From NCBI GenBank assembly GCA_022510905.1, contig JAFLSN010000002.1:1-64000 (forward strand): a stretch of DNA of 64,000 bases. The letters are read 5' to 3'. The translations under genes and the position numbers were made by a program. The stretch's first letter is position 1. Every line of letters starts with the position of its first letter. Shown in pieces: positions 1 to 64,000 of this stretch. Under the pieces are notes generated by a model. The model worked only from the letters and a program-made list of their open reading frames with translations, searched no databases and was not told the DNA's origin. Source of the stretch: Treponema sp. (lineage in GTDB: Bacteria; Spirochaetota; Spirochaetia; Treponematales; Treponemataceae).

Positions 1-3000
1 GCGCAGCAAAAAGCGCTGCTTCCAAAACCACGGCCGAAACGCCTCCCGTAGAGGCAGCTGCCGGCACGACACGCCCCGCTGTGAAAAGGATTGCTGCAAG
101 CGCAACAAAAAGCGCTGCTTCCAAAACCACAGCTGAAACGCCTTCAGCAGAGGCTGTCGCCAGCACGCCCCGCCCCGCCGTGAAAATAACCGCTGCAAGC
201 GCAGCAAAGAGCGCAGCTTCCAAAACCAAGGCTGAGACGTCATCCTCTGAGGTGAGCGCCAGCGCAACACGCACGACTGCGACGAGAACCGCTACAGGCA
301 CGGCAAGAAGCGCAGCTTCCAGAGCCACGGCTGAAACACCTTCCGCAGAGGCAGCCGCCAGCACGCCCCGCCCCGCTGTGAAAAGGATTGCTGCAAGCGC
401 AACAAAAAGCGCTGCTTCCAAAACCACGGCTGAAACGCCATCTTCGGGGGTGAGCGCCAGCGCAACACGTACCGCTGTGAAAAGGACTGCTGCAAGCGCA
501 ACAAAGAGCGCAGCTGTAAAAACCGCGACTGAAACGCCTTCCGCAGAGGCAGCCGCCGGCACAACACTCACCGCTGTGAAAAGGTCTACTGCAAGTGCAA
601 CAAAAAGCGCGGCTACAAAAACTGCGGTTGAAACGCCTTCTGCAGGAGCCTCCGTAACGACACGCACAGTCGCGACGAGAACCTCTACAGGCACGGCAAG
701 GAGCGCAGCTTCCAAGACTGCGACTGAAACGCCCGCCTCAGAGGTGAGCGCCAGTGCAACACGTCCTGCCGCGAAAAGGACCGCTGCAAGCGCAGCAAAG
801 AGCGCAGTTTCCAAAACTACGGCCGAAACGCCTCCCGTAGAGGCAGCCGCCGGCACAACACGCACAGCCGCAACGAGAACCTCTACAGGCACGGCAAGGA
901 GCGCAGCTTCCAAGACTGCGGCCGAAACGCCATCTTCGGAGGCAGCCACCAGCACGCCCCGTTCCGCCGCGAAAAGGACTATTGCAAACGCAACTAAAAA
1001 CGCTGCTTCCAAAACCACGGCTGAAACGCCATCCTCTGAGGTGGGTGCCGGCACAACACGTACCGCTGTGAAAAGGACTGCTGCAAGCGTAACAAAGAGC
1101 GCAGCTTCCAGAGCCACGGCTGAAACGCCTTCCTCTGAGGTGAGCGCCAGCACAACACGCACGACTGCGACGGGAACCGCTGCAAGCGCAACAAAAAACG
1201 CAGCTTCCAGAGCCACGGCTGAAACGCCATCCTCAGGGGTAAGCGCCGGCACAACACGCACGAATGCGACGAGAACCTCTACAGGCACGGTAGGGAGCGC
1301 AGCTTCCAAGGCTGCGGCTGAAACGCTATCCTCGGAGGTGAGCGCCAGCACAATACGCACGACTGCGACTATAACCGCTGCAAGTGCAACAAAGAGCGCA
1401 GCTTACAAAACTACGGCCGAAACGCCTCCCGTAGAGGCAGCCGCCGGCACAACACTCACCGCTGTGAAAAAATCTACTGCAAGTGCAACAAAAAGCGTGG
1501 CTACAAAAACTGCGGTTGAAACGCCTTCTGCAGGAGCCTCCGTAACGGTACGCTCCGCCGCAACGAGAACCGCTACAGGCACGGCAGGGAGCGCAGCTGC
1601 AAAGACTACTGTTGAAACGCCATCCTCGGGGGTGGCCGCTGGTACAATGCGCACGACTGCGACCGGAATCTCTGCCTCCGCAAGCACTCTGGAGAGTATG
1701 GCTTTCAAAGCTACGGAGGAAACGCCTTCCGCAGTGTCTGTTGGTGGTATCAGGTCCACCGCGACGCGAACCGTTCCAAGTGTCGCGGAAAGCGACGTTT
1801 CCAAAACCGCTGTTGAAAAACCTTCCACAGTGGTAGCGGCTGCCGGCAATGCTGCGGGCTCTGGTCGTTTGGCTGGCATGGAGGGCGGGACATTTTCAGA
1901 TTCATTGTTTTCATCCCAATCGCTGTTTGGTTCGCCAAAAGCGAAGGCTGGAGAAGTGTCTTTTAAGCTTTCTTCGCCTTCGTCAATTTTTACTGAACCT
2001 GAACGTTCCTCTTTATCAAAGGAGACGGAATCTGTTCCACCCGCGGAAGCTGGATTTTCTTCCATGAACTCGGCGGCGCTGGATTCCGCGCAGACCCCGG
2101 CTGCCACTTCTTTGAATGACGGACACAAGCCGATTTTTACGCCGGAGACCGACACCCTTGAAACGGAGCAGGACAAAAAAAATCGGAAGCCGCTTTTTGT
2201 GATAATCATGCTGTTGGCCTTGGCGCTTCTGGGGGGGGGTGGAGCGTTCGTGCTTTTCCGCATGAATAAGATTCCTCTTTCTTCACCGCAAATACAGGAA
2301 GCTCCGGTTCAGGGAGATGACCAGGATTCAAGGACCCGGGAAAACACGCTCATTCTGGTGCGCCGCTACATCGAGCAGGGCTTGTATGACCAGGCTCTTT
2401 CTCTGCTCAACGGCCTGATGATTCAGGATCCTGACGATGAAGAATCTAATTCTCTGATGATGAAGGCGGCCGCATTGAAAAAACAGCATGAAGACGACCT
2501 TTCCATGCATGGGGGCGCGTTTTCGCAGCAAGGCGGCATGATGCAGCAAAATGATGCAGCGCAGCAAGGTGGCATGATGCAGCAGGATGGCGCACTTTCT
2601 CAGCAAGGAGGTGCGATGCAGCAGGACGGTGCACTTTCGCAGCAGGGTGGCATGATGCGGCAGGACGGCGCGCTTTCGCAGCAAGGTGACATGATGCGGC
2701 AGGATGGCACGCTTTCGCAGCAAGGTGGTGCGATGCAGCAGGACGGTGCACTTTCGCAGCAGGGTGGCGTGATGCAGCGAAATGATGCAGCGCAGCAAGG
2801 TGGTACGATGCAGCAGGATGGCGCGTTTTCGCAGCAAGGTGACATGATGCGGCAGGACGGTGCGCTTTCGCAGCAGGGTGGCATGATGCAGCAAAATGGC
2901 GCAGCGCAGCAAGGGGAAGGCGCTTCGTCCGGTGCAGCCGCAGGGCCTTACACAGTTGTGGTTGACACGTCCGAAATGGCCGCTTCCATCGATTCGCTTA

Positions 3001-4682
3001 GGTCTCAGCTTGCGGCACAGGCCGCCGAAAATGAACGGAATATCCGCGCCATGAACGAGCTCATGCAGCGTCAGGCTGAAGCCGAAGAGCGGCGGAAAGC
3101 GGAAGAAGCCGAGAAAAAAGCCGCCGAAGCCATTGTCAGAAAACAGCAGGAAGAGGCTGAGGCAAAGCGAAAGATGGAAGAAGCCGAGCTGGCGGCAAAA
3201 AACGCCGAACTCAAAAAAATAATGGAAAAGGTGAATGCTGAAATCGAGCAGGCCAAGGATAAACTGAATTCCGAAAACATTGCCGGCGCTATCGCCCAGT
3301 TTGAAAATGCAAAGGACATGCTTCCCACCGGCGACAGCGAGGATGAAAAGCAGTTCAACGCAAACAAGCTCAGCGAAATCAGCCTTGCCACGTACAGCGC
3401 CTCCCAGAAATACAATCCTGAGAACGCAGAGCTCAAAAATGAATCCGTGGAATACGCGAAACGCACACTGGAAGAAAATCCGACGGATGTCGCTTCGCAT
3501 TACGTGCTCGGCATGGATGCGTTCGACAAAAAAAACTATGCCGAAGCTGAGCAGCAGTTCTCCCGTGCAGTGCAGGGCGACAGCTCCAACTTTCTGTATT
3601 ATTACCAGCTGGGGCGAGCGCAGGCCTACCAAAACAAAAACGAAGCCGCACGTCAGTCTTTCCTCACGGCTTCGCGCTATAACAGCGAGTATGCGCCGGC
3701 TCAGTACAACCTTGGCATTGTGTATTCCCGTCTGAACCAGCAGGCGAATGCGCTTTCCGCATACCGCAAAGCCTGTGAGATAGATTCAGACTATGAAAAC
3801 GCCTATCTCGCCACGGCACGTATTTTGGTGCGGCAGGGCGATGTCGCAGGTGGAATTGCGGCCTATGAAAAAGCGATAGCCATAAATCCCGCGAACGCAC
3901 GCACATACAAGGAAGAAGGCTCGGCTTATGCGTCCCAGAAGAACTATGCCGCCGCCGAGTCTGCATACAGAAAGGCACTTGCACTGCTTGCACCCGGCGA
4001 GAAAGACCCCGACACGTACTACAATCTTTCCACGGTGATGTACAGCCAGGGAAAATTTGAAGACGCTCTGGTTTATGCAAAAACCGCATACGACACTCGC
4101 GACGCTCCTGGAAAAGCCGTGCGGGAAAGTGCCCTTGTGTACAACTACGCGCTCCTGCTCGATGGAAACGGAAAATATTCAGAGGCAATGAAATTGTACA
4201 GGGAAGTGCTTGCGCTGGACGCAAACCATGTCAAGGCAAAAATCAACCTTGCCGCGCTATGTATTGCCGAAAACGATGCAGACACCGCGCTGGCCCTGCT
4301 TGAGAGCGCCATCAGCGCGGGATCCAACAGTTTTGAAGTGAACAACAACCTTGGAAACGCCTACCGTCTCAAGAATGACTACAATAACGCCGTTACATAC
4401 TATGTGGCCGCGCTGAAACTTCAGCCCAAGGATGTTACAGTCCGCGAAAATCTTGCAAAAGCCTACGCTTCTTCTGGGCAGTACGACAATGCCAAAACAA
4501 CCTACGAGCAGGTCATTCAGGCTGACAAAAACAACTTCGACGCCATGATAGAACTCGCAAAAGTGAACATCCAGCTCAAAGACAACGCGGGGGCAAAGGA
4601 GTGGCTTTCCAGGGTGCAGACATCGAAGCCTGCCTACCGTCGTGGTGAAGTGGAGTCGCTTCTTTCTTCAATCACCAACTAG
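1..4682 (+). CDS. Giant repeat/TPR membrane protein (5' end outside window)
   Basis: The reading frame is open from base 3, so the gene begins upstream of the window; the GTG at 81 is only an internal codon. Up to about 1830 it encodes roughly 18 copies of a 33-residue Ala/Thr/Ser/Lys repeat (core KRTAASATKSAASKT, then AETPS). An acidic, Ser-rich stretch follows, then one membrane helix (about 2188-2265). Next come about a dozen 13-residue QQGGMMQQDGALS-like repeats (2515-2925), a charged coiled coil (3020-3310) and about ten TPR units to the C-terminus. By inference the basic repeats are cytoplasmic and the TPRs periplasmic. The TPR part suggests a protein scaffold; the function is unknown. 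A run of nine G lies at 2231-2239 inside the membrane-helix codons. A 12-bp hairpin follows the stop. Confidence 0.85.
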   Translation, partial: AAKSAASKTTAETPPVEAAAGTTRPAVKRIAASATKSAASKTTAETPSAEAVASTPRPAVKITAASAAKSAASKTKAETSSSEVSASATRTTATRTATGTARSAASRATAETPSAEAAASTPRPAVKRIAASATKSAASKTTAETPSSGVSASATRTAVKRTAASATKSAAVKTATETPSAEAAAGTTLTAVKRSTASATKSAATKTAVETPSAGASVTTRTVATRTSTGTARSAASKTATETPASEVSASATRPAAKRTAASAAKSAVSKTTAETPPVEAAAGTTRTAATRTSTGTARSAASKTAAETPSSEAATSTPRSAAKRTIANATKNAASKTTAETPSSEVGAGTTRTAVKRTAASVTKSAASRATAETPSSEVSASTTRTTATGTAASATKNAASRATAETPSSGVSAGTTRTNATRTSTGTVGSAASKAAAETLSSEVSASTIRTTATITAASATKSAAYKTTAETPPVEAAAGTTLTAVKKSTASATKSVATKTAVETPSAGASVTVRSAATRTATGTAGSAAAKTTVETPSSGVAAGTMRTTATGISASASTLESMAFKATEETPSAVSVGGIRSTATRTVPSVAESDVSKTAVEKPSTVVAAAGNAAGSGRLAGMEGGTFSDSLFSSQSLFGSPKAKAGEVSFKLSSPSSIFTEPERSSLSKETESVPPAEAGFSSMNSAALDSAQTPAATSLNDGHKPIFTPETDTLETEQDKKNRKPLFVIIMLLALALLGGGGAFVLFRMNKIPLSSPQIQEAPVQGDDQDSRTRENTLILVRRYIEQGLYDQALSLLNGLMIQDPDDEESNSLMMKAAALKKQHEDDLSMHGGAFSQQGGMMQQNDAAQQGGMMQQDGALSQQGGAMQQDGALSQQGGMMRQDGALSQQGDMMRQDGTLSQQGGAMQQDGALSQQGGVMQRNDAAQQGGTMQQDGAFSQQGDMMRQDGALSQQGGMMQQNGAAQQGEGASSGAAAGPYTVVVDTSEMAASIDSLRSQLAAQAAENERNIRAMNELMQRQAEAEERRKAEEAEKKAAEAIVRKQQEEAEAKRKMEEAELAAKNAELKKIMEKVNAEIEQAKDKLNSENIAGAIAQFENAKDMLPTGDSEDEKQFNANKLSEISLATYSASQKYNPENAELKNESVEYAKRTLEENPTDVASHYVLGMDAFDKKNYAEAEQQFSRAVQGDSSNFLYYYQLGRAQAYQNKNEAARQSFLTASRYNSEYAPAQYNLGIVYSRLNQQANALSAYRKACEIDSDYENAYLATARILVRQGDVAGGIAAYEKAIAINPANARTYKEEGSAYASQKNYAAAESAYRKALALLAPGEKDPDTYYNLSTVMYSQGKFEDALVYAKTAYDTRDAPGKAVRESALVYNYALLLDGNGKYSEAMKLYREVLALDANHVKAKINLAALCIAENDADTALALLESAISAGSNSFEVNNNLGNAYRLKNDYNNAVTYYVAALKLQPKDVTVRENLAKAYASSGQYDNAKTTYEQVIQADKNNFDAMIELAKVNIQLKDNAGAKEWLSRVQTSKPAYRRGEVESLLSSITN

Positions 4683-4686
4683 GCTT

Positions 4687-4728
4687 GCAAAGGCTGTTTC
4701 GGGTGGACGGAACAGCCTTTGCGGTTTT
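4687..4728 (+). terminator. Hairpin terminator after the repeat/TPR gene
   Basis: A perfect 12-bp stem (4687-4698 with 4711-4722) closes a 12-nt loop and is followed by ggtttt. The U-tract is short, so termination may be weak. Confidence 0.6.
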
Positions 4729-4847
4729 GAAAGTCTGCGTTCCTCGTATCGTGTGCCATCTGTTGCGTTTGGTTCGCGCGGATACCTGCCTTGCTCTTGC
4801 GTCGGGGCGTGTTGGTCTGCGGTTGGCGATCAAGTAGAGCTTTCCGC

Positions 4848-4876
4848 TTGTCACAAAATGCAAACTGTGGTAGAGT
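4848..4876 (+). promoter_or_regulatory. Promoter of the bpuR-like gene
   Basis: TTGTCA (4848-4853), 17-bp spacer, TAGAGT (4871-4876) preceded by TGG, that is, an extended -10. The predicted start is near 4883, leaving a leader of about 57 nt before the ATG at 4940. Confidence 0.6.
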
Positions 4877-4939
4877 GAGCCACAATGCGCCGCCTTAGGT
4901 GGCAAAAATCCTGTACATATATATCCAAGGAAGGACAAC

Positions 4940-5395
4940 ATGGGAATACGCGGGGAACTGTATACAAACCAGGTGCTCTTGAACAACCGTTCCTATTTTT
5001 TCAACGTGAAGGAAAACCGCAACGGCGACATTTTTTTGCAGATAGTCGAAAGCAAGATAAAAGATGGCGTTGATGACCGCCGTGCAATCGTGGTGTTTGC
5101 GGACGACATGCAGCGTTTTTTGACCGGCATGGACGATTCGCTCAATTTTATCGAAAAGGAACGAAAAGCGCGCGCAAAGCTCCGTGCAGAGCGCAGGGCC
5201 GAACGCGACGCAAAATACGGCGCGCAGGGTGACGGAGCCTTTTTTGAGGGCGCAAAAAAAATCTACCGCAGAAAGGGCGAAAGCCGTTTTGGTGAAGCCC
5301 GCGATGATGTAAAAGAGGATACTGGTATAAAAAGAACCGGGCGCGTAATGCGAGTGGTTTCAAAACGCCCTGCGGAAGAAAATCCTGAGCAGTAG
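4940..5395 (+). CDS. bpuR: PUR-domain nucleic-acid-binding protein (BpuR-like, DUF3276)
   Basis: A 151-residue protein. Its N-terminal ~75 residues (MGIRGELYTNQVLLNNRSYF, then FNVKENRNGDIFLQIVES) match the bacterial PUR family, whose Borrelia member BpuR binds single-stranded DNA and RNA and modulates gene expression. The second half is highly charged (KARAKLRAERRAERDAKYG) and probably disordered. It is a stand-alone gene with its own promoter, a strong AAGGAAGGA ribosome site before ATG 4940, and a terminator directly after it. Family assignment is firm; the RNA/DNA-binding regulatory role is carried over from Borrelia by inference. Confidence 0.82.
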   Translation: MGIRGELYTNQVLLNNRSYFFNVKENRNGDIFLQIVESKIKDGVDDRRAIVVFADDMQRFLTGMDDSLNFIEKERKARAKLRAERRAERDAKYGAQGDGAFFEGAKKIYRRKGESRFGEARDDVKEDTGIKRTGRVMRVVSKRPAEENPEQ

Positions 5396-5474
5396 CAGAA
5401 TGAATGGCATCTTGCAGGTTCTGATGTTGGCTGCTTGATGGTCGTCAGCGCGTTTGCCATTGCAAGATACCTGG

Positions 5475-5509
5475 GGGGGGTATATTCAGAATATACCCCC
5501 CTTTTTTTT
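5475..5509 (+). terminator. Strong intrinsic terminator after bpuR
   Basis: A perfect 12-bp stem (GGGGGGTATATT paired with AATATACCCCCC), a 3-nt loop and eight T residues. It separates bpuR from the convergent cysteine desulfurase gene. Confidence 0.88.
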
Positions 5510-5527
5510 CGGGTATTTTTTTTGCGT

Positions 5528-6709
5528 CTAGGAAAACTGTCTGCATACATCTTGCACTTCACGAAACAGTTCGTCCATGGCAGGCAAAGTTGTGTCGTGT
5601 CCAAAGCTGAACCTGACGGCGCTTTCTTTTTCTGCGGCGCTTACACGCATGCTGTCAAGAACGGGGCGCGTGTTTTTTCCGCTGGAACATGCCGAACCCG
5701 TTGAAATGCAAAATCCTTTGCTGTCCAAAGCCCTCACCATAACCTGACCCGGAATTCCCTTGAATGCCGCCTGAACAATCCATGGCGAAAAATGCTGTTC
5801 TGTCTGGAGGCCATGTTCCGCCCTGCTGTGTGGAATGATTGTGCAGGTCGGAATCGTGAGCAGCTGGCGCAGGAAGTGCGCGGTGTATTCCTGCTGCTGC
5901 AAAAGCCGTTGTTCCATGGCAGGATTGCCCGGGCTTATGCAGTAGCGTTCAAGGCAGGAGGCAATTGCGGTGGCTCCAAAAATGTTTTCGGTGCCGCTTC
6001 GTATGTTCCGCTCCTGTCCACCTCCGCGCAGAAAGGTCTGAATCTCTCTCGCATGGTACAGGAGGCCGATTCCTCTGGGGCCGCCCAGTTTGTGTGCGCT
6101 GAACGCCGCGCTGTCAATGCCGGGATGCTTTAGGTCGATGGGAATCTTTCCTGCCGCCTGCACACAGTCCACATGAAAAAACGGTTTTCGGTGCGTCTTT
6201 CCATGCTCGCAGAGTGCATCGGCAATTTCAGCGACAGGCTGAATGGCGCCTGTTTCGTTGTTCACGGCCATGACCGCGACAAATGCGGTATCGCTTTTGA
6301 GTGCGGCCACAAGCTTTTGCGGGGAAATTCTTCCGTCTGGCTCAGGAGCCACCGTGAGCGCTTCCCAGCCGGCATTGGCAAGCGTTGAGGCCATTTCACG
6401 CAGGGCTGGATGCTCCAGCGCGCTCAGCAGGACGGAACCTTTTTGCGGCCGGGTAAGCACTGAAAGCAGCGCAATGTGGTCGCTTTCTGTTCCTCCTGAT
6501 GTGAATGTTAGCCTTTCTGCGGGAACGCCTAAAGCCCTTGCGCAGCGGTCGCGTGCGCTTTCAAGCGCGGTTTTTGCGTCGGTGCCCGCGCGGTGTATGC
6601 TGGATGGGTTTCCCCAGTGTTCTATGGAGGCGGCTAGCGCTTCGTTCAGAATGTCTGGATCGCAAGGCGCAGTTCCGGCCCAATCAAAATAGTGCCGCCG
6701 GTCAATCAT
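5528..6709 (-). CDS. Cysteine desulfurase (NifS/IscS family)
   Basis: A 393-residue PLP enzyme that releases sulfur from cysteine for Fe-S clusters and other thio-cofactors. The N-terminus YFDWAGTAP corresponds to the usual YLDNAATTP motif. GNPSSIHRAG, the TSGGTESDH phosphate-binding loop, AHKLGGPRGIG with the Schiff-base lysine, and STGSACSSG with the persulfide cysteine are all present. It starts at 6709, with its ATG overlapping the aroB stop (ATGA), so it is translationally coupled as the last gene of the tmk-aroB operon. No scaffold gene (iscU/sufU) is next to it, so a housekeeping Fe-S role is likely but not shown. Confidence 0.93.
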   Translation of the reverse strand: MIDRRHYFDWAGTAPCDPDILNEALAASIEHWGNPSSIHRAGTDAKTALESARDRCARALGVPAERLTFTSGGTESDHIALLSVLTRPQKGSVLLSALEHPALREMASTLANAGWEALTVAPEPDGRISPQKLVAALKSDTAFVAVMAVNNETGAIQPVAEIADALCEHGKTHRKPFFHVDCVQAAGKIPIDLKHPGIDSAAFSAHKLGGPRGIGLLYHAREIQTFLRGGGQERNIRSGTENIFGATAIASCLERYCISPGNPAMEQRLLQQQEYTAHFLRQLLTIPTCTIIPHSRAEHGLQTEQHFSPWIVQAAFKGIPGQVMVRALDSKGFCISTGSACSSGKNTRPVLDSMRVSAAEKESAVRFSFGHDTTLPAMDELFREVQDVCRQFS

Positions 6710-7860
6710 GCGAGCACCTTCAGAATTGCGCTGTCGTCAACTTCCGTGATGAACGTCTTGCAAAGTCCGCCCTGCACTACAACACGGAAAGCGTCGCCTG
6801 ATTTGTTTTTTTTGTCCTTGCGCATGGCCTCAAGCAGTCGTTGCGCGGCTTCTGTTTTTTTTATGCCTGAAAGCACTGAGGGAATCGGTGCCATGTCATA
6901 GCCGTAGCGTTCAAGGACAGCCTTGGTTTCCGTTGCATAGCTTTCGGTGCAGAATGATTTTTGTACTGAAAGGTCGAGGGCCCGCCCCATGCCCCATGCG
7001 ACCGCCGCCCCGTGGCTTATGGTTCCCATTCCTGCAACGGCTTCGAGGGCATGGCCGAACGTATGCCCGAAATTCAGGAACGCCCGCCGTCCGTGTTCAA
7101 GCAAATCCTCCTGGACTATGGCGGCCTTTGCCGAAACACATCCGCTGATGGTCTGTTCAAGCACTGCGCTGTTCCGTGCGGAAACCGAGTCCTTCTGCTC
7201 CGAAAACACCTGCCACAGCTCTGGTGAAAAGAGCAGGGCGGTTTTGAGCGCTTCGGCCAGCCCCGAGCTGTATTCGGATTCCGGGAGGCTCTGTACAAAG
7301 CGGGGCCACACGTGCAGTGTGCGTGCCGGTGAAAATGAACCAACCATGTTTTTGTATCCGCAGAAATCGCAGCCGGTTTTTCCGCCCACTGCGGCATCGA
7401 CCATCGCAAGCAGTGTCGTTGGCACAAAGTCGCTTTTTACTCCGCGTTTAAATATTGAAGCCGCAAAGCCTGTCATGTCTGTTACAACGCCGCCTCCGAT
7501 GGCCACAAACACATCCTGCCGGCCCATGTTCTCTTCAAGCGCGGTCTGCACGATTGAAAGTACGCTCTCCACGGTTTTAAATGCTTCGCCTGCTTTGAGC
7601 ACGAGCAGCACATCGGCGTTGTGCTGCGCAAGCAGTGTTGCGTTCTGTGGCAGGAATGATTTTTTTTGCATGAAGGCTTCCAAAAACCGGTGCATCGCAG
7701 GAAGGGATGCCACGTTGCTGTCGGTAACAAACAGGCGCCGTTCCCTGGCTGGCAAAAGAAGCAGTGCCGCAGGGTCTGGTTCGCCTTCATAAAAAAAAAT
7801 GTCTGTCTTATTAAAGCCCGATGAGCTCGGATAGTTCAGGGTGAATGCGCGTTCTGTCAT
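6706..7860 (-). CDS. aroB: 3-dehydroquinate synthase
   Basis: A 384-residue NAD- and metal-dependent enzyme that converts DAHP to 3-dehydroquinate, the second step of the shikimate pathway. Visible motifs are the NAD-binding IGGGVVTDMTGFAAS, RGVKSDFVPTTLLAMVDAAVGGKTG, NMVGSF, the ESEYSSGLAEALK segment and the metal-ligand region FLNFGHTFGHALE. It lies between a secreted hypothetical (9-nt gap) and the cysteine desulfurase (ATGA overlap). No other aro genes are in the window. Its presence implies aromatic amino acid synthesis, which is absent from T. pallidum. Confidence 0.95.
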   Translation of the reverse strand: MTERAFTLNYPSSSGFNKTDIFFYEGEPDPAALLLLPARERRLFVTDSNVASLPAMHRFLEAFMQKKSFLPQNATLLAQHNADVLLVLKAGEAFKTVESVLSIVQTALEENMGRQDVFVAIGGGVVTDMTGFAASIFKRGVKSDFVPTTLLAMVDAAVGGKTGCDFCGYKNMVGSFSPARTLHVWPRFVQSLPESEYSSGLAEALKTALLFSPELWQVFSEQKDSVSARNSAVLEQTISGCVSAKAAIVQEDLLEHGRRAFLNFGHTFGHALEAVAGMGTISHGAAVAWGMGRALDLSVQKSFCTESYATETKAVLERYGYDMAPIPSVLSGIKKTEAAQRLLEAMRKDKKNKSGDAFRVVVQGGLCKTFITEVDDSAILKVLA

Positions 7861-7869
7861 GCAGACAGT

Positions 7870-8499
7870 TTAATACTTTTTTTTGTCCATTGCAACGAAT
7901 GTGTCGATTACTTTTTGCACGCGGGCGGTTTCGCGGTCCAACATGCGCTTGTAGTTGAGTTCCCCCGTGTTGATTCGTTCCCGCTCATCTTCCCAGTTCT
8001 GCAGGTCGGTGATGTACAGGAATTTGAACTGTCCGATGTTCGCTTTTTCGGCCCATAGCTGCGCCTCCTGCCAGTAGTAGTAGCCTGACTGGTAGCATGA
8101 CAGGGCTTTTTTTAGGTTCCGCAGATATTCATCTTTCCATGGCGCGTCGTAAAAATGTGCCACCTGCTTATCGTAGATTCGGCCGAGCCGCAAGAACTGC
8201 TCTATAAGGCGGAGGTTCACGTGCATCATGAAAAGGGCGCGGTATTTTTGCCACTGTGCTTCCGTTTCTATTTTTGCGAAGGCGTACTGGGGATTCGCAA
8301 AGTCCGCCTTGACAGCCTGCTCCAGCCAGTAGATGTTTTCGATGCAGTCGTCTGAAAGCTGCTGGTGGTGGATGTGGTACAGCCTGTAGAAGTCTTCCTT
8401 GTATTTTGCCACGAACGCATTCCCTTGCGAGGGGAAGATGGCGGCGCACATGAGGGCGCACAGGAGGATTTTTGCTGTTTTAAAAAGTGAATGGTTCAC
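7870..8499 (-). CDS. Secreted conserved hypothetical protein
   Basis: A 209-residue protein with a clear signal peptide (MNHSLFKTAKILLCALMCAA, cleavage likely after GNA, residues 25-27). The mature part is rich in Tyr, Trp, Gln and Leu and predicted helical (for example QYAFAKIETEAQWQKYRALF and CYQSGYYYWQEAQLWAEKA), reminiscent of TPR-like helical repeats without a recognisable motif. The ATG overlaps the tmk stop (ATGA), so it is coupled to tmk. No function can be assigned. Confidence 0.82.
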   Translation of the reverse strand: MNHSLFKTAKILLCALMCAAIFPSQGNAFVAKYKEDFYRLYHIHHQQLSDDCIENIYWLEQAVKADFANPQYAFAKIETEAQWQKYRALFMMHVNLRLIEQFLRLGRIYDKQVAHFYDAPWKDEYLRNLKKALSCYQSGYYYWQEAQLWAEKANIGQFKFLYITDLQNWEDERERINTGELNYKRMLDRETARVQKVIDTFVAMDKKKY

Positions 8500-9149
8500 A
8501 TTCTGAATATCGGCAGATTTTGCAGCTCAGTCCATATGATTTGTGCGATTTCTTCTTTTGTTTTTGCGGCATCGACCTGAACGATTTTCATTCCTGCGGC
8601 CTCTGGGAGGCTGGAATATTCGCTGAACAGTGCTCGGTACCGCTCTGCTACACCCGCAAGGAATTCCGATTTTTCGTAGATTTCTCGAACGGTACGGTTG
8701 CAGATTCTCTTTAGCGATGCTTCCGGTGCTATGTCAAAAAAAAACACGAGCTGGGGCAGGGGGAAGGTGCTGTTCAGTGTTTTTGCGAGGGCCGAGCTTG
8801 AACTTCCCTGATATGCCAGGCTTGAAAACAGATAGCGGTCGCTTATTACGGCGCAGCCCTGTTCGCAGGCGCTCTGTATTCCTGTTACGACCGTGCGGTC
8901 GTTGCAGGTGCGCAGGGGCCCCCATACATGTTCCGCACGATCCGCTGCAAACAGGTATGCGGCGGTTTCCTCGCTTGCGCTGAATTCACCTTTCAGCATG
9001 CTGCGCAAAAAAACGCCTGTTGGCGCCGTGGTGGGTTCGGCGGTAAAGCGCACTTGTGGAAGTTCCTTTCTGTTTTTGAGCAGCTCCAGCTGGGTGGTGG
9101 TGCCGGCTCCGTCTATGCCTTCAAATACTATAAAATTCTGTAATACCAT
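8496..9149 (-). CDS. tmk: Thymidylate kinase
   Basis: A 218-residue dTMP kinase of DNA precursor synthesis. The P-loop FEGIDGAGTTT lies at the N-terminus, followed by the substrate segment FTAEPTTAPTG, the DRAEH motif, the DRYLFSSLAYQG motif and a short lid (REIYEK). The start at 9149 is chosen because an AGAAGGA ribosome site lies upstream and the family begins about eight residues before the P-loop; a longer in-frame start at 9245 would add 32 unconserved residues. It is first in a minus-strand operon with the secreted hypothetical, aroB and the desulfurase, and divergent from tamB. Confidence 0.92.
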   Translation of the reverse strand: MVLQNFIVFEGIDGAGTTTQLELLKNRKELPQVRFTAEPTTAPTGVFLRSMLKGEFSASEETAAYLFAADRAEHVWGPLRTCNDRTVVTGIQSACEQGCAVISDRYLFSSLAYQGSSSSALAKTLNSTFPLPQLVFFFDIAPEASLKRICNRTVREIYEKSEFLAGVAERYRALFSEYSSLPEAAGMKIVQVDAAKTKEEIAQIIWTELQNLPIFRM

Positions 9150-9181
9150 AAAAAATCCTTCTATACTGACTGAAAATTTGC

Positions 9182-9187
9182 TATAAT
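9182..9187 (+). promoter_or_regulatory. -10 element upstream of tamB
   Basis: A consensus TATAAT sits 70 bp before the chosen tamB start, in the divergent tmk/tamB gap. No good -35 hexamer is visible at 16-18 bp, so this is only a candidate promoter. Confidence 0.4.
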
Positions 9188-9256
9188 TAAAAGGGGTGCG
9201 AATGCGTTCAGGTACTGGATCCGTTTTTGCACACGTCATCTGCATGGTTGGAGCCT

Positions 9257-12200
9257 ATGAAACAGCGTTTTGTAAAACCGCTTGCCGCAATCATCCTGTT
9301 CCTCCTGCTCATGGTTGGCCTGTGTGCTGCCGTTAGGCCCATGTACCGTAGGGTGAGCGTTGCCATCAGGACTTGCGAACGCAATGCGCTTTCGGCTCTC
9401 GCAGACACAACAGGACTTGCGGTTTCGTACCAGTCGCTTTCGCCTTCAATTCTTGCAGGCATAAGAATCAAAAATATCTCCGTTTCTGACGTGGCCACCG
9501 GCACTGAGCTTGTGGCCGTCAAAAATGCCGTGGTGGGCTACCGCCTGTTCAGTCTGCTCCGGCAGGACTGGAAACATGCCTTTACAGGCGTGACCATAAA
9601 CGGCGTGACCGTGGAATACAATGAAACGAGCGAACCGTTCATCGTGCAGCAGCTGAAGCTGCGCGGCGGTGCGCTGCCTGCACAGTCAGCCGATCATGCC
9701 GAACTTGGTATGGAGGCGGTTTCCGCTGACGGCGAAGTTCCTTTTGTGTCCGAAGCCACGCTTGACCGGTTGCGGAGCGCGCTTTTTTTACTTCCGTTTC
9801 TGGTAAAAATCAAAAATACCACAATTCATTACAAAGATTCAAGCACCGACGTGCAGGCTGTTGTTGACATGTGCCAGTTTGCCCGCGGGCACGACAGCGA
9901 TTCTCTTGCGACGCAGCTCCGTGGCCATGTGTTTGCGCGGCTTTCCTCGCTCGGAGGAAAAACCGTGGGCTGCACATTCGGCATGAACGGGCAGATCCTC
10001 GAGTCGTTTTCGGGAAGCTCTGCGATTGTGACGTTGGGAGATTACAGCCGCGTGGATTACTCCGTCCGCAAAACGGAATTCCTCCTGCGCTACAGGAACC
10101 GCAGGTTTTCATTGCAGTCTGCCCACAACCTTCAGCCGTTTTCTGTGTATGCCTCGCTGGACATCGACAACGGAGACTGCGCGGTCCGTTTTAAGTCTGC
10201 CCGTTTCGACCCGTTTTTGCTCGTAAGAATGCCTCCGCTTACCGGGGCGCTGAAAGTTCTTTCTGGGACCACCGTCACATCGGACATCTCTGGACAATTC
10301 AACGTGCTTTCAAGAGACTTTTCCTGGAAGGCGAATGGCGGGCTCTCGCTTTCGCGCAGGATTGTTCCTTCGGGTGAATATGTTTCGTTTGATGTTTCAG
10401 GCGATGCTGAAAAAATCCTTGTCGCAAAGCTCAGCGCGAACGGGGAGCTGTTGGGCGCCGATTTTACCGGCATATTTTCCATTCCTGACCGGCGGCCTTC
10501 CGGCGTGCTTGAGCTTGACCATTATGTTCTTCCGAATGGCGGCAGGCTTGGCGGCGAGCTTTATATCGACCCTCTCAAAGATGGATTTACGTGCTTTGTT
10601 CCTCAGCTGTTTTTGGGGGAACAGACGCTCACGGCCTTGCAGCTTACGCTGATTCCTGACAACGATTACATTGATTTTTCTTACGAAATGAGCGATTTTT
10701 CACACCTTGACTTTGACGAGCCAGGTTCTCTGAGAATTGACGGCAGTTTTATGCGTGACGGAACCCGCTTTATGCAGGCGTCGGTAAGCCTCAACAGCTT
10801 TTTTTTGGACACGCTTGCCGGCGCGGTGGCGTTTTTTGTGGACACGCCGGAAAAACAGTCAGTGGGTCATCTGGTACAAGGGCTTTCGCCGTTTGTCTGC
10901 TCGAACGAGCTTTATGTTTCAACTGATTTTAAGTCCATTTCCTTCAATTCGCCATTTTCGATTATCGCGAACACTCAGAAAGACCGCCAGTTTTTGACGC
11001 TTTCGTTTGATGGCAATGAACGCTCTGTGCGGGTGACATCGCTCGACTTGCTATACGGGAAGCAGTCTGTGGCCGCCACGGTTTCAGCCGACATCTCGCC
11101 TGAGGACAGGCAGGTGCTTTTTTTGACGGACTGCATTGTGAACGGTATTCCCTATCACCTGGACGGCAGCTTTACCAACGGCAATGTGCTTTCTCTCACG
11201 GGCGATTACGGCTTTGACGCCCAGGTTCTGTTTGAAAAAGATGTGAGCGGTTTCGCGCGGCTTTCGTCGCTTCCGTTTCTGCTGGGCGGCTACATGTGCT
11301 CGCTTTCACTTGACACGTATTTTTCGTATTCGGCGGACAATGGCCTTGCCATTTCGCTCAACAACTGCACGCTTGACGAGGTTGGGGGGAAGCTTTCGAT
11401 TCAGCCTCGGATTGGTATTTCGGGCAGCGTAAACCGTACCGGCATGGTGCTTAACACAGTGTCGTATTCTGACACTCTTTCGGTGGTAAACGGCCGGGCA
11501 GAGCTCCTGTGGAGCATAAACAACGGGGTGTTTGACTCTCTGAGCCTGCTGCTTGACATGGGAGGAAGCCTTTCAAATGAGCGGGTTAATCTGAACGCTT
11601 CTGTCAGCAATCCGCTCAAAAAAACTTTTTCCCTTTCGATGCTCAAAGAGGACTGCTATTTTTCTGCGGAAGCACAGATTTCATCGTTTCCGTTGGGGCG
11701 TGTGCTCAAGAACCAGATGAACGACGATACTTTGAGCGCCACTGTGACCGCAAGCGGCACCATGGAAAATCCATATGTGACTGTTGACATCGCGGGGCTT
11801 TCCGCTCAGGTGGCTGGCCAGCCGCTCAGACTGAAGGCGGGCGTTGCCCTGGTTGACGGCACCGTGAGCATTCCTTCGCTTGAAGCGCGGTGGAGCCAGA
11901 TTTCTGTGCAGGACTTTTCCGCTTCTGTTGACATGCGGGAGTTTGACGGTACTGCGTCGGCCACGGTTTCCGTGGCTGCCAAGGAAAAGGACATATCCGT
12001 TCCATTCAGACTTGCGCTAAAAAATCTTTCTTCCCCCTTGTACTACCCGGATGCGGCTGGTTCCGCGCAAAAAATCCCCGAGGCATTTTCAGTTTCGCTT
12101 GACACTCAAGGCTTTGAAGGTTCACCTTTCGGAAACAACGTGCCGCTCCATGCTCTCCTCCTGCGCACTCCCGGGCGCTTTGACTTGACCACCGACGATG

Positions 12201-13813
12201 CGCTGGGTTTTACCGCATACCGTCTTGACGATGGACGGCTTTCAGCCTGGATAGACAAGTCGAAACCCATCCACATGAACCTTGACGGCACCATGAAAGG
12301 CCTTTCGATTGACTGGAGGCTTTCAGGAATTTTTGTGGATGTGCCGACAATCTCTTCGTTCATAAACAACTACAAGTTTTCTATCTACAAAGGTGTGGCG
12401 AAGGGAAATCTGCACATCGCCGGTCTGATCACCGACCCCGCGATTGTTGGCAAAATTGACATAGAAAAGGCTGAATGCAACATGCCAAAATTTGTGCCGC
12501 AGCACATGACAGCCCATATGGTTCCTTTTGTGTTCACTGCCGATGACATTTCCATGCAGCCCACGGTGTTCCAGGTGGGTAGCGGCCGGGCAGAAGTCTC
12601 CGCCCGCGCGATTCTGGAGCGGTGGAAAGTGGGGCAGGCGCAGGCTTTCGTTCGCACTTTGGGGGCAAAGGGCATTCCTGCCGACGTGAAAGTGTCAAAG
12701 TTCCGCGTTAAGGGCATGGCGCAGATGAAGCTTGACGTGCTGCTTGAAGACAACGTTATCAACGTGGACGGCACCCTCACGCTGCGCAATTCTGAAATCA
12801 CGCTCATGAACGGCAATTCTGTGTTTTCTGGCATTCCTGTTATTTCAAACATCGTGGAATTGTTTTCTGGCGAAGATTCTTCCGCGTCCGCAACAAGCAG
12901 GCCGGGCACGCGCGGCATCAGGGCCAACCTCGATTTTTTGGTTGGCCAAAAAGTGCAGGTCGTGCTGAATCCATTTTTGCGTGGCCTTGTGGCTCCGAAC
13001 ACTCCTGTTTCTCTTGCGCTAGATACTGAAAGCGAGCAGTGGAATGTCAAGGGCGATGTGGTGCTCCGGGGCGGCGAGCTTACCTATTTGAGCCGAAGCT
13101 TTTACCTGAAGGAAGGTCGTGTTGTTCTGAATGAAACGCAGGATTCCTTTGACCCGAACCTTACCATAAGGGCGGAAACCCGCGAGCATGACGAAAACGG
13201 CGAATCGGTTACCATCACGCTTTCGGCAATCCGGCAGAACCTGTCGCAGTTCAGCCCGAACCTTTACGCCACTCCCGCAAAGTCCGAAAACGAAATCATG
13301 GCGCTCCTGGGCAATATCGTTACCGGCGATTCGGATTCCGTGGGGAATTTCGGGCTTTCGCTTGTTGACTACGGCGTGCAGGTGACCCTCCTTCGGAAAA
13401 TCGAAAATGCATTGCGTGATTTGTGTAATTTTGATATATTTTCGGTACGAACGAGCGTCTTGCAGAATGCCATCCGCATAGGGTTGGGGCAGAACACATC
13501 GAATTCAGCGGTTTCTGCCACCTCAAAAAAATCCTACAGCATTGGTAACTATTTTGACAACTCGACTGTTTACATTGGTAAATACTTTGGCAGCACATTA
13601 TATGCCGATGCCATGCTGCATTGGACGTACGATGAAACGCGGGAAGACGGTGTTGACACCGTTGGAGGTCTTGTGTTCCAGCCTGAAATCGGATTGGAAC
13701 TGGCTTCTCCATTTGCAAACATCCGCTGGAGTTTTGCCCCCGATTTGGGTAACGTGCTGGCGTCATGGGTGTCTTCCACTTCTATCACGCTGTCATGGAG
13801 ATTGACGTTTTAA
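9257..13813 (+). CDS. tamB: TamB-family translocation/lipid-transport protein
   Basis: A 1518-residue protein with one N-terminal membrane helix (FVKPLAAIILFLLLMVGLCA), a very long beta-rich body and a C-terminal TamB (DUF490) domain (segments such as GDVVLRGGELTYLSRSFYLK and VRTSVLQNAIRIGLGQ), ending in an outer-membrane-like aromatic residue (SWRLTF). Family members span the periplasm and work with BamA-type barrels in outer-membrane biogenesis or lipid transfer. The ATG at 9257 is preferred over the TTG at 9227 because GGAG lies just upstream and the membrane helix then begins near residue 7. bamA follows after 15 bp, matching the TP0325-TP0326 pair of T. pallidum as I remember it. Confidence 0.88.
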   Translation: MKQRFVKPLAAIILFLLLMVGLCAAVRPMYRRVSVAIRTCERNALSALADTTGLAVSYQSLSPSILAGIRIKNISVSDVATGTELVAVKNAVVGYRLFSLLRQDWKHAFTGVTINGVTVEYNETSEPFIVQQLKLRGGALPAQSADHAELGMEAVSADGEVPFVSEATLDRLRSALFLLPFLVKIKNTTIHYKDSSTDVQAVVDMCQFARGHDSDSLATQLRGHVFARLSSLGGKTVGCTFGMNGQILESFSGSSAIVTLGDYSRVDYSVRKTEFLLRYRNRRFSLQSAHNLQPFSVYASLDIDNGDCAVRFKSARFDPFLLVRMPPLTGALKVLSGTTVTSDISGQFNVLSRDFSWKANGGLSLSRRIVPSGEYVSFDVSGDAEKILVAKLSANGELLGADFTGIFSIPDRRPSGVLELDHYVLPNGGRLGGELYIDPLKDGFTCFVPQLFLGEQTLTALQLTLIPDNDYIDFSYEMSDFSHLDFDEPGSLRIDGSFMRDGTRFMQASVSLNSFFLDTLAGAVAFFVDTPEKQSVGHLVQGLSPFVCSNELYVSTDFKSISFNSPFSIIANTQKDRQFLTLSFDGNERSVRVTSLDLLYGKQSVAATVSADISPEDRQVLFLTDCIVNGIPYHLDGSFTNGNVLSLTGDYGFDAQVLFEKDVSGFARLSSLPFLLGGYMCSLSLDTYFSYSADNGLAISLNNCTLDEVGGKLSIQPRIGISGSVNRTGMVLNTVSYSDTLSVVNGRAELLWSINNGVFDSLSLLLDMGGSLSNERVNLNASVSNPLKKTFSLSMLKEDCYFSAEAQISSFPLGRVLKNQMNDDTLSATVTASGTMENPYVTVDIAGLSAQVAGQPLRLKAGVALVDGTVSIPSLEARWSQISVQDFSASVDMREFDGTASATVSVAAKEKDISVPFRLALKNLSSPLYYPDAAGSAQKIPEAFSVSLDTQGFEGSPFGNNVPLHALLLRTPGRFDLTTDDALGFTAYRLDDGRLSAWIDKSKPIHMNLDGTMKGLSIDWRLSGIFVDVPTISSFINNYKFSIYKGVAKGNLHIAGLITDPAIVGKIDIEKAECNMPKFVPQHMTAHMVPFVFTADDISMQPTVFQVGSGRAEVSARAILERWKVGQAQAFVRTLGAKGIPADVKVSKFRVKGMAQMKLDVLLEDNVINVDGTLTLRNSEITLMNGNSVFSGIPVISNIVELFSGEDSSASATSRPGTRGIRANLDFLVGQKVQVVLNPFLRGLVAPNTPVSLALDTESEQWNVKGDVVLRGGELTYLSRSFYLKEGRVVLNETQDSFDPNLTIRAETREHDENGESVTITLSAIRQNLSQFSPNLYATPAKSENEIMALLGNIVTGDSDSVGNFGLSLVDYGVQVTLLRKIENALRDLCNFDIFSVRTSVLQNAIRIGLGQNTSNSAVSATSKKSYSIGNYFDNSTVYIGKYFGSTLYADAMLHWTYDETREDGVDTVGGLVFQPEIGLELASPFANIRWSFAPDLGNVLASWVSSTSITLSWRLTF

Positions 13814-13828
13814 AAAAGAGGATTGGGT

Positions 13829-16306
13829 ATGCGTACTAAGCATCAGTTTTTTTTGTGTGTGTTCGCGGTCGCCATGCTGGTGCTGGCCGTTCGGCCTCTT
13901 GCGGCCCAAGGAACCGACTGGTACTACAACAAACCCATCAAGGCTGTCACGTTCGAGGGCCTCAAAAGCATCAAGGCCAGCGATCTGGACGGTGTGACGA
14001 GCAGCTTTATCAGCAAGGAATTCACCGATGAGCTTTTTGCCGATTTGCTCAACCGTGTGTTTGCCCTCGAATATTTTGACGATGTGTCTCCGCAGGCTCT
14101 CCCCGGAGATTCGAACCGCAGCACGGTCAGAATCAAGCTGGTGGTTGTTGAAAAGCCAATAATCAAAAAGATTGTGTTCAGCGGGAACTCCCGTGTGCGG
14201 AACGCTGACTTGAAGGATGCCATTTCAATAAAAGAAAAAGACGTGTTTGTGCAGAGCAAGATGCTGGTTGACGAGCGTGTTCTGCGCGATCTGTATATTA
14301 CAAAGGGATTTACCGCGGCCAAGATTTCTTCTTCGTTCGTAGAAGAACCTGATGGCATTACAGTTACCTTCAAAATTGATGAAGGAATGCTGTCAGTCGT
14401 AAAGGAAATCAAATTCCAGGGGAATATGGTGGTGTCGGCGCGAACGTTGAAGCGTTCCGTGCAGACAAAAGAGGCCGGCGTGTTCAGCAAAGGTTCGTTC
14501 CAGGAATCGCAGCTTGAATCGGACAAGCAGGCAGTGGTGCTGTACTACCGCAACCGTGGCTATGTTGACGCGCGGGTGCTCGATGTGCTCCGTGAGACCG
14601 CCTACAATGAAAACAAAAAACGCGACGAGCTTACAATTACATTTGTGGTGCAGGAAGGTTCCCAGTACAATTTTGGTGGCCTTTCGTTCATTGGCAACAA
14701 AGTGTTTACCACGGAAGAGCTTGACACTCTGATACGATTGAAGTCTGGCTCTCTTTTCAACCAGACCAAATTCCAGGAAAGCCTACAGGCTGTTGAGGAC
14801 AAATACTACGAAAACGGATATACGTCAAACCAGTTTAACGCCGAGGTCTCAAAGGACACTGACAACAAGGTCGTTTCCTACACTTTGTACATCACGGAAA
14901 ATCCTCGCAGCCATATAGAAAACATTATCATAAAAGGCAATACAAAAACCAAGGACTATGTTATTCGGCGCGAGATCTCCACGGAGCCGGGCGATATTTT
15001 TTCAAAGGCGAAGCTCATGTCAAGCCTTCGGAACCTTTACAACCTGCAGTATTTTTCTGCCATCGTGCCTGACGTGCTGCAGGGGTCGGAAAGCAACCTT
15101 GTGGATCTTGTGTTCACGGTGGAGGAGCAGAGCACCACCACGCTTGACTTTGGCTTTACGTTCAGCGGTGTGTCTGATCCTGACGATTTGCCTGTGGCTC
15201 TGTATGCGAAGGTTCAGGATTCAAACCTGTTTGGCGAAGGCCGTTCCGTTTCGGCGGCGACTACGCTTTCCACCACGGAGCAGTCGGTCAGCCTTGGCTA
15301 TGGGCAGAACTGGTTGTGGGATCAGCCTATCAGCACGGGTGTTTCGCTTGGCTATTCACATTCCACCAACTATTCGCTGCGCAACAAGTTTCAGTCGGAC
15401 GGCTCGCTGAACACAAGCGACTATTACATGAAGTACGAGCAGCACCAGTTCAACCTGAGCCTTTCGCTGGGGCGGCGCTGGGTGCCTGATTTTGCTATAC
15501 TCACGCTGGCGGGCGGTATTACAGGAGGCCTTGTGAACAACATCTACGATGGCAGCCTGTATATGCCGCTCGACATGTCAATCAGTGAATACAACAATAA
15601 CTGGGCTCCAAAAAATTCCGTGTATGCTTCATTTGCCATGGATGGGCGCAACATCAGCTATGACCCGTCTTCCGGCTGGTTCTTTAGTGAAAAGCTCTCT
15701 TGGTACGGACTCTTGCCAAAGGGCATCTTGGCTTTTGCTCCTGACTGGGGCGAAACGGAATTCTATCTTCGGAGCGATACCAAGGCCGAAAAATATTTCA
15801 CGCTCATAGACAAGCCTGTTTCGGAGCGCTGGTCGTTCAAACTTGTTTTTATGGTGTACACGGGGCTTTCTCTCCAGTTCCCGTTGCCAGACTCAATCAT
15901 CAAAGACACAAGCAAGCTGTACATAGACGGCATGTTCAACGGACGCGGCTGGTCTGTGTACAACAATTCGTTGGCGCGTGGCAAGGCCCTGTTTTCAAAT
16001 ATCGCGGAGCTTCGCATGCCAGTCATTCCGGGTATTCTTTCATTCGACATCTTCTTTGACGCGATTGCCGTCAAGCCTTCCGCAGACGCGCTCTTTTCGG
16101 ATTTTACGAACGAAAATGACTGGTATTTTAGCTTTGGGCCCAGCCTGCGCTTTACCATACAGCAGTTCCCGCTCCGGCTGCTGCTTGCGAACGATTTCAA
16201 GATTCGGGACGGCAATGTGGTGTTCATGAACAAAACCGCTTCTTCCGAGGTGGCCTGGTACAAAAACTGGAACTTTGTGCTTTCGTTCAATTTGACAAAC
16301 AGGTAA
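13829..16306 (+). CDS. bamA: Outer-membrane assembly factor BamA
   Basis: An 825-residue Omp85 protein that inserts beta-barrel proteins into the outer membrane. It has a signal peptide ending near LAAQG, then about five POTRA domains (for example VTFEGLKSIKASDL, IVFSGNSRVRNADLKDAI, IKFQGNMVVSARTL, LSFIGNKVFTTEELD, IIIKGNTKTKDYVIR) and a C-terminal 16-strand barrel. ATG 13829 follows an AGAGGA ribosome site; the TTG at 13823 overlaps that site and is less likely. It lies between tamB and skp and is probably co-transcribed. In T. pallidum this protein (TP0326) is a surface-exposed antigen, so the barrel loops here are likely exposed too. Confidence 0.94.
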   Translation: MRTKHQFFLCVFAVAMLVLAVRPLAAQGTDWYYNKPIKAVTFEGLKSIKASDLDGVTSSFISKEFTDELFADLLNRVFALEYFDDVSPQALPGDSNRSTVRIKLVVVEKPIIKKIVFSGNSRVRNADLKDAISIKEKDVFVQSKMLVDERVLRDLYITKGFTAAKISSSFVEEPDGITVTFKIDEGMLSVVKEIKFQGNMVVSARTLKRSVQTKEAGVFSKGSFQESQLESDKQAVVLYYRNRGYVDARVLDVLRETAYNENKKRDELTITFVVQEGSQYNFGGLSFIGNKVFTTEELDTLIRLKSGSLFNQTKFQESLQAVEDKYYENGYTSNQFNAEVSKDTDNKVVSYTLYITENPRSHIENIIIKGNTKTKDYVIRREISTEPGDIFSKAKLMSSLRNLYNLQYFSAIVPDVLQGSESNLVDLVFTVEEQSTTTLDFGFTFSGVSDPDDLPVALYAKVQDSNLFGEGRSVSAATTLSTTEQSVSLGYGQNWLWDQPISTGVSLGYSHSTNYSLRNKFQSDGSLNTSDYYMKYEQHQFNLSLSLGRRWVPDFAILTLAGGITGGLVNNIYDGSLYMPLDMSISEYNNNWAPKNSVYASFAMDGRNISYDPSSGWFFSEKLSWYGLLPKGILAFAPDWGETEFYLRSDTKAEKYFTLIDKPVSERWSFKLVFMVYTGLSLQFPLPDSIIKDTSKLYIDGMFNGRGWSVYNNSLARGKALFSNIAELRMPVIPGILSFDIFFDAIAVKPSADALFSDFTNENDWYFSFGPSLRFTIQQFPLRLLLANDFKIRDGNVVFMNKTASSEVAWYKNWNFVLSFNLTNR

Positions 16307-16384
16307 CCATTTTCCGCATGACCACAGTGCCGGTTGTGTTAGGGGCTTGGTTTCTGTTCAGACTGATTTTATTGGAGAAAGGTG

Positions 16385-16909
16385 ATGAATGGAATTATAA
16401 AAAGGCTTTTTTTGTGTGTTTTGGCCGTGGCCTGCGCAGGTGCGGCTGCTGCACAGCAGATTACAAAATTTGCCGTGGTTGATACCGCAAAGGTGTACCA
16501 GTCCTATTTTAGGAATTCGGCTCCTGTGCGCAATTATGAAAACAAGAAGCAGGAATTTCAGAATGAAATAAACAAACTCACCAAAGAGCTGCAGAACCTG
16601 AATGATAAAAAACTTGAGCATGAACGGAACGGAAACGAAGCTGCGGCGCTAAAACTTCAGGCACAGATAACGCAGAAGGCTGATTTTTTGAATGAATACG
16701 CGAACTCAAAAAACGCGGAGCTTGAGTCGCTCAAAAAAAATCTGCAAGGCAATAATGAATTCTACAAAAAGCTTTCAGATACGCTCGCCCGCATCGCAGA
16801 AAACGGCGGCTACTCCATGATTCTGAGTTTGCAGCAGGCGAACGGCATCTTGTGGTACAGCTCCTCTGTTGACATCACCGACGAAGTTATTTCACAGCTC
16901 GGCCTGTAG
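16385..16909 (+). CDS. skp: Skp/OmpH periplasmic chaperone
   Basis: A 174-residue protein with a signal peptide (MNGIIKRLFLCVLAVACAGA, then AAA|QQ), a short strand FAVVDTAKVYQSYFRNS, a long charged coiled coil of about 80 residues and a C-terminal strand region: the tentacled Skp fold. Skp holds unfolded outer-membrane proteins on the way to BamA, consistent with the adjacent bamA. The ATG at 16385 is placed by GGAG seven bases upstream; the GTG at 16382 is an alternative. Confidence 0.88.
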   Translation: MNGIIKRLFLCVLAVACAGAAAAQQITKFAVVDTAKVYQSYFRNSAPVRNYENKKQEFQNEINKLTKELQNLNDKKLEHERNGNEAAALKLQAQITQKADFLNEYANSKNAELESLKKNLQGNNEFYKKLSDTLARIAENGGYSMILSLQQANGILWYSSSVDITDEVISQLGL

Positions 16910-16923
16910 CGCCGCGAGGAACC

Positions 16924-19722
16924 ATGGCAGACGAAACGCCGCTGTTTTTGCAGTACCAGCGTATAAAGGCTGAGCATCAAAATGAAGTGCTGTTTTTTCG
17001 GGTGGGCGATTTCTATGAAATGTTCAATGACGATGCCCTTGAAGTTTCCCGCTTGTTGAACCTGACGCTTACACATCGGGGTGAAAATCCCATGTGCGGC
17101 ATTCCATTCCATGCTTCAAAAGTCTATATCGCCAGGCTTCTTCGTCTTGGAAAAAAAATCGCCATTGCCGAACAGGTCGGGGAGATTGCACCCCACGGTG
17201 GCCTCACTGAGCGCAAGGTTGTGGAAACCATTACGCCTGGCACCGCCACAGAAAGCGAATATCTTGACGGCGGAAGAAACAATTTTCTGGCGGCTCTGTA
17301 TGCCAACAAAAGGCAGGTGGGGTTTTCATACATCGATGTTACCACCGGTGAATTCCGCGCCACATCGTTTGAGCGGAGCCGCATGGCGGAACATCTTCCT
17401 AACGAGCTTGGCCGCTGTGCACCGCGCGAGCTGCTGCTGTGCGAAAGTCTCAAGACCGATTCCGTGGTGCAGGAGGCACTGGACGCTTTTCCGGGGCTTT
17501 CAGTTTCAGCGTATGCGGACTGGAGCTTTAATCACGAGTTTTCGTATAAGCAGCTTACCGCGCATTTCAATACCGTGAACCTGCGCGCTTTTTCGCTTTC
17601 CGATGATGCGATTGAAATTGTACCCGCCGGTTTCTTGCTTGACTATCTCCGCATGACCGCAGGAAGCGATGCTCCGCATGTCACCTCGCTGGATGTGTAC
17701 CGTGATGAGCAGTATGTGGTGATTGATGATTCTTCACGCAGGAATCTTGAAATAACGGCAAATCTACGAGACGGCACCGCCCAGTTCACTCTTCTTGAAT
17801 GTGTGAATTATACCCGCACCGCCATGGGAAGCAGAATGCTCCGCGAATGGCTCCTGTTTCCGCTCATGGAACAGAACGCAATCATGTCACGCCAGGATCA
17901 CGTGGAGCTGTTTGTGCAGGATCGTGCGCTCCATAAAAAAGTACGCGAAGAGCTGAACGGCATTCTGGACATTGAACGGCTTGCGGGCCGCATTGCCCTT
18001 GACCGTGCCCATGCCAAAGATTTGCAGGCGCTCCGTGCTAGCCTTGCGCAGTGGCTCCGTGTGCAGGAGCATCTGGGCTCTTGCAATTTTGCAACGCTCA
18101 ATCCAGACAGCGCGTTGGACATTATCAATCTAGTGGAGGCTTCCATTCTTGAAGATCCTGCCACGGCTCTTACCGAGGGGGGCATTATCAAAGACGGTTG
18201 GTCGTCCGAGCTCGACCACTGGCGTTCCATTCAGACTGACTTTACAAAAGTTCTTGATTCATACCTGGAGGAAGAACGGGAGCGCACAGGCATCGCTAAC
18301 CTGAGGATACGGAAAAGCGGCAACATGGGCTATTTTATCGAAGTGACCCGTGGAAAAGTCGGCATGGTGCCGGAGCATTTTATCATGCGCCGTTCGCTTG
18401 TGAATGCCGACCGCTACACAACGGAAAAGCTTCAGGAACTTGAAGAAAACCTTAACGAAAGCGGCACGAAAATCCTTCAGCTGGAACGCGACCTCTTTTT
18501 GGAAGTGCGGGGGAGGCTCAAGCAGTATATTCCATACCTGCAGCAGGCCGCCCATGAAATTGCCTATGCCGATGTGACCGCATCGTTTGCCGAAGCCGCC
18601 ATCGAGCATCGCTGGGTGCGTCCAAGATTCACCGACACCCGTGCGTTCGACATTCGTGGCGGGCGGCACCCGGTTGTGGAGCGGCACCTTCCGGCCGGTG
18701 AATTTGTGCCAAACGACCTTTCTCTCTGCGCGGATGGCTCTGGTGTTTCGTTTGCGCTTATTACAGGGCCAAACATGGCAGGAAAAAGCACGTTCCTCCG
18801 CCAGAACGCGCTGATTGCGTTGCTAGCCCAGACTGGAAGTTTTGTGCCATGCGATTCCGCGCTTCTTTCGCTTGTTGACCGAATCTTTTGCCGCGTGGGT
18901 GCAAGCGACAACCTCGCGCGGGGCGAATCGACGTTTCTGGTTGAGATGACTGAAACTGCGCACATTCTGAGGACTGCCACCATACGCTCACTCGTGATTA
19001 TGGACGAGGTTGGGCGGGGCACAAGCACGGAGGATGGACTTTCGATTGCATGGGCGGTGAGCGAATACCTTTTATCGCGCATCAAGTGCAAGACGTTGTT
19101 CGCCACCCATTACCACGAGCTTACCCGTCTGGAACATCCCGCCCTGCTTGCGCTGTGCATGGCCGTGAACGAAAACGGCAGCAACATTGTGTTTTTGCGC
19201 AAAGTGATTTCCGGGGCGAGCGCCAATTCCTACGGAATCCATGTGGCACAGCTGGCAGGCCTTCCGCAGCCGGTGGTTGATAGGGCCAGATGGATTTTGG
19301 AGCGGGTGCAGGAAGAGGCCGCCATAAAGCCGATTGTTCCGCTTGTCAGTGTTGAAGGAGATTCCGGTTTGGATTCTTCAGATAATGATGCCTTGGCTGC
19401 CGGTGCTCTTGGCGAGGCCAGCCCTGTAGGGCCTGATGGTTTCGACGGTGATGATGTGCCCCAACCAGGCGATGTCTCGGGCGGGTTTGGAAGTCAACCA
19501 GAACGCGGCGACTTTGCTCTGCGCGGCACAGGCGGTGCGTTTACACCTGTTCCACAGACAACGCTGCATGGAAGCTCTGCCGAAAAATCGCGTACCGGGG
19601 CACTGTTCAGCGACGAGGAACTCATCTTGGATGAAATTCTTTCTGTGAATGTGGACACTTTGACACCCCTTTCAGCCTTGCAGCTTTTGGATCGCTGGAA
19701 AAAAACTCTTTCTGGCCGTTGA
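16924..19722 (+). CDS. mutS: DNA mismatch repair ATPase MutS
   Basis: A 932-residue MutS. The N-terminal mismatch-binding domain carries FFRVGDFYEMF, the Phe-x-Glu motif region. The connector, core and clamp domains follow, then the ATPase with Walker A GPNMAGKST, Walker B LVIMDEVGRGTST and the H-loop FATHYHEL. Between the ATPase and the C-terminal helix-turn-helix (LDEILSVNVDTLTPLSALQL) is an unusually long Gly/Asp/Pro-rich linker (about 19350-19600). No mutL is in the window. It begins 15 bp after skp. Confidence 0.96.
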   Translation: MADETPLFLQYQRIKAEHQNEVLFFRVGDFYEMFNDDALEVSRLLNLTLTHRGENPMCGIPFHASKVYIARLLRLGKKIAIAEQVGEIAPHGGLTERKVVETITPGTATESEYLDGGRNNFLAALYANKRQVGFSYIDVTTGEFRATSFERSRMAEHLPNELGRCAPRELLLCESLKTDSVVQEALDAFPGLSVSAYADWSFNHEFSYKQLTAHFNTVNLRAFSLSDDAIEIVPAGFLLDYLRMTAGSDAPHVTSLDVYRDEQYVVIDDSSRRNLEITANLRDGTAQFTLLECVNYTRTAMGSRMLREWLLFPLMEQNAIMSRQDHVELFVQDRALHKKVREELNGILDIERLAGRIALDRAHAKDLQALRASLAQWLRVQEHLGSCNFATLNPDSALDIINLVEASILEDPATALTEGGIIKDGWSSELDHWRSIQTDFTKVLDSYLEEERERTGIANLRIRKSGNMGYFIEVTRGKVGMVPEHFIMRRSLVNADRYTTEKLQELEENLNESGTKILQLERDLFLEVRGRLKQYIPYLQQAAHEIAYADVTASFAEAAIEHRWVRPRFTDTRAFDIRGGRHPVVERHLPAGEFVPNDLSLCADGSGVSFALITGPNMAGKSTFLRQNALIALLAQTGSFVPCDSALLSLVDRIFCRVGASDNLARGESTFLVEMTETAHILRTATIRSLVIMDEVGRGTSTEDGLSIAWAVSEYLLSRIKCKTLFATHYHELTRLEHPALLALCMAVNENGSNIVFLRKVISGASANSYGIHVAQLAGLPQPVVDRARWILERVQEEAAIKPIVPLVSVEGDSGLDSSDNDALAAGALGEASPVGPDGFDGDDVPQPGDVSGGFGSQPERGDFALRGTGGAFTPVPQTTLHGSSAEKSRTGALFSDEELILDEILSVNVDTLTPLSALQLLDRWKKTLSGR

Positions 19723-19854
19723 CCTGCAAAATGCGCTGCCTTGCGCGGAAAGCATGTTCGTTTGGGCCTGGATTTGAGGCTGTGGCCTCCGGTTTGCGCT
19801 GGACAATACAAAAAACATTGGTAATAAACGGCATTGCGTTTCATATATTTCAGT

Positions 19855-20631
19855 ATGAATGATGTGAAAGTTTGGAATGCCGCGGTTTTTAGGGTGACGC
19901 TTGCCACGGCTGCGAGGAACCTGCTTTCCCTGCTGTGGGGCGGTGAACACTGCATTTGCTGCGGAAAACCTTCTTTGGGCGAAGCTGTGTGCCAGAAGTG
20001 CAAGCGCCTACGTTTTTTGTCGTTTGTGCCTCCGGGCCCTGCCCGTTGCGATTGTTGCGGCAAAGTGCTTTTGGGCGAACGGGGGCGGTGCATGGACTGC
20101 CGCCGCAATGTCTTGCTTGAATCTGTGGACGCGGTGCTTCCGCTCTATCCATACCGGCTGTGGTACAAGGAAGCGCTGTTTTCATGGAAAATGAAATGCA
20201 AGCGTTCCCTTTCGCCGCTTTTTGCTCGGGCGGCTGCTTCAGCTCTCAACCTTTGGTGCGGCGGCAGGTGCGTTTTGGTGCCCGTTCCTCCCCGGCCCGG
20301 AAAACTGCGGCATCATGGATGGGATCAGATACAGGAACTGTGCTGGTTTTTGCATGCCTTGTACGGCTTTTCTGTGATGCATTTGCTTGAGCGCCTTTCA
20401 GTGAACCAGCAGAAAAAACTTCGCCGCGCTGAACGCATCAAAGGGGCTTCAAACAGCTATGCCATTGCATACCACTCCAAGCGGTGGTGGCGCAGTCACG
20501 GTATTCCTGATGAAGTGGTGCTGGTGGATGACGTGCTTACCACTGGCGTGACTGCGGAAAGCTGCGCGAGGCTTCTAAAAAGCCTCGGAATTGAAAAAGT
20601 GCGTGTACTTACGCTTTTTATAGTAGACTAG
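19855..20631 (+). CDS. comF: ComF-family phosphoribosyltransferase-like protein
   Basis: About 258 residues. Four Cys pairs in the N-terminal third (CICCGK, CQKCK, CDCCGK, CMDCRR) form a probable zinc-binding region. The C-terminal part is a type I phosphoribosyltransferase fold with the PRPP-binding motif VVLVDDVLTTGVTAE and the conserved VPVPPRPGKLRHHGWDQ segment. ComF proteins are linked to DNA uptake in some bacteria, but many homologues have no proven role. The start is uncertain: ATG 19855 lacks a clear ribosome site and a TTG at 19834 is in frame. Confidence 0.85.
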   Translation: MNDVKVWNAAVFRVTLATAARNLLSLLWGGEHCICCGKPSLGEAVCQKCKRLRFLSFVPPGPARCDCCGKVLLGERGRCMDCRRNVLLESVDAVLPLYPYRLWYKEALFSWKMKCKRSLSPLFARAAASALNLWCGGRCVLVPVPPRPGKLRHHGWDQIQELCWFLHALYGFSVMHLLERLSVNQQKKLRRAERIKGASNSYAIAYHSKRWWRSHGIPDEVVLVDDVLTTGVTAESCARLLKSLGIEKVRVLTLFIVD

Positions 20632-20652
20632 ACGCGATTCATAGTGTAAAAT
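20624..20652 (+). promoter_or_regulatory. Promoter of cheW
   Basis: TAGACT, 17-bp spacer, TAAAAT, overlapping the end of comF. It would give a leader of about 47 nt that carries the GAGGAG ribosome site of cheW. Confidence 0.45.
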
Positions 20653-20705
20653 AATAGGATAGATGAATTTCTGCAAGGAATTTCATAAAAGAGGAGAACC
20701 TATAC

Positions 20706-21194
20706 ATGGCCGATGAGAATACACAGTTTCAGCTTGTAACATTCCAGCTTGGCGAAGAGCTGTATGGCGTTGACATCATGGATGTAAAGGAGATTGTGAA
20801 AGTGCAGAACGTTCGCCCCATTCCGAACGCTCCATACTACGTGGAAGGAATCATCAATCTGCGTAGTGAGATTATTCCCATCATCAACTTGCACAAACGT
20901 TTCCATATCCAAAAAATGATGGTAGTGGACGAAGACGATCTTTCAGAAGATGAAGGCGGTTTTATTATTCTCGACATAGAAGGAAACCGGATCGGCATTA
21001 TCATTGACCGCATTGCCCGCGTTGTTCAGGTTGAAAAAGGCGATGTCAAACCGCCGCCACAGATGTTGAGCGGTATCGGCACAGAATACATTCAGGGTGT
21101 TGTACGGCAGGAGTCGGCCTACTTGATTATTCTTGATACACGCCGTCTGTTCAGTGCCAAGGAATTGCAGAAGATTTTGACCCCGCAAGGCTGA
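20706..21194 (+). CDS. cheW: Chemotaxis coupling protein CheW
   Basis: A 162-residue CheW domain that links chemoreceptors to the CheA kinase. Typical segments are FQLGEELYGVDIMDVKEIV, IPNAPYYVEGIINLRSEIIP, the central GIIIDRIARVV and the C-terminal AYLIILDTRRLF. An acidic insert (DEDDLSEDEGG) lies in the middle. A GAGGAG ribosome site precedes ATG 20706. No cheA or receptor gene is near, so it serves a chemotaxis system encoded elsewhere; the position before the DegT-like gene, nadK and recN matches T. pallidum cheW-2 as I remember it. Confidence 0.94.
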   Translation: MADENTQFQLVTFQLGEELYGVDIMDVKEIVKVQNVRPIPNAPYYVEGIINLRSEIIPIINLHKRFHIQKMMVVDEDDLSEDEGGFIILDIEGNRIGIIIDRIARVVQVEKGDVKPPPQMLSGIGTEYIQGVVRQESAYLIILDTRRLFSAKELQKILTPQG

Positions 21195-21358
21195 CTTTGC
21201 CGCGTGCGGGACTTGCGCTGTTTGCAAGCGGTGCCGGCAGTTTTTCCTGTTTCACATATACACGGGCTATGTCGTGCAGACCTGTATTTTTGCATATGCC
21301 GTTGCAGAAATACTCGCAAGGAAGATTGGGCGCCAGGCAGAAAAGGGTTTATTTTTAA

Positions 21359-22465
21359 ATGATACAGACATATAGTTCCACAATCAGGCGAAAAGAAATG
21401 GAAGCTGTGCTCACATGCATGGTCGATGAAAAAATCGGCCCGGGTGAGATGAACCTCCGTCTGCTTCAGACTGTAAAGGAATACACCGGCTGCGACGGTG
21501 CTGTTGCGCTCCGCAGTTCTTCGTTGGCCCTGCAATATGCTCTGGAGGCTCTTGCGCTTTCCTCTGAAAGTACCGTTATGCTCAGTGCGCTGGCCCCCGC
21601 CTGGCAGCTTGTTACGGTGGAGCGGCTCGGCTACAAGGCGCTTGTGCTCGATGTGGTTGAAGAAACCGGGCAGGTCACGCCCGGGCTGGTTGAAGAAGGA
21701 ATCAAAAAAGGCGGCAATGTCTTGGTGCTGGCCGAGTCTATGGGAATTCTGCCAGAGATTTCCCTGTATACTGCGCTTGGCATTCCTGTTATTGAAGACA
21801 TTTCGCAGTCTGCGCTTTCTTATTATCCCGATGAGACTTCTGGTTCCATCTCCACTGAATCTCCCGCGTCTGAAGATGTTGCGGAAGGTGCTGACGTGCC
21901 AGATCCAACGGGACAGCGCGCCGGCATGTATGGCACTTACGCCATTTTTGGCATGGAGGATCGCGACATAATAACAGCAGGCGGTGGAGCGGTTCTGTTC
22001 GCGCCTACCCGCAAGAGTTGGACGGAACTGAAAAAACTTGTTGACAAGGCTCCTTCCACCGATATAATGCCGGACATGAATTCTGCGCTCGCCTATGTGG
22101 AAATAAAAGAGTACAAGCGTAATGAAAAGAGCCGCCGGGACTTGTTTGCGGTGTTTTCCCGGGCCATTATGTCGGGGCGCCACCACACGTATGCCCGCGC
22201 TTCGGATTGGGGTTCTACGGTGTATTCATTTCCGGTTGTGCTTAATTCAGGCTTTAAAGACGTTAAGGCATATGCGCAGAAAAAAGGCATTGAGGTGCGT
22301 CAGGCATATGAATCGTCAATCATCGCGTTCAGGCAGGAACAGCTTGCGCCCTCCTGCATATGTGCAAATTCCCTGCTCCTGCGCTGTGCCCTTTTTCCGC
22401 TTTATCCGAGGCTGGGACAAAAAGACGTGTCGCGCATTGTAAAGGTGCTCTCCACGCTGCCGTAA
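21359..22465 (+). CDS. DegT/DnrJ/EryC1-fold protein, probably catalytically inactive
   Basis: A 368-residue protein with the fold of sugar-nucleotide aminotransferases: an N-terminal RRKEMEAVLTCMVDEKIGPGE helix region, CDGAVALRSSSLALQYALEAL (the usual cofactor loop) and PVIEDISQSALSYY (the usual Glu-Asp-x-Ala-Gln region). The expected S-F-x-x-x-K-x-x-T-x-G-E-G-G motif reads AIFGMEDRDIITAGGGAV here, so there is no lysine for PLP. A Ser/Glu/Asp-rich insert of about 30 residues lies just before it. It sits between cheW and nadK (3-nt gap). A sensing or structural role is possible; T. pallidum carries a gene annotated as spore-coat polysaccharide protein at this place. Confidence 0.8.
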   Translation: MIQTYSSTIRRKEMEAVLTCMVDEKIGPGEMNLRLLQTVKEYTGCDGAVALRSSSLALQYALEALALSSESTVMLSALAPAWQLVTVERLGYKALVLDVVEETGQVTPGLVEEGIKKGGNVLVLAESMGILPEISLYTALGIPVIEDISQSALSYYPDETSGSISTESPASEDVAEGADVPDPTGQRAGMYGTYAIFGMEDRDIITAGGGAVLFAPTRKSWTELKKLVDKAPSTDIMPDMNSALAYVEIKEYKRNEKSRRDLFAVFSRAIMSGRHHTYARASDWGSTVYSFPVVLNSGFKDVKAYAQKKGIEVRQAYESSIIAFRQEQLAPSCICANSLLLRCALFPLYPRLGQKDVSRIVKVLSTLP

Positions 22466-22468
22466 ACC

Positions 22469-23320
22469 ATGAGATGCCTTGTCGTAGTGAACGAGTTTAA
22501 GAATGATGCCTCCGCATTGTATACGGCGATTTCCCGTTTTTTGGTGGAGCGTCAGGTTGTGGTAAGTGAATTCCGCTATAACGGAACCGCTTCTTCCGTC
22601 TCGTTCTCTTCGCTGGACTGTGCAGGCTTTGATTTTGTAGTTACGCTTGGAGGTGACGGAACTGTGCTTTTTGCAAGCCGCGCCTGTGCACCGCTCGGCA
22701 TTCCCGTGTTTCCTGTCAATCTCGGAGAATTCGGCTTTTTGGCCGGTGTGCAGGCTTCAACCTGGCAGAAGGAACTTTTGTGCTATTTAAATGGCATGGC
22801 TTCAGCTGCCGAGCGTTCGATGGTGGAGTGCGAGGTTCTCCGTGGGAGCCGGTCGGTGTTTTCTTGCACGGGACTTAACGATGTTGTGGTTTCCAGTGCC
22901 GCCGCCTCCAGGCTGATCAACATGCAGGTGGCGTACAACCATGCCCTTTTAGGGCCGTTCAAGGCAAATGGGCTCATTGTGTCCACGGCGACGGGCAGCA
23001 CCGCATATTCTGCGGCCGCAGGGGGGCCTATCGTCGATCCGTCGCTCGATTCGCTTGTACTTACGCCCGTCAGCTCTTTCAGCCTTTCGGCACGCCCGCT
23101 CGTGTTCGGCGCAAAAGGAGAGCTTGCGATTACCATGCTGCCTTCACGCACTTCCATGGATATATGTGTTGACGGCCAGGTAGGTTCAAGCCTTGAAAGC
23201 GGCGACGTCGTGATTTTGAAGATTGCACCGCACAAGGCGCGAATCATCTGCTCTACTCAGACCCAGTTTTATGCTGCCTTGCGCAGCAAGCTGAATTGGT
23301 CGGGAGGTCCCCGTGCTTGA
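22469..23320 (+). CDS. nadK: NAD kinase
   Basis: A 283-residue ATP-NAD kinase that makes NADP. Diagnostic motifs are VTLGGDGTVLFASR, NLGEFGFL, the glycine-rich TGSTAYSAAAGGPIV and ICVDGQ near the C-terminus. The start ATG lies 3 bp after the upstream stop, and the last 8 nt overlap the recN GTG start, so the genes are translationally coupled. Confidence 0.94.
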   Translation: MRCLVVVNEFKNDASALYTAISRFLVERQVVVSEFRYNGTASSVSFSSLDCAGFDFVVTLGGDGTVLFASRACAPLGIPVFPVNLGEFGFLAGVQASTWQKELLCYLNGMASAAERSMVECEVLRGSRSVFSCTGLNDVVVSSAAASRLINMQVAYNHALLGPFKANGLIVSTATGSTAYSAAAGGPIVDPSLDSLVLTPVSSFSLSARPLVFGAKGELAITMLPSRTSMDICVDGQVGSSLESGDVVILKIAPHKARIICSTQTQFYAALRSKLNWSGGPRA

Positions 23321-25019
23321 GGAACTTGACATCCAGAATTTTGCGCTAATCGACAAGGCCCATGTTGAATTTTCAAGTGGTTTTACCGTGCTCAGCGGAG
23401 AAACAGGTGCAGGAAAATCAATCCTGATAGGGAGCCTCTCGTTCCTGCTCGGAGGAAAAACAAGCACCGATATGATTCGCAGCGGCACACACGAGACTGT
23501 TGTTTCGGGAACATTTGCGCTTGAATCTGACGAGACCCGCGCCTGGCTTTCTGAGCATGGCATTCTTGTTGAAGAAAACCGTGTGCTCCTCCGCCGCCTG
23601 CTCCGTGACAGCGGAAAATCTTCTGCCTGGATTGGAAGCGTTCCTGTGACACGGGCAGATCTCGCGGAATTTGCCGCCTTTTTGGTTGACCTCCACGGCC
23701 AGCATGAACAGCAGTCGCTTTTGAAAGTGGGCGAGCATCGCCGCTACCTGGACAGCTATGCCGGCCTTGAATCGGAGGTTCGCGCGTTTACCGGGCTGTA
23801 TGCCGCTCTTGTTGAAAAACGGAACTTGCTTTTTCGTCTGAATGAAACTGATTCAGATCGTGCGAACCGCATCGAGCTTCTGTCATTTGCCCTTGCGGAG
23901 TTGGAAGAGGCGAAGTTCAAACCTGGTGAAGACGATGAGCTTTCCGATGAGGAAACGCGGCTTCTTTCATACGAAAAGCTTTATGCCGACATAGACGAGC
24001 TGAACGCGCTGCTTGACGGTTCTGACGGGCAGGGCGGGGCCGTGCTTCCTCAGCTCAGGCGGCTTGCCGCGGTATCGGCTCATGCCGCTTCGCTTGACAA
24101 AAACCTTGCCGAGCTTGAAACCCGTGTGCAGTCCGCCTTTTACGAGCTTGGCGATATTTCCAAGGAATTTCTGCGATACGCCGCCTCTCTTGTTTTCGAC
24201 CCTGAGAGGCTTTCTTGGGTGCAGGAGCGCCTTGACCTCATGTACCGCCTCAAGAAAAAGTACGCTTCCTCTCCTTCCGCCCCGCTTTCTGAGCTTGAAG
24301 CCTATGCACAAAGTGCCAGGGAGGAGCTTCTGTCTCTCACGGACGCCGCCACTGACAAAACCGCCCTTGAGGCAGACATTGCCGCTCTTGAAAAGCAGGT
24401 GTACGCGGCTGCAAAGGCGCTTTCTGCCAAACGGAGCGAAGCTGCGGCTTCAATGCAAAAAGAAGTCGAGGCGATTCTTTCGCGCCTTGGCATGAAAGAC
24501 ACCGTGTTTCAGGTGCAGGTGACGCAAGATCCGGGAACAGCCGAAGAACAGTCCTGCGGGCCGTTCGGAATGGACAGCATAGAATTCCGTATCAGCGCAA
24601 ATCCCGGTTCACCTCCTCTTCCTCTTATAAAAATCGCATCTGGCGGCGAATTGAGCAGGGTGATGCTTGCCCTCAAAACCATTCTGTCTGACGGCGACCC
24701 GGCCGGTACGCTCATCTTTGACGAAATCGACACCGGCATAGGCGGTGAAGTTGCCGTTTCACTTGGAAGCCACATGAAGGCTCTCGCCTCAAAAAAACAG
24801 ATTTTGTGTATTACCCATCTGGCAAGCATTGCCGTTTATGCCGATAATCAGATAAAGATTCAAAAGGGGGCCACAGGCGACAGCACGTCCACCCGGGTGT
24901 TTCCGGTGGAAGGAGCGGAGCGGGTCAGGGAGATTGCCCGCATGCTTTCAGGTGATGCTTATTCGGATGCGTCGCTTGAACATGCCGCTGCCCTTTTGCA
25001 TCAGTTTGGAGGTTTGTAA
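23313..25019 (+). CDS. recN: DNA repair protein RecN
   Basis: A 568-residue SMC-like ATPase acting early in double-strand break repair. The N-terminus reads LEELDIQNFALIDKAHVEFS, followed by Walker A SGETGAGKSIL and the Q-loop DLHGQHEQQSLL. A central coiled coil follows, then the signature region IASGGELSRVMLALK, Walker B TLIFDEIDTGIGG and a His switch (CITHLASIA). It starts with GTG at 23313 inside the end of nadK, and its stop overlaps the next ATG (TAATG). Confidence 0.95.
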   Translation: MLEELDIQNFALIDKAHVEFSSGFTVLSGETGAGKSILIGSLSFLLGGKTSTDMIRSGTHETVVSGTFALESDETRAWLSEHGILVEENRVLLRRLLRDSGKSSAWIGSVPVTRADLAEFAAFLVDLHGQHEQQSLLKVGEHRRYLDSYAGLESEVRAFTGLYAALVEKRNLLFRLNETDSDRANRIELLSFALAELEEAKFKPGEDDELSDEETRLLSYEKLYADIDELNALLDGSDGQGGAVLPQLRRLAAVSAHAASLDKNLAELETRVQSAFYELGDISKEFLRYAASLVFDPERLSWVQERLDLMYRLKKKYASSPSAPLSELEAYAQSAREELLSLTDAATDKTALEADIAALEKQVYAAAKALSAKRSEAAASMQKEVEAILSRLGMKDTVFQVQVTQDPGTAEEQSCGPFGMDSIEFRISANPGSPPLPLIKIASGGELSRVMLALKTILSDGDPAGTLIFDEIDTGIGGEVAVSLGSHMKALASKKQILCITHLASIAVYADNQIKIQKGATGDSTSTRVFPVEGAERVREIARMLSGDAYSDASLEHAAALLHQFGGL

Positions 25020-25822
25020 TGGCACTGATTACCAACGAAATGCGTTCGGAATTCAAAGATAAGGCAGCTCCCTACAAGGTGTCCATCACGCAGGCGCAGG
25101 CGAAAGAAAAGGACATGCAGGCCCTTGCGCACCGCGAGAAAGAGGGCGTGGAATACAAGAAGCTCCAGCTCGCAGAACATGCCATGTACATCGCCACGCT
25201 GTATCTTTCTGTGAACGATATTTCCGTGCACGTGATTGACGCCAAAAACAACGATGCGCTGAACGATGCCCGCAAGGCCCTCTACAAGGCCATAATCTAT
25301 CTTGAAGAAGTTGTGTCGAACGCCGTGGACTGCCCCTATTCCGAACTTGCAGACCGGCAGGAAGCCATCAAAGACGTGCCGCTTGAGCGCCGGTTTTATC
25401 TGGTGCGGAAACTGGGGCTGGGAATACGCATGCTGTCCGATGCGTTCGGTGACAACACCAAGTGGAAATGGTCTATTGTTGACCTTGAAGGCCGTTACGC
25501 TGTGGTGGCGAAGAATTTCATCGACATGAAAGCCGCCTCAAAGGATTATTTTGAGCCCAGTTCCCCTGCATACGACACTACCGTGCTGTATGTGCGGCTG
25601 GTGAAAAAGCTGCTTGAGCAGAGCGCCACGGAATTTCGCGACAAGTACGAGCTTTCGTCGCGCCGCATTGACGACATGCGCATGGGGATAAACTTTTTGA
25701 TGGCATTGCGGCGTGTGGCAATGGTGCTGGGCGACAAGGACGATGCCGAGGAAATCAAAAAAAAGGCTACCGTCTGGAAAGACAAGATGGAGGCAGACAA
25801 AAAGGCCGGCTCCAGCAACTGA
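25019..25822 (+). CDS. Conserved hypothetical helical protein after recN
   Basis: A 267-residue, predicted mostly helical, soluble protein, rich in Lys, Asp and Glu at both ends, with no signal peptide. Segments such as ALYKAIIYLEEVVSNAVDCP and LVRKLGLGIRMLSDAFGDNT look conserved, but I recognise no domain. The ATG overlaps the recN stop, so expression is coupled to recN. T. pallidum has a hypothetical at the same place, suggesting a treponeme-conserved protein. The link to repair is by position only. Confidence 0.82.
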   Translation: MALITNEMRSEFKDKAAPYKVSITQAQAKEKDMQALAHREKEGVEYKKLQLAEHAMYIATLYLSVNDISVHVIDAKNNDALNDARKALYKAIIYLEEVVSNAVDCPYSELADRQEAIKDVPLERRFYLVRKLGLGIRMLSDAFGDNTKWKWSIVDLEGRYAVVAKNFIDMKAASKDYFEPSSPAYDTTVLYVRLVKKLLEQSATEFRDKYELSSRRIDDMRMGINFLMALRRVAMVLGDKDDAEEIKKKATVWKDKMEADKKAGSSN

Positions 25823-25837
25823 CAGGCGGATTGTTCC

Positions 25838-27055
25838 ATGAAAAAAGAGCTTGTCCTAAAAATTTTTGAGGCCTTTTCAATTGAGCGCTGGAATGATTTG
25901 GTGCGCCCGTTTGAAGTTGTTGAAATGGACAAGGATGCCGAAAAAATGGTGGTGGCATACATCATCGGCAAATACGAGGAAGAGCGCGGCGTTTCCATTG
26001 ACTGGGACTGGATGATGTATGCTTCGGTGTTCGAGCTTCTGCGCAAAATAGCGCTATGCGACATCAAAAGTCCGGTGCAGCGGCTCATCAGGGAGTCCTA
26101 CCCTGCGGAATTCGTGCGCCTGAACGAGTGGGTGCTGGAACAGTACCGCCCGCTGATCGATGACACCGACCTGTTCAAGCGCTTCACTCTCTATATCGGA
26201 AAAACGAACGGCTCCATTCCTTATGGGCCTTCGCAGGAGCAGACCGAGCGCGTGTTCCGTGCGGCCCACAAATATTCAACCTTGCGCGAACTTGACATGA
26301 TAGCGCCCGTGAACGAAGCCGTGCGCCTTGAGGCAATCCGCAGGGAAGTGCAGTCCGATTTGCAGCGTTATTTGGATCTGCGCGGCCTGCAGCTGTTTAT
26401 GACCAAGCAGCAGCCGTATGATTTTTTGCTCCGCATAGAGCAGCTCCGTTTTCAGACACGCTGGAACCAGACTCCCCGTGTTCCTGCAACATCGGTGCTG
26501 GGCCACTGTTTTTTTGTCGCTGTGATGACGCTGCTGTTTTCGCGCGAATGCGGTGTCGCCATGTGTCCAAAGCGTGTGTTTAACAATTTTTTTTCAGCCT
26601 TGTTCCACGATCTTCCAGAGGCCGTGACAAGGGACATAATTTCGCCGGTCAAAAATGCCACCAATGAGCTGCCGGCCGTTGTAAAGACTATCGAAGACAA
26701 AATCGTTTCCAGGGAACTGGTGCCGCTCATGTCGCCGTCTTATCGCGATGAAATCCTCTATTTTACGAACGATGAATTTGAGAATCGTGTGCAAAAAGAC
26801 GGTGGCGTGGTGCATGTGGATTTTGCCGAGCTCAACGAAAGCTGCAATATCGACAGCCTGAATCCTGTTGACGGAAAGCTTGTGAGGCTTGCCGACCACT
26901 ACGCAGCCTTGCTTGAAGCCGATTCTTCCATACGGCACGGCATTACGAGCAGCCACCTTGAAGAAGGCCGCGCGAACCTGCTGCGGAATTTTGTTCCCGG
27001 CCAGATGGTGAATGGTATCAACGCATGGAACCTGTTCCAGGCGGTGGTGTCTTAG
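25838..27055 (+). CDS. HD-domain phosphohydrolase-like protein
   Basis: A 405-residue protein. The C-terminal half contains an HD domain of the YfbR/HD_3 type: SVLGHCFFVAVMTLLF supplies the first His, ALFHDLPEAVTRDI the His-Asp pair, and VRLADHYAALLEAD a likely distal Asp. YfbR-type enzymes remove phosphate from deoxynucleotides, but the 180-residue N-terminal part is not in that family and the substrate is unknown. It follows the hypothetical by 15 bp and probably ends the cheW/nadK/recN transcription unit. Confidence 0.82.
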   Translation: MKKELVLKIFEAFSIERWNDLVRPFEVVEMDKDAEKMVVAYIIGKYEEERGVSIDWDWMMYASVFELLRKIALCDIKSPVQRLIRESYPAEFVRLNEWVLEQYRPLIDDTDLFKRFTLYIGKTNGSIPYGPSQEQTERVFRAAHKYSTLRELDMIAPVNEAVRLEAIRREVQSDLQRYLDLRGLQLFMTKQQPYDFLLRIEQLRFQTRWNQTPRVPATSVLGHCFFVAVMTLLFSRECGVAMCPKRVFNNFFSALFHDLPEAVTRDIISPVKNATNELPAVVKTIEDKIVSRELVPLMSPSYRDEILYFTNDEFENRVQKDGGVVHVDFAELNESCNIDSLNPVDGKLVRLADHYAALLEADSSIRHGITSSHLEEGRANLLRNFVPGQMVNGINAWNLFQAVVS

Positions 27056-27170
27056 GGCTTTGGAAGACGCAGGGCGTTTAAAAGTCCATGCTGGATATTC
27101 CCGTTTTTTGATTAGATTCTTTCTGCGATTAAAAATAGCCTTTGACCGGTTAAACCCAAATATTTCCTGA

Positions 27171-27320
27171 TCGACACACCTCGATGCAAAAGACTGGTAT
27201 GATTTTTCTGAAATTTGATAACCGGGCAGTCGTAAAGGAACCTTCAGAACTTGTCGGGTATGTTGTGCCTATGAGGATTGCACAAAAGGGAACATGCCCC
27301 TCGTTTCCGCACAAATAAAA
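27171..27320 (+). repeat. Family-A dispersed repeat, copy 1
   Basis: Begins TCGACACACC and ends near TTTCCGCAC, the two ends shared by the family. In plus orientation it holds a 44-codon mini-ORF (ATG 27184) whose product contains MIFLKFDNRAVVKE. The middle is shorter than in copy 4. Confidence 0.65.
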
Positions 27321-27420
27321 CACCCGCTGCGTCCTAGCGGCAACCCGAACCGCCATAAAGCAATTCTTGCGTCAGAATGCCGGCTCCGTTCGCTCGCAGC
27401 AAGAAATGGCAGGGGCTAAG

Positions 27421-27516
27421 TTGAATGCGGCAGAATTGCCACTGCCAAATGCAGCGGAGCTCCCCGCGCCAAATGCAGCGGAGCTCCCCGCGCCAAATGC
27501 AGCGGAGCTCCCCGCG
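27421..27516. repeat. 24-bp tandem repeat, four units
   Basis: Three exact units from 27445, each encoding NAAELPAP in one plus frame, preceded by one diverged unit at 27421. Each unit contains the palindrome GGAGCTCC. It lies in intergenic DNA and could mark a decayed gene end or a slippage-prone site. Confidence 0.85.
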
Positions 27517-27974
27517 CAGAATTCGCTAGTGCACATGGCAGCCACGAGACCGCCATGCACCTTCCGGCCGTATGTGTAAATCGCTGGCTGTTATAGAATT
27601 GGCTCCATGATGGCTGGTATCGGTGACTGTCTGGGGCAGTTCTGCACCATCGTAACGGAAACCTTCTCGCTGAGCTTTTGCAGCCAGAACACCGGTGTCT
27701 TGCCCTCGGACGCTCCTTCCGCGCACACGCCTTTCCCCGATTAGGGGCTCATCAATCTCATGGTCGCCGATTTTCCGCCTTGCTTTGCGGATGTTCTTGC
27801 TTTCGGACTGCCCTTTGCAGGGAGGACGTGGCAACAGTTCCCGGTGTTCCTGTTCACCCTCGCAGATGCATACCGCCTGTGCTGCCGTGAGGTTGTTCTT
27901 GGTGCGCAGGGGGATCCTGTTCATTTTTGTGTCGTAAGCTTTCGCTTTGTAACTGACTAAACCCTGTTCTGGAT

Positions 27975-28061
27975 GATTCGTGCGGAAAGGGTGCATGCCG
28001 CGTTTTTGCGAAGCCAGCCACCGGCTTGAAGCCTTGCTTTTATGTCTGGGTGTGTTGATTC
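27975..28061 (-). repeat. Family-A dispersed repeat, copy 2 (internally deleted)
   Basis: Carries both family ends (GATTCGTGCGGAAA at the left, GGGTGTGTTGATTC at the right on the plus strand) and the GCGAAGCC block, but lacks the mini-ORF core. Confidence 0.65.
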
Positions 28062-28170
28062 AACCGGGCGAGGGCCGCAAAGATTATGCCGGATTCCTCT
28101 TTCCGTGCTGTCTCTGCCATGTGTATGCATGTTTTTTGCTCTGAATCTTTTTCAATTCATAAAATCCATA

Positions 28171-28199
28171 TTGTATAAAAAAAGGTTTTTAACTATACT
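28171..28199 (+). promoter_or_regulatory. Promoter of the oad genes
   Basis: TTGTAT, 17-bp spacer, TATACT. The predicted start near 28206 gives a leader of about 97 nt before the oadG ATG. Confidence 0.65.
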
Positions 28200-28302
28200 A
28201 GGCTAACGCATTGTTCCTTATTTTAGCCTTTTGGCCATGGAGCGGGGCTGTGCGGTGGCGCATGTAAGTGCACGGACTGATTTTTGTTTTTTGGGAGGAC
28301 GT

Positions 28303-28563
28303 ATGACGATTGCTCAGATGATAGGACAGAGCGGCATTCTCACGCTGTTGGGGATGGGCGTGGTGTTTCTGTTCCTGGTTATTATGATTGTATGCATGAA
28401 CCTCTTGCATTTGGTGCTGCATGCCCTGCACCTTGACACAGCTGAGCCGGCATCAAAACAAGCCGCGCCCGCTGCGGGCCCAGTGCCTCAGGCTCCGGCT
28501 CAGGACACGCTTTCTGTTGTGGCTGCAATCGCCGCCGCTGTGCGCGAAAAACAGTCAGTGTAA
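28303..28563 (+). CDS. oadG: Oxaloacetate decarboxylase gamma subunit (OadG)
   Basis: An 86-residue small membrane subunit. It has one N-terminal membrane helix (GILTLLGMGVVFLFLVIMIV), then an Ala/Pro-rich linker and a short C-terminal segment ending VVAAIAAAVREKQSV, as in OadG proteins, where it joins the alpha and beta subunits of the sodium pump. The start at 28303 is set by GGGAGG just upstream; the in-frame ATG at 28231 would add 24 unconserved residues. oadA and oadB follow in order. Confidence 0.85.
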   Translation: MTIAQMIGQSGILTLLGMGVVFLFLVIMIVCMNLLHLVLHALHLDTAEPASKQAAPAAGPVPQAPAQDTLSVVAAIAAAVREKQSV

Positions 28564-28647
28564 CATGTCAGTAAGGCCGGAGGGAAGGCAGTGATGGTTC
28601 CTTCTTCGGCCGGTTCTATAATCTGGATTTCATTTTGGAACTTTGTA

Positions 28648-28653
28648 TATAAT
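28648..28653 (+). promoter_or_regulatory. Candidate internal -10 element before oadA
   Basis: TATAAT 22 bp upstream of the oadA ATG, with no good -35. It may add a transcript for oadA apart from oadG; an imperfect hairpin (28575-28611) lies just upstream. Confidence 0.3.
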
Positions 28654-28674
28654 TCGTGAGGATAAGAGGTTTTT

Positions 28675-30729
28675 ATGGCTAAGGTTGGTATTTCAGAATT
28701 GGTACTGCGTGACGCGCACCAGTCGCTCCACGCAACTCGTATGACAACCGCGGATATGCTTCCTGCATGCGGCATGATTGATAAAATCGGTTACTGGGCC
28801 GTGGAAGGCTGGGGTGGCGCAACCTTTGACAGCTGCATCCGCTTTTTGAATGAAGACCCGTGGGAACGCCTTCGCAAGCTCCATGCGGCCATGCCCAATT
28901 CAAAGATAATGATGCTCCTTCGCGCCCAGAATCTTCTGGGGTACCGCCCTTATGCCGATGATGTGGTGGAAAAATTCGTAGAGACGGCGGCCACCAACGG
29001 CATCGGTGTGTTCCGCATCTTTGATGCCTGCAATGACCCGCGCAACATGGAGTGCGCCACCAAGGCCGCCAAAAAAACGGGAAAGCATGTGCAGATGGCC
29101 ATAAGCTATGCCGTAACTCCATTCCACACGATTGAAAAATATGCGGAGCTTGCCAAGACCTATTCGGATTTCGGAGCGGACTCAATCTGTATCAAGGACA
29201 TGTCGGGCCTTTTAAAGCCTTATGATGCCTACGACTTGGTCAAGGCAATCAAGGCGAAGTGCGACCTTCCGATTGAGATACACTCGCATGCGACGACCGG
29301 TCTATCCGTGGCGACGCTTCTCAAAGGTGCGGAAGCAGGGGCCGACGTGCTGGACACTGCCATCAGCTCCATGTCGATGGGAACATCACACAGCCCCACC
29401 GAAACTGTGGTGGAAATGCTCAAAGGGTCTGATCTGGACACTCAGCTTGACATTTCCGCCCTGCTTGAAATCGCGGCATACTTCCGCGAAGTTCGTAAGC
29501 ACTATTCTTCACTTGAATCTTCCTTTTTAGGAGCCGACACCCGCATCCTGCTTTCCCAGGTGCCCGGCGGTATGCTTTCCAACCTTGAAAAACAGCTTAA
29601 AGGGCTTGGCGCGAGTGACAAGATGGATGAAGTGCTTGCCGAGCTTCCCAAAGTGCACAAGGATGCCGGTTATGTTCCGCTTGTTACGCCAACCAGCCAG
29701 ATTGTAGGTTCACAGGCCGTGTTAAACGTGGTGCAGGGGCGCTACAATATGATGACCAAGGATTTCCGCGACCTGCTTACCGGACGCTTGGGAAAACTGC
29801 CGGCCGAACCCAACGCCGATTTGGTCAAAAGGGCCCTTGAGGAGAATAAAATGGAATCCGTGGTCGAGTGCCGCTATGCAGACCTTCTTGAACCTGAATG
29901 GGACAAGATGGTTCAGGAAGCCACGGAAAAAGGTGGAAACGGTTCTGTTGAAGACACGCTCACTTATGCCATGTATCCAAATGAGGCACCCAAATTTTTT
30001 GCGACGAGGGCAAAGGGGCCTGTTGACGCTGCTACGGAGTTCGCCAAAAAAGATGCTCCTGCCGCCGGGCCTGGCACCAAAGAAAACAAGGGCGGCTCTT
30101 ATACCGTGACTGTGAACGGTGCTGCTTACAATGTGACAAGCGGTCCCGCCGGAGATTCCATGAGTGTTACCGTAAATGGCACTCCGTACAACATCACGTT
30201 TGGTGCGGCCGGTGCCGTAAGTGCGCCTTCCTCGGGAGCTGTGGCCGCATCCCCTGCTGTAAGTGGCGGTGTCGATGTGACGGCGCCTGTCGCTGGCACA
30301 TTGCTAAAGCAGTGCTTTGCTGATGGCACGTCAGTCACCAAAGGTCAGACCGTGATAGTCATCGAGTCCATGAAAATGGAGCTTGAAGTAAAGGCTTCAG
30401 CTGACGGCACGATTACATATTCTGTTCCCGTTGGTACACAGGTTGCAAACGGACAGGTGCTTGCCTCCATCGGCGGCGTTGTGTCAGCCGCACCCGCTTC
30501 CTCGCAGGCGAATCCTTCGGGCTCCGTGGTAAAAGCTCCTGTGGCAGGCGTGTTTCTCAGGACCGCAGTGCCGGAAGGGGCAACCGTCAAAGCTGGCGAC
30601 ACCATAGTTGTCATTGAGTCCATGAAAATGGAGCTTGAAGTAAAGGCCGGGGCATCTGGTTCCGTGCACTTCCTTGCAAGTGCTGGCACCCAGCTTGCAA
30701 ACGGACAGGCCGTGGCAGAAATTCGGTAG
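28675..30729 (+). CDS. oadA: Oxaloacetate decarboxylase alpha subunit with two biotinyl domains
   Basis: A 684-residue carboxyltransferase subunit. The catalytic barrel begins VLRDAHQSLHATRM, continues with SICIKDMSGLLKPYDA (lysine region) and the metal motif IEIHSHATTGLS, and the conserved C-terminal carboxylase domain follows. After an Ala/Gly/Pro linker come two biotinyl domains in tandem, each with ESMKMELEVKA; the biotin lysines are residues 567 and 651. Most OadA proteins have one such domain. The DNA around the two motifs is almost identical, suggesting a recent duplication. With OadB and OadG it decarboxylates oxaloacetate and exports Na+. ATG 28675 follows an AAGAGG ribosome site. 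Confidence 0.94.
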   Translation: MAKVGISELVLRDAHQSLHATRMTTADMLPACGMIDKIGYWAVEGWGGATFDSCIRFLNEDPWERLRKLHAAMPNSKIMMLLRAQNLLGYRPYADDVVEKFVETAATNGIGVFRIFDACNDPRNMECATKAAKKTGKHVQMAISYAVTPFHTIEKYAELAKTYSDFGADSICIKDMSGLLKPYDAYDLVKAIKAKCDLPIEIHSHATTGLSVATLLKGAEAGADVLDTAISSMSMGTSHSPTETVVEMLKGSDLDTQLDISALLEIAAYFREVRKHYSSLESSFLGADTRILLSQVPGGMLSNLEKQLKGLGASDKMDEVLAELPKVHKDAGYVPLVTPTSQIVGSQAVLNVVQGRYNMMTKDFRDLLTGRLGKLPAEPNADLVKRALEENKMESVVECRYADLLEPEWDKMVQEATEKGGNGSVEDTLTYAMYPNEAPKFFATRAKGPVDAATEFAKKDAPAAGPGTKENKGGSYTVTVNGAAYNVTSGPAGDSMSVTVNGTPYNITFGAAGAVSAPSSGAVAASPAVSGGVDVTAPVAGTLLKQCFADGTSVTKGQTVIVIESMKMELEVKASADGTITYSVPVGTQVANGQVLASIGGVVSAAPASSQANPSGSVVKAPVAGVFLRTAVPEGATVKAGDTIVVIESMKMELEVKAGASGSVHFLASAGTQLANGQAVAEIR

Positions 30730-30822
30730 AATTCCGAAACCGTTTTGCATGGGCCGTCAGCTTTTGCGGAACGGTGCGCCTCTGGTGTATTGGGTAAGAC
30801 TAGATTTGGAGAAGGATAGTGT

Positions 30823-32274
30823 ATGCCACTTTCAAAAACTGAAAACAATAAAAAAATAGCCCTTGTCATGCTGGCCATTATTGCCTGTGCGTCGGTGATT
30901 TCTTTTGCCACAACGGTGTTTGCGCAGGACAGTGTGCAGGCCGCTAATGTTGCGCCGCAGGGAACCGGTCTCAACAAGGTTATCAAGCGGACCGAAAACT
31001 GGAACGGCCGTTACGATATTTCCCCCTCGCAATTCATACAGAACATAGGGAAGTCTACCGGCATCTACAAAATGATTCACCGCCAGACAGATGCGGAACG
31101 TATGGCAGAGCTTGAGCAGGAACAGGCCGCTGAACTTGCCGCACACACAGATCCGTTCGCTGGAACGGAGGTGGCGGGCTGGAAATATCTGGTTATGATT
31201 GCCATCGGCTTCCTTATCGTGTACCTCGGTGCCGCGCGGGGGTTCGAGCCGCTTCTGCTCATACCGATTGGCTTTGGCACCATTCTGGTGAACATACCCG
31301 GAGCCGGTATGGGAGATGCTCCTGACGGCATGTTGCGCATCATCTACAGTGCCGGTGTGGGAAACGAATTTTTTCCGATGCTGATTTTCATGGGTATCGG
31401 TGCCATGACAGATTTTGGTCCGCTTATTGCCAATCCAAAGATGGCGCTTTTGGGGGGAGCCGCCCAGTTCGGCGTGTTCTTTACGCTGTTCGGCGTTTCT
31501 GTGATGAACATGCTTCCCTCCATTGACTATACGATTTTACAGGCATGTGCCATTGCCATCATAGGCGGCGCGGACGGCCCCACGTCAATCTACGTGTCTG
31601 GAAAACTTGCCCCCGAGATGATGGCCGTTATCGCGGTGGCGGCGTATTCGTACATGGCTCTGGTTCCCATGATTCAGCCGCCGATTATGAAGGCGCTCAC
31701 AACCAAAAAAGAACGGCTTATCCACATGGATCAGCTTCGGCCCGTGGGCAAAACGGAGCGGGTGCTTTTTCCGCTGCTGCTTCTTGTACTTGCCATCCTG
31801 CTTCTGCCTCCGGCGGCTCCGCTTATCGGAATGCTTGCGTTCGGCAATTTTGTCAAGCAGAGCGGCGTGGTGGACAGGCTCTCAAAGACGATGGAAAATG
31901 AACTGATGAACATCGTTTCGATTCTGCTTTCACTCGGCGTGGGAAGCCAGATGACCCCCGAAAAGATTATGAACCCCAATTCTGTGGGAATCATTTTGCT
32001 GGGGTTGGTGGCGTTCTGTGTGGCCACGTCTGGCGGTGTGCTGATGGCAAAACTTATGAATGTGTTCCTTCCGGCAGGCAAAAAAATCAATCCGCTGATT
32101 GGAAGCGCGGGCGTTTCTGCGGTGCCAATGGCGGCGCGTGTTTCAAACAAGGTGGGCCAGGAGTTCGACCCGTCGAATTTCCTGCTCATGAATGCCATGG
32201 GACCAAATGTGTCTGGCGTGATTGGAACGGCTATTGCGGCAGGCGTATTTATCGCAACTTACGGGGGACTGTAA
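30823..32274 (+). CDS. oadB: Oxaloacetate decarboxylase beta subunit (sodium pump)
   Basis: A 483-residue polytopic membrane protein that couples decarboxylation of carboxybiotin to Na+ export. Conserved features are [48 protein letters not shown] with the functional Asp, and the C-terminal [19 protein letters not shown] and [17 protein letters not shown]. It has an N-terminal extension of about 110 residues with its own hydrophobic segment ([20 protein letters not shown]) before the usual OadB start. A GGAGAAGGA site precedes ATG 30823 and a terminator follows. Confidence 0.94.
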
Positions 32275-32324
32275 TCTGCACGGTGCCAGCCGAACGATTA
32301 AAATGTAAAAACCATTAAACACAA

Positions 32325-32358
32325 AACAGCCGGGTAGCATCTCGGCTGTTTTTTTTTC
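32325..32358 (+). terminator. Intrinsic terminator after oadB
   Basis: An 8-bp stem AACAGCCG/CGGCTGTT with a 10-nt loop, followed by a run of T. Confidence 0.85.
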
Positions 32359-32791
32359 GGTCATCGGGTGGCAGGATAAAAAAATCCATGGATTGGATTC
32401 TGTAAGTTTGGAAGTGGTAGTGCTTGGTTTGTGCATAAGGGTGCATGCCGTGTTTCTGCGAATCCAAGGGCGAAATGAGTCCTTGGCTGCGATACCTTAT
32501 AATAACAGCACATCCAGCAAACCCTAAAGGTTTCTCTGTCACTACCAAAAGGTCAAGTTCCAGAAAAATCATACCACGCCTTGTGCGCCGGGGTGTGTCG
32601 ATTTTGCCAAAACGGATTGTCTGCTTTGTGCGCAAGGCTCGTAGCTGCGGTATGCTTTATATTTCATCAAGCACAAGCATCGGCCGTTTTTCCGCACGAA
32701 TAAATTATTAAAAAATCGGATCTGCACAAACATCAAGGCAGGCTGCATGCCGTTCACCCTTCATTGAATTGCGGTGATGAGCTGCTTGTTT
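32359..32791. other. Intergenic stretch between oadB and addA
   Basis: About 430 bp between convergent genes. It holds family-A copy 3 (32428-32603); no gene or clear terminator for addA is visible in the rest. Confidence 0.6.
32428..32603 (-). repeat. Family-A dispersed repeat, copy 3
   Basis: On the minus strand it carries a diverged mini-ORF beginning MIFLELDLLVV (ATG at 32569) and ends near the complement of GTGCATAAGG. A short inverted repeat CCAAGG/CCTTGG (32464-32486) brackets the shared GGCGAAATGA block. Confidence 0.65.
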
Positions 32792-35700
32792 TTATTCCTC
32801 GGAAGAGATGGACCAGTCAGCTGCGTTTGCGCGCGAGAGCTCTGTTTCAAGGTCAACGGCTGCGCAGTTCCGGGTGATGTCAAATGCCTGTGCAAACCTT
32901 AGATAGTATAGCCAGCACTGCACGTTGTCCGGCGTGCATCCGAGCATGGCGGAAACTGCGTCGCGGTAGCAGGCGAGCTGTGTGTAGTAAAGTTCAGGCT
33001 GTATGCTCTGGTTTGTTTTGTAGTCAACCACGACTACCGTTCCGTCTGCCTTTGTGAACACAAGGTCAATCTGTCCGCTGATGATTTTTGATCCGATGCG
33101 GCTTTTAAAGCCGTATTCCGTTTTGTGCCATAGCGATGCTTTTGCGGCTTTTCCCAGGTCGGAATCAAGGAAGGCCTGCTGCATGGTTCTGCATGTTTTG
33201 TCCAGCTCCGCGATTTTTGCGCTGTTGTTTTCAAGCCCTGCGATTTCACGGTTTGAAACAACGGGCTTGTTTCCGCTTATGGCGGCTTCGAGATAGGCGT
33301 GGGCGATGGTTCCGAAGTTCGCAAAGCTGAAGCGGGCTTCTCCGCTCCTGTTTCGTGATTCATGCACCAGGCGGTTTATGCACTGGTATGGAACTTCGCT
33401 ATCTTGTGGCATATGTTTGATGGCTTCGTCGTCGGGCTCGTGCAGATGGGCCGGAATCACAAAGGAATGTGGCACCGCTTCTTTTGCGATGGCATCAGCG
33501 CATTCATAGCGGCCTTTAAGCGCCTTGATGCATTCAGCTTTTGTTTTTTTTCCTTCCCGCTCAATTTTACGCGGCATTGGAGGTATGGCTGAAAAAGTGA
33601 ACGGCGCCGATGGTTTTGCGTTCTGGCCGTCAATGTAAAATTCCAGCACGGGAGAAAGCACCTGCAGAATGGTGCGGGGATTTTTTTTGCCGCCTGGAAG
33701 ATAGTCAACACAGTCTTCTTTGAATGTTCCAGAAAATGTTCCGGTCATATACAGCTCCGATTTTGCGCGGGTAAGGGCCACGTAGGTAAGCCTCCTAAGC
33801 TCGGCGCTCCGCATGGCGGCCTGCTCTTCTTTGACCGATGTATAAAAAAAGTTGGAGCGGTCCTGCAGCAGGCAAAGCTGTGCCGGCGTGTTCACGGTTA
33901 TTCCAAATTCTTTGCTCGCGTACACTGGCGTGACATTCGCTTCGTTTCCAGAAAGCTTGTCGGCTCCGCACAGAAACACCACAGGGTATTCGAGGCCTTT
34001 GCTTTTGAAGATGGTCAGCAGGTGCACGCTTTCGTTTTTTTCAAGAGGAATGTCCATGTTGTCAAGCCTTGAGGATTCGTCTTCGTATGTGCGCATGCTG
34101 TCAACAAAATCGGCGAGCGTCATTGCGTTTTGTTCAGCCTGCCTTGCAAGCTCAAACATACGGTCGTAAAGATTGGCGTACATTGAAACATCGGTGTTCC
34201 ACATGGTTTCGTAGCGGTAGCCTGTTTGGTACCAAAGCTCCGTGACTGTGCGTGTAAGAGGAGAAAGCCGTGCACGGTGCATGAAGCAGAAGAACCATGC
34301 GGCGGTTTTGAGATAGCGCAAGGCGCTCTGCGGACAAAGTCCTGATGCCTCTGCTTCAAACGCGGGCCGGTGCTGCAAGAGCAAAACGGATGCTTCATCG
34401 GCGTTGAGATTTAAAAACGGTGAGCGGAGTATCTTTGCGAACGCAAGAGAGTCTTCGGGGTAGGCGCACAGCCTTAGCATGGCGAACATGTCGTTTACCG
34501 GGCCGTCAGAAAAAAATCCTGTCACAACTTCCGTTGTGTAGGGAATGCCTTCCGCAAGCAGCGCCCGCTCAAACAGAGGTTGGAGTTTGTATGTTCTGAA
34601 CAGAATCGCTATGTCTCCGGGGCGTATGGCCTGCTTTCCGTCTTGGCCTGAGACAAGTGACTTGATTTTTTGCGCGACCCAGCGGGCTTCTGCCTGCTCA
34701 CAGTCTACTTCACTGTCTTTGCACTTTTGCTGGGTGTCGTACAGCGCCACGTGCACATGGGGGTCAAACTGTGTAGCCTGCTTTGCATCTGGAACGTCTA
34801 CCGTGCGGTAGATGGCTTCATATGATGGAATGTCCGTGCCCTCGGCAGGTTCTGTAAAAAATACGGCGCGTTTGCCGAGTGTGTCCGCCTGGTTTTGAAG
34901 TGGCGGATAAGACGAGCCTCCGAATATGCAGTTGAATGCCGCGATGAGCGCAGGGTGCGAACGGTAGTTCGTTTTGAGCTCAAGGTTTCCGTCTGCGAAG
35001 TCGCGGCTCAATGCGCGGAAAACGGACACATCGGCTCCACGGAACCTGTATATGCTCTGCTTTTCATCTCCCACAAAAAAAAGCTTGTCGGGGCAAAGCT
35101 CTTCCACGGAAGGAACTCCCTTGTCCATGCGTTCCTGCCGCTCTGCCAGCAAAAACAGAAGATCCCGCTGCATGGAATTGTTGTCCTGAAATTCATCAAT
35201 CATGATGGCGCTGTATTTTTGCTTTTCAATGGCACGGAGCTCGGGGTGGTCGCGCAGCACGCACCGGGCGATGTCAGCGACATCCGCAAAAGTCAGCGTG
35301 CTTGAATTGCGTTTTAAGTTCAACACCATGTCCTGAAATTCAGAAAGCAGCTCCATGGCCGCGCACGTTACCGAAAATCCCCTGAGATAGTTCGCAAGCG
35401 AAACAAGCGTGGAGTGAATGCCTCTTAAATTTTTTAAAAGACTTTTTATTTCTTCCGAACCTTTTGGCCCCCCGATGAGTTTGTGCTTTACCGGCGGGCA
35501 GAGTGAAAGAACGAAATCTGTGCATGGAGCGCACTGGTCTTCAAAATGCGTACTGTCCAGCACCGGACATTCCGGAAGTTCCTGCGTGGCTTTGAGCGCT
35601 TCCGAGAGGTTTTTCATAAACACGCCGTCTTTTTTTCCATCAAAATCATCTACGGCATGCCGAATGTCTTGGAGGACAGAACAGGCTTCGCGTGAAGTCT

Positions 35701-36268
35701 CGTTCCATGCGGAGATGACGGCGCGTTTTTGGCGCAGCAGGCAGTCCGTAAAGTCGATGGGACTTGAAACCGTCGCGTGTTTGCAGATGGGGTCAACAAA
35801 TAGCTCTTCGGCAACCTGTTCATAATTTCGTGTGTCAGAAAGAAGGCGCACAGCTTTGTTGTCGCGGTGCGAAAGCATGAACGGAAGAGCCTTGTCGCGC
35901 ACGGTCTGGGTAAGCGCTTCATCGTCAATTATGAATGACGGACTGATGCCGTATCGGTGGCAGCCAAGGCGCGCGATGGAGGCGCAGTAGCTGTCAAGGG
36001 TCTGGATATTCGCCTTGTGGAATTCTGCAACGAGCGCGGGGTCAATCGCTTTGAGCGTTTGGTAGATGCGTCCGTACATCTCAACGGTGGCCTTTTTTGT
36101 GAATGTGAGCGTGAGGATGCGGTCAACCGGAATGTGGCGTTCAACAACAAGATGCGCAAACCTGGCCGAAAGCACGCTGGTTTTGCCCGAGCCGGCCCCG
36201 GCGCTTACCACGGCGTTGTTCTGTATGGTAACGGCTTTTGTCTGTGCCGGGTCAAGATTTCTTGCCAT
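32792..36268 (-). CDS. addA: AddA-type helicase/nuclease (UvrD/RecB superfamily)
   Basis: A 1158-residue helicase-nuclease subunit that processes double-strand breaks for recombination. Visible motifs: Walker A SAGAGSGKTSVL (residues 22-33), motif II IMIDEFQDNNSMQ, motif III FFVGDEKQSIYRFRGAD, motif V LLTIFKSKGLEYPVVFL, motif VI YVALTRAKSELYM, and a C-terminal PD-(D/E)XK nuclease with ISGQIDLVF and VVVVDYKTN. The start at 36268 follows a perfect AGGAGG five bases upstream; the in-frame start at 36352 adds residues with no family support. addB lies 175 bp upstream on the same strand. Confidence 0.92.
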   Translation of the reverse strand: MARNLDPAQTKAVTIQNNAVVSAGAGSGKTSVLSARFAHLVVERHIPVDRILTLTFTKKATVEMYGRIYQTLKAIDPALVAEFHKANIQTLDSYCASIARLGCHRYGISPSFIIDDEALTQTVRDKALPFMLSHRDNKAVRLLSDTRNYEQVAEELFVDPICKHATVSSPIDFTDCLLRQKRAVISAWNETSREACSVLQDIRHAVDDFDGKKDGVFMKNLSEALKATQELPECPVLDSTHFEDQCAPCTDFVLSLCPPVKHKLIGGPKGSEEIKSLLKNLRGIHSTLVSLANYLRGFSVTCAAMELLSEFQDMVLNLKRNSSTLTFADVADIARCVLRDHPELRAIEKQKYSAIMIDEFQDNNSMQRDLLFLLAERQERMDKGVPSVEELCPDKLFFVGDEKQSIYRFRGADVSVFRALSRDFADGNLELKTNYRSHPALIAAFNCIFGGSSYPPLQNQADTLGKRAVFFTEPAEGTDIPSYEAIYRTVDVPDAKQATQFDPHVHVALYDTQQKCKDSEVDCEQAEARWVAQKIKSLVSGQDGKQAIRPGDIAILFRTYKLQPLFERALLAEGIPYTTEVVTGFFSDGPVNDMFAMLRLCAYPEDSLAFAKILRSPFLNLNADEASVLLLQHRPAFEAEASGLCPQSALRYLKTAAWFFCFMHRARLSPLTRTVTELWYQTGYRYETMWNTDVSMYANLYDRMFELARQAEQNAMTLADFVDSMRTYEDESSRLDNMDIPLEKNESVHLLTIFKSKGLEYPVVFLCGADKLSGNEANVTPVYASKEFGITVNTPAQLCLLQDRSNFFYTSVKEEQAAMRSAELRRLTYVALTRAKSELYMTGTFSGTFKEDCVDYLPGGKKNPRTILQVLSPVLEFYIDGQNAKPSAPFTFSAIPPMPRKIEREGKKTKAECIKALKGRYECADAIAKEAVPHSFVIPAHLHEPDDEAIKHMPQDSEVPYQCINRLVHESRNRSGEARFSFANFGTIAHAYLEAAISGNKPVVSNREIAGLENNSAKIAELDKTCRTMQQAFLDSDLGKAAKASLWHKTEYGFKSRIGSKIISGQIDLVFTKADGTVVVVDYKTNQSIQPELYYTQLACYRDAVSAMLGCTPDNVQCWLYYLRFAQAFDITRNCAAVDLETELSRANAADWSISSEE

Positions 36269-36339
36269 ATTTCCTCCTGTAAAACTCACTTCGCAAAAAA
36301 AATGAAGTAGCATTTTGTATTCAAGTTCATGCTTCAAAC

Positions 36340-36352
36340 TTGTCCAGGACAA
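36340..36352. promoter_or_regulatory. Palindrome between addB and addA
   Basis: TTGTCCAGGACAA, a perfect 6+1+6 inverted repeat 72 bp upstream of the addA start. It could be an operator, but no regulator is identified. Confidence 0.3.
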
Positions 36353-36443
36353 AATACGCCTTGTGCCGATTTTGTCCCGCTGTCATTTTGAACATTGTGT
36401 GCCTTGATGCGTTTTGCGGAGCCTGTTTCCGCATGGATCTTGC

Positions 36444-39197
36444 CTAGCATTGCCACGGGCTCACAGTGAATGTGCGGCGGCAGACCGCTTGGTAGGCACA
36501 TGAAACGCAGGTGTCAAAATCTGGAACGCTTCTTGTGACTGAAAGGTCGTGCCGTTTGATGCGATCCAAGGCGATCGAAAGCAGTTCCAAAAAACGTTCG
36601 CGTGTGGGCTTGAAATCAATTTCGTCTTTGTAGACGGCTGCTCCAAAAACACCTACAGCTTTGCCGTTTCGCACATCAAAGAATGCGGCGTTTTCAACCT
36701 TTTTTTTGTTGGCTTCAAGTAGCTCAATATACATGGGAAGCTGCATGTCAGGGATGTCGTCGGGGTCGTTCGCATAGAGGTTGTCTGAAGGAATGGCGTG
36801 CGAAGAGCTTTTAAAATCGACAAGGATGTATTCGTCCGAGTCGGGACTTTTTAAAAGGCAGTCGATGCGTCCTGTGCATGTGCATGGAATGTCTTTCGGG
36901 CTCCAGCTGTAGGTGCTTTCTGTTTCGCAGACCGTACATGACGCAAAGGCCGAAAAAAAGCCTTCCACGGATTCCCGCATTTTTTCTTCCAATGCGGACT
37001 GCGTGGTTTTTATCAGCTCCTGTGAAAGCGGACTCAGTTTTTTTATGTCTGGGTCATTCACGGCTTTTGCTACACTTTCTGAAAGCAGCGTGGCATACGG
37101 TTCTTCCCACGTGGCATCGGCAGGAATGGAAAGCCTCTGTTCTTTTAGCGCCTTGCACAGGTATTCAAATACTTTGTGGTACAGGTTTCCCATTGTAAAT
37201 GGACTTATAAGCTCCGCTTCGTTTACCTGTTCCTGCACTCCGACCACTGAATGCAGGAACCAGCTTCTTGGACATCGAAAAAATCTGTTCAGCATCGTGG
37301 CGGAAAATTTTGGAAGCGCCGGTGCCTCAAAAAACTTATCGAGTGCGGCTGCAATGTAATGTTGAACCTGATTACCTTTCGCCGCTGTGTCGGGACTCTG
37401 TGCCCCGGTCCAAAAAAGGAATCCGTTTTTCTGCACGGCAAACAGGTGTGCGGGAAAATCTGCGGAATCAGGACGCAGTAGCGCATTCCGTTCCTGCGCA
37501 AAAAAATCCGCCGGAAGCCGTTCGGTCCTGCGGTCGTTTTCATGCAGGGAACCGTGGCACAGGCCGTAACCCGAAATGGTTTTTTCTGCCGCGGTAAAAT
37601 ACACGCTCCGTATCGCACTGGTTTTGTACAGCTCTATGAACTTTGAAGACACGTCAGGGTCATCAGCAATGCCAAGCAGTCTACGTTTCGCTTCATTTAA
37701 AAACGAAAGCTCACGGTATACCACAGAAATCGATGCCTGCGTTGCGTCAACAACCACATGGCATGAAAAAGGCGCTGTCGCGGCAAGCTTGTACGGAAGA
37801 ATCTGCACTCCGCGTTCTGAAGCTTCCGCAAGATACATGGTCTGGGCAAGCTGCTGTGTAAAAAACATGAACGGCGATGGGGGCGTGCAGTCCTGAAAGT
37901 CGCGTTCCAGGTCAAGCAGCGAGCCGAGTTCTGTAATGCATCGGCTTATTATTCTGTCGCTTTGGGGCGGGCAGATTTCCATGTCAAAGAATTTTGAGCG
38001 GAAGATAAAATAGGCGCGGTTTATGTCGGAGAATGTTTTTGCGTATGCCAGAGACTGTATGTTTTTTTTGAGCGAGCGGTAGTACTGCGCAATGAGTTCA
38101 TCGTAGTGCGCGGAAATTGCTTCGTTCCATACGTCAACATGAATTCCGTTTTTGATGTATGGGCAGAGGCAGTTGTTGTCGCGGCCAAACGCAATGAGCT
38201 TTTCGTTCAGCCTGGGATAGCGCCATGGAAGGCTTGTGTTTAAAAGCAGGCGCTTTACGCTTGCATAGGAGAAACCGCTGGTGGCGCAGTCAAGCACTTC
38301 TGCAAAAAAACTTCCGGCGGGGCTGGAGGCAAGGGCCTGTCCGTTTCGCAGCGTGTGTGGAATTTCGTACAGGTCAAGCTCGCGGTCAAGATATGGGCCG
38401 TATGTGTCGAGGTCTGGAACGCTGACTGCCATGTCGTTCCATGGGATGCGGCGCTCGCCGTGTTCGTTCCACAGGTATGCGGCAACTGCGTGCAGTTCCG
38501 TGCGTGTGTCTGAAAAAAAATCTACTGACGGCGTGCATTCGTTCGGGCCTGATGTTTCTTTTGGCTCTGTCTCTTTGCCGCAGGTTCCATATTCACCATG
38601 CACCAGCGTGATGTCCGGGGAATTTGCAAGGAGCGTTCTGTATTCCTGCCAGTCCATGAGGATTTCCGGGTAGAAAATGATGTAACGGTTTCCGTCTGAG
38701 ACAAATGGCGGGGTTTCCCATGCGGGGTCGAACAGCTGGTGTCGCTCCAGGAACATTCTGTACCGTTCGTATATGGCAAGAAGGTCTGCGTCTTCGGCAT
38801 CAGGAGCAAGCCGGCTCTGCTCGAACTGGTTTTTCCAGTGTGCAAGCGACGGAAGGATTGATGAAATCCACGGTGTGAACGATGATGCGTTTTGCGCGTA
38901 TATCGGTGCGATAAGCTCCTTTAAAAATGGCGTGTCTGCGTTTTCGGAAATCAGTCTCGAAGCGAACACCATTCGCATTACGGAAGGAATGGCGGTCTTG
39001 GTTTTGTGCTGGCTTTTTATCGATGCACCTTTAAAATCATCCCATGCGATAAAGCGATCCAGCGCCACGGCATTTCGGCCGGAGAACAGTGTCGCCCGGG
39101 TTGACCAGTGGTCTTTTGAGATTCCTGTGGGAAACACGAACACTGTATGCGGTTCATTGATATGGGCTGCGATGGTTTTTGCAATCAGGTTGCGCAT
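36444..39197 (-). CDS. addB: AddB-type nuclease subunit with probable Fe-S cluster
   Basis: A 917-residue partner of AddA. The N-terminal part is helicase-like with a degenerate nucleotide loop (FVFPTGISKDHW). The C-terminal PD-(D/E)XK nuclease carries GRIDCLL and YILVDFKSSSH. Four cysteines in the AddB Fe-S arrangement are visible: one in LNRFFRCPRSWFL, and CxxCx5C in FDTCVSCAYQAVC at the end. The start at 39197 has an AGAGGA ribosome site, and a TATAAT element at 39276-39271 rules out the longer in-frame start at 39383. It is first in the addB-addA operon. Confidence 0.88.
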   Translation of the reverse strand: MRNLIAKTIAAHINEPHTVFVFPTGISKDHWSTRATLFSGRNAVALDRFIAWDDFKGASIKSQHKTKTAIPSVMRMVFASRLISENADTPFLKELIAPIYAQNASSFTPWISSILPSLAHWKNQFEQSRLAPDAEDADLLAIYERYRMFLERHQLFDPAWETPPFVSDGNRYIIFYPEILMDWQEYRTLLANSPDITLVHGEYGTCGKETEPKETSGPNECTPSVDFFSDTRTELHAVAAYLWNEHGERRIPWNDMAVSVPDLDTYGPYLDRELDLYEIPHTLRNGQALASSPAGSFFAEVLDCATSGFSYASVKRLLLNTSLPWRYPRLNEKLIAFGRDNNCLCPYIKNGIHVDVWNEAISAHYDELIAQYYRSLKKNIQSLAYAKTFSDINRAYFIFRSKFFDMEICPPQSDRIISRCITELGSLLDLERDFQDCTPPSPFMFFTQQLAQTMYLAEASERGVQILPYKLAATAPFSCHVVVDATQASISVVYRELSFLNEAKRRLLGIADDPDVSSKFIELYKTSAIRSVYFTAAEKTISGYGLCHGSLHENDRRTERLPADFFAQERNALLRPDSADFPAHLFAVQKNGFLFWTGAQSPDTAAKGNQVQHYIAAALDKFFEAPALPKFSATMLNRFFRCPRSWFLHSVVGVQEQVNEAELISPFTMGNLYHKVFEYLCKALKEQRLSIPADATWEEPYATLLSESVAKAVNDPDIKKLSPLSQELIKTTQSALEEKMRESVEGFFSAFASCTVCETESTYSWSPKDIPCTCTGRIDCLLKSPDSDEYILVDFKSSSHAIPSDNLYANDPDDIPDMQLPMYIELLEANKKKVENAAFFDVRNGKAVGVFGAAVYKDEIDFKPTRERFLELLSIALDRIKRHDLSVTRSVPDFDTCVSCAYQAVCRRTFTVSPWQC

Positions 39198-39270
39198 GGT
39201 AAAATCCTCTGCGCCGGTATGTCTCGTATGTGTTTCAAAAGTCTGGTTGTGCATGAATCCTCTGGCAGCC

Positions 39271-39276
39271 ATTATA
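39271..39276 (-). promoter_or_regulatory. -10 element of the addB-addA operon
   Basis: TATAAT on the minus strand, 74 bp before the chosen addB start. The -35 is poor. Confidence 0.45.
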
Positions 39277-39430
39277 CAGCAATCTTTAACAAAATAAAAG
39301 TCTTTCTTGCAGTGCGCGAATGCAAAGTTGAACCTGCATAAAACCTGTTTGCCATGCCTGTGGAGCGGATGTGGCGCAACCATGTGGAAAAGGATTTTGA
39401 ATGCTTCTGACTGTTCCGTGGCCTTTTTTC

Positions 39431-39683
39431 ATTCGTGCGGAAAAGGTACATGCAGTGCTTCTTCGAAGCCTGTCCTTGGCCAGAAGCTTTGCCGCAAGTA
39501 GTGGCGAAATGAATGGTATGTGCCCTTGGTTGCAATACCGTAGAAGAACGACACACCCAGCAAAGTCTAAAGTTTTTTATCACTGCTCGGTTGTCAAATT
39601 TTAGAAAAATCATACCTCGCTTCACGGGGTGAATGCTGCTCCACAGAGTGAAGCCTTGCTTATGCATCGGGGGTGTTGATTCG
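39431..39683 (-). repeat. Family-A dispersed repeat, copy 4 (most complete)
   Basis: Full-length copy of about 250 bp. On the minus strand an ORF from ATG 39611 encodes MIFLKFDNRAVIKNF and runs on through the whole element. Blocks shared with copy 5 are ATTCGTGCGGAAA, CGAAGCC, GGCGAAATGAA, TAGAAGAAC, ACACACCC and CGGTTGTCAAATTT. Confidence 0.75.
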
Positions 39684-39723
39684 GATTGCCTTTTTGCTTT
39701 CAGGTGCTTTGAAGGAAAACATT

Positions 39724-39752
39724 TTGACAAACTTTGCTAATTGGTGTATAGT
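39724..39752 (+). promoter_or_regulatory. Consensus sigma-70 promoter
   Basis: TTGACA, exactly 17 bp, TATAGT. The predicted start is near 39759, 56 bp before the ATG of the TPR membrane protein. It is the best promoter match I saw in the window. Confidence 0.75.
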
Positions 39753-39814
39753 GGCATATGGTTTTGCCCGTTTGGGCACCGTGTAACATACTGAAAAGAT
39801 TGGAGCATGCTATC

Positions 39815-40495
39815 ATGGCTCAAACCGTTTTGACTCTGCAAAAAGAAAAAAAGACCACGCAGGAATCCCTGTCCGATTTTATTGTTTTGCACAGGACTGT
39901 TTTTCTTTCTGTGCTGGCGGTTTTTGTTGTCGGCCTTGTGGCGCTGTGCGTGGCGCTGGGACTTTCCGACCGCGCAACATCAAGGGGAATCGCTGCCGTT
40001 GATTCTATTGAATATGCGCTCGTTCGCGAATCCTCGGGCCTTTCTGACGATGAGCTTTCCACCCGCCGCGAAACTGCTCTGGAATCTCTGGCACCTTACG
40101 CCGCAAAAAACGGAATAGTGGGGGTGCGCGCCGCCATGCTTTCCGCCGACGTGCATTTCCAGAAGCAGGACTTTGCCGCTGCGCGTGAGTCGTACCTTGC
40201 TGCCGCCCAAAAAGGAAAAAAGACCTACACGGAACCGCTCAACTACTTTAACGCTGCCGTATGCAGCGAGCAGCTTTCTGACACTGCCTCCGCCGCCACG
40301 TATTATGGGCAGGCCGCAGAGTCCGCGGATTTTCTGCTCCGTTCTCGTGCGCTGTTTGCCCTTGGACGCACAAAAGAGGCTCTCTCCGATTTGCAGGGGG
40401 CTATAAACGCCTATCGCCAGCTGGTTGACCTGAACATCACCGACAGCTGGACAAACCTTGCCCACAGCCGCTTGATTGTACTGGAAACTGAATGA
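39815..40495 (+). CDS. Membrane-anchored TPR-like protein
   Basis: A 226-residue protein: a short cytoplasmic N-terminus, one membrane helix (FLSVLAVFVVGLVALCVALG) and a C-terminal helical domain with TPR-like repeats (YFNAAVCSEQLSDTASAATY, then SRALFALGRTKEALSDLQGA). The layout resembles YfgM-type ancillary periplasmic proteins. ATG 39815 follows GGAG nine bases upstream and lies downstream of the consensus promoter; the in-frame start at 39758 would coincide with the transcription start. Its stop overlaps the next ATG. Confidence 0.85.
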   Translation: MAQTVLTLQKEKKTTQESLSDFIVLHRTVFLSVLAVFVVGLVALCVALGLSDRATSRGIAAVDSIEYALVRESSGLSDDELSTRRETALESLAPYAAKNGIVGVRAAMLSADVHFQKQDFAAARESYLAAAQKGKKTYTEPLNYFNAAVCSEQLSDTASAATYYGQAAESADFLLRSRALFALGRTKEALSDLQGAINAYRQLVDLNITDSWTNLAHSRLIVLETE

Positions 40496-41418
40496 TAGAT
40501 CGGTCGGGCGTTTTTTTTATGCTTGCGCCGCTGTGCAGCCTTGCGCAGGCCGCTGGTGCGGTGGCACGGCGGTGTCGTTTTGCATGGACTGGTCGGTGGC
40601 CTGCGCATAATGCCTTGTTCCATGTGCAGGGCTGCTCGCTTCGTGTCCTTGCACTGTGCTGCGCCGCCGTGGTGACTCTCTGCTCGTGCGGGCTTGATAC
40701 AATCTATACACTTTCACCTCCGACCGAGGTGCACACACCGACATACATTGCAGACGATGATAACCAGAAATACTTTGTGTTTCAGACAAATGAAACCAGC
40801 AACTCGTCGGAAGGTGACTTTACCTTTGACGGCACTGAATTGTACTACAAAATCTACGACAACACGTCTGTTATGGCAAATGCCGACGCCGCCATTTCTT
40901 CGCGCAATTCCAGCACGGACTATTCTGCCGCCGCATCATACATGATTGATACATTGGGGTACCAGCGTTTCAAACTGAGCTCAGGCAGTATCATTCCGCT
41001 TATAAAAAACACAGGAACAAGCCGTTACGTATATATTCGCCTTTCAGACGTAACCTATAATTCTTCATCTTCAGAATATATTTATAAAAAAGGAATCTGT
41101 ATTACTGGAAATCCTTCCATACATGAATATGACAGCTCTACTTCGCTTATGTACGGGGAAACTCCCGTGTTTTTGACCCGTTCTATTGACTCTTCTTATA
41201 CATTCAATTTTGACGGCCAGGACAGAGAAAAAGACCGCGTTCCTGAAAGCGGCGATTCCGATGTGAATTATTCATCAAGCAAAACGGAATCCGGCGTGTG
41301 GTATGTGAACCTGTACGCGGTTTCTGTGGGGCGCGACCAGTATTTTACAACATCATACAGCCAGGTGCTCCATCTAGGTTCGGTCTCAATAAAAGAAGGG
41401 GAGTCAAAGCACAACTAG
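40492..41418 (+). CDS. Putative lipoprotein of unknown function
   Basis: About 308 residues from the overlapping ATG at 40492. A signal peptide with lipobox (VLALCCAAVVTLCSC, lipid on the last Cys) begins only near residue 50, so the true start may be an in-frame TTG or GTG around 40612-40624. The mature protein is Ser/Thr/Tyr/Asp-rich and looks beta-structured (YFVFQTNETSNSS, YVYIRLSDVTYNSSSSEYIY), as in many surface lipoproteins. It is coupled to the TPR membrane protein upstream. No function is recognised. Confidence 0.75.
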   Translation: MIDRSGVFFMLAPLCSLAQAAGAVARRCRFAWTGRWPAHNALFHVQGCSLRVLALCCAAVVTLCSCGLDTIYTLSPPTEVHTPTYIADDDNQKYFVFQTNETSNSSEGDFTFDGTELYYKIYDNTSVMANADAAISSRNSSTDYSAAASYMIDTLGYQRFKLSSGSIIPLIKNTGTSRYVYIRLSDVTYNSSSSEYIYKKGICITGNPSIHEYDSSTSLMYGETPVFLTRSIDSSYTFNFDGQDREKDRVPESGDSDVNYSSSKTESGVWYVNLYAVSVGRDQYFTTSYSQVLHLGSVSIKEGESKHN

Positions 41419-41591
41419 CGAACGGGGTTTTCAGGCGCGCGGTTCCCGCATGAAATTCAGCATGTATTGTACAGCCAGGGGAATTGGTGTGTGCGGTTTT
41501 CCATGCCGCAGACTTGTACGGCGCAAAGTTTTGGTCAGCAATTTTTCTGCTACGGCTTGCCATGCTGGACGCGGTGCGCTACACTGTAACC

Positions 41592-42329
41592 ATGGAGAAG
41601 AAACGGTATTTGGTTCCGCTGCTCTTTGTGGCGGCGTTTTTTGCGCATGCCGATTCCGTGTTTGAGTCTGGCATGCCCCAGGCGTTTTTGGCATTTGCAG
41701 AAGCGGCGTACACTTCGGTGTGCGAAATCCAGAAAATTTCAGAGTTAAAGGCGGAGGCGGTTTCACTTTCTGACATGTATGTTGGCTCCGACCAGTTGGT
41801 GTATCTGGGGCTCTGCGAGTATATCAGCGGAATGGATGCCTATTTCCGAGGCCAAAACGACCTTGCCGGCGAGTTTTTTGACAAGGCGCAGGATCAGATT
41901 TCAAAATCGCTTTCCATTGAGCGCAACGTGGTCAATCTTTCGGCTTTTGCCTTTACGCTTCTTCGGAATGCATCGGTCAAAAAATTTTCATACCAGATAA
42001 AATGGGTTCCCAAGCTGAACGGAATTGTCAACGAAGCGCTCGAAAAAAATCCTGATTACCTGCAGGCCAAAATCATCAAGTTTACAATACAGTGTTTTAT
42101 TCCCGCGCCGTATGGCAGCTACAGGAAAGGCTCCGTCAACATGGAGTCGCTGTACAATTCCGGCGTGGCCCGCTCACCGGTAGATGATTACTCAATGTGC
42201 ACGTGCATCGGCTACGCTCTTTCAAAGCTGAATGACACTGCCGGTGCAATCAGCTGGTACCAGGCTGCGCTCGCTTTGTTTCCGCAGAACTGGGATACGC
42301 TAAGAGGAATCGCGGAACTGCAAAAATAG
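41592..42329 (+). CDS. Secreted TPR-like protein
   Basis: A 245-residue protein with a signal peptide (MEKKRYLVPLLFVAAFFAHA) followed by helical repeats; the last one (CTCIGYALSKLNDTAGAISW) looks like a TPR. Three start codons are possible (41484, 41562, 41592); 41592 is preferred because the signal peptide then begins at residue 1, though no clear ribosome site is seen. It may act with the neighbouring TPR membrane protein and lipoprotein in the envelope; this is inferred from position only. Confidence 0.75.
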   Translation: MEKKRYLVPLLFVAAFFAHADSVFESGMPQAFLAFAEAAYTSVCEIQKISELKAEAVSLSDMYVGSDQLVYLGLCEYISGMDAYFRGQNDLAGEFFDKAQDQISKSLSIERNVVNLSAFAFTLLRNASVKKFSYQIKWVPKLNGIVNEALEKNPDYLQAKIIKFTIQCFIPAPYGSYRKGSVNMESLYNSGVARSPVDDYSMCTCIGYALSKLNDTAGAISWYQAALALFPQNWDTLRGIAELQK

Positions 42330-42370
42330 CCGTGCTGCTTTGTCCTGCCCGGAGATTGGTGCGCACGTTC

Positions 42371-42478
42371 ATTGTTTGAAACGCCGTTCCGCAACGGAGT
42401 GAGAAACGGTAGCCAACAGCCAGGTTTTGAAAAACTCGGAGCTAAAACCAGACGCGCCATCTGTGCGGCTGATTTTAG
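42371..42478 (-). repeat. Family-B dispersed repeat, copy 1
   Basis: Shares the blocks GAAACGCCGTTC, GTGAGAAACGG/GTGAAAACCGG, TTTTG(A/C)A(A/G)AAA and AAAACCAGACGC...GGCTGATTTTA with the two copies at 44.3-44.5 kb. On the minus strand it reads LKSAAQMARLVLAP, similar to LKSAAQIERLILTS in copy 3. It fills most of the 340-bp gap before argG. Confidence 0.65.
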
Positions 42479-42607
42479 GCATTCATTTTTATGAAACCAC
42501 GATGGCACCATGCCGCGTTATTTTGCGCAGATACGTCCGTTCGGGAAAAGTTCCTGCCGACACAGTTTCAGTGCTGCCGAATCCCTGGTGAATGTCCCAT
42601 GTTCCTC

Positions 42608-42636
42608 TTGTAAGTTTATAAGAAAAATGCTATGAT
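42608..42636 (+). promoter_or_regulatory. Promoter of argG
   Basis: TTGTAA, 17 bp, TATGAT with an extended -10 (TGC). Just downstream, ATGCATAAATTTACAT is a rough inverted repeat at the place where an ARG-box operator could sit. Confidence 0.6.
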
Positions 42637-42669
42637 AAATGCATAAATTTACATTATTCGAGGCTGTGT

Positions 42670-43989
42670 ATGGCTGCAAAAATGATTGAAAAAGTGGCGG
42701 CAAAAGCAAAGGCCGCTCCCAGAAACAAAAAAGAAAAGGTTGTGCTTGCGTATTCCGGGGGCCTTGACACCACGGTGATTATTCCTTGGCTCAAAGAAAA
42801 TTATGACTTTGACGTGATTGCCGTCTGCATAGACCTTGGGCAGGGTGACGACTGGAAGGCCATCAAAGCCCGTGCGCTCAAAACCGGCGCCGCCGAGTGC
42901 TATGTTGTTGACGCCCGCGAAGAATACTGCAAGGACTATATCTGGCCCGCCGTCAAAGGCGGCTGCGTGTACGAAGACCGCTATCTGCTGGGCACTTCCA
43001 CGGCGCGTCCGCTTATCGGAAAGATTCTTGTTGAGTATGCGCGTCAGGTAAAAGCCACCACCATCTGCCACGGAGCCACCGGCAAAGGCAACGACCAGGT
43101 GCGTTTTGAGCTTGCGATAAAGGCCTTTGCGCCCGACCTCAAGGTGATTGCGGCCTGGCGCGACCCGAAGTGGACGCTCGACAGCCGCGAGGCGGAGATG
43201 GCATATCTTGAAGAACGCAACATTCCTGTTCCAATGAAAAAAGCCTCGTCATATTCATGCGATGAAAACATCTGGCACATCAGCCACGAAGGTCTGGAGC
43301 TTGAAGAAACTGAAAACGAGCCCAACTGGGACGACATGCTCAAAGAAACCAAGCTTCCCGAGCAGGCCAATGAAAAAGGCGAATATGTGAAAATTGAATT
43401 TGAGGCAGGCGAAGCGGTTGCGGTTAATGGCAAGAAGCTAAGCCCCATGCAGATTATGGAAACGCTCAACAAGATTGGCGGCAGGAACGGAATCGGCCTT
43501 GTTGATTTGGTTGAGAACCGCGTGGTGGGCATGAAAAGCCGTGGCGTGTACGAAACCCCCGGAGGCACCATCCTTCAGTATGCGCACGAGCAGCTTGACC
43601 ATCTGTGCCTTGACCGCGACACATACCATTTTAAGCAGCAGGTGGCGCTGCGCGAAAGCGAGCTGATTTACGACGGCAAGTGGTTCACGGCGCTCATGGA
43701 AGGCATCATGGCATTCCAGGACAAGGTTGAAGAAAATGTGACCGGCTGGGTGAACCTCAGGCTGTACAAGGGCACCATCCGTGGCGCAGGCAGCTGGTCG
43801 CCATACAGCCTGTACAACGAAAGCATCGCAAGTTTTGCCACTGGCGACCTGTACGACCACAAAGATGCCGATGGATTTATTACCCTGTTCGGTCTTCCCC
43901 TTAAAGTCCGCGCCATGATGGAGCAGTCGGTGGGTAAAGGCCAGGCGGTTCTGAATTCCAAAAAGCTGAAAAAACGTCCCACGGAATAG
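42670..43989 (+). CDS. argG: Argininosuccinate synthase
   Basis: A 439-residue ATP-dependent ligase of citrulline and aspartate. Motifs are the PP-loop AYSGGLDTTVIIPWL, GTSTARPLIGK, ATGKGNDQVRFEL and SSYSCDENIWHIS. A Lys/Ala-rich N-terminal tail of about 20 residues precedes the usual start. argH is not in the window. It is a single gene with its own promoter and terminator. T. pallidum lacks this pathway, so it helps place the organism among metabolically richer treponemes. Confidence 0.95.
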   Translation: MAAKMIEKVAAKAKAAPRNKKEKVVLAYSGGLDTTVIIPWLKENYDFDVIAVCIDLGQGDDWKAIKARALKTGAAECYVVDAREEYCKDYIWPAVKGGCVYEDRYLLGTSTARPLIGKILVEYARQVKATTICHGATGKGNDQVRFELAIKAFAPDLKVIAAWRDPKWTLDSREAEMAYLEERNIPVPMKKASSYSCDENIWHISHEGLELEETENEPNWDDMLKETKLPEQANEKGEYVKIEFEAGEAVAVNGKKLSPMQIMETLNKIGGRNGIGLVDLVENRVVGMKSRGVYETPGGTILQYAHEQLDHLCLDRDTYHFKQQVALRESELIYDGKWFTALMEGIMAFQDKVEENVTGWVNLRLYKGTIRGAGSWSPYSLYNESIASFATGDLYDHKDADGFITLFGLPLKVRAMMEQSVGKGQAVLNSKKLKKRPTE

Positions 43990-44001
43990 GCTGAAAGACA
44001 G

Positions 44002-44045
44002 CGGAGCAGGGCAGTCGTTCCACGGCATCCTGCTCCGTTTTTTTT
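44002..44045 (+). terminator. Intrinsic terminator after argG
   Basis: A 9-bp stem CGGAGCAGG/CCTGCTCCG with an 18-nt loop, followed by eight T. Confidence 0.88.
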
Positions 44046-44248
44046 GCCGGCCTGTGTCAAAGCCGTGTCGTTTCGGTCTTTTTCCGTCAGAAAAAATGCT
44101 TTTCAGATGATTCGTGCGGAAAGGATACATACCGTGCTTCCGCGAAGCCAGCCCCTAGCTTGAAGTCATGCTGCAAGCCAAGGGCGAAATGAAGGGTATG
44201 TACCCTTGTCTGCGACACTTTAGAAGAACAACACACCCTAAAGGTTCC

Positions 44249-44400
44249 TATATTTCCAACAATAAAAAAGCATCAAGTTTTTCATAGCTGGAAACGCCGT
44301 TCCTCGGCGAAGTGAAAACCGGCAGCCAATAACCAAGTTCTTGCAGAAAATCCGAAGTTAAAATCAGCGGCGGTATTCTGACGCTGATTTTAAACGTTAC
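44249..44400. repeat. Family-B dispersed repeat, copy 2
   Basis: A 152-bp unit from TATATTTCCAAC to GATTTTAAACGTTAC. It contains a degenerate long hairpin at its left end, CGCCG/CGGCG, and AAAATCAGCG/CGCTGATTTT near its right end. It is directly repeated by copy 3. Confidence 0.75.
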
Positions 44401-44551
44401 TATATTTCCAACAATAAAAAAGTATCAATTTTTTATTGTTGGAAACGCCGTTCTTCGGCGAAGTGAAAACCGGCAGACACTAACCGAGCTTTTGCAGAAA
44501 AACTGAAGTTAAAATCAGACGCTCTATCTGCGCGGCTGATTTTAAACCTTC
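44401..44551. repeat. Family-B dispersed repeat, copy 3
   Basis: A 151-bp unit directly following copy 2. Its left hairpin is a perfect 17-bp stem (44405-44421 with 44429-44445, loop GTATCAA); a CGCCG/CGGCG hairpin follows immediately. The insert of copies 2 and 3 is flanked by TTCC on both sides, a possible short target duplication. Confidence 0.75.
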
Positions 44552-44944
44552 CTTTACCACTGCACGGTTGTCAAATTTCAGAAAAATCATATCCCGTTTA
44601 ATGGACTGGAGCCTTGTTTTTATGTCTGGGGGTGTCGATTTCGCAGCAAACGTCATGTCGATAAAGGAACAGGTATTTTTAATCCGTGTGCCGTGAGCTT
44701 TCGCCTTTTGCGGCAAACTGATCACACCGCAGGCTGTCTGAACCGCTCTGCATTCCTGGGCTTTTTGCATGGAACGTGCCTTCTGTCTTGCCCCAGCTTT
44801 ATGCGGAATCGAATTCTGGGCGCATGGTCCTGAAAACGCAGGGGGCGGGTAGAAAGTCCTGCATTGAACTTTTAAAAACATTTTGCACCACATGCCGAAC
44901 ACGTTGCGCAAAAACGAAAAATACTTTTCTAACATCGGCTCCTG

Positions 44945-44953
44945 TGCTATACT
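44945..44953 (+). promoter_or_regulatory. Extended -10 element upstream of malQ
   Basis: TGC followed by TATACT, about 100 bp before the malQ start. The -35 is weak. Confidence 0.45.
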
Positions 44954-45050
44954 CAACCGGAACGGCGCTGTTTGCTTTGCTGGTGTCCTGCAAAAACCAG
45001 GCAATGCTTCGGCCTTTTATCCTGCTGTTTTTATTTAAGGAGTTTTTATC

Positions 45051-46730
45051 ATGTCGCACCGAAAAAGCGGCGTTCTGCTGCACATCACATCATTGCCGGA
45101 CAGTCCCGGAATCGGTACACTTGGAAAATCCGCCTACGCATTTGTCGATTGGCTCTGCGCCGCCGGTCAGACCCTGTGGCAGGTGCTTCCTCTGGGGCCC
45201 ACCGGATATGGCGACAGCCCCTACGCAAGCTTTTCAACTTTTGCCGGCAACCCGCTGCTGGTGGATCTTTTAGACCTTGTGGAACGTGGTTGGGCAGATG
45301 CGGCTGATGTTGCGCCGCCTGAATACATCAAAACCAGCGGTCCTGTTGACTACGGTTCTGTGGTGTGGTGGAAGCTTCCCGTGCTCTACCGCTGTGCCGC
45401 GTATTTTCTTTCGCACTGCACTGAGGCTGACCGTGCTCTGTACGAGGCTTTCAAAAATGACCAGTCTGCCTGGCTCAACAATTTTGCAGACTATACGAGC
45501 ATAAAAAAGCACTACGATGCCATGGCTTCCCGGCAGGGGATAAAGGGCGTAAAAAGCATGTGGAACCAGTTCTGGCCGCGCGACCTTGCCTCCCATGACC
45601 CCGCCGCCGTTTCAAGGTGGAACGCCGCCCACGCGGAAGACGTGGAGCAGATAAAGGTTGTGCAGTTTTTTTTCTTTGCCCAGTGGCGGCATCTTAAGGC
45701 ATACGCAAACAAAAAAGGCGTTTCTATCGTTGGCGACATTCCTATCTTTGTGGCGGGCGACTCCGCCGACGTGTGGGCGAACCAGAACCTGTTCCAGATT
45801 GACAAGAGCACACTGCTCCAGAAGACATCGGCGGGCGTTCCTCCCGATTATTTCAGCGCCACAGGCCAGCTCTGGGGAAATCCGCTTTACGACTGGGAAG
45901 CGATGAAAGCCGACCATTATTCATGGTGGGTAGACCGAATCAAGGCCATGCTGAATCTGGTTGACATCGTTCGCATTGACCACTTCCGCGGATTTGAAGC
46001 CTACTGGCAGATTCCTTACGGAGCGCCAAACGCCATCAAAGGTGCCTGGGTAAAAGGCCCTGCCGAAGCGCTGTTTAACGAAATCAAGAAACAGCTCGGC
46101 ACGCTTCCCATAATCGCGGAAGACCTCGGCGTGATTACGCCTGAAGTTGAAAAGCTCCGCGACGGCTGCGGCTTTCCCGGCATGAAGATTCTGCAGTTCG
46201 CGTTTGACGAAAAACCTTGGACAAAAGAAAGCGCCAGAAACGAAAATCTTCCCGCGAACTTCGCGTCTCCAAACGTGGTCGTTTACACGGGCACGCATGA
46301 CAACGACACTACCGCAGGTTTTTTTGCCTCATGCAGGCCGCGCCTCAAAAAGAACGTGCTGCGCTATTTTGAGCTTGAAGCCGAAGGTATCCTGCGCGCT
46401 TTCAAAACCGATTCCGCCCGTGGTTCTGACGGCGGCCCTGGCTCCGCAGAAAGCGCTTCCACTTCCAGCGAGAGCGATGAGGTGGACGTTTCCACGCTTC
46501 CATCTGACAAGGAGCTCACCGAACGCCTTGTCGAAGCCGCGTTCAATTCGTGCGCAGAGACCTGCATCGTTCCCATGCAGGACGTGTACGCGCTCGGCTC
46601 CGAGGCCCGCATGAACACCCCGTCAACCACAGGAAAAAACTGGGCGTGGCGCATGGATGCCGCACTGCTTGATTCCGCCGGAGCCAGCCGCCTTGCAGAG
46701 CTTTCACGGAAGAGCGGCCGCAACCTGTAG
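45051..46730 (+). CDS. malQ: 4-alpha-glucanotransferase
   Basis: A 559-residue GH77 amylomaltase that transfers alpha-1,4-glucan chains in maltodextrin or glycogen metabolism. Features are RKSGVLLHITSLPDSPGIG, GDSPYASFSTFAGNPLL, the nucleophile region VDIVRIDHFRGFEAYW, the acid/base IIAEDLGVITPEV and GTHDNDTTAGFF. A Ser/Gly/Glu-rich insert of about 25 residues lies between the last catalytic motif and the C-terminal helices. An AAGGAG site precedes ATG 45051. No other maltose genes are adjacent. Confidence 0.95.
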   Translation: MSHRKSGVLLHITSLPDSPGIGTLGKSAYAFVDWLCAAGQTLWQVLPLGPTGYGDSPYASFSTFAGNPLLVDLLDLVERGWADAADVAPPEYIKTSGPVDYGSVVWWKLPVLYRCAAYFLSHCTEADRALYEAFKNDQSAWLNNFADYTSIKKHYDAMASRQGIKGVKSMWNQFWPRDLASHDPAAVSRWNAAHAEDVEQIKVVQFFFFAQWRHLKAYANKKGVSIVGDIPIFVAGDSADVWANQNLFQIDKSTLLQKTSAGVPPDYFSATGQLWGNPLYDWEAMKADHYSWWVDRIKAMLNLVDIVRIDHFRGFEAYWQIPYGAPNAIKGAWVKGPAEALFNEIKKQLGTLPIIAEDLGVITPEVEKLRDGCGFPGMKILQFAFDEKPWTKESARNENLPANFASPNVVVYTGTHDNDTTAGFFASCRPRLKKNVLRYFELEAEGILRAFKTDSARGSDGGPGSAESASTSSESDEVDVSTLPSDKELTERLVEAAFNSCAETCIVPMQDVYALGSEARMNTPSTTGKNWAWRMDAALLDSAGASRLAELSRKSGRNL

Positions 46731-46827
46731 GCCGCCACTGCGCGATTCTGCCCGCCAGTCCCTTGAAGAGCCACGCTGGTTGGCCGCGCCCGGTGTGTGA
46801 GACCGCCTTTGCCGCGCACATGGCCGC

Positions 46828-46859
46828 AAAAAAAACGCCCCCGCCGCATGATGGGGGCG
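46828..46859 (-). terminator. Terminator of the lipoprotein gene (minus strand)
   Basis: On the minus strand a 7-bp stem CGCCCCC/GGGGGCG is followed by eight U. It lies between the convergent malQ and lipoprotein genes. Confidence 0.8.
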
Positions 46860-46887
46860 GGCAGGGGCCTTGAAGAACTGCCGGCCG

Positions 46888-47628
46888 CTATTCAACAACA
46901 AATTGCAAAGTCGTGCCCAGGCGGTTGTGTACAGGCTTCGGACTTGTAAGCTCAAGCGATATGCTTTCGTCCTCGTTTACGGTGTATGAGTAGACGAGAG
47001 GTGTTGAAAAAGCATTTTCGTACCATGTCATCACTTCGTCAACATCGTCTGGATTCTCTCCCTCTTCTATCAAATATTCTCGAAAGCTTTCATTGGCATA
47101 AAGAGTGTCAATAGCCTTTTTGTATTCCGATAGACTGACCAGTTTCCAGCTTCCGGCATATTTACCGTCCTTTATATAGGACTGGATATATTTAGAAATG
47201 TCTTCTGGAACCGCGACTTTTGACAATGCAAGGGTAACGGTTTTATCCGTTGCACTGTAAGTGTACTTGAACTGTATGCTGGAATTGTCCACCTTTTTGT
47301 CCTCATCAAGCAGCTCCATTGTGCGTGCGCTGGTGTTGAACTTGATAAGGGAATAGTCATGTACTGAAAAGAGCATATAGCAATCCCCGTCCTCGCCATA
47401 TTCCTCTTCAAGATCCTCAATCTCAAAAAGATACCATTCGTGGTTGTCTTTTAGGCTGTAACATCCGCTCTTGAACGGGTCTTTGCCCTCTGGCGCCGGG
47501 AGCGCTTCTACCGCTCTGTCGCCGCCAGAGGATTCACCCCCATCGCTGCACGAGGTGAATGTTCCCCCCGTGAGCAATGCTGCCGCTACGAGCAGTAACG
47601 CCAGTTTTGTCTTGAACATCTTTTTCAT
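46888..47628 (-). CDS. Putative lipoprotein of unknown function
   Basis: A 246-residue protein with a classical lipoprotein signal (MKKMFKTKLALLLVAAALLT, then GGTFTSC, lipid on Cys27) and a Gly/Ser linker. The acidic, beta-rich mature part (HEWYLFEIEDLEEEYGEDGD, KYTYSATDKTVTLAL) looks like a compact ligand-binding or lipocalin-like barrel, but I recognise no family. A GGGAGAAA ribosome site precedes the ATG at 47628. It is monocistronic with its own terminator. Confidence 0.85.
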   Translation of the reverse strand: MKKMFKTKLALLLVAAALLTGGTFTSCSDGGESSGGDRAVEALPAPEGKDPFKSGCYSLKDNHEWYLFEIEDLEEEYGEDGDCYMLFSVHDYSLIKFNTSARTMELLDEDKKVDNSSIQFKYTYSATDKTVTLALSKVAVPEDISKYIQSYIKDGKYAGSWKLVSLSEYKKAIDTLYANESFREYLIEEGENPDDVDEVMTWYENAFSTPLVYSYTVNEDESISLELTSPKPVHNRLGTTLQFVVE

Positions 47629-47806
47629 GATGTTTCTCCCATGCGTTTTACTTCCGCCGAAGATAGTTTTATCTGCACATGGGGCAACGCCCCGCGTCTG
47701 TGCTTTGCTTTTTGTGCCTTGCGGCGCGTTTTTTTTTGCCGTTTTCCACGGCGTGGTAATTAAGGTGGTGTCCAGCCCAAAAGCTCACCTGCCTGCGTTC
47801 AGGAGA

Positions 47807-48220
47807 TTACTTGACTTTGGGCACTTCCTGCTTGAAACGCGCAAGTTCCGTGTTGGCGTAGTCGATGAATGCGCTGCAGACCACCTCGCCCTCGATGAGC
47901 GCGTGTGCGTTCACGTGCTGCACGAGCGCCTTGCACGTCTCGTCGCTTGCCGCCCGCGCTGGTCTCCTGCCGCCTCCTGGCAGGATGTCGGATGCCCCGG
48001 ACAGCGTTCTTTGGGGCGCAGGGAAAAGATTTGCTGCGCAAGATTTGCCCTTTTCGGACTGCGGGAGCGAATTTTCCCCACCAAATTTGTACTTGTCGGC
48101 TGCGGAAAAGGAATTTGTTGTGCCAAATCCGTGTTTGCCGATCTGCGTGAGCACATCAAACAGCATTTGAAGGCACTTTTTGAGCCGTGGGAACGGTTCC
48201 AACGGCGTTTGAAGGCACAT
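47807..48220 (-). CDS. Possible small repeat protein (hypothetical)
   Basis: A 137-codon ORF. Its N-terminal ~75 codons are translated 14-residue repeats (for example MCLQTPLEPFPRLK, KHGFGTTNSFSAAD, KYKFGGENSLPQSE). The last ~45 codons (SDETCKALVQHVNAHALIEG, then FIDYANTELARFKQE) look like an ordinary amphipathic helical segment. The frame stays open upstream to about 48440 without a start codon, and no ribosome site precedes ATG 48220. It may be a decayed 5' end or a repeat-invaded gene. Evidence for expression is weak. Confidence 0.3.
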   Translation of the reverse strand: MCLQTPLEPFPRLKKCLQMLFDVLTQIGKHGFGTTNSFSAADKYKFGGENSLPQSEKGKSCAANLFPAPQRTLSGASDILPGGGRRPARAASDETCKALVQHVNAHALIEGEVVCSAFIDYANTELARFKQEVPKVK

Positions 48221-48392
48221 TTTGGGCTGTGTGGACAGTTCAAACGGAGTTTGAAGGCACTTTCTGAGCCGTGCGGACAGTTCAAACGGCGTTTGAAGGT
48301 ACTTTCTGAGCCGTGGGAACGGTTCAAACGCTATTTGATGACACTTTTTTAGCTGCGGGAGCGTATTGCGGATTTGTGTAAAGGAATTTGTC
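48015..48392. repeat. 42-bp tandem repeat array, nine units
   Basis: Units start every 42 bp from 48015 (48057, 48099, 48141, 48183, 48225, 48267, 48309, 48351). Units 5-8 are most alike (AGCCGTGGGAACGGTTC..., GTTTGAAGGCACTTT); the outer ones are more diverged. Because 42 is divisible by 3, the array is largely open in frames on both strands; one plus frame reads EPWERFQRRLKAHF, GLCGQFKRSLKALS, EPCGQFKRRLKVLS. There are no spacers, so it is not a CRISPR. Confidence 0.85.
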
Positions 48393-48732
48393 GTGGCATA
48401 TTGCGTTTTTTGTGCGCGGGGAAATGGGCATGTGGTTTTTTAGGCTTTCGTCTGGATTGCTGGAGAGGGGGCCGGGGCGGCTTTCGTTTGGATTTTGTGC
48501 GGGGGAATGGAATCCGGGTGCTGGGATTTTTGGTCGTGCGGTTTTGCCGGCCTGTATCAGGCTTGTCCGGGATGTTAATCCTTGCTTGTCCGGCCCTCTG
48601 GCCGTCGTCGTACTATACGCGCATGGGGGATGGTAAGGTGTATGGTGCGTTTGGTTTTGACTGCGCATTTTCTCATGCGGAAAGTTTAGCGTATGCGGTG
48701 CGGATTGTTAAACGGAATCTCGCGGTATTCGG

Positions 48733-48761
48733 TTGACGGCGGGGAGGTTTTGTTGTATATT
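48733..48761 (+). promoter_or_regulatory. Promoter of the tmRNA gene
   Basis: TTGACG, 17 bp, TATATT. The predicted start near 48768 gives a 25-nt leader to be removed from the mature 5' end at 48793. Confidence 0.7.
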
Positions 48762-48792
48762 TAGGGTGTGGTCTTGCTGGCCGCACACCATT

Positions 48793-49175
48793 GGGGGTGC
48801 ACCGGTTTCGACATGCAGGAGTAATCTTGTGTTGCAGGTGAGGCTGTCGCCTGGTCTCTGATACAGACGAACCCTATAACTGCCAAACGTAGAGAAGACG
48901 AAGAGTCTGAAAACGAGCAGTTCGCTCTGGCTGCGTAAGCGGCTTGAACCGGAACCCGTGCTGCGCTGTTCCTAGCGGTGCGGTGTTCTGTTGCCGACAG
49001 GGACTTGCCCTGCTCCAGGTCTGAATGGGGCAGGGGACATCCGAAAGGAATTTCAGAATACGGAGACGATGCCTGTGAAGCCGCTACCGTTTCCCGACAA
49101 CCACCTCGCTTCAATAAACCTGTAGAGGCGCCTGGTTGGCCTGCATGGACGGGAGTTCGACTCTCCCCACTTCCA
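48793..49175 (+). ncRNA. ssrA: Transfer-messenger RNA
   Basis: A tmRNA, which rescues stalled ribosomes by adding a degradation tag. The 5' end GGGGGTG pairs with CACTTCC at 49168-49174 as the acceptor stem (with two G-U pairs). The conserved GCACCGGTTTCGAC follows the 5' end, and the T-arm GGGAG/TTCGACT/CTCCC precedes the 3' end. The CCA is not encoded. The tag frame, read from GCC after ATAACT, gives AKRREDEESENEQFALAA and stop (48884-48940). The ALAA end is typical; the long, charged front half is unusual. Confidence 0.93.
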
Positions 49176-49187
49176 CAATTTTCACAA

Positions 49188-49229
49188 AAAAAGCACCGTT
49201 CTTGTTCATGGAACGGTGCTTTTTTTTGT
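49188..49229 (+). terminator. Terminator of ssrA
   Basis: An 11-nt arm AAGCACCGTTC pairs with GAACGGTGCTT across a short loop and is followed by T residues; A residues precede it. Confidence 0.85.
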
Positions 49230-49274
49230 TGTTTGTTTCTGTTTTGGCGGCATGCCCTCCCTGCGTAACGGGGG

Positions 49275-50792
49275 CTAGCGTTTTATGCGTTTTACAAATG
49301 CGTCTGAAAATCCGAAGTTCCTGAATGTTTCGAGCACCGCGCCGTATTCATCTTCACCTAGCGGGCCTACAAGCACCTTGTAGCCGCCGGCTTCCCTTGG
49401 AATGAGCACAAGCGGGTAGTTGCTGTACCGCTCCAGCATGCCTTCGATGTTTTTTGTTTCTTTCATCGTGGCCACCTGCACATAGCATTTTCCGGCTTTT
49501 AGAGAGTCTTCTGACGGAAGTGTGTGCTCGGGAATGCTTGGACGCGCGGTTTTTGTTTTTTGCCCAGGCGCTGGGTGCGCGTTGCCTTCGGCCACTTTTT
49601 CTGTGGGAATGTATGCGGCCTTTGGCCTTGCGGCATGGGCGGGGCTTTGTTCTTCCAGCACGATTTCTGTGGGCACAAGCGCGGCGGAACGTTTTGGTGG
49701 CGCGTCTGGTATCTGCGGGTGTGTGGGAACAAGCACTATGGGCGTGTGAGGCTCAGCTTCGCTTTCTGGCTCCGGTTCATGCTCTTGGCCGGGCTCTTCT
49801 GTGTATGCAAGATAGACTTCAGGCTCGTCGAACGGTTCTGCGCTGTCTTGTGCCGGGGCAAGCTCTTCGACTTCGATGCGCTCTGCATCAGGGGCTGCGG
49901 GCTGCGGGGCGGCTTTCTGGTCCAGGTTGGCAACAGGCTCGTCGCTGTTGTATTCTTCAGCCTCTGATGGCTCTGGCTCCGTTTTTTTTGCGATGGCCTC
50001 ATGAGCCGGCTGGCAGCTTGTGGATTCTGAAAGGCTCTCCTGTTTTTCAAGCAGGGAGGGCTGCTCTATGTCGCGCTTGTCGTCTTCAAACACGGGATTT
50101 TCAACCAGCTCCCATTCTGTCTCCTCGGGGCCGTTGTCTGTGGGTTCAGCTGTCTCGTCGTCTTTTTTCAACGGAAGTGGTTCCTCCTGTTCCGTGCCGG
50201 AAATGTCTGCCAAAGGTTCGTTGGGGTTCAGGCTTTCTGCGGTGGAGGAGGGCGGCATGATGCTGTCTTGGTCTGTTTCCGTAAGGGGAATCTCTTCGGA
50301 GGATGGCTGTGCTGGGGTGTGCCTGGGTTCTTCTTCTATAATATCATCTTGCGGGTTGTGCTCTGGTGTGCTGGCGGACTCTTGTTCGGCTCTTGCAGGT
50401 ACAGCTTCGGCTATGTCGGTTCTTGAAAGCACGGCCGAGCCTGTTACAGCTCCGTCTAGCAGTCCCGAACGTTTGCTGATTTTTACCTGTATGTAGGCGT
50501 CTTTTGTTATGCCGAGTTTTTCGGCGGCTTCGTGTGAAAGCATGATCGCAACCCCTTCTTCTGGGGCGATGGAGCCAAGGACGAGCACTTCTATTGTGTT
50601 TCCGCTTGTGGGGTTTGAAATGCTTACGCTGTCTCCCGGCAGATAGCCGACGGTCTTTGCGAACATGCCGGCCGGCAGCGTTCCTTTTTCAGCGACCACG
50701 ACACGTCCGTCGATGGAAGGGCGGACGGTGGTCGCCTGTACCGTTGAAGTAATTGAAAGCAGAAGCGCAAGGCTGCATAAAATCTTTTTCAT
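49275..50792 (-). CDS. SPOR-domain envelope protein with RlpA-like N-terminal domain
   Basis: A 505-residue protein. It has a signal peptide (MKKILCSLALLLSITSTVQA), then a domain of about 100 residues resembling the RlpA double-psi barrel (GDSVSISNPTSGNTIEVLVL and IMLSHEAAEKLGI). A Glu/Pro-rich acidic linker of about 300 residues follows, then a C-terminal SPOR domain (CYVQVATMKETKNIEGML, GGYKVLVGPLGEDEYGAVLE). SPOR domains bind denuded peptidoglycan at division sites, so a cell-wall or septal role is likely; the RlpA-like part lacks an obvious catalytic motif. GGGGGAGGA precedes ATG 50792. Confidence 0.85.
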   Translation of the reverse strand: MKKILCSLALLLSITSTVQATTVRPSIDGRVVVAEKGTLPAGMFAKTVGYLPGDSVSISNPTSGNTIEVLVLGSIAPEEGVAIMLSHEAAEKLGITKDAYIQVKISKRSGLLDGAVTGSAVLSRTDIAEAVPARAEQESASTPEHNPQDDIIEEEPRHTPAQPSSEEIPLTETDQDSIMPPSSTAESLNPNEPLADISGTEQEEPLPLKKDDETAEPTDNGPEETEWELVENPVFEDDKRDIEQPSLLEKQESLSESTSCQPAHEAIAKKTEPEPSEAEEYNSDEPVANLDQKAAPQPAAPDAERIEVEELAPAQDSAEPFDEPEVYLAYTEEPGQEHEPEPESEAEPHTPIVLVPTHPQIPDAPPKRSAALVPTEIVLEEQSPAHAARPKAAYIPTEKVAEGNAHPAPGQKTKTARPSIPEHTLPSEDSLKAGKCYVQVATMKETKNIEGMLERYSNYPLVLIPREAGGYKVLVGPLGEDEYGAVLETFRNFGFSDAFVKRIKR

Positions 50793-50931
50793 AGTCCTCC
50801 CCCATAAAAAGCGGGCGCGTTTTTGCCGGCTTTTTACGCTCGTTCATGGCCACCCGCCAGGTGAGGCCGGTGGAATTGCAATTCAAGGTGAAACCTGCGA
50901 GGCCAGGAATCGGTTTTGTACGCGCTGTGCC

Positions 50932-51456
50932 TCAGGTCCGTTTGCCGCCTGCTTTCAGCGACTGGTTGATTGTGGCCGCGACTTCGCCCGCAAAGGCGAT
51001 GATGCCACGCTCGGAGTCCCTCGCCGGGGAAACGGTGCCGGGCGATTTTTTTCCGGAGGCGATTTCTTCCCCTGTTGAAATTCTGTAGACCGTCCATGAA
51101 ATCTGCTTGATAACGCTCAGCAGGTTTGCTTCCGGGCTGGATGTGTTTCCCCTCTGGTAGCACACCTGCACGGCGATAAAAAGGTCGCAGCCGCCGCTTT
51201 TGGCCTGCGCCATGGATTTTTTGAGGAGCGCGCTGTCATCTTTGCCTGAAGAAATTGCTGGAGGCGTGTTTGTTACGATGTGGCCGGATTCAAAGAAGTA
51301 GTCCAGCAGCGAGCCTTCCACCACAAGAGAAGACGAGCGCACTTCGTCATGGGCGTCGTCATCCTGCACTACCTGCACGGCTATCACTGACGCAGGCGCA
51401 CATGAAAGCGCGAATGCGAGCAGAACCAGAGCGCACGATGTTTTTTTTCCAACCAT
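50932..51456 (-). CDS. Secreted hypothetical protein
   Basis: A 174-residue protein with a signal peptide (MVGKKTSCALVLLAFALSCA, then PASVIA) and a mature part with segments GCDLFIAVQVCYQRGNTS, WTVYRISTGEEIASGKK and GIIAFAGEVAATINQSL. The pattern (LFIAVQV, then strands with a repeated GEEIASG-type motif) recalls periplasmic proteins that sum or modify signals, but I assign no family. The start at 51456 begins the signal peptide and has AAGGGA upstream; the ATG at 51492 is in frame. It lies 140 bp upstream of the SPOR gene and is likely co-transcribed. Confidence 0.78.
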   Translation of the reverse strand: MVGKKTSCALVLLAFALSCAPASVIAVQVVQDDDAHDEVRSSSLVVEGSLLDYFFESGHIVTNTPPAISSGKDDSALLKKSMAQAKSGGCDLFIAVQVCYQRGNTSSPEANLLSVIKQISWTVYRISTGEEIASGKKSPGTVSPARDSERGIIAFAGEVAATINQSLKAGGKRT

Positions 51457-51955
51457 GGCAACATTCCCTTTTGGAACACGTGGACCGTTCATGTCAGAAT
51501 GTTTGGCCCGCGTTTTCCGCTGACTTTCTAAAATCTTCTTTAATGCGGAAGAATACCTCTCTTTTGATAATCGGAATTATCAGCGTTGAGTTTACTGGAT
51601 TTTTGCCGGGGTGCCGTGGGGCAGGCTTTCTCTGCTTGCGCAGAAGTCGCGGTGCGCGCTGTGGCGTTTTTTTTTGGCGGGATGTTTGTAGTTAGGGAAG
51701 CGATGCTCCTGCGGAACTTTGAAAATAGGTTGGGAAAGAAGCTGGCGGTATTCGGTCTGTATTTGCATTTTGGTGGCGATGGGGTGATGGCTGGCTTGAG
51801 GCGCTCCTGCCATGTGTTCATGCGGCTTTGTTCCGAGCGGAATTTCAACCTCCAAGTCTCCGCTTGCATGGTCTGCGCAGCCGGGGTTTTAGTGGATATA
51901 CCGGCATGTCGGTTTTCGTTTTCTTTTGTACACGGTGATATATTTGCGGGTGTTA
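51457..51955. other. Divergent gap upstream of pcnB
   Basis: About 500 bp. Open frames exist on both strands (the pcnB frame extends upstream to 51586), but neither reads like a conserved protein. Nothing else is recognised apart from the pcnB promoter to its right. Confidence 0.5.
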
Positions 51956-51984
51956 TTGCACAAAATCGCACGGCACATTACAAT
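51956..51984 (+). promoter_or_regulatory. Promoter of pcnB
   Basis: TTGCAC, 17 bp, TACAAT. The predicted transcription start, about 51991, is only a few bases before the GTG at 51994, so the message may be almost leaderless. Confidence 0.55.
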
Positions 51985-51993
51985 GATTCTACT

Positions 51994-53100
51994 GTGCTGA
52001 TTCGTTATGCGACAGACGACAACGGGCGCCCTGTTGAAAAGGCTGTCATCTATACAAAGACCGAACACCATATTGCTCATGACCGCATTGATCCCGACGC
52101 AGTGTTTATTGTTTCGCGGCTGAGGGAAAACGGCTTTTCGGCATATATTGTTGGCGGCGCCGTGCGGGATCTGATTATCGGAAAGACACCCAAGGATTTT
52201 GACATTGTGACTGATGCCACCCCGAGCCGCATCAAAAAAATCTTCAGAAATTCCCGTATCATCGGAAAGCGGTTCAGGCTGGTGCATGTGTTTTTTGGAC
52301 AGAAGATTTTTGAAGTCAGCACATTCCGTTCCATTGTGGACGGTTCCGTTGGAAACGCCTTCGGCACCATGGACGAGGACGTGCAGCGCCGCGATTTTAC
52401 TTTGAATGCCCTGTACTACGATCCGCACAAGGAGCAGGTTGTTGACTATGTGGGCGGCGTAAAAGACATTCGGAAAAAAGTGGTGAGGCCCGTGATTCCG
52501 CTTGAAAAAATCTTTGTGGAAGATCCTGTGCGCATGCTGCGTGCAGTAAAATATGGTGCCACCACAGGCTGCAAGCTTCCCCGTTCCCTGCGAAAAAAAA
52601 TCAGGCAGTCCGCTCCGCTTTTGTCTCCGGTCTCTCCTTCGCGCCTGACAGAGGAGCTTTTAAAGATAATCAATTCGGGCCATGCGTTTGACATTGTGTC
52701 TGCGGCTCTCGAAGCCGATGTGTACGCCTATTTGCAGCCCGCCGCGACCGAGCTCATTCTTGACGACCGTGCCTATGCCAAGTCCTACCTTGCGAGCATG
52801 GATGCGCTTGACACATTTGAGCGTTCAAATCCTGCCGCGCGGCTAGGTGAAAAGCTCGTGTTCCTTCTGCGCGATTTTGTGGAGCATTTGACGGACTGGG
52901 AACGTGAAGTTAAAAGCGGTACATCCACCGCCGATTTGTACAAGCGCACATGGGAAAGGTGCCGCAATTTTATATTGCCCATGAATCCTCAGCGCACCGA
53001 GCTTGAGCATGCCATCAGGCTGCTCCTTGAAAGCCACGGCGTGAAACTGAAACCGCTGCGCAAGAAACGCCGCCGCCTTTCGCTTCCGCCAGAACAGTAG
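51994..53100 (+). CDS. pcnB: Poly(A) polymerase / tRNA nucleotidyltransferase family
   Basis: A 368-residue class II nucleotidyltransferase. Motifs are AYIVGGAVRDLIIGKTPKDF (with DIVT) carrying the GG and catalytic DxD, RRDFTLNALYYD, the PVIPLEKIFVEDPVRMLRAVK linker helices, and a very basic C-terminus (KPLRKKRRRLSL). The basic tail and the LIRYATDDNGRPVEKAVIYT-type N-terminus suggest PcnB, which adds A residues to RNA 3' ends, over a CCA-adding enzyme, but the split cannot be proven here. GTG 51994 is preferred; an in-frame start at 51586 would add 136 unconserved residues. Confidence 0.85.
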   Translation: MLIRYATDDNGRPVEKAVIYTKTEHHIAHDRIDPDAVFIVSRLRENGFSAYIVGGAVRDLIIGKTPKDFDIVTDATPSRIKKIFRNSRIIGKRFRLVHVFFGQKIFEVSTFRSIVDGSVGNAFGTMDEDVQRRDFTLNALYYDPHKEQVVDYVGGVKDIRKKVVRPVIPLEKIFVEDPVRMLRAVKYGATTGCKLPRSLRKKIRQSAPLLSPVSPSRLTEELLKIINSGHAFDIVSAALEADVYAYLQPAATELILDDRAYAKSYLASMDALDTFERSNPAARLGEKLVFLLRDFVEHLTDWEREVKSGTSTADLYKRTWERCRNFILPMNPQRTELEHAIRLLLESHGVKLKPLRKKRRRLSLPPEQ

Positions 53101-53110
53101 CGCTGCGAGG

Positions 53111-53974
53111 CTACGACACTCCTGTTATTTTGTCTATTATTATGCTTACCTCTTCAATCAGGATGCCGGTAAAGCGCTCGATGTTGTCGATGATGTACTG
53201 CTGGAGGTTGTGGATTTCGCCGGTGAGCTGCTTTCCGAAAGGAATGTCTATGGTGATGATGAGCCGGTATCCGTGGCTGTCGGTTTTGATGGTGAGTTTT
53301 TTTACACGTATTGACGGGTCGTATTCGTTTACACAGTGCATGGCCATTTGGCTGAGCGCCGCCTCGGAAATTTCAATCCGGCCTTTTTTGCTGAATTCTG
53401 GCGTGACAATCGATTTTTCTGACATCTTCGCGTCTTTTCCGACAGGGTTCCGCTGCCCCTTGTGCAGGAGCTCGCGGATGGAGTTGTAGAAAATCTGCGA
53501 GTAGCTTTTTTTGATTTCAATCGCGGGCACCGGAATCACGTGCTTTCCTTCAATCTGGCGGCTGCGTATGGCTTTTTCGATGTCTTCGCGGGTTGATATG
53601 TCTTCTATTTTGACGATTTTTGAAGGCGGCGGAAGCTGTAGCCTCAGTGCGATTTTTTGCACCATTTTTTCACTCGTGCCAAGAATGAGGATTTTTTTGA
53701 TGTGCGATTTTTGCAGCATGCGGGCAACCTGGTCGCGCAGCTCTTTGTCGTCGAACAGTGCCGCCCTTACCGCCCCCATGTATGTTTTTTCACGCTTGGC
53801 GGATTTTCCTGCGAGGATTTTGTCATCTTGAATTAGCAGACCGTCATCGATAAGGGCGCTGATGCCGTATTTTTGGGCTAGCAGCTTGGCCCTGAAACTT
53901 TTGCCGGTTCCGCTTTCGCCTACGAGCGCGTATACCATCATGCCGCGCTGGGCGAACTTTGCCAGTAAATTCAT
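53111..53974 (-). CDS. P-loop NTPase fused to Asp23/Gls24-like domain
   Basis: About 288 residues. The N-terminal half has Walker A VGESGTGKSFRAKLLAQKYG and continues as a small NTPase fold (KKILILGTSEKMVQKIALRL). The C-terminal half (FSKKGRIEISEAALSQMAMH, then KLTIKTDSHGYRLIITIDIP and FTGILIEEVSIIIDKI) matches the Asp23/Gls24 pattern. In Gram-positive bacteria such domains form membrane-associated stress proteins; a fusion with an NTPase is unfamiliar to me. Start choices are ATG 53974 (used), ATG 53941 and TTG 54007; none has a strong ribosome site. It follows the pseudouridine synthase on the minus strand and converges on pcnB. Confidence 0.78.
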   Translation of the reverse strand: MNLLAKFAQRGMMVYALVGESGTGKSFRAKLLAQKYGISALIDDGLLIQDDKILAGKSAKREKTYMGAVRAALFDDKELRDQVARMLQKSHIKKILILGTSEKMVQKIALRLQLPPPSKIVKIEDISTREDIEKAIRSRQIEGKHVIPVPAIEIKKSYSQIFYNSIRELLHKGQRNPVGKDAKMSEKSIVTPEFSKKGRIEISEAALSQMAMHCVNEYDPSIRVKKLTIKTDSHGYRLIITIDIPFGKQLTGEIHNLQQYIIDNIERFTGILIEEVSIIIDKITGVS

Positions 53975-54045
53975 GCTTGTGCCGTGGATGCGTTTTCTGC
54001 GCTGCAAGGTTCATGGCGATGCATGCAGTTGCGCTTGTGCTGTTT

Positions 54046-55029
54046 TTATATTATAACTTGGCCATTCCAATGTATCAAGCTTGAATCCAGCATTTTTTTG
54101 AAATCGGCTGGAAGAGGCGCTTCAAGCACCGGGGGAAGTCCGACAGGGTTGTTCTCGGGGACACGGAGCCTGAGCGCATGCAGGAAAAAGGCTGCGCCTG
54201 AATCGAGTGGTGGAGCTCCATAGGCTGTGTCGCCAAGCAGTGGATGCGCGTTCTCTGCGGCCTGCGCACGGATCTGGTGCTTTTTTCCTGTGTGTATCTG
54301 AAACTGAACAAGGGTGACCGGGATTCCACGGTAGCTTCCCTGTGCAAGGGGCGTGGCCGTGGTTTTTGCGGGGCTGTTCTGCTTCTGGTTCTTAAAGGCA
54401 TTGTTTTCCGAGACGCTTACTGTGTAGAATTTTCCGATTTTTGAATTTCCTGCTATTTTTGATTCCCAGTGCTCGGTGGCGGTGAGCGTTCCGCTTGCAA
54501 GCCCGACATACCATTTTTGCACGGTTCCTGCGGAAAGTGCCTTTGAGAACCACCGGGCCCCGGCAAGGCTCTGCGAGATAACCAGCAGCCCTGACGTGTG
54601 TCGGTCAAGGCGGTGTAGCGGCGCGGGCACAAAAGAAAGCGATTCTTGTGCCACAGACTGCGCCACCCAGTCACAGACGGAGCGTTCCGGTGTAGAAAGC
54701 GGCTGCACGGCCATTCCTCTGGGCTTTTCGATTATCCAGAGGTGCTGGTTCCTGAACAGGGTCAGAAATGGCGGCTGCGAGTTAAGTTTCGGTTTTATGC
54801 TCGTGGAATGCGGCCCTGCATTCTTAAACAGGAATGCGGCGATCTGTATCTCATCCCCGTTCCGCACGGTCGTTTTGCCTTCTGCTTTGTGTCCGTTTAC
54901 ACGTATGAGCTTTTTTCTGAGCAGGGGAAACGGGGAATGGACAGGAACGTTTTTTAGCAGACGTGACAGCACCCTGTCAAGCCTGCGCCCGTTGTCATCT
55001 ATGCCGGCCACGAAAACGCACCATTCCAT
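54046..55029 (-). CDS. RluA/RluD-family pseudouridine synthase
   Basis: A 327-residue enzyme that isomerises uridine in rRNA or tRNA. An N-terminal S4 RNA-binding domain (GRRLDRVLSRLLKNVP, LIRVNGHKAEGKTTVRNGDE) is followed by the catalytic domain with PAPLHRLDRHTSGLLVISQS (catalytic Asp in HRLDR), GKKHQIRAQAAENAHPLLGD and FFLHALRL. Which RNA site it modifies cannot be told from sequence. It is upstream of the P-loop/Asp23 gene on the same strand and divergent from the TPR/Mrr-like gene. Confidence 0.92.
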   Translation of the reverse strand: MEWCVFVAGIDDNGRRLDRVLSRLLKNVPVHSPFPLLRKKLIRVNGHKAEGKTTVRNGDEIQIAAFLFKNAGPHSTSIKPKLNSQPPFLTLFRNQHLWIIEKPRGMAVQPLSTPERSVCDWVAQSVAQESLSFVPAPLHRLDRHTSGLLVISQSLAGARWFSKALSAGTVQKWYVGLASGTLTATEHWESKIAGNSKIGKFYTVSVSENNAFKNQKQNSPAKTTATPLAQGSYRGIPVTLVQFQIHTGKKHQIRAQAAENAHPLLGDTAYGAPPLDSGAAFFLHALRLRVPENNPVGLPPVLEAPLPADFKKMLDSSLIHWNGQVII

Positions 55030-55187
55030 GAGTCCAGTATACGCAAAAACACATGGCGGGACAAGTGCAGGCCTTCAGGTCCGTGTTGCAAGATTCAGAA
55101 TGAGCAAATCTGTGCGCCGGATTCTGGATTTGCGCGTCAGGCGGTTTTTCATTTTCTGGGGGTACTAGCATTTTTTTGTAATAATAG

Positions 55188-55193
55188 TATACT
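55188..55193 (+). promoter_or_regulatory. -10 element upstream of the TPR/Mrr-like gene
   Basis: TATACT 37 bp before the ATG at 55230; no good -35 is seen. Confidence 0.35.
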
Positions 55194-55229
55194 GGAAAGG
55201 ATTCATTACGCAAAAAGGTCTGGTTACGT

Positions 55230-56600
55230 ATGAGTATTGCACAAGTCGTTCTGTTCGCCGTCCTTGGCACTTTCATAGTGTTCACGGTGTTTGTGATTAT
55301 AAAAAACGTCATAGCGCCAACAAAGCTTGGTGGCATTCCACGGCTTATTAAAGACGGAAAGATAGCTGCGGCCACCCGGACAGCAAAAGCGGTGGTGGCA
55401 AAAAATCCGCGCGATTATGTGGCCCACTACTGGCTGGGCGAGGCGTACTTCGCAGACGGCAAGCAGGAACTTGCCTTCATGGAATACAAGATGGTCAACG
55501 AAAACGCCGTGTTCGACGGACAAATCAACGAGCTGCAGTTCCGCAAGCGTATGGCGGAGCTGTACAGCAAAAACGGCGAATCTGACAATGCTCTCAAAGA
55601 ATATCTGCTGCTTACCAACATGGAGCCCAAGAATGCCGAAAACGACTTCAACGTTGCACGCATCTACGAATCCCAGGGGCATGGTGCCCAGGCGATAGGT
55701 TTTTACCAGAAGGCGCTTAACACAAATCCGCGCCATGCAAAGGCTCACGCGGCGCTGGGCTATCTGCTGTTCCGCAACAAACAGTACGAAAAGGCAAAAA
55801 AAGAAATCGACACCGCCATCAAGCTGAGCCCTGGAACATATTCAAGCTACTATTATCTTGGCAAAGTCCTGAAAGAAAGCAAGGACTATTCAGGCGCCAT
55901 CAAAGCTCTTGAGAAAGCCGAGCGCGACCCGGAGTTCCGTCAGCGGGCGCTGATTGAGCGCGGTTCCTGCTTTATGGCCGTTTCCCAGGTTGACAATGCC
56001 ATCGGCGCGTTCGAGCGTGCCGTAAAAGTGGCCAGAAACGAAGGCAGCCAGGAAACTTTGTTTGCGCGCTATTTTCTTGCCGCCTGCTATGAAAATACAC
56101 GCAAGCTTGATCTTGCCATTGCCCAGTGGGAAAAAATCTACCAGCGCAACCGCGGCTTCCGCGATGTAAGCGCAAAACTGGATGAATACAGGGAGCTCCA
56201 GTCAAACGACAGCATGAAAGAATACCTTACGGCGGCTCCCGAGCAGTTTGTGGAAATCTGCAAAAAAACGGCGGCGGCGGGTCTTTCGCTTGCACCAAAA
56301 AAAATCGACAGCACATCATACGGCTGCAAGATGCTTGCCATAGAGCAGAAAAACGAAAAAAACTGGATGAGCATGAGGCAGCAGCTGTTCCTTGTTGAAT
56401 TCCACCGAGAAACAAATCCTGTTGAAGACGGCGTTTTACGGAAGCTTGCGGACGAAATCAAGGCCCAGAACTGCAGCAAGGGCGTGATATGCGCAAGCGG
56501 CGGGTTTTCAAAATCAGCGGTTTCATATGCGGAGGAACGCCCTATCGTGCTGATAGACAAAGACAAGCTTGAAGGCATTTTGTCCAAAGCCGGCATATAG
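55230..56600 (+). CDS. Membrane TPR protein with degenerate Mrr-like C-terminal domain
   Basis: A 456-residue protein. It has an N-terminal membrane helix (VVLFAVLGTFIVFTVFVIIK), then about seven TPR units (HYWLGEAYFADGKQELAFME, AHAALGYLLFRNKQYEKAKK, SSYYYLGKVLKESKDYSGAI). The last ~115 residues follow the Mrr-type restriction endonuclease fold: FVEICKKTAAAGL, then QLFLVEFHRETNPVEDG, then KGVICASGGFSKSAVSYAEE and IVLIDKDKLEGIL. Active members carry a Q-x-K core; here that place reads E-F-H, so nuclease activity is unlikely. The fold assignment is by pattern. It is first of three closely spaced plus-strand genes. Confidence 0.82.
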   Translation: MSIAQVVLFAVLGTFIVFTVFVIIKNVIAPTKLGGIPRLIKDGKIAAATRTAKAVVAKNPRDYVAHYWLGEAYFADGKQELAFMEYKMVNENAVFDGQINELQFRKRMAELYSKNGESDNALKEYLLLTNMEPKNAENDFNVARIYESQGHGAQAIGFYQKALNTNPRHAKAHAALGYLLFRNKQYEKAKKEIDTAIKLSPGTYSSYYYLGKVLKESKDYSGAIKALEKAERDPEFRQRALIERGSCFMAVSQVDNAIGAFERAVKVARNEGSQETLFARYFLAACYENTRKLDLAIAQWEKIYQRNRGFRDVSAKLDEYRELQSNDSMKEYLTAAPEQFVEICKKTAAAGLSLAPKKIDSTSYGCKMLAIEQKNEKNWMSMRQQLFLVEFHRETNPVEDGVLRKLADEIKAQNCSKGVICASGGFSKSAVSYAEERPIVLIDKDKLEGILSKAGI

Positions 56601-56611
56601 GCGGTAAATAT

Positions 56612-57376
56612 ATGAAGCTGCTGTGCGTTTCAGACCAGATTGACCCATTCGTGTACTCAACATCGGTAAAGGAACGCTACGGGGATGTTGATGCCGTGTT
56701 CTGCGCGGGCGACCTTCCCATGGACTATGTGGACTTTATTGTTACGGCACTGAACAAGCCCACGTTCTTCATTTTTGGAAACCACGACTTGAAGGACTTC
56801 CACCTGTACAAAAAAAGTGTCCGGGTTGCGCAGCCTTCTTCGTTTACGGCGATGGATTCCATGAATAATTCCCACGGCGGCGACTATGTGAGCAATCGTG
56901 TGCTACGCTGCAAGCATCTTTCGTTTACAGATTCTCATGGAAAAACCACCCCGCTGCTCATCGCAGGTGTATCGGGCTCCCTGCGCTACAACAACGGTCT
57001 TGACCAGTATTCTGAGCGCGAGATGTTTTTTCAGCTTTTGGCGCTGGTGCCGGGGCTTTTGTGGAACCGCCTTCGCTACGGGCGCTGGTGCGATATTTTT
57101 TTGACCCACGCGAGTCCCCGCCATATTCACGACCGTGAAGACCAGTGCCACAAAGGGTTTGAATGTTTCAACTGGTTCATAAGAAAATTTCATCCTGCGC
57201 TGCTCATCCACGGACATATACACCTGTATGACTTGCAGGACTGCCGTGTTACCATGAGCCACAGCACCATGGTGGTAAACGCATACAGCCGAATCACTAT
57301 CGACATGGAGCCGGAATTTCCGGCGGCAAAAGGAGAAAGCCTTGGATTTACCCTATCTGTCCACACAAACGAGTGA
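56612..57376 (+). CDS. Calcineurin-like metallophosphoesterase
   Basis: A 254-residue two-metal phosphoesterase: VFCAGDLPMDYVDF (motif II Asp), FFIFGNHDLKD (GNHD/E), DIFLTHASPRHIHD, and LLIHGHIHLYD (GHxH). Motif I, usually D-x-H, reads CVSDQID, so the first metal His is absent. The substrate is unknown: nucleotide, phosphoprotein or nucleic acid are all possible. It begins 11 bp after the TPR/Mrr-like gene, and its last 35 nt overlap the start of the ParB-like gene, pointing to one operon. Confidence 0.86.
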   Translation: MKLLCVSDQIDPFVYSTSVKERYGDVDAVFCAGDLPMDYVDFIVTALNKPTFFIFGNHDLKDFHLYKKSVRVAQPSSFTAMDSMNNSHGGDYVSNRVLRCKHLSFTDSHGKTTPLLIAGVSGSLRYNNGLDQYSEREMFFQLLALVPGLLWNRLRYGRWCDIFLTHASPRHIHDREDQCHKGFECFNWFIRKFHPALLIHGHIHLYDLQDCRVTMSHSTMVVNAYSRITIDMEPEFPAAKGESLGFTLSVHTNE

Positions 57377-58268
57377 GGATTTTTCCAAAGCGCACACAAA
57401 GGCCCTGTTCAATGAGATTCAGCATCTGCTGAACCCTGAGGAGGCCACGCTAATTTCGTTTTCAGACATAAAGAAACTGCTCAAGCCCAGGAACGAAGTG
57501 TACAAAGGCATGCAGGTGGTTCCCGTAAAGCTTATTGCCGGAAGCGAAGGCCGGTACAAGGATTTTGACAACAACTTTTTTCCAAAAAGCAATTTTCTCA
57601 AAAACCGCTGGGAGCGGATTGACATGGCCCATCTTCAGAATGTGGCGTTGCCGCCCATCAGCCTGTACGAGCTGGGTGGCCTCTATTTTGTGCGGGACGG
57701 AAACCATCGGGTGTCTGTGGCAAAAAGCCGCGGGGTTGAGACCATCGACGCGGAAGTGGTGAGCCTGCAAAGCGAAGTCAAGCTGAAGCCGGGCTCTTCG
57801 CTTGAAGACATGATTGCGCAGGTTGTGGCCTACGAAAAGCGTGTGTTCTATGCCGAAACCAATTTTGGCGACATCACGGACTGCTGGGTTCTCGACTTCA
57901 GCACTCCTGGAAAATACGATGTTGTGTACAACCACATCATCGTGCACAAATATTACATCAACATGGGCATCTCGGAGGATATTCCGTTTGAAGATGCCGT
58001 GCTTTCCTGGTACCAGACCGTGTATCTTCCTGTGATTCGTACCATAGAGACGCACCACATCATGCGCCACTTCAAAGGACTCACAAAAAGCGACCTTTAC
58101 GTGTTCCTCATAAAATACTGGGACGAGCTTAAGCAGAAATTCGGCAATGCCGTGAGCCTCGACGAAGCCGCCGAGGACTTCAAGAAAGACAACCGCAAAC
58201 GTCTTGGCACCAGAATCCTGAACTGGATTGCCCGCCAAAAAATGCGCAAAAACCTTTTGAACCTGTGA
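57342..58268 (+). CDS. ParB/Srx-like domain protein
   Basis: A 308-residue protein. The central motif LYFVRDGNHRVSVAKSRGVE is the ParB-type nucleotide/DNA-linked signature (G-x-H-R). About 100 residues precede it (KAHTKALFNEIQHLLNPEEA), and a helical C-terminus follows (VYLPVIRTIETHHIMRHFKG). No helix-turn-helix is obvious, so it is not a chromosome-partition ParB. The start is TTG 57342, supported by AGGAG seven bases upstream and by overlap with the phosphoesterase gene. It may be a regulator or a nucleotide-dependent enzyme. Confidence 0.8.
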   Translation: MDLPYLSTQTSEDFSKAHTKALFNEIQHLLNPEEATLISFSDIKKLLKPRNEVYKGMQVVPVKLIAGSEGRYKDFDNNFFPKSNFLKNRWERIDMAHLQNVALPPISLYELGGLYFVRDGNHRVSVAKSRGVETIDAEVVSLQSEVKLKPGSSLEDMIAQVVAYEKRVFYAETNFGDITDCWVLDFSTPGKYDVVYNHIIVHKYYINMGISEDIPFEDAVLSWYQTVYLPVIRTIETHHIMRHFKGLTKSDLYVFLIKYWDELKQKFGNAVSLDEAAEDFKKDNRKRLGTRILNWIARQKMRKNLLNL

Positions 58269-58310
58269 TTTTTTGTACGGATTCTGCCGATAATAAATGA
58301 TAGAGAAAAC

Positions 58311-58339
58311 TTGACGGCACTGTATTTCAATGGTAAACT
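58311..58339 (+). promoter_or_regulatory. Promoter of the partner-switching operon
   Basis: TTGACG, 17 bp, TAAACT with extended -10 (TGG). The leader to GTG 58498 is about 150 nt. Confidence 0.65.
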
Positions 58340-58497
58340 GATTGTGCTACACGCAGGAAATCGTTTTCACCCCGTACGGGGAATATCGTCCATACCGTGG
58401 GCATATTTGATACAAAGAGAGCTTTGAATTCTGGTGGCATGCATCCGTTAGATTGGTTTTGCAGGCTGCTGAGTGCCGGCGTACAGGGAGTACTACC

Positions 58498-60201
58498 GTG
58501 AATTTTAGTGAGACTTTTGCGTACATTCCGCTCTTCGGTGCATCGGCAGAAGCAGTGGTTGTTTTTGTACTGCTCCTTGTCATACGCATAAAAAGCAAAG
58601 CTCGTGTCAGTGCGCTCACCTTGCTGTCTGTGTTGGTAGGGGCGGTGGCTCTTTGTGCCGCCGCCATCATGAGCTTTTCCCGGTCGGCCCCGGCCTTGGC
58701 GGTGGTTGCCTATGCGCTTTGTGTCGCGCTGTTCTTTTGCATTCCTTATTGTGCGGTGCTGTGCACGTTTGAGCCAAAGCGCATAGAAAAACTCGTGCCG
58801 CCGGAAAAAAACGCTGCGTCGCCTGTGGATGAATCTGTGCCGCTTTCGCCAGAACTTTCTGCCGGGCAAAAACTGGCCGAGCTCTCCGAAGAAGACCGGA
58901 GCATGCTGGAAGTAAGCCATTCATTTATGACCCATGCCTCTTCTGCGTTTACCACCGACACTGGCATGGCCGAGCTTCTCGATTATATCAACAAAACGAT
59001 AAAATCTGCCATCAATGCCGATGGCGCTGCGGTGCTTATGGTTGACGATTTTGATGATGTGATTGCGGTCAAGGCGTTTGACGGGGATTTTCCGCCGCCT
59101 TACCAGCTTCCGGGAGACATGCCGCACAAGCCTGTGCGGGTGGCCACGAATTTCAAGTTTGCCCTGTTTCCGCTGCGCGACAATATTTTTGGTGAAATTG
59201 CCACCGCAGGAAAGGCTGAGCTCATCACAAACCCCGAGCTTGACGACCGCATCTACCAGAACGGGCCTGAAGAATTCCTTAAATGTGGCAGCTATATCAT
59301 TGTTCCGATGAAAGCCGCCGACAGCGTTATCGGAGTCACGGCGTTTGCCCGCACCCACGGCAATCCGGTTTTTACGGAAGAAGACTTTAAAACGGCTTCC
59401 ACGCTTTCTGATTTTGCCTCGGCCGCCATCCAGAATGTCATAACTGTAAAGGATGCCATAGAGCACAGCGAAATCACAAAGGAGGCGGACATAGCTTCAC
59501 GTATACAGAATATGCTGCATCCTGCGAAGCTTCCGGTGGTGCCGGGTACACAGACGGGTGTTGTCTGGAATCCTTCCGAAGGTGTGGGAGGCGACTACTA
59601 CGACATCGTGGTGTCCCGTCGCGACCGCGTTTCTTACATTATGAGCGACATCGCCGGAAAAGGTATAAACAGTATTGTCGTGATGATTATGCTGAGGGCC
59701 ATGCTGCGCCTTGTGGTCAATACCACGCAGAGCGCCGGTAAAATCTTGTCATGGGTAAACCGTGGTATCGCGGGGGAATCGTTCAGCACCGACCATTTTG
59801 GTTCTTGCGCGCTCATAAACTATGATCCAAAAAAGAAACAGCTGGAACTTGCCACAGGTGGTGATATTCCGGTCTTGTATTATGATGCCACACATGATAC
59901 AATAGAACAGCTCACGGAGCGTACTGAGCCGATTGGCGTGGAAAAGAACACCGAATACGCGGATATCGTCCGGCCTGTTTCGAGCGGCGACATTTTTGTT
60001 ACCTACACGGACGGTCTGGTTGAAGCTTTGAATGCTGACGGTGAGCAGTATTCCAAACAAACCTTGATGCAGCTGATTAAAGCAAACCATGCCGCATCGG
60101 GAAAAGACATCGCGGATATCATACGCGCTGATGTCAAAAAATTCAGTGGGGATGCAGTGCAGCATGACGATCAAACGCTGCTGGTTGTAAAAATGCAATA
60201 A
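58498..60201 (+). CDS. RsbU-type PP2C phosphatase with membrane and GAF domains
   Basis: A 567-residue protein: three N-terminal membrane helices (AVVVFVLLLVIRI, VSALTLLSVLVGAVALCAAA, LAVVAYALCVALFFCIPYCA), a GAF-like sensor (about residues 150-320) and a C-terminal SpoIIE/PP2C domain with GVGGDYYDI, YIMSDIAGKGINS, FVTYTDGLVEALNA and HDDQTLLVV. It should dephosphorylate the STAS protein encoded next, releasing it to bind the RsbW-like kinase. GTG 58498 has GGGAG upstream; the in-frame start at 58453 is less likely. Confidence 0.9.
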   Translation: MNFSETFAYIPLFGASAEAVVVFVLLLVIRIKSKARVSALTLLSVLVGAVALCAAAIMSFSRSAPALAVVAYALCVALFFCIPYCAVLCTFEPKRIEKLVPPEKNAASPVDESVPLSPELSAGQKLAELSEEDRSMLEVSHSFMTHASSAFTTDTGMAELLDYINKTIKSAINADGAAVLMVDDFDDVIAVKAFDGDFPPPYQLPGDMPHKPVRVATNFKFALFPLRDNIFGEIATAGKAELITNPELDDRIYQNGPEEFLKCGSYIIVPMKAADSVIGVTAFARTHGNPVFTEEDFKTASTLSDFASAAIQNVITVKDAIEHSEITKEADIASRIQNMLHPAKLPVVPGTQTGVVWNPSEGVGGDYYDIVVSRRDRVSYIMSDIAGKGINSIVVMIMLRAMLRLVVNTTQSAGKILSWVNRGIAGESFSTDHFGSCALINYDPKKKQLELATGGDIPVLYYDATHDTIEQLTERTEPIGVEKNTEYADIVRPVSSGDIFVTYTDGLVEALNADGEQYSKQTLMQLIKANHAASGKDIADIIRADVKKFSGDAVQHDDQTLLVVKMQ

Positions 60202-60225
60202 CCTCGATTCAAAAGGAGCACGAAT

Positions 60226-60564
60226 ATGGAACTGAAAATCAGAAAAAACGGCGATGTCTATATCATTGATGTGAACGGTGAGATGGACTTGTACAATTCC
60301 TACAAACTCAAGGAACTGGTTATGAAAATGCTTGAGAAGAACGTCAAGTCGTTTGTAATCAATCTTGAGCAGGTTGACTACATCGATTCATCCGGGATCG
60401 GTGCGCTCATTTATATCTGCTCGACCATCAAAAAGATGAACCTCAAACTGTACATTTCCAATATCCACGGTTCTGTCAAAAAGGTCATCGAGCTTACAAA
60501 ACTTATGGGATATTTTCCCATCGCCAACAGCGTTGAAGAAGCTTTGCTCATGATAAATGAATAG
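60226..60564 (+). CDS. STAS anti-sigma-factor antagonist
   Basis: A 112-residue single STAS domain. The switch motif VDYIDSSGIGALIYI carries the serine pair phosphorylated by RsbW-type kinases; the N-terminus is DVYIIDVNGEMDLYNSYKLK. An AAAAGGAG site precedes ATG 60226. It lies between its likely phosphatase and kinase. Confidence 0.93.
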   Translation: MELKIRKNGDVYIIDVNGEMDLYNSYKLKELVMKMLEKNVKSFVINLEQVDYIDSSGIGALIYICSTIKKMNLKLYISNIHGSVKKVIELTKLMGYFPIANSVEEALLMINE

Positions 60565-60579
60565 GAGGGATTATTCACC

Positions 60580-61131
60580 ATGGAAGAACTGAAAGAACTC
60601 CGTTCCGATGGGAGTGACCCGTTGTTTGACAAAGCGAACATGCTTTACAAGGAATTTCCGTCCGATTTTAGGCAGATTCGCTATTTTACGCTGCTGATTG
60701 TGCAGTCCGCGCCTCTGGAAATCAAGGAAATCAACCTGCTGGAGCAGCAGATAAGCGAAGTGATAAAAAACGCCGTCAAGCATGGCAACGAGTGCGACAT
60801 AACCAAAAAGGTGCACGTGTGGTATTCGTTTAGCCCGAGCCATGCCCATATCATTGTTGAGGACGAGGGCGAAGGTTTTAAAGATTTGGAGAAATGGAAC
60901 GAATTCAACCGCAAGCGCGTGGAATGTCTTCACAATTCAAATTTTGAAGAACTTTCAAATTTCGTGTCTTTCCGCACACGTAACAGTGATGACCAGGACG
61001 GCGGCAATGCCCTGTTCGCGGCGCTTGAATACTGGAATGGCGGGTTTGTGTACAATGACAAACGGAATGGCGTTGCCATGCTGAAACGTTTCCAACAGAA
61101 GCGTCATGGTGTTGCGATAGACGGCGACTAG
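60580..61131 (+). CDS. RsbW/SpoIIAB-type anti-sigma kinase
   Basis: A 183-residue GHKL ATPase. The N box is QQISEVIKNAVKHGNECD, G1 is IIVEDEGEGFKDLE and G2 is GGNALFAALEYW. By family logic it phosphorylates the STAS protein and holds an alternative sigma factor inactive. Which sigma factor is not shown; none is encoded nearby. An insert of about 35 residues lies between G1 and G2. The terminator after the stop closes the operon. Confidence 0.9.
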   Translation: MEELKELRSDGSDPLFDKANMLYKEFPSDFRQIRYFTLLIVQSAPLEIKEINLLEQQISEVIKNAVKHGNECDITKKVHVWYSFSPSHAHIIVEDEGEGFKDLEKWNEFNRKRVECLHNSNFEELSNFVSFRTRNSDDQDGGNALFAALEYWNGGFVYNDKRNGVAMLKRFQQKRHGVAIDGD

Positions 61132-61147
61132 GTTGTTGTGGATTGTG

Positions 61148-61173
61148 GCCGGCATGTTTATGCCGGCTTTTTT
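61148..61173 (+). terminator. Terminator of the partner-switching operon
   Basis: A perfect 8-bp stem GCCGGCAT/ATGCCGGC with a 4-nt loop, followed by six T. Confidence 0.9.
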
Positions 61174-61663
61174 ATGCGCTTGTGGTTCAACATTCTGTGT
61201 TTGTGTCCAGTTGCTACTGATATGCAATTATGTCAGCTTCATTTTCGGCAGGCGGAAAAATGCTGTCAGGTCACGCATTGAGCGTTTTTGCTTTGTGCAT
61301 GGGTGCATCCAGGGCATGAATCGCCTTGCGCTGCAAACTTTTCCAGACCGATTGCCCGGACAAGACGGCGTATGCCTAGCCAATTCTACAGCCATGCTGA
61401 ATTAAAGCCAGAATTCAGGTTATTTAAAGTCAATGGCAAATTGGTTCGTGCGGAAAGTGCGCATACTGTGCCTATGCGAAGCCACCCCCTGCCCTGAGGG
61501 CGTGGTTCGCTTTGTCGCTGCGTTTTAAGGTCTGGCAATGAGCGATAAAAGTAAAAATCCGCGTGACCGTTCCAAATCTATTTTCATTTTTCAGGTTCAA
61601 GAAAATTATTTATCACGCTTTAAAATGGTTTAACGCTTTTGGTTTTGTGCGTCATGCTGAGCA
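61174..61663. other. Intergenic region before coaX
   Basis: About 490 bp. It contains a partial family-A copy at 61443-61495; the rest shows no gene. The coaX promoter lies to the right. Confidence 0.6.
61443..61495 (-). repeat. Family-A dispersed repeat, copy 6 (end fragment)
   Basis: Only the GGTTCGTGCGGAAAGTGCGC ... TGCGAAGCCA end remains, corresponding to the left end of copies 2, 4 and 5. Confidence 0.55.
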
Positions 61664-61692
61664 TTGCAACTGTATCCGATTTTTTTTATACT
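61664..61692 (+). promoter_or_regulatory. Promoter of coaX
   Basis: TTGCAA, 17 bp, TATACT. The predicted start near 61699 lies 13 bp before the ATG at 61712, which excludes the longer in-frame start at 61664. Confidence 0.65.
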
Positions 61693-61711
61693 GGGTGTTC
61701 CGAGGTGGACT

Positions 61712-62500
61712 ATGCTGCTTGCGATTGACATTGGAAACACGAACATTGTTGTGGCGCTGTTTAAAAACGACACGATTGATTCTGTGTGGCGCATGGCAAG
61801 TGATGTGCGCCGTACTGCCGATGAATACACGTCGATTCTTGCATCGTTGTTGCGTGAAAGAGATATAGGTGAAGATTCGATAAACCGGGCCGTGCTCAGT
61901 TCTGTTGTTCCCGACCTTACCGGGCCGTGCATCCGTATGGCGCAGAACCTGTGCGGCATACGCCCGCTTCTGGTTTCTCCTGACTTGTACCACAAGCTGC
62001 CCGTTCGCCTGCCAGACGGCGCATCGCATGAAATCGGAACCGACCTTGTCTGCAATGCCGTTGCCGCCTGGACTCTTACCCGCAGTGCCAACGTGGTGGT
62101 GGATTTTGGCACCGCGCTTTCGTTTACGATCACCGACCAGACCGGGGCCATTCGTGGTGTTGACATTGCGCCTGGGCTTGGAACCGCCGTTCATTCACTT
62201 TCGAGCGGAACCGCGCAGCTTCCCACTGTGCCGCTAAAAGCGCCGCCTTCAAGCATCGGCACAAACACCATTCAGTCCATTCAGGCAGGAATCGTGCTGG
62301 GCTACAAGGGGCTTGTTGAATATCTGATTGGCCAGATAAAAAAAGACCTCCATGCACTCACCGGTGTTGAAGAGAATGACGTGCGTGTGGTTGCAACCGG
62401 AGGGCTTAACAGCGTGCTTGGACCGATAACCAATGTGTTTACCTGTGTTGACAAGGATCTAACGCTGAAAGGTCTTAAACTGATAGCCGATGTGTGCTAG
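61712..62500 (+). CDS. coaX: Type III pantothenate kinase
   Basis: A 262-residue enzyme for the first step of coenzyme A synthesis. Motifs are MLLAIDIGNTNIVVALFKND (phosphate loop), ASHEIGTDLVCNAVAAW, VVDFGTALSFTITD and GVDIAPGLGTAVHSLSSGTA. ATG 61712 follows AGGTGG and matches the usual first residue of the family. It is a single gene; a hairpin terminator lies about 135 bp downstream. Confidence 0.94.
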   Translation: MLLAIDIGNTNIVVALFKNDTIDSVWRMASDVRRTADEYTSILASLLRERDIGEDSINRAVLSSVVPDLTGPCIRMAQNLCGIRPLLVSPDLYHKLPVRLPDGASHEIGTDLVCNAVAAWTLTRSANVVVDFGTALSFTITDQTGAIRGVDIAPGLGTAVHSLSSGTAQLPTVPLKAPPSSIGTNTIQSIQAGIVLGYKGLVEYLIGQIKKDLHALTGVEENDVRVVATGGLNSVLGPITNVFTCVDKDLTLKGLKLIADVC

Positions 62501-62637
62501 AAATTTCTGGCGGATGGCAGTTTTTTGCAAAAAGAAGAAATGCAATGCTCAGAATGCTGACAGATTTTGTATTATAGATTGCCGCCCTGTGAATATGGGC
62601 CATTTCATAAAAGCGCAGTCCGAGATGTGCCAACATC

Positions 62638-62659
62638 ATGCGGCTTTGCCGCATTTTTT
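62638..62659 (+). terminator. Intrinsic terminator downstream of coaX
   Basis: A 7-bp stem ATGCGGC/GCCGCAT, a 3-nt loop and a run of T. Confidence 0.75.
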
Positions 62660-62726
62660 GTGGATTTTTTTTAGCAATTATGTACACGGCTGTTTTTTTT
62701 TGAACTGAATATGGTTTCCTGTGCAA

Positions 62727-64000
62727 TCAGCGGGCAAGGACATCGTCCCACTGCACACCGCTTCCCTGCGAAACTTGACGTTGCAGGACGCAGCCGATCA
62801 CAGTTTCCAGAAAATCGGGGCTTATTCCCGGCGTAAGGATTTTTTCTGTGCGGAGCACGGCGATGTCGTGTTCGCCTATACGTTCTCCCGGCTGCATGGA
62901 ATGGAGGTAATGCAGCGAGCGGTTTGTTCGCCCGTAGTTCCGTTGTTCGCTTGCGGCAAGGCTCTTGCGGCCTGTTCCGAGCGCGGCTAGCACCGTGTTC
63001 TGCGGATATGACTGAAACAGCTGGTTAAAAATGGCTTTGAGGGCCTCCGGGGGTGTGGTAGTGGCAGCTGCGCCGCAAAGTGCCGAGACTTCGCGCTTCC
63101 ACCTTTTGACAATAGCTTCCGTCTGGTGCACGGCATGAACCATGAGTGAAAACTGTTCTGGTTCAAGCGCCACCGGGTCGTCAAGTCCGTCCGTTTTTCT
63201 GCTGAGCGTGATGTGTTTTTCTACCATGGTGCCGCCCATGGCCGTTGTGAGCACTGGGATCAGCACAGGATCAAGTGAATGGTCGCTGATGCCGGTGGGA
63301 AGTCCGAAAATGTCAGAAAGTGTTTTTATGCAGCGCACGTTGTATTCTGTTTCTGGTGCCGGGTAGCTTGTGATGCAGTGGAGGAGCGTGAGAGGCGCAA
63401 GGCTGGTTTTGTTTTTCTGTATCGGACTTCCCACAGTTTCTGCGGATGCGCCGCAAGGATTTTTCATGGAATAATCGTTCTGGTTTTGCACGGAAGTGAC
63501 ATCTGGCACAATGGAAGCCAAAGCGCACGGCTTTGGTTCTTGTTTGTATTCCGCTTTTTGATTCGGCATTTTGTTCTGGTCAGCCAGAAAAGTGGTGCAG
63601 TCCGTGAGCGCGGTAACGGCCCGTTCAATGTCGCCCAAGGTGGAGACTCCGCTTGAAAGTACGAGCGGAATTTTGCCGTAGAATTCTGAGGCGGCTCTGA
63701 GCAATGGGGTGTGGTTCACTTCGGGGCTTGCGATTTTTATCGCATCCGGCTTTATTGCCGCAAGGCCTGCAAGCGAGCGAAGTCCAAACGGCGAGCACAT
63801 GAACAGGAGTCCTTGCCTGTGCGCGTAGTTTTTGCAGAAGTCAAAAAACTCCTCTGGCACTTCAAGCTGCTTGAAGCGGTCGTAGAGACGCACCGCACCG
63901 CCTGGAAGCTGCACCATGCCTGTATCGGGGTGCAGGATTTCATCTGCATAGACCCACTGGAATTTTACGGCATCGGCGCCAGCATGTGCCGCCGCATCGA
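62727..64000 (-). CDS. neuB: NeuB-type nonulosonic acid synthase (N-terminus outside window)
   Basis: The frame is open to the window edge (DAAAHAGADAVKFQ at the start), so the N-terminus is missing; the ATG at 63917 is internal. The barrel shows FFDFCKNYAHRQGLLFMCSP, AIKIASPEVNHTPLL, LVLSSGVSTLGDIERAV, LLHCITSYPAPETEYN, GISDHSLDP and GTMVEKHITLSRKTDGLDD: the NeuB pattern for condensing PEP with an amino-sugar. A C-terminal SAF domain follows (SLHYLHSMQPGERIGEHD). An insert of about 60 residues sits between LTDCTTFLAD and LTLLHCITS. The likely product is sialic, legionaminic or pseudaminic acid for surface or flagellin glycans; the exact sugar is unknown. Confidence 0.88.
   Translation of the reverse strand, partial: DAAAHAGADAVKFQWVYADEILHPDTGMVQLPGGAVRLYDRFKQLEVPEEFFDFCKNYAHRQGLLFMCSPFGLRSLAGLAAIKPDAIKIASPEVNHTPLLRAASEFYGKIPLVLSSGVSTLGDIERAVTALTDCTTFLADQNKMPNQKAEYKQEPKPCALASIVPDVTSVQNQNDYSMKNPCGASAETVGSPIQKNKTSLAPLTLLHCITSYPAPETEYNVRCIKTLSDIFGLPTGISDHSLDPVLIPVLTTAMGGTMVEKHITLSRKTDGLDDPVALEPEQFSLMVHAVHQTEAIVKRWKREVSALCGAAATTTPPEALKAIFNQLFQSYPQNTVLAALGTGRKSLAASEQRNYGRTNRSLHYLHSMQPGERIGEHDIAVLRTEKILTPGISPDFLETVIGCVLQRQVSQGSGVQWDDVLAR

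What the first reader, a model, noticed from the sequence alone, without database searches (positions are those of the whole stretch)
27171..61495. Dispersed intergenic repeat family A with a recurring mini-ORF
Six intergenic segments (27171-27320, 27975-28061, 32428-32603, 39431-39683, 44108-44640, 61443-61495) share ends (ATTCGTGCGGAAA and the complement of TCGACACACC) and internal blocks (GGCGAAATGAA, AGAAGAACnACACACCC). Copies 1, 4 and 5 keep a frame starting MIFLKFDNRAV, and copy 3 a diverged one (MIFLELD). Both orientations occur, and none lies in a gene. Conservation of a peptide-like frame across copies suggests either a mobile non-autonomous element or a small-ORF/structured-RNA family.
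Basis: seen in the sequence. Interest (0 to 1): 0.7.

Follow-up and report, generated by a model that had tools for sequence, protein, structure and literature searches.

The report
Gene-less hairpin-ended jumping DNA repeat
A short DNA repeat with no gene of its own sits at more than a hundred places in this genome, mostly between genes, and in two closely related species its copies are present at some sites and absent at the matching ones; it folds into two conserved hairpins and is predicted to hop as single-stranded DNA, although most carrier genomes tested show no trace of the transposase family that would be expected to move it.

Summary
The repeat family is real and far larger than the window shows. 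Its left end occurs 115 times in the genome (up to 3 mismatches; reversed control 0). In 758 kb of it, 42 of 54 end-to-end copies fall in size classes near 53, 72, 87, 92 and 213-253 bp; none lies mostly inside a called gene. The MIFLKFDNRAV frame shows no coding conservation. In relatives the element is a compact ~118 bp: target T[T/G]ATT, irregular hairpin 1, conserved linker, hairpin 2, usually ending TTGATT. Covariation is strong (22 of 40 pairs); 47 of 392 sampled genomes of the phylum match. Filled/empty sites in two sister species (two clean, two with differing flanks) show insertion 3' of TTATT or a near-match without target duplication, the signature of IS200/IS605-derived PATEs. But Y1 transposase was not found in the own genome nor in 17 of 23 matching genomes outside the genus, 12 of them single-contig, and none of 57 Y1 loci fetched is flanked by these ends. 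Verdict: PATE-like mobile family, new variant, mobiliser unknown.

The parts
27169..27318 (-). family A copy 1, 150 bp, both ends present, hairpin 1 shortened
27974..28060 (+). family A copy 2, 87-bp size class, lacks the linker and most of hairpin 2
32425..32603 (+). family A copy 3, decayed left end, right end present; weak match of the covariance model of the compact form (21.5 bits, E 0.04)
32689..32703 (-). lone left end (TTATTCGTGCGGAAA) without a right end, beside copy 3
39429..39681 (+). family A copy 4, fullest form in the window, 253 bp; covariance-model match 31.8 bits
39444..39524 (+). copy 4, predicted hairpin 1 (arms 39444-39453 and 39515-39524, enlarged tip between)
   Evidence: arms read by eye
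39531..39549 (+). copy 4, conserved linker TGCAATACCNTANAAGAAC
39552..39681 (+). copy 4, predicted hairpin 2 with enlarged loop, ending in the element-borne TTGATT
   Evidence: arms read by eye
44108..44640 (+). family A copy 5, enlarged by two copies of repeat B inside its right half
44239..44556 (-). two head-to-tail copies of repeat B (44239-44404 and 44391-44556, 84% identical), nested in copy 5
61442..61490 (+). family A copy 6, left-end fragment
   Evidence: left end read by eye

Best explanation
It is a gene-less mobile element, found immediately 3' of T[T/G]ATT, without target duplication at the sites compared, that folds into two conserved near-terminal hairpins joined by a conserved linker, and it likely moves as single-stranded DNA cut and rejoined by an enzyme supplied in trans, as palindrome-associated transposable elements (PATEs) of the IS200/IS605 type are thought to. 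Shown: the two-hairpin fold is conserved by compensatory changes; the left TTATT/TGATT varies with the site while the right TTGATT is fixed in letter-identical copies; sister species have filled and empty versions of the same site. Inferred: that the filled state is the derived one, that the folded top strand is DNA rather than RNA, that the small 53-92 bp forms are internal-deletion products that may still move, and that an IS200/IS605-like enzyme (resident but too divergent to detect, or visiting on a plasmid or phage) does the cutting.
For: Filled/empty pairs between G043 and G047 (~93% identical): sites 1 and 4 are clean, sites 2 and 3 agree but their flanks differ (site 2 by three bases and a second insertion nearby, site 3 by about 45 bp on each side); in each the element stands 3' of TTATT and the empty site holds TTATT (site 4: TTATA) once, no duplication. 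Five copies of one subtype in the fetched G483 stretches are letter-identical over 117 bp, preceded by TT, TT, TT, TT, TG and followed by unrelated bases; two further copies there are of another subtype. In the own genome the left pentamer is TGATT in 33, TTATT in 7, other in 14 of 54; of the 21 copies whose left pentamer is not TGATT none has the same pentamer at the right. Structure on 29 aligned copies: 93.7% of cells paired, 22 of 40 pairs with changes on both sides, 0 of 500 shuffles as high, slid structures 35-43%; ssDNA fold z -4.4 to -8.7 in four copies; G-T cells 78 against A-C 21. No inverted repeat of 12 bp or more in the copy 4 region. By a crude gene caller 0 of 54 copies lie mostly in a gene although coding fills 81-87%. 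PATE definition and their ~52-bp core-deleted forms: passages of PMC3119063.
Against: No Y1 transposase (PF01797) in the own genome (92% complete) nor in 17 of 23 matching genomes outside the genus, 12 of them single contigs; in the genus, 9 of the 26 genomes with 15 or more left ends have any Y1 match, against 52 of the other 174 (tallied by hand), so no association. None of 57 Y1 loci fetched is flanked by both ends. The right flank has a weaker T-bias of its own (+1: T 25, +2: T 24 of 54; left -1: T 36) and three of the four empty sites continue with AAT, so a two-sided preference is not excluded. An A-rich bulge in hairpin 1 (TAAYAAA) looked like a guide for TTATT but does not change with the target among species (by eye). 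25 of the 78 G-T cells come from one pair. Whether the strand acts as DNA or RNA is open.
Confidence: 0.6

Rival explanations
1. A mobile element of the same anatomy that is moved by an enzyme unrelated to IS200/IS605 Y1 transposases (for example a site-specific recombinase acting on folded single strands, or an IS110-like recombinase), the shared ATT at both ends being the crossover core.
For: Y1 not found in 17 of 23 matching genomes, including single-contig ones; both junctions share ATT and the empty site has it once, as expected also for a recombinase core; weak right-flank bias.
Against: Sequence preference is stronger on the left side; no partner gene was found near copies (the most widespread ORF cluster was not identified); such enzymes were not searched for here.
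Confidence: 0.25
2. A bacterial SINE-like retroelement: the folded top strand is an RNA, reverse transcribed at T-rich nicks by another element's reverse transcriptase.
For: Strongly conserved fold with a strand preference; T-rich target and 3-base overlap ATT at the junction.
Against: In the G043 and G047 stretches 24 copies have both ends and 13 matches are left end only at a loose threshold; 5'-truncated copies could not be counted because the right-end pattern was too loose. No expression data.
Confidence: 0.08
3. A family of regulatory or terminator RNAs that stays in place and is copied only by gene conversion or duplication.
For: Conserved structure and intergenic location.
Against: Filled/empty sites; unrelated flanks of identical copies; mixed orientation to neighbours (27 co-directional, 15 convergent, 12 divergent spacers); no Rfam family at gathering score in the window, seven own and seven related loci (sub-threshold matches only).
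Confidence: 0.04
4. A small-protein gene family (MIFLKFDNRAV).
For: Frame visible in copies 1, 4 and 5; 20 of 47 matches stay open for 20 codons or more.
Against: Stop at codon 9 in 20 of 47, start lost in 6, no codon-position bias; the compact form in relatives lacks that stretch.
Confidence: 0.01

Closest known systems
PATEs (palindrome-associated transposable elements) of Haloquadratum walsbyi (PMC3119063, passages read)
   Same: No terminal inverted repeats, palindromes near both ends, no target duplication, too short for a transposase, short target at the 5' side, ~52-bp core-deleted forms, other small repeats nested inside, insertion polymorphism between close relatives; there too insertions were seen in a strain whose IS200-type transposase genes were all pseudogenes.
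   Different: Bacterial (47 of 392 genomes sampled from the host's phylum match); no related IS605-type transposon found; a conserved linker and a covarying two-hairpin fold kept across genera; 17 of 23 matching genomes tested outside the genus lack a Y1 match altogether.
IS200/IS605 family (PMC7290912, passages read)
   Same: Insertion 3' of a tetra/pentanucleotide, no duplication, hairpin at each end.
   Different: No tnpA or tnpB gene in the element; no PF01797 or PF07282 match in the own genome.
REP/REPIN with TnpA-REP (PMC8266576, passages read)
   Same: Dispersed intergenic hairpins, non-autonomous.
   Different: Conserved foot is CGTGCGGAG rather than GTAG, two different hairpins; no association with Y1 genes in the genus (hand tally).
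BOX / MITE-type modular repeats (PMC10969869, passages read)
   Same: Modular size classes, intergenic, other repeats nested inside.
   Different: No terminal inverted repeats or target duplications seen here.

Membership tests
PATE | no terminal inverted repeats | tested here: met
   0 inverted pairs of 12 bp or more in the copy 4 region; aligned ends not complementary (by eye)
PATE | palindromes close to both termini | tested here: met
PATE | no target duplication | tested here: met
   two clean and two less clean filled/empty pairs; five identical G483 copies
PATE | short target at the 5' side | tested here: met
   a weaker right-side bias also exists
PATE | too short to code for a transposase | tested here: met
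   50 of 54 copies are 53-253 bp, the other four 380-570 bp; mini-frame not conserved
PATE | ends related to those of a known IS605-type transposon | tested here: not met
   none of 57 Y1 loci fetched is flanked by both ends; further Y1 matches were not fetched, and transposons outside these genomes not examined; hence filed as PATE-like only
IS200/IS605 | Y1 transposase gene in the element or genome | tested here: not met
   G000 none; 17 of 23 matching genomes none
IS200/IS605 | guide sequence pairing with the target | tested here: inconclusive
   A-rich bulge does not follow the target among species (by eye)
IS200/IS605 | single-stranded circular intermediate | not testable with these tools
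   needs experiment
REP with TnpA-REP | GTAG-type foot and TnpA-REP in the genome | tested here: not met
   foot CGTGCGGAG; no Y1 in G000
MITE | terminal inverted repeats and usually target duplication | tested here: not met
Rfam RNA family | match at gathering score | tested here: not met
   (window: tmRNA only, elsewhere); some searches gave sub-threshold matches only
IS110 / bridge-RNA element | DEDD recombinase and two-sided target pairing | not tested
   only the flank profile was seen

The most novel reading that the evidence does not exclude
An order-wide family of gene-less mobile elements that inserts with an IS200/IS605 signature yet spreads in genomes with no Y1 transposase, so that it is moved by a so far unrecognised enzyme acting on a two-hairpin single strand.
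Probability: 0.35. Interest if true: 0.85.

Novelty: new variant of a known kind. Interest (0 to 1): 0.6.

Why it matters
PATEs were described in a haloarchaeon where insertions were seen in a strain whose Y1 genes were all broken, which its authors found difficult to reconcile (PMC3119063, passage). This family poses the same puzzle in bacteria, in single-contig genomes with near-identical copies and no Y1 match, and gives a covarying structural model, a short target and sister species with polymorphic sites, so the question which enzyme moves such elements becomes directly testable.

Tried and rejected
Mini-ORF: rejected. Target duplication: rejected. Terminator-adjacent target: left flanks fold only slightly better (9 of 36 against 6 of 36 right flanks at -8 kcal/mol or below; in G000 9 against 17 of 54), rejected. 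Longer autonomous version with the same ends: in five contigs of G000, seven spans under 4 kb between a lone left end and a right end (one search listed 15 up to 8 kb); six of the seven right ends belong to shorter copies already paired and the seventh lies in a gene, so none is a candidate; the spans of 4-8 kb and the rest of the genome were not examined. Five lone or doubtful left ends of G043 (12-15 kb stretches): no matching right end seen for the lone ones; one stretch held a further complete 74-bp copy. Partner gene beside copies: the most widespread ORF cluster (6 genome groups, 8 loci) was not identified; no other cluster stood out. Guide pairing of the hairpin 1 bulge with the target: not consistent. 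Viral contigs: two exact patterns, no match; plasmids and phages: blastn with one G043 copy, no match. Genome-contig scan with an exact 20-mer: one hit, in an archaeal MAG, not followed; the tool may leave out near relatives of the window. Blastn with copy 4 in 38 relatives: none, which only shows that G000's copies are too diverged for blastn. Rfam Clostridiales-1 (E 0.0017 in a 351-base search) and rimP: below gathering, hairpin only. Right-only count in G043/G047: pattern too loose. Replication-strand bias: not tested. Prior description: searches; among the papers they listed (15 of 20, 11 of 11, 2 of 2, 12 of 20, 12 of 27, 2 of 2) none describes this family by title or abstract start; passages of six papers were read, no whole paper.

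Full report
OBSERVATION. The six segments are real. Searching the own genome with copy 4 gave 44 matching stretches with 40 of 160 candidates scored; the 23-base left end occurs 115 times with up to 3 mismatches, 58 forward and 57 reverse, control 0. In five contigs, one of which holds the window (758 kb of 2374 kb), 98 left-end and 72 right-end matches at loose thresholds gave 54 pairs under 700 bp. Of these 10 are 53-60 bp, 8 are 70-73, 12 are 85-88, 3 are 91-92, 9 are 213-253, 8 lie between 100 and 200 and 4 between 380 and 570. The unpaired ends (44 left, 18 right) include chance matches in genes. By a crude gene caller 0 of 54 pairs lie mostly in a gene (coding 81-87% per contig) and orientation to neighbours is mixed.

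THE MINI-ORF. Copies 1, 4 and 5 carry it, but over 47 matches of its first 24 bases in the sample and loci 20 stop at codon 9, 6 lost the start and 20 stay open for 20 codons or more; substitutions fall 63/46/49 on codon positions and 22% are synonymous against 24% expected. This is nucleotide conservation, not coding conservation.

THE FAMILY IN RELATIVES. Blastn missed relatives, and only 4 of 199 other genomes of the genus hold the 23-base left end with up to 3 mismatches, but a 16-base form (up to 2 mismatches) is enriched in 26 of 200, own included (15 or more hits, tallied by hand; control at most 4 per genome). In G043, G047 and others the element is compact: T[T/G]ATT, CGTGCGGAG, hairpin 1 with an A-rich one-sided bulge, linker near CTGCRAYACCTTATGAGAAC, hairpin 2, ATT. 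Mini forms of about 50 bp are one hairpin between the same ends. A covariance model built from 10 copies finds 18 matches with E up to 1, 12 of them below 0.01, in the own sample, among them window copies 4 and 5 and, weakly, 3, so the own family is this element with enlarged hairpin tips. In 392 genomes drawn from the phylum 47 match at E 0.01: 19 of the genus (own included), 16 of the family, 9 of the order, 1 of the class, 2 of the phylum; the weakest of these may be chance.

STRUCTURE. On a MAFFT alignment of 29 copies (chosen by hand from the 46 matches in 39 sources; copies with enlarged tips, near-duplicates, second matches and four overlapping opposite-strand matches were left out) with the fold of one copy, 93.7% of cells pair, 22 of 40 pairs change on both sides, 0 of 500 shuffles reach any observed measure, and slid structures pair 35-43%. 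Two rows are misaligned by one column there; with them shifted 66 of 1134 cells do not pair. G-T exceeds A-C 78 to 21, 25 of the 78 from one pair, which points to one strand, as do the lower fold energies of the plus strand in two copies.

MOBILITY. G043 and G047 are about 93% identical over many blocks. One search printed seven sites. Sites 1 and 4 are clean: the empty site has TTATT (site 4: TTATA) once, the filled site has TTATT, the element, TTGATT and the original right flank. Sites 2 and 3 read the same way but their flanks differ (site 2 by three bases and another insertion upstream, site 3 by about 45 bp on each side). Site 5 has diverged flanks, site 7 is shared by both species and site 8 is a truncated copy; they were not counted. 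In the G483 stretches five copies of one subtype are letter-identical over 117 bp, with TT or TG before ATT and unrelated bases after TTGATT; two more copies are of another subtype. Hence the left pentamer is target, the right end is element, and there is no duplication. That the filled state is the derived one is inferred.

WHO MOVES IT. The anatomy fits PATEs and IS200/IS605 ends (PMC3119063 and PMC7290912, passages). Yet neither PF01797 nor PF07282 is found in the own genome, and PF01797 is not found in 17 of the 23 matching genomes outside the genus that I tested (of 28), 12 of the 17 being single contigs. Three of the 12 (G033, G460, G505) have only one or two model matches; the others include G483, G528, G233, G333 and G368 with nine scored matches each, the cap. 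In the genus 61 of 200 genomes have a Y1 match, without association with element number: 9 of 26 rich genomes against 52 of 174 others. The match in G043 has three stops. None of 57 Y1 loci fetched is flanked by both ends; L122 holds a palindrome of two left ends beside its Y1 gene, not around it. A Y1 too divergent for the Pfam model, or one lost since, is not excluded. So the closest known kind is PATE, the membership test fails on relation to a known transposon, and the mobiliser is open.

SIZE CLASSES. In the full form GAAGCCTTGCT-like and CATACC stretches occur twice, and the 86- and 53-72-bp forms look like joins at those repeats (by eye), as described for core-deleted PATEs; whether small forms move themselves is not shown. 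Repeat B sits inside family A copies in the window and elsewhere.

Noticed in passing
window 42368-42488 and 44239-44556; L041, L042, L045, L046, L060: A second hairpin-rich repeat (B, about 165 bp) is found inside family A copies, with GAA-type bases on both sides; possibly another PATE-like family.
   Followed up: partly
L122 2053-2113; G000 C34 44969-45010: Palindromes made of two family A left ends facing each other, in two genomes; in L122 it lies beside an IS200-like Y1 gene.
   Followed up: partly
L199, L209, L214, L217: The same extra hairpin module (CGCTTGAAGCTTCGCTGCGAGG) sits at the tip of hairpin 1 in one copy and of hairpin 2 in others, and a similar piece is in the enlarged G000 copies.
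   Followed up: no
window 1-1734 and 2514-2917: Tandem repeats with a unit of about 99 bp within a 1533-codon frame (81-4682), and a second array further on.
   Followed up: no
window 27443-27520: Head-to-tail copies of a GC-rich unit of about 24 bp between copies 1 and 2.
   Followed up: no
window 48793-49178: tmRNA gene (Rfam RF00023, 120 bits).
   Followed up: no
L066 6425-6444: Exact 20-mer of the left end in an archaeal MAG contig; not examined further, may be chance.
   Followed up: no
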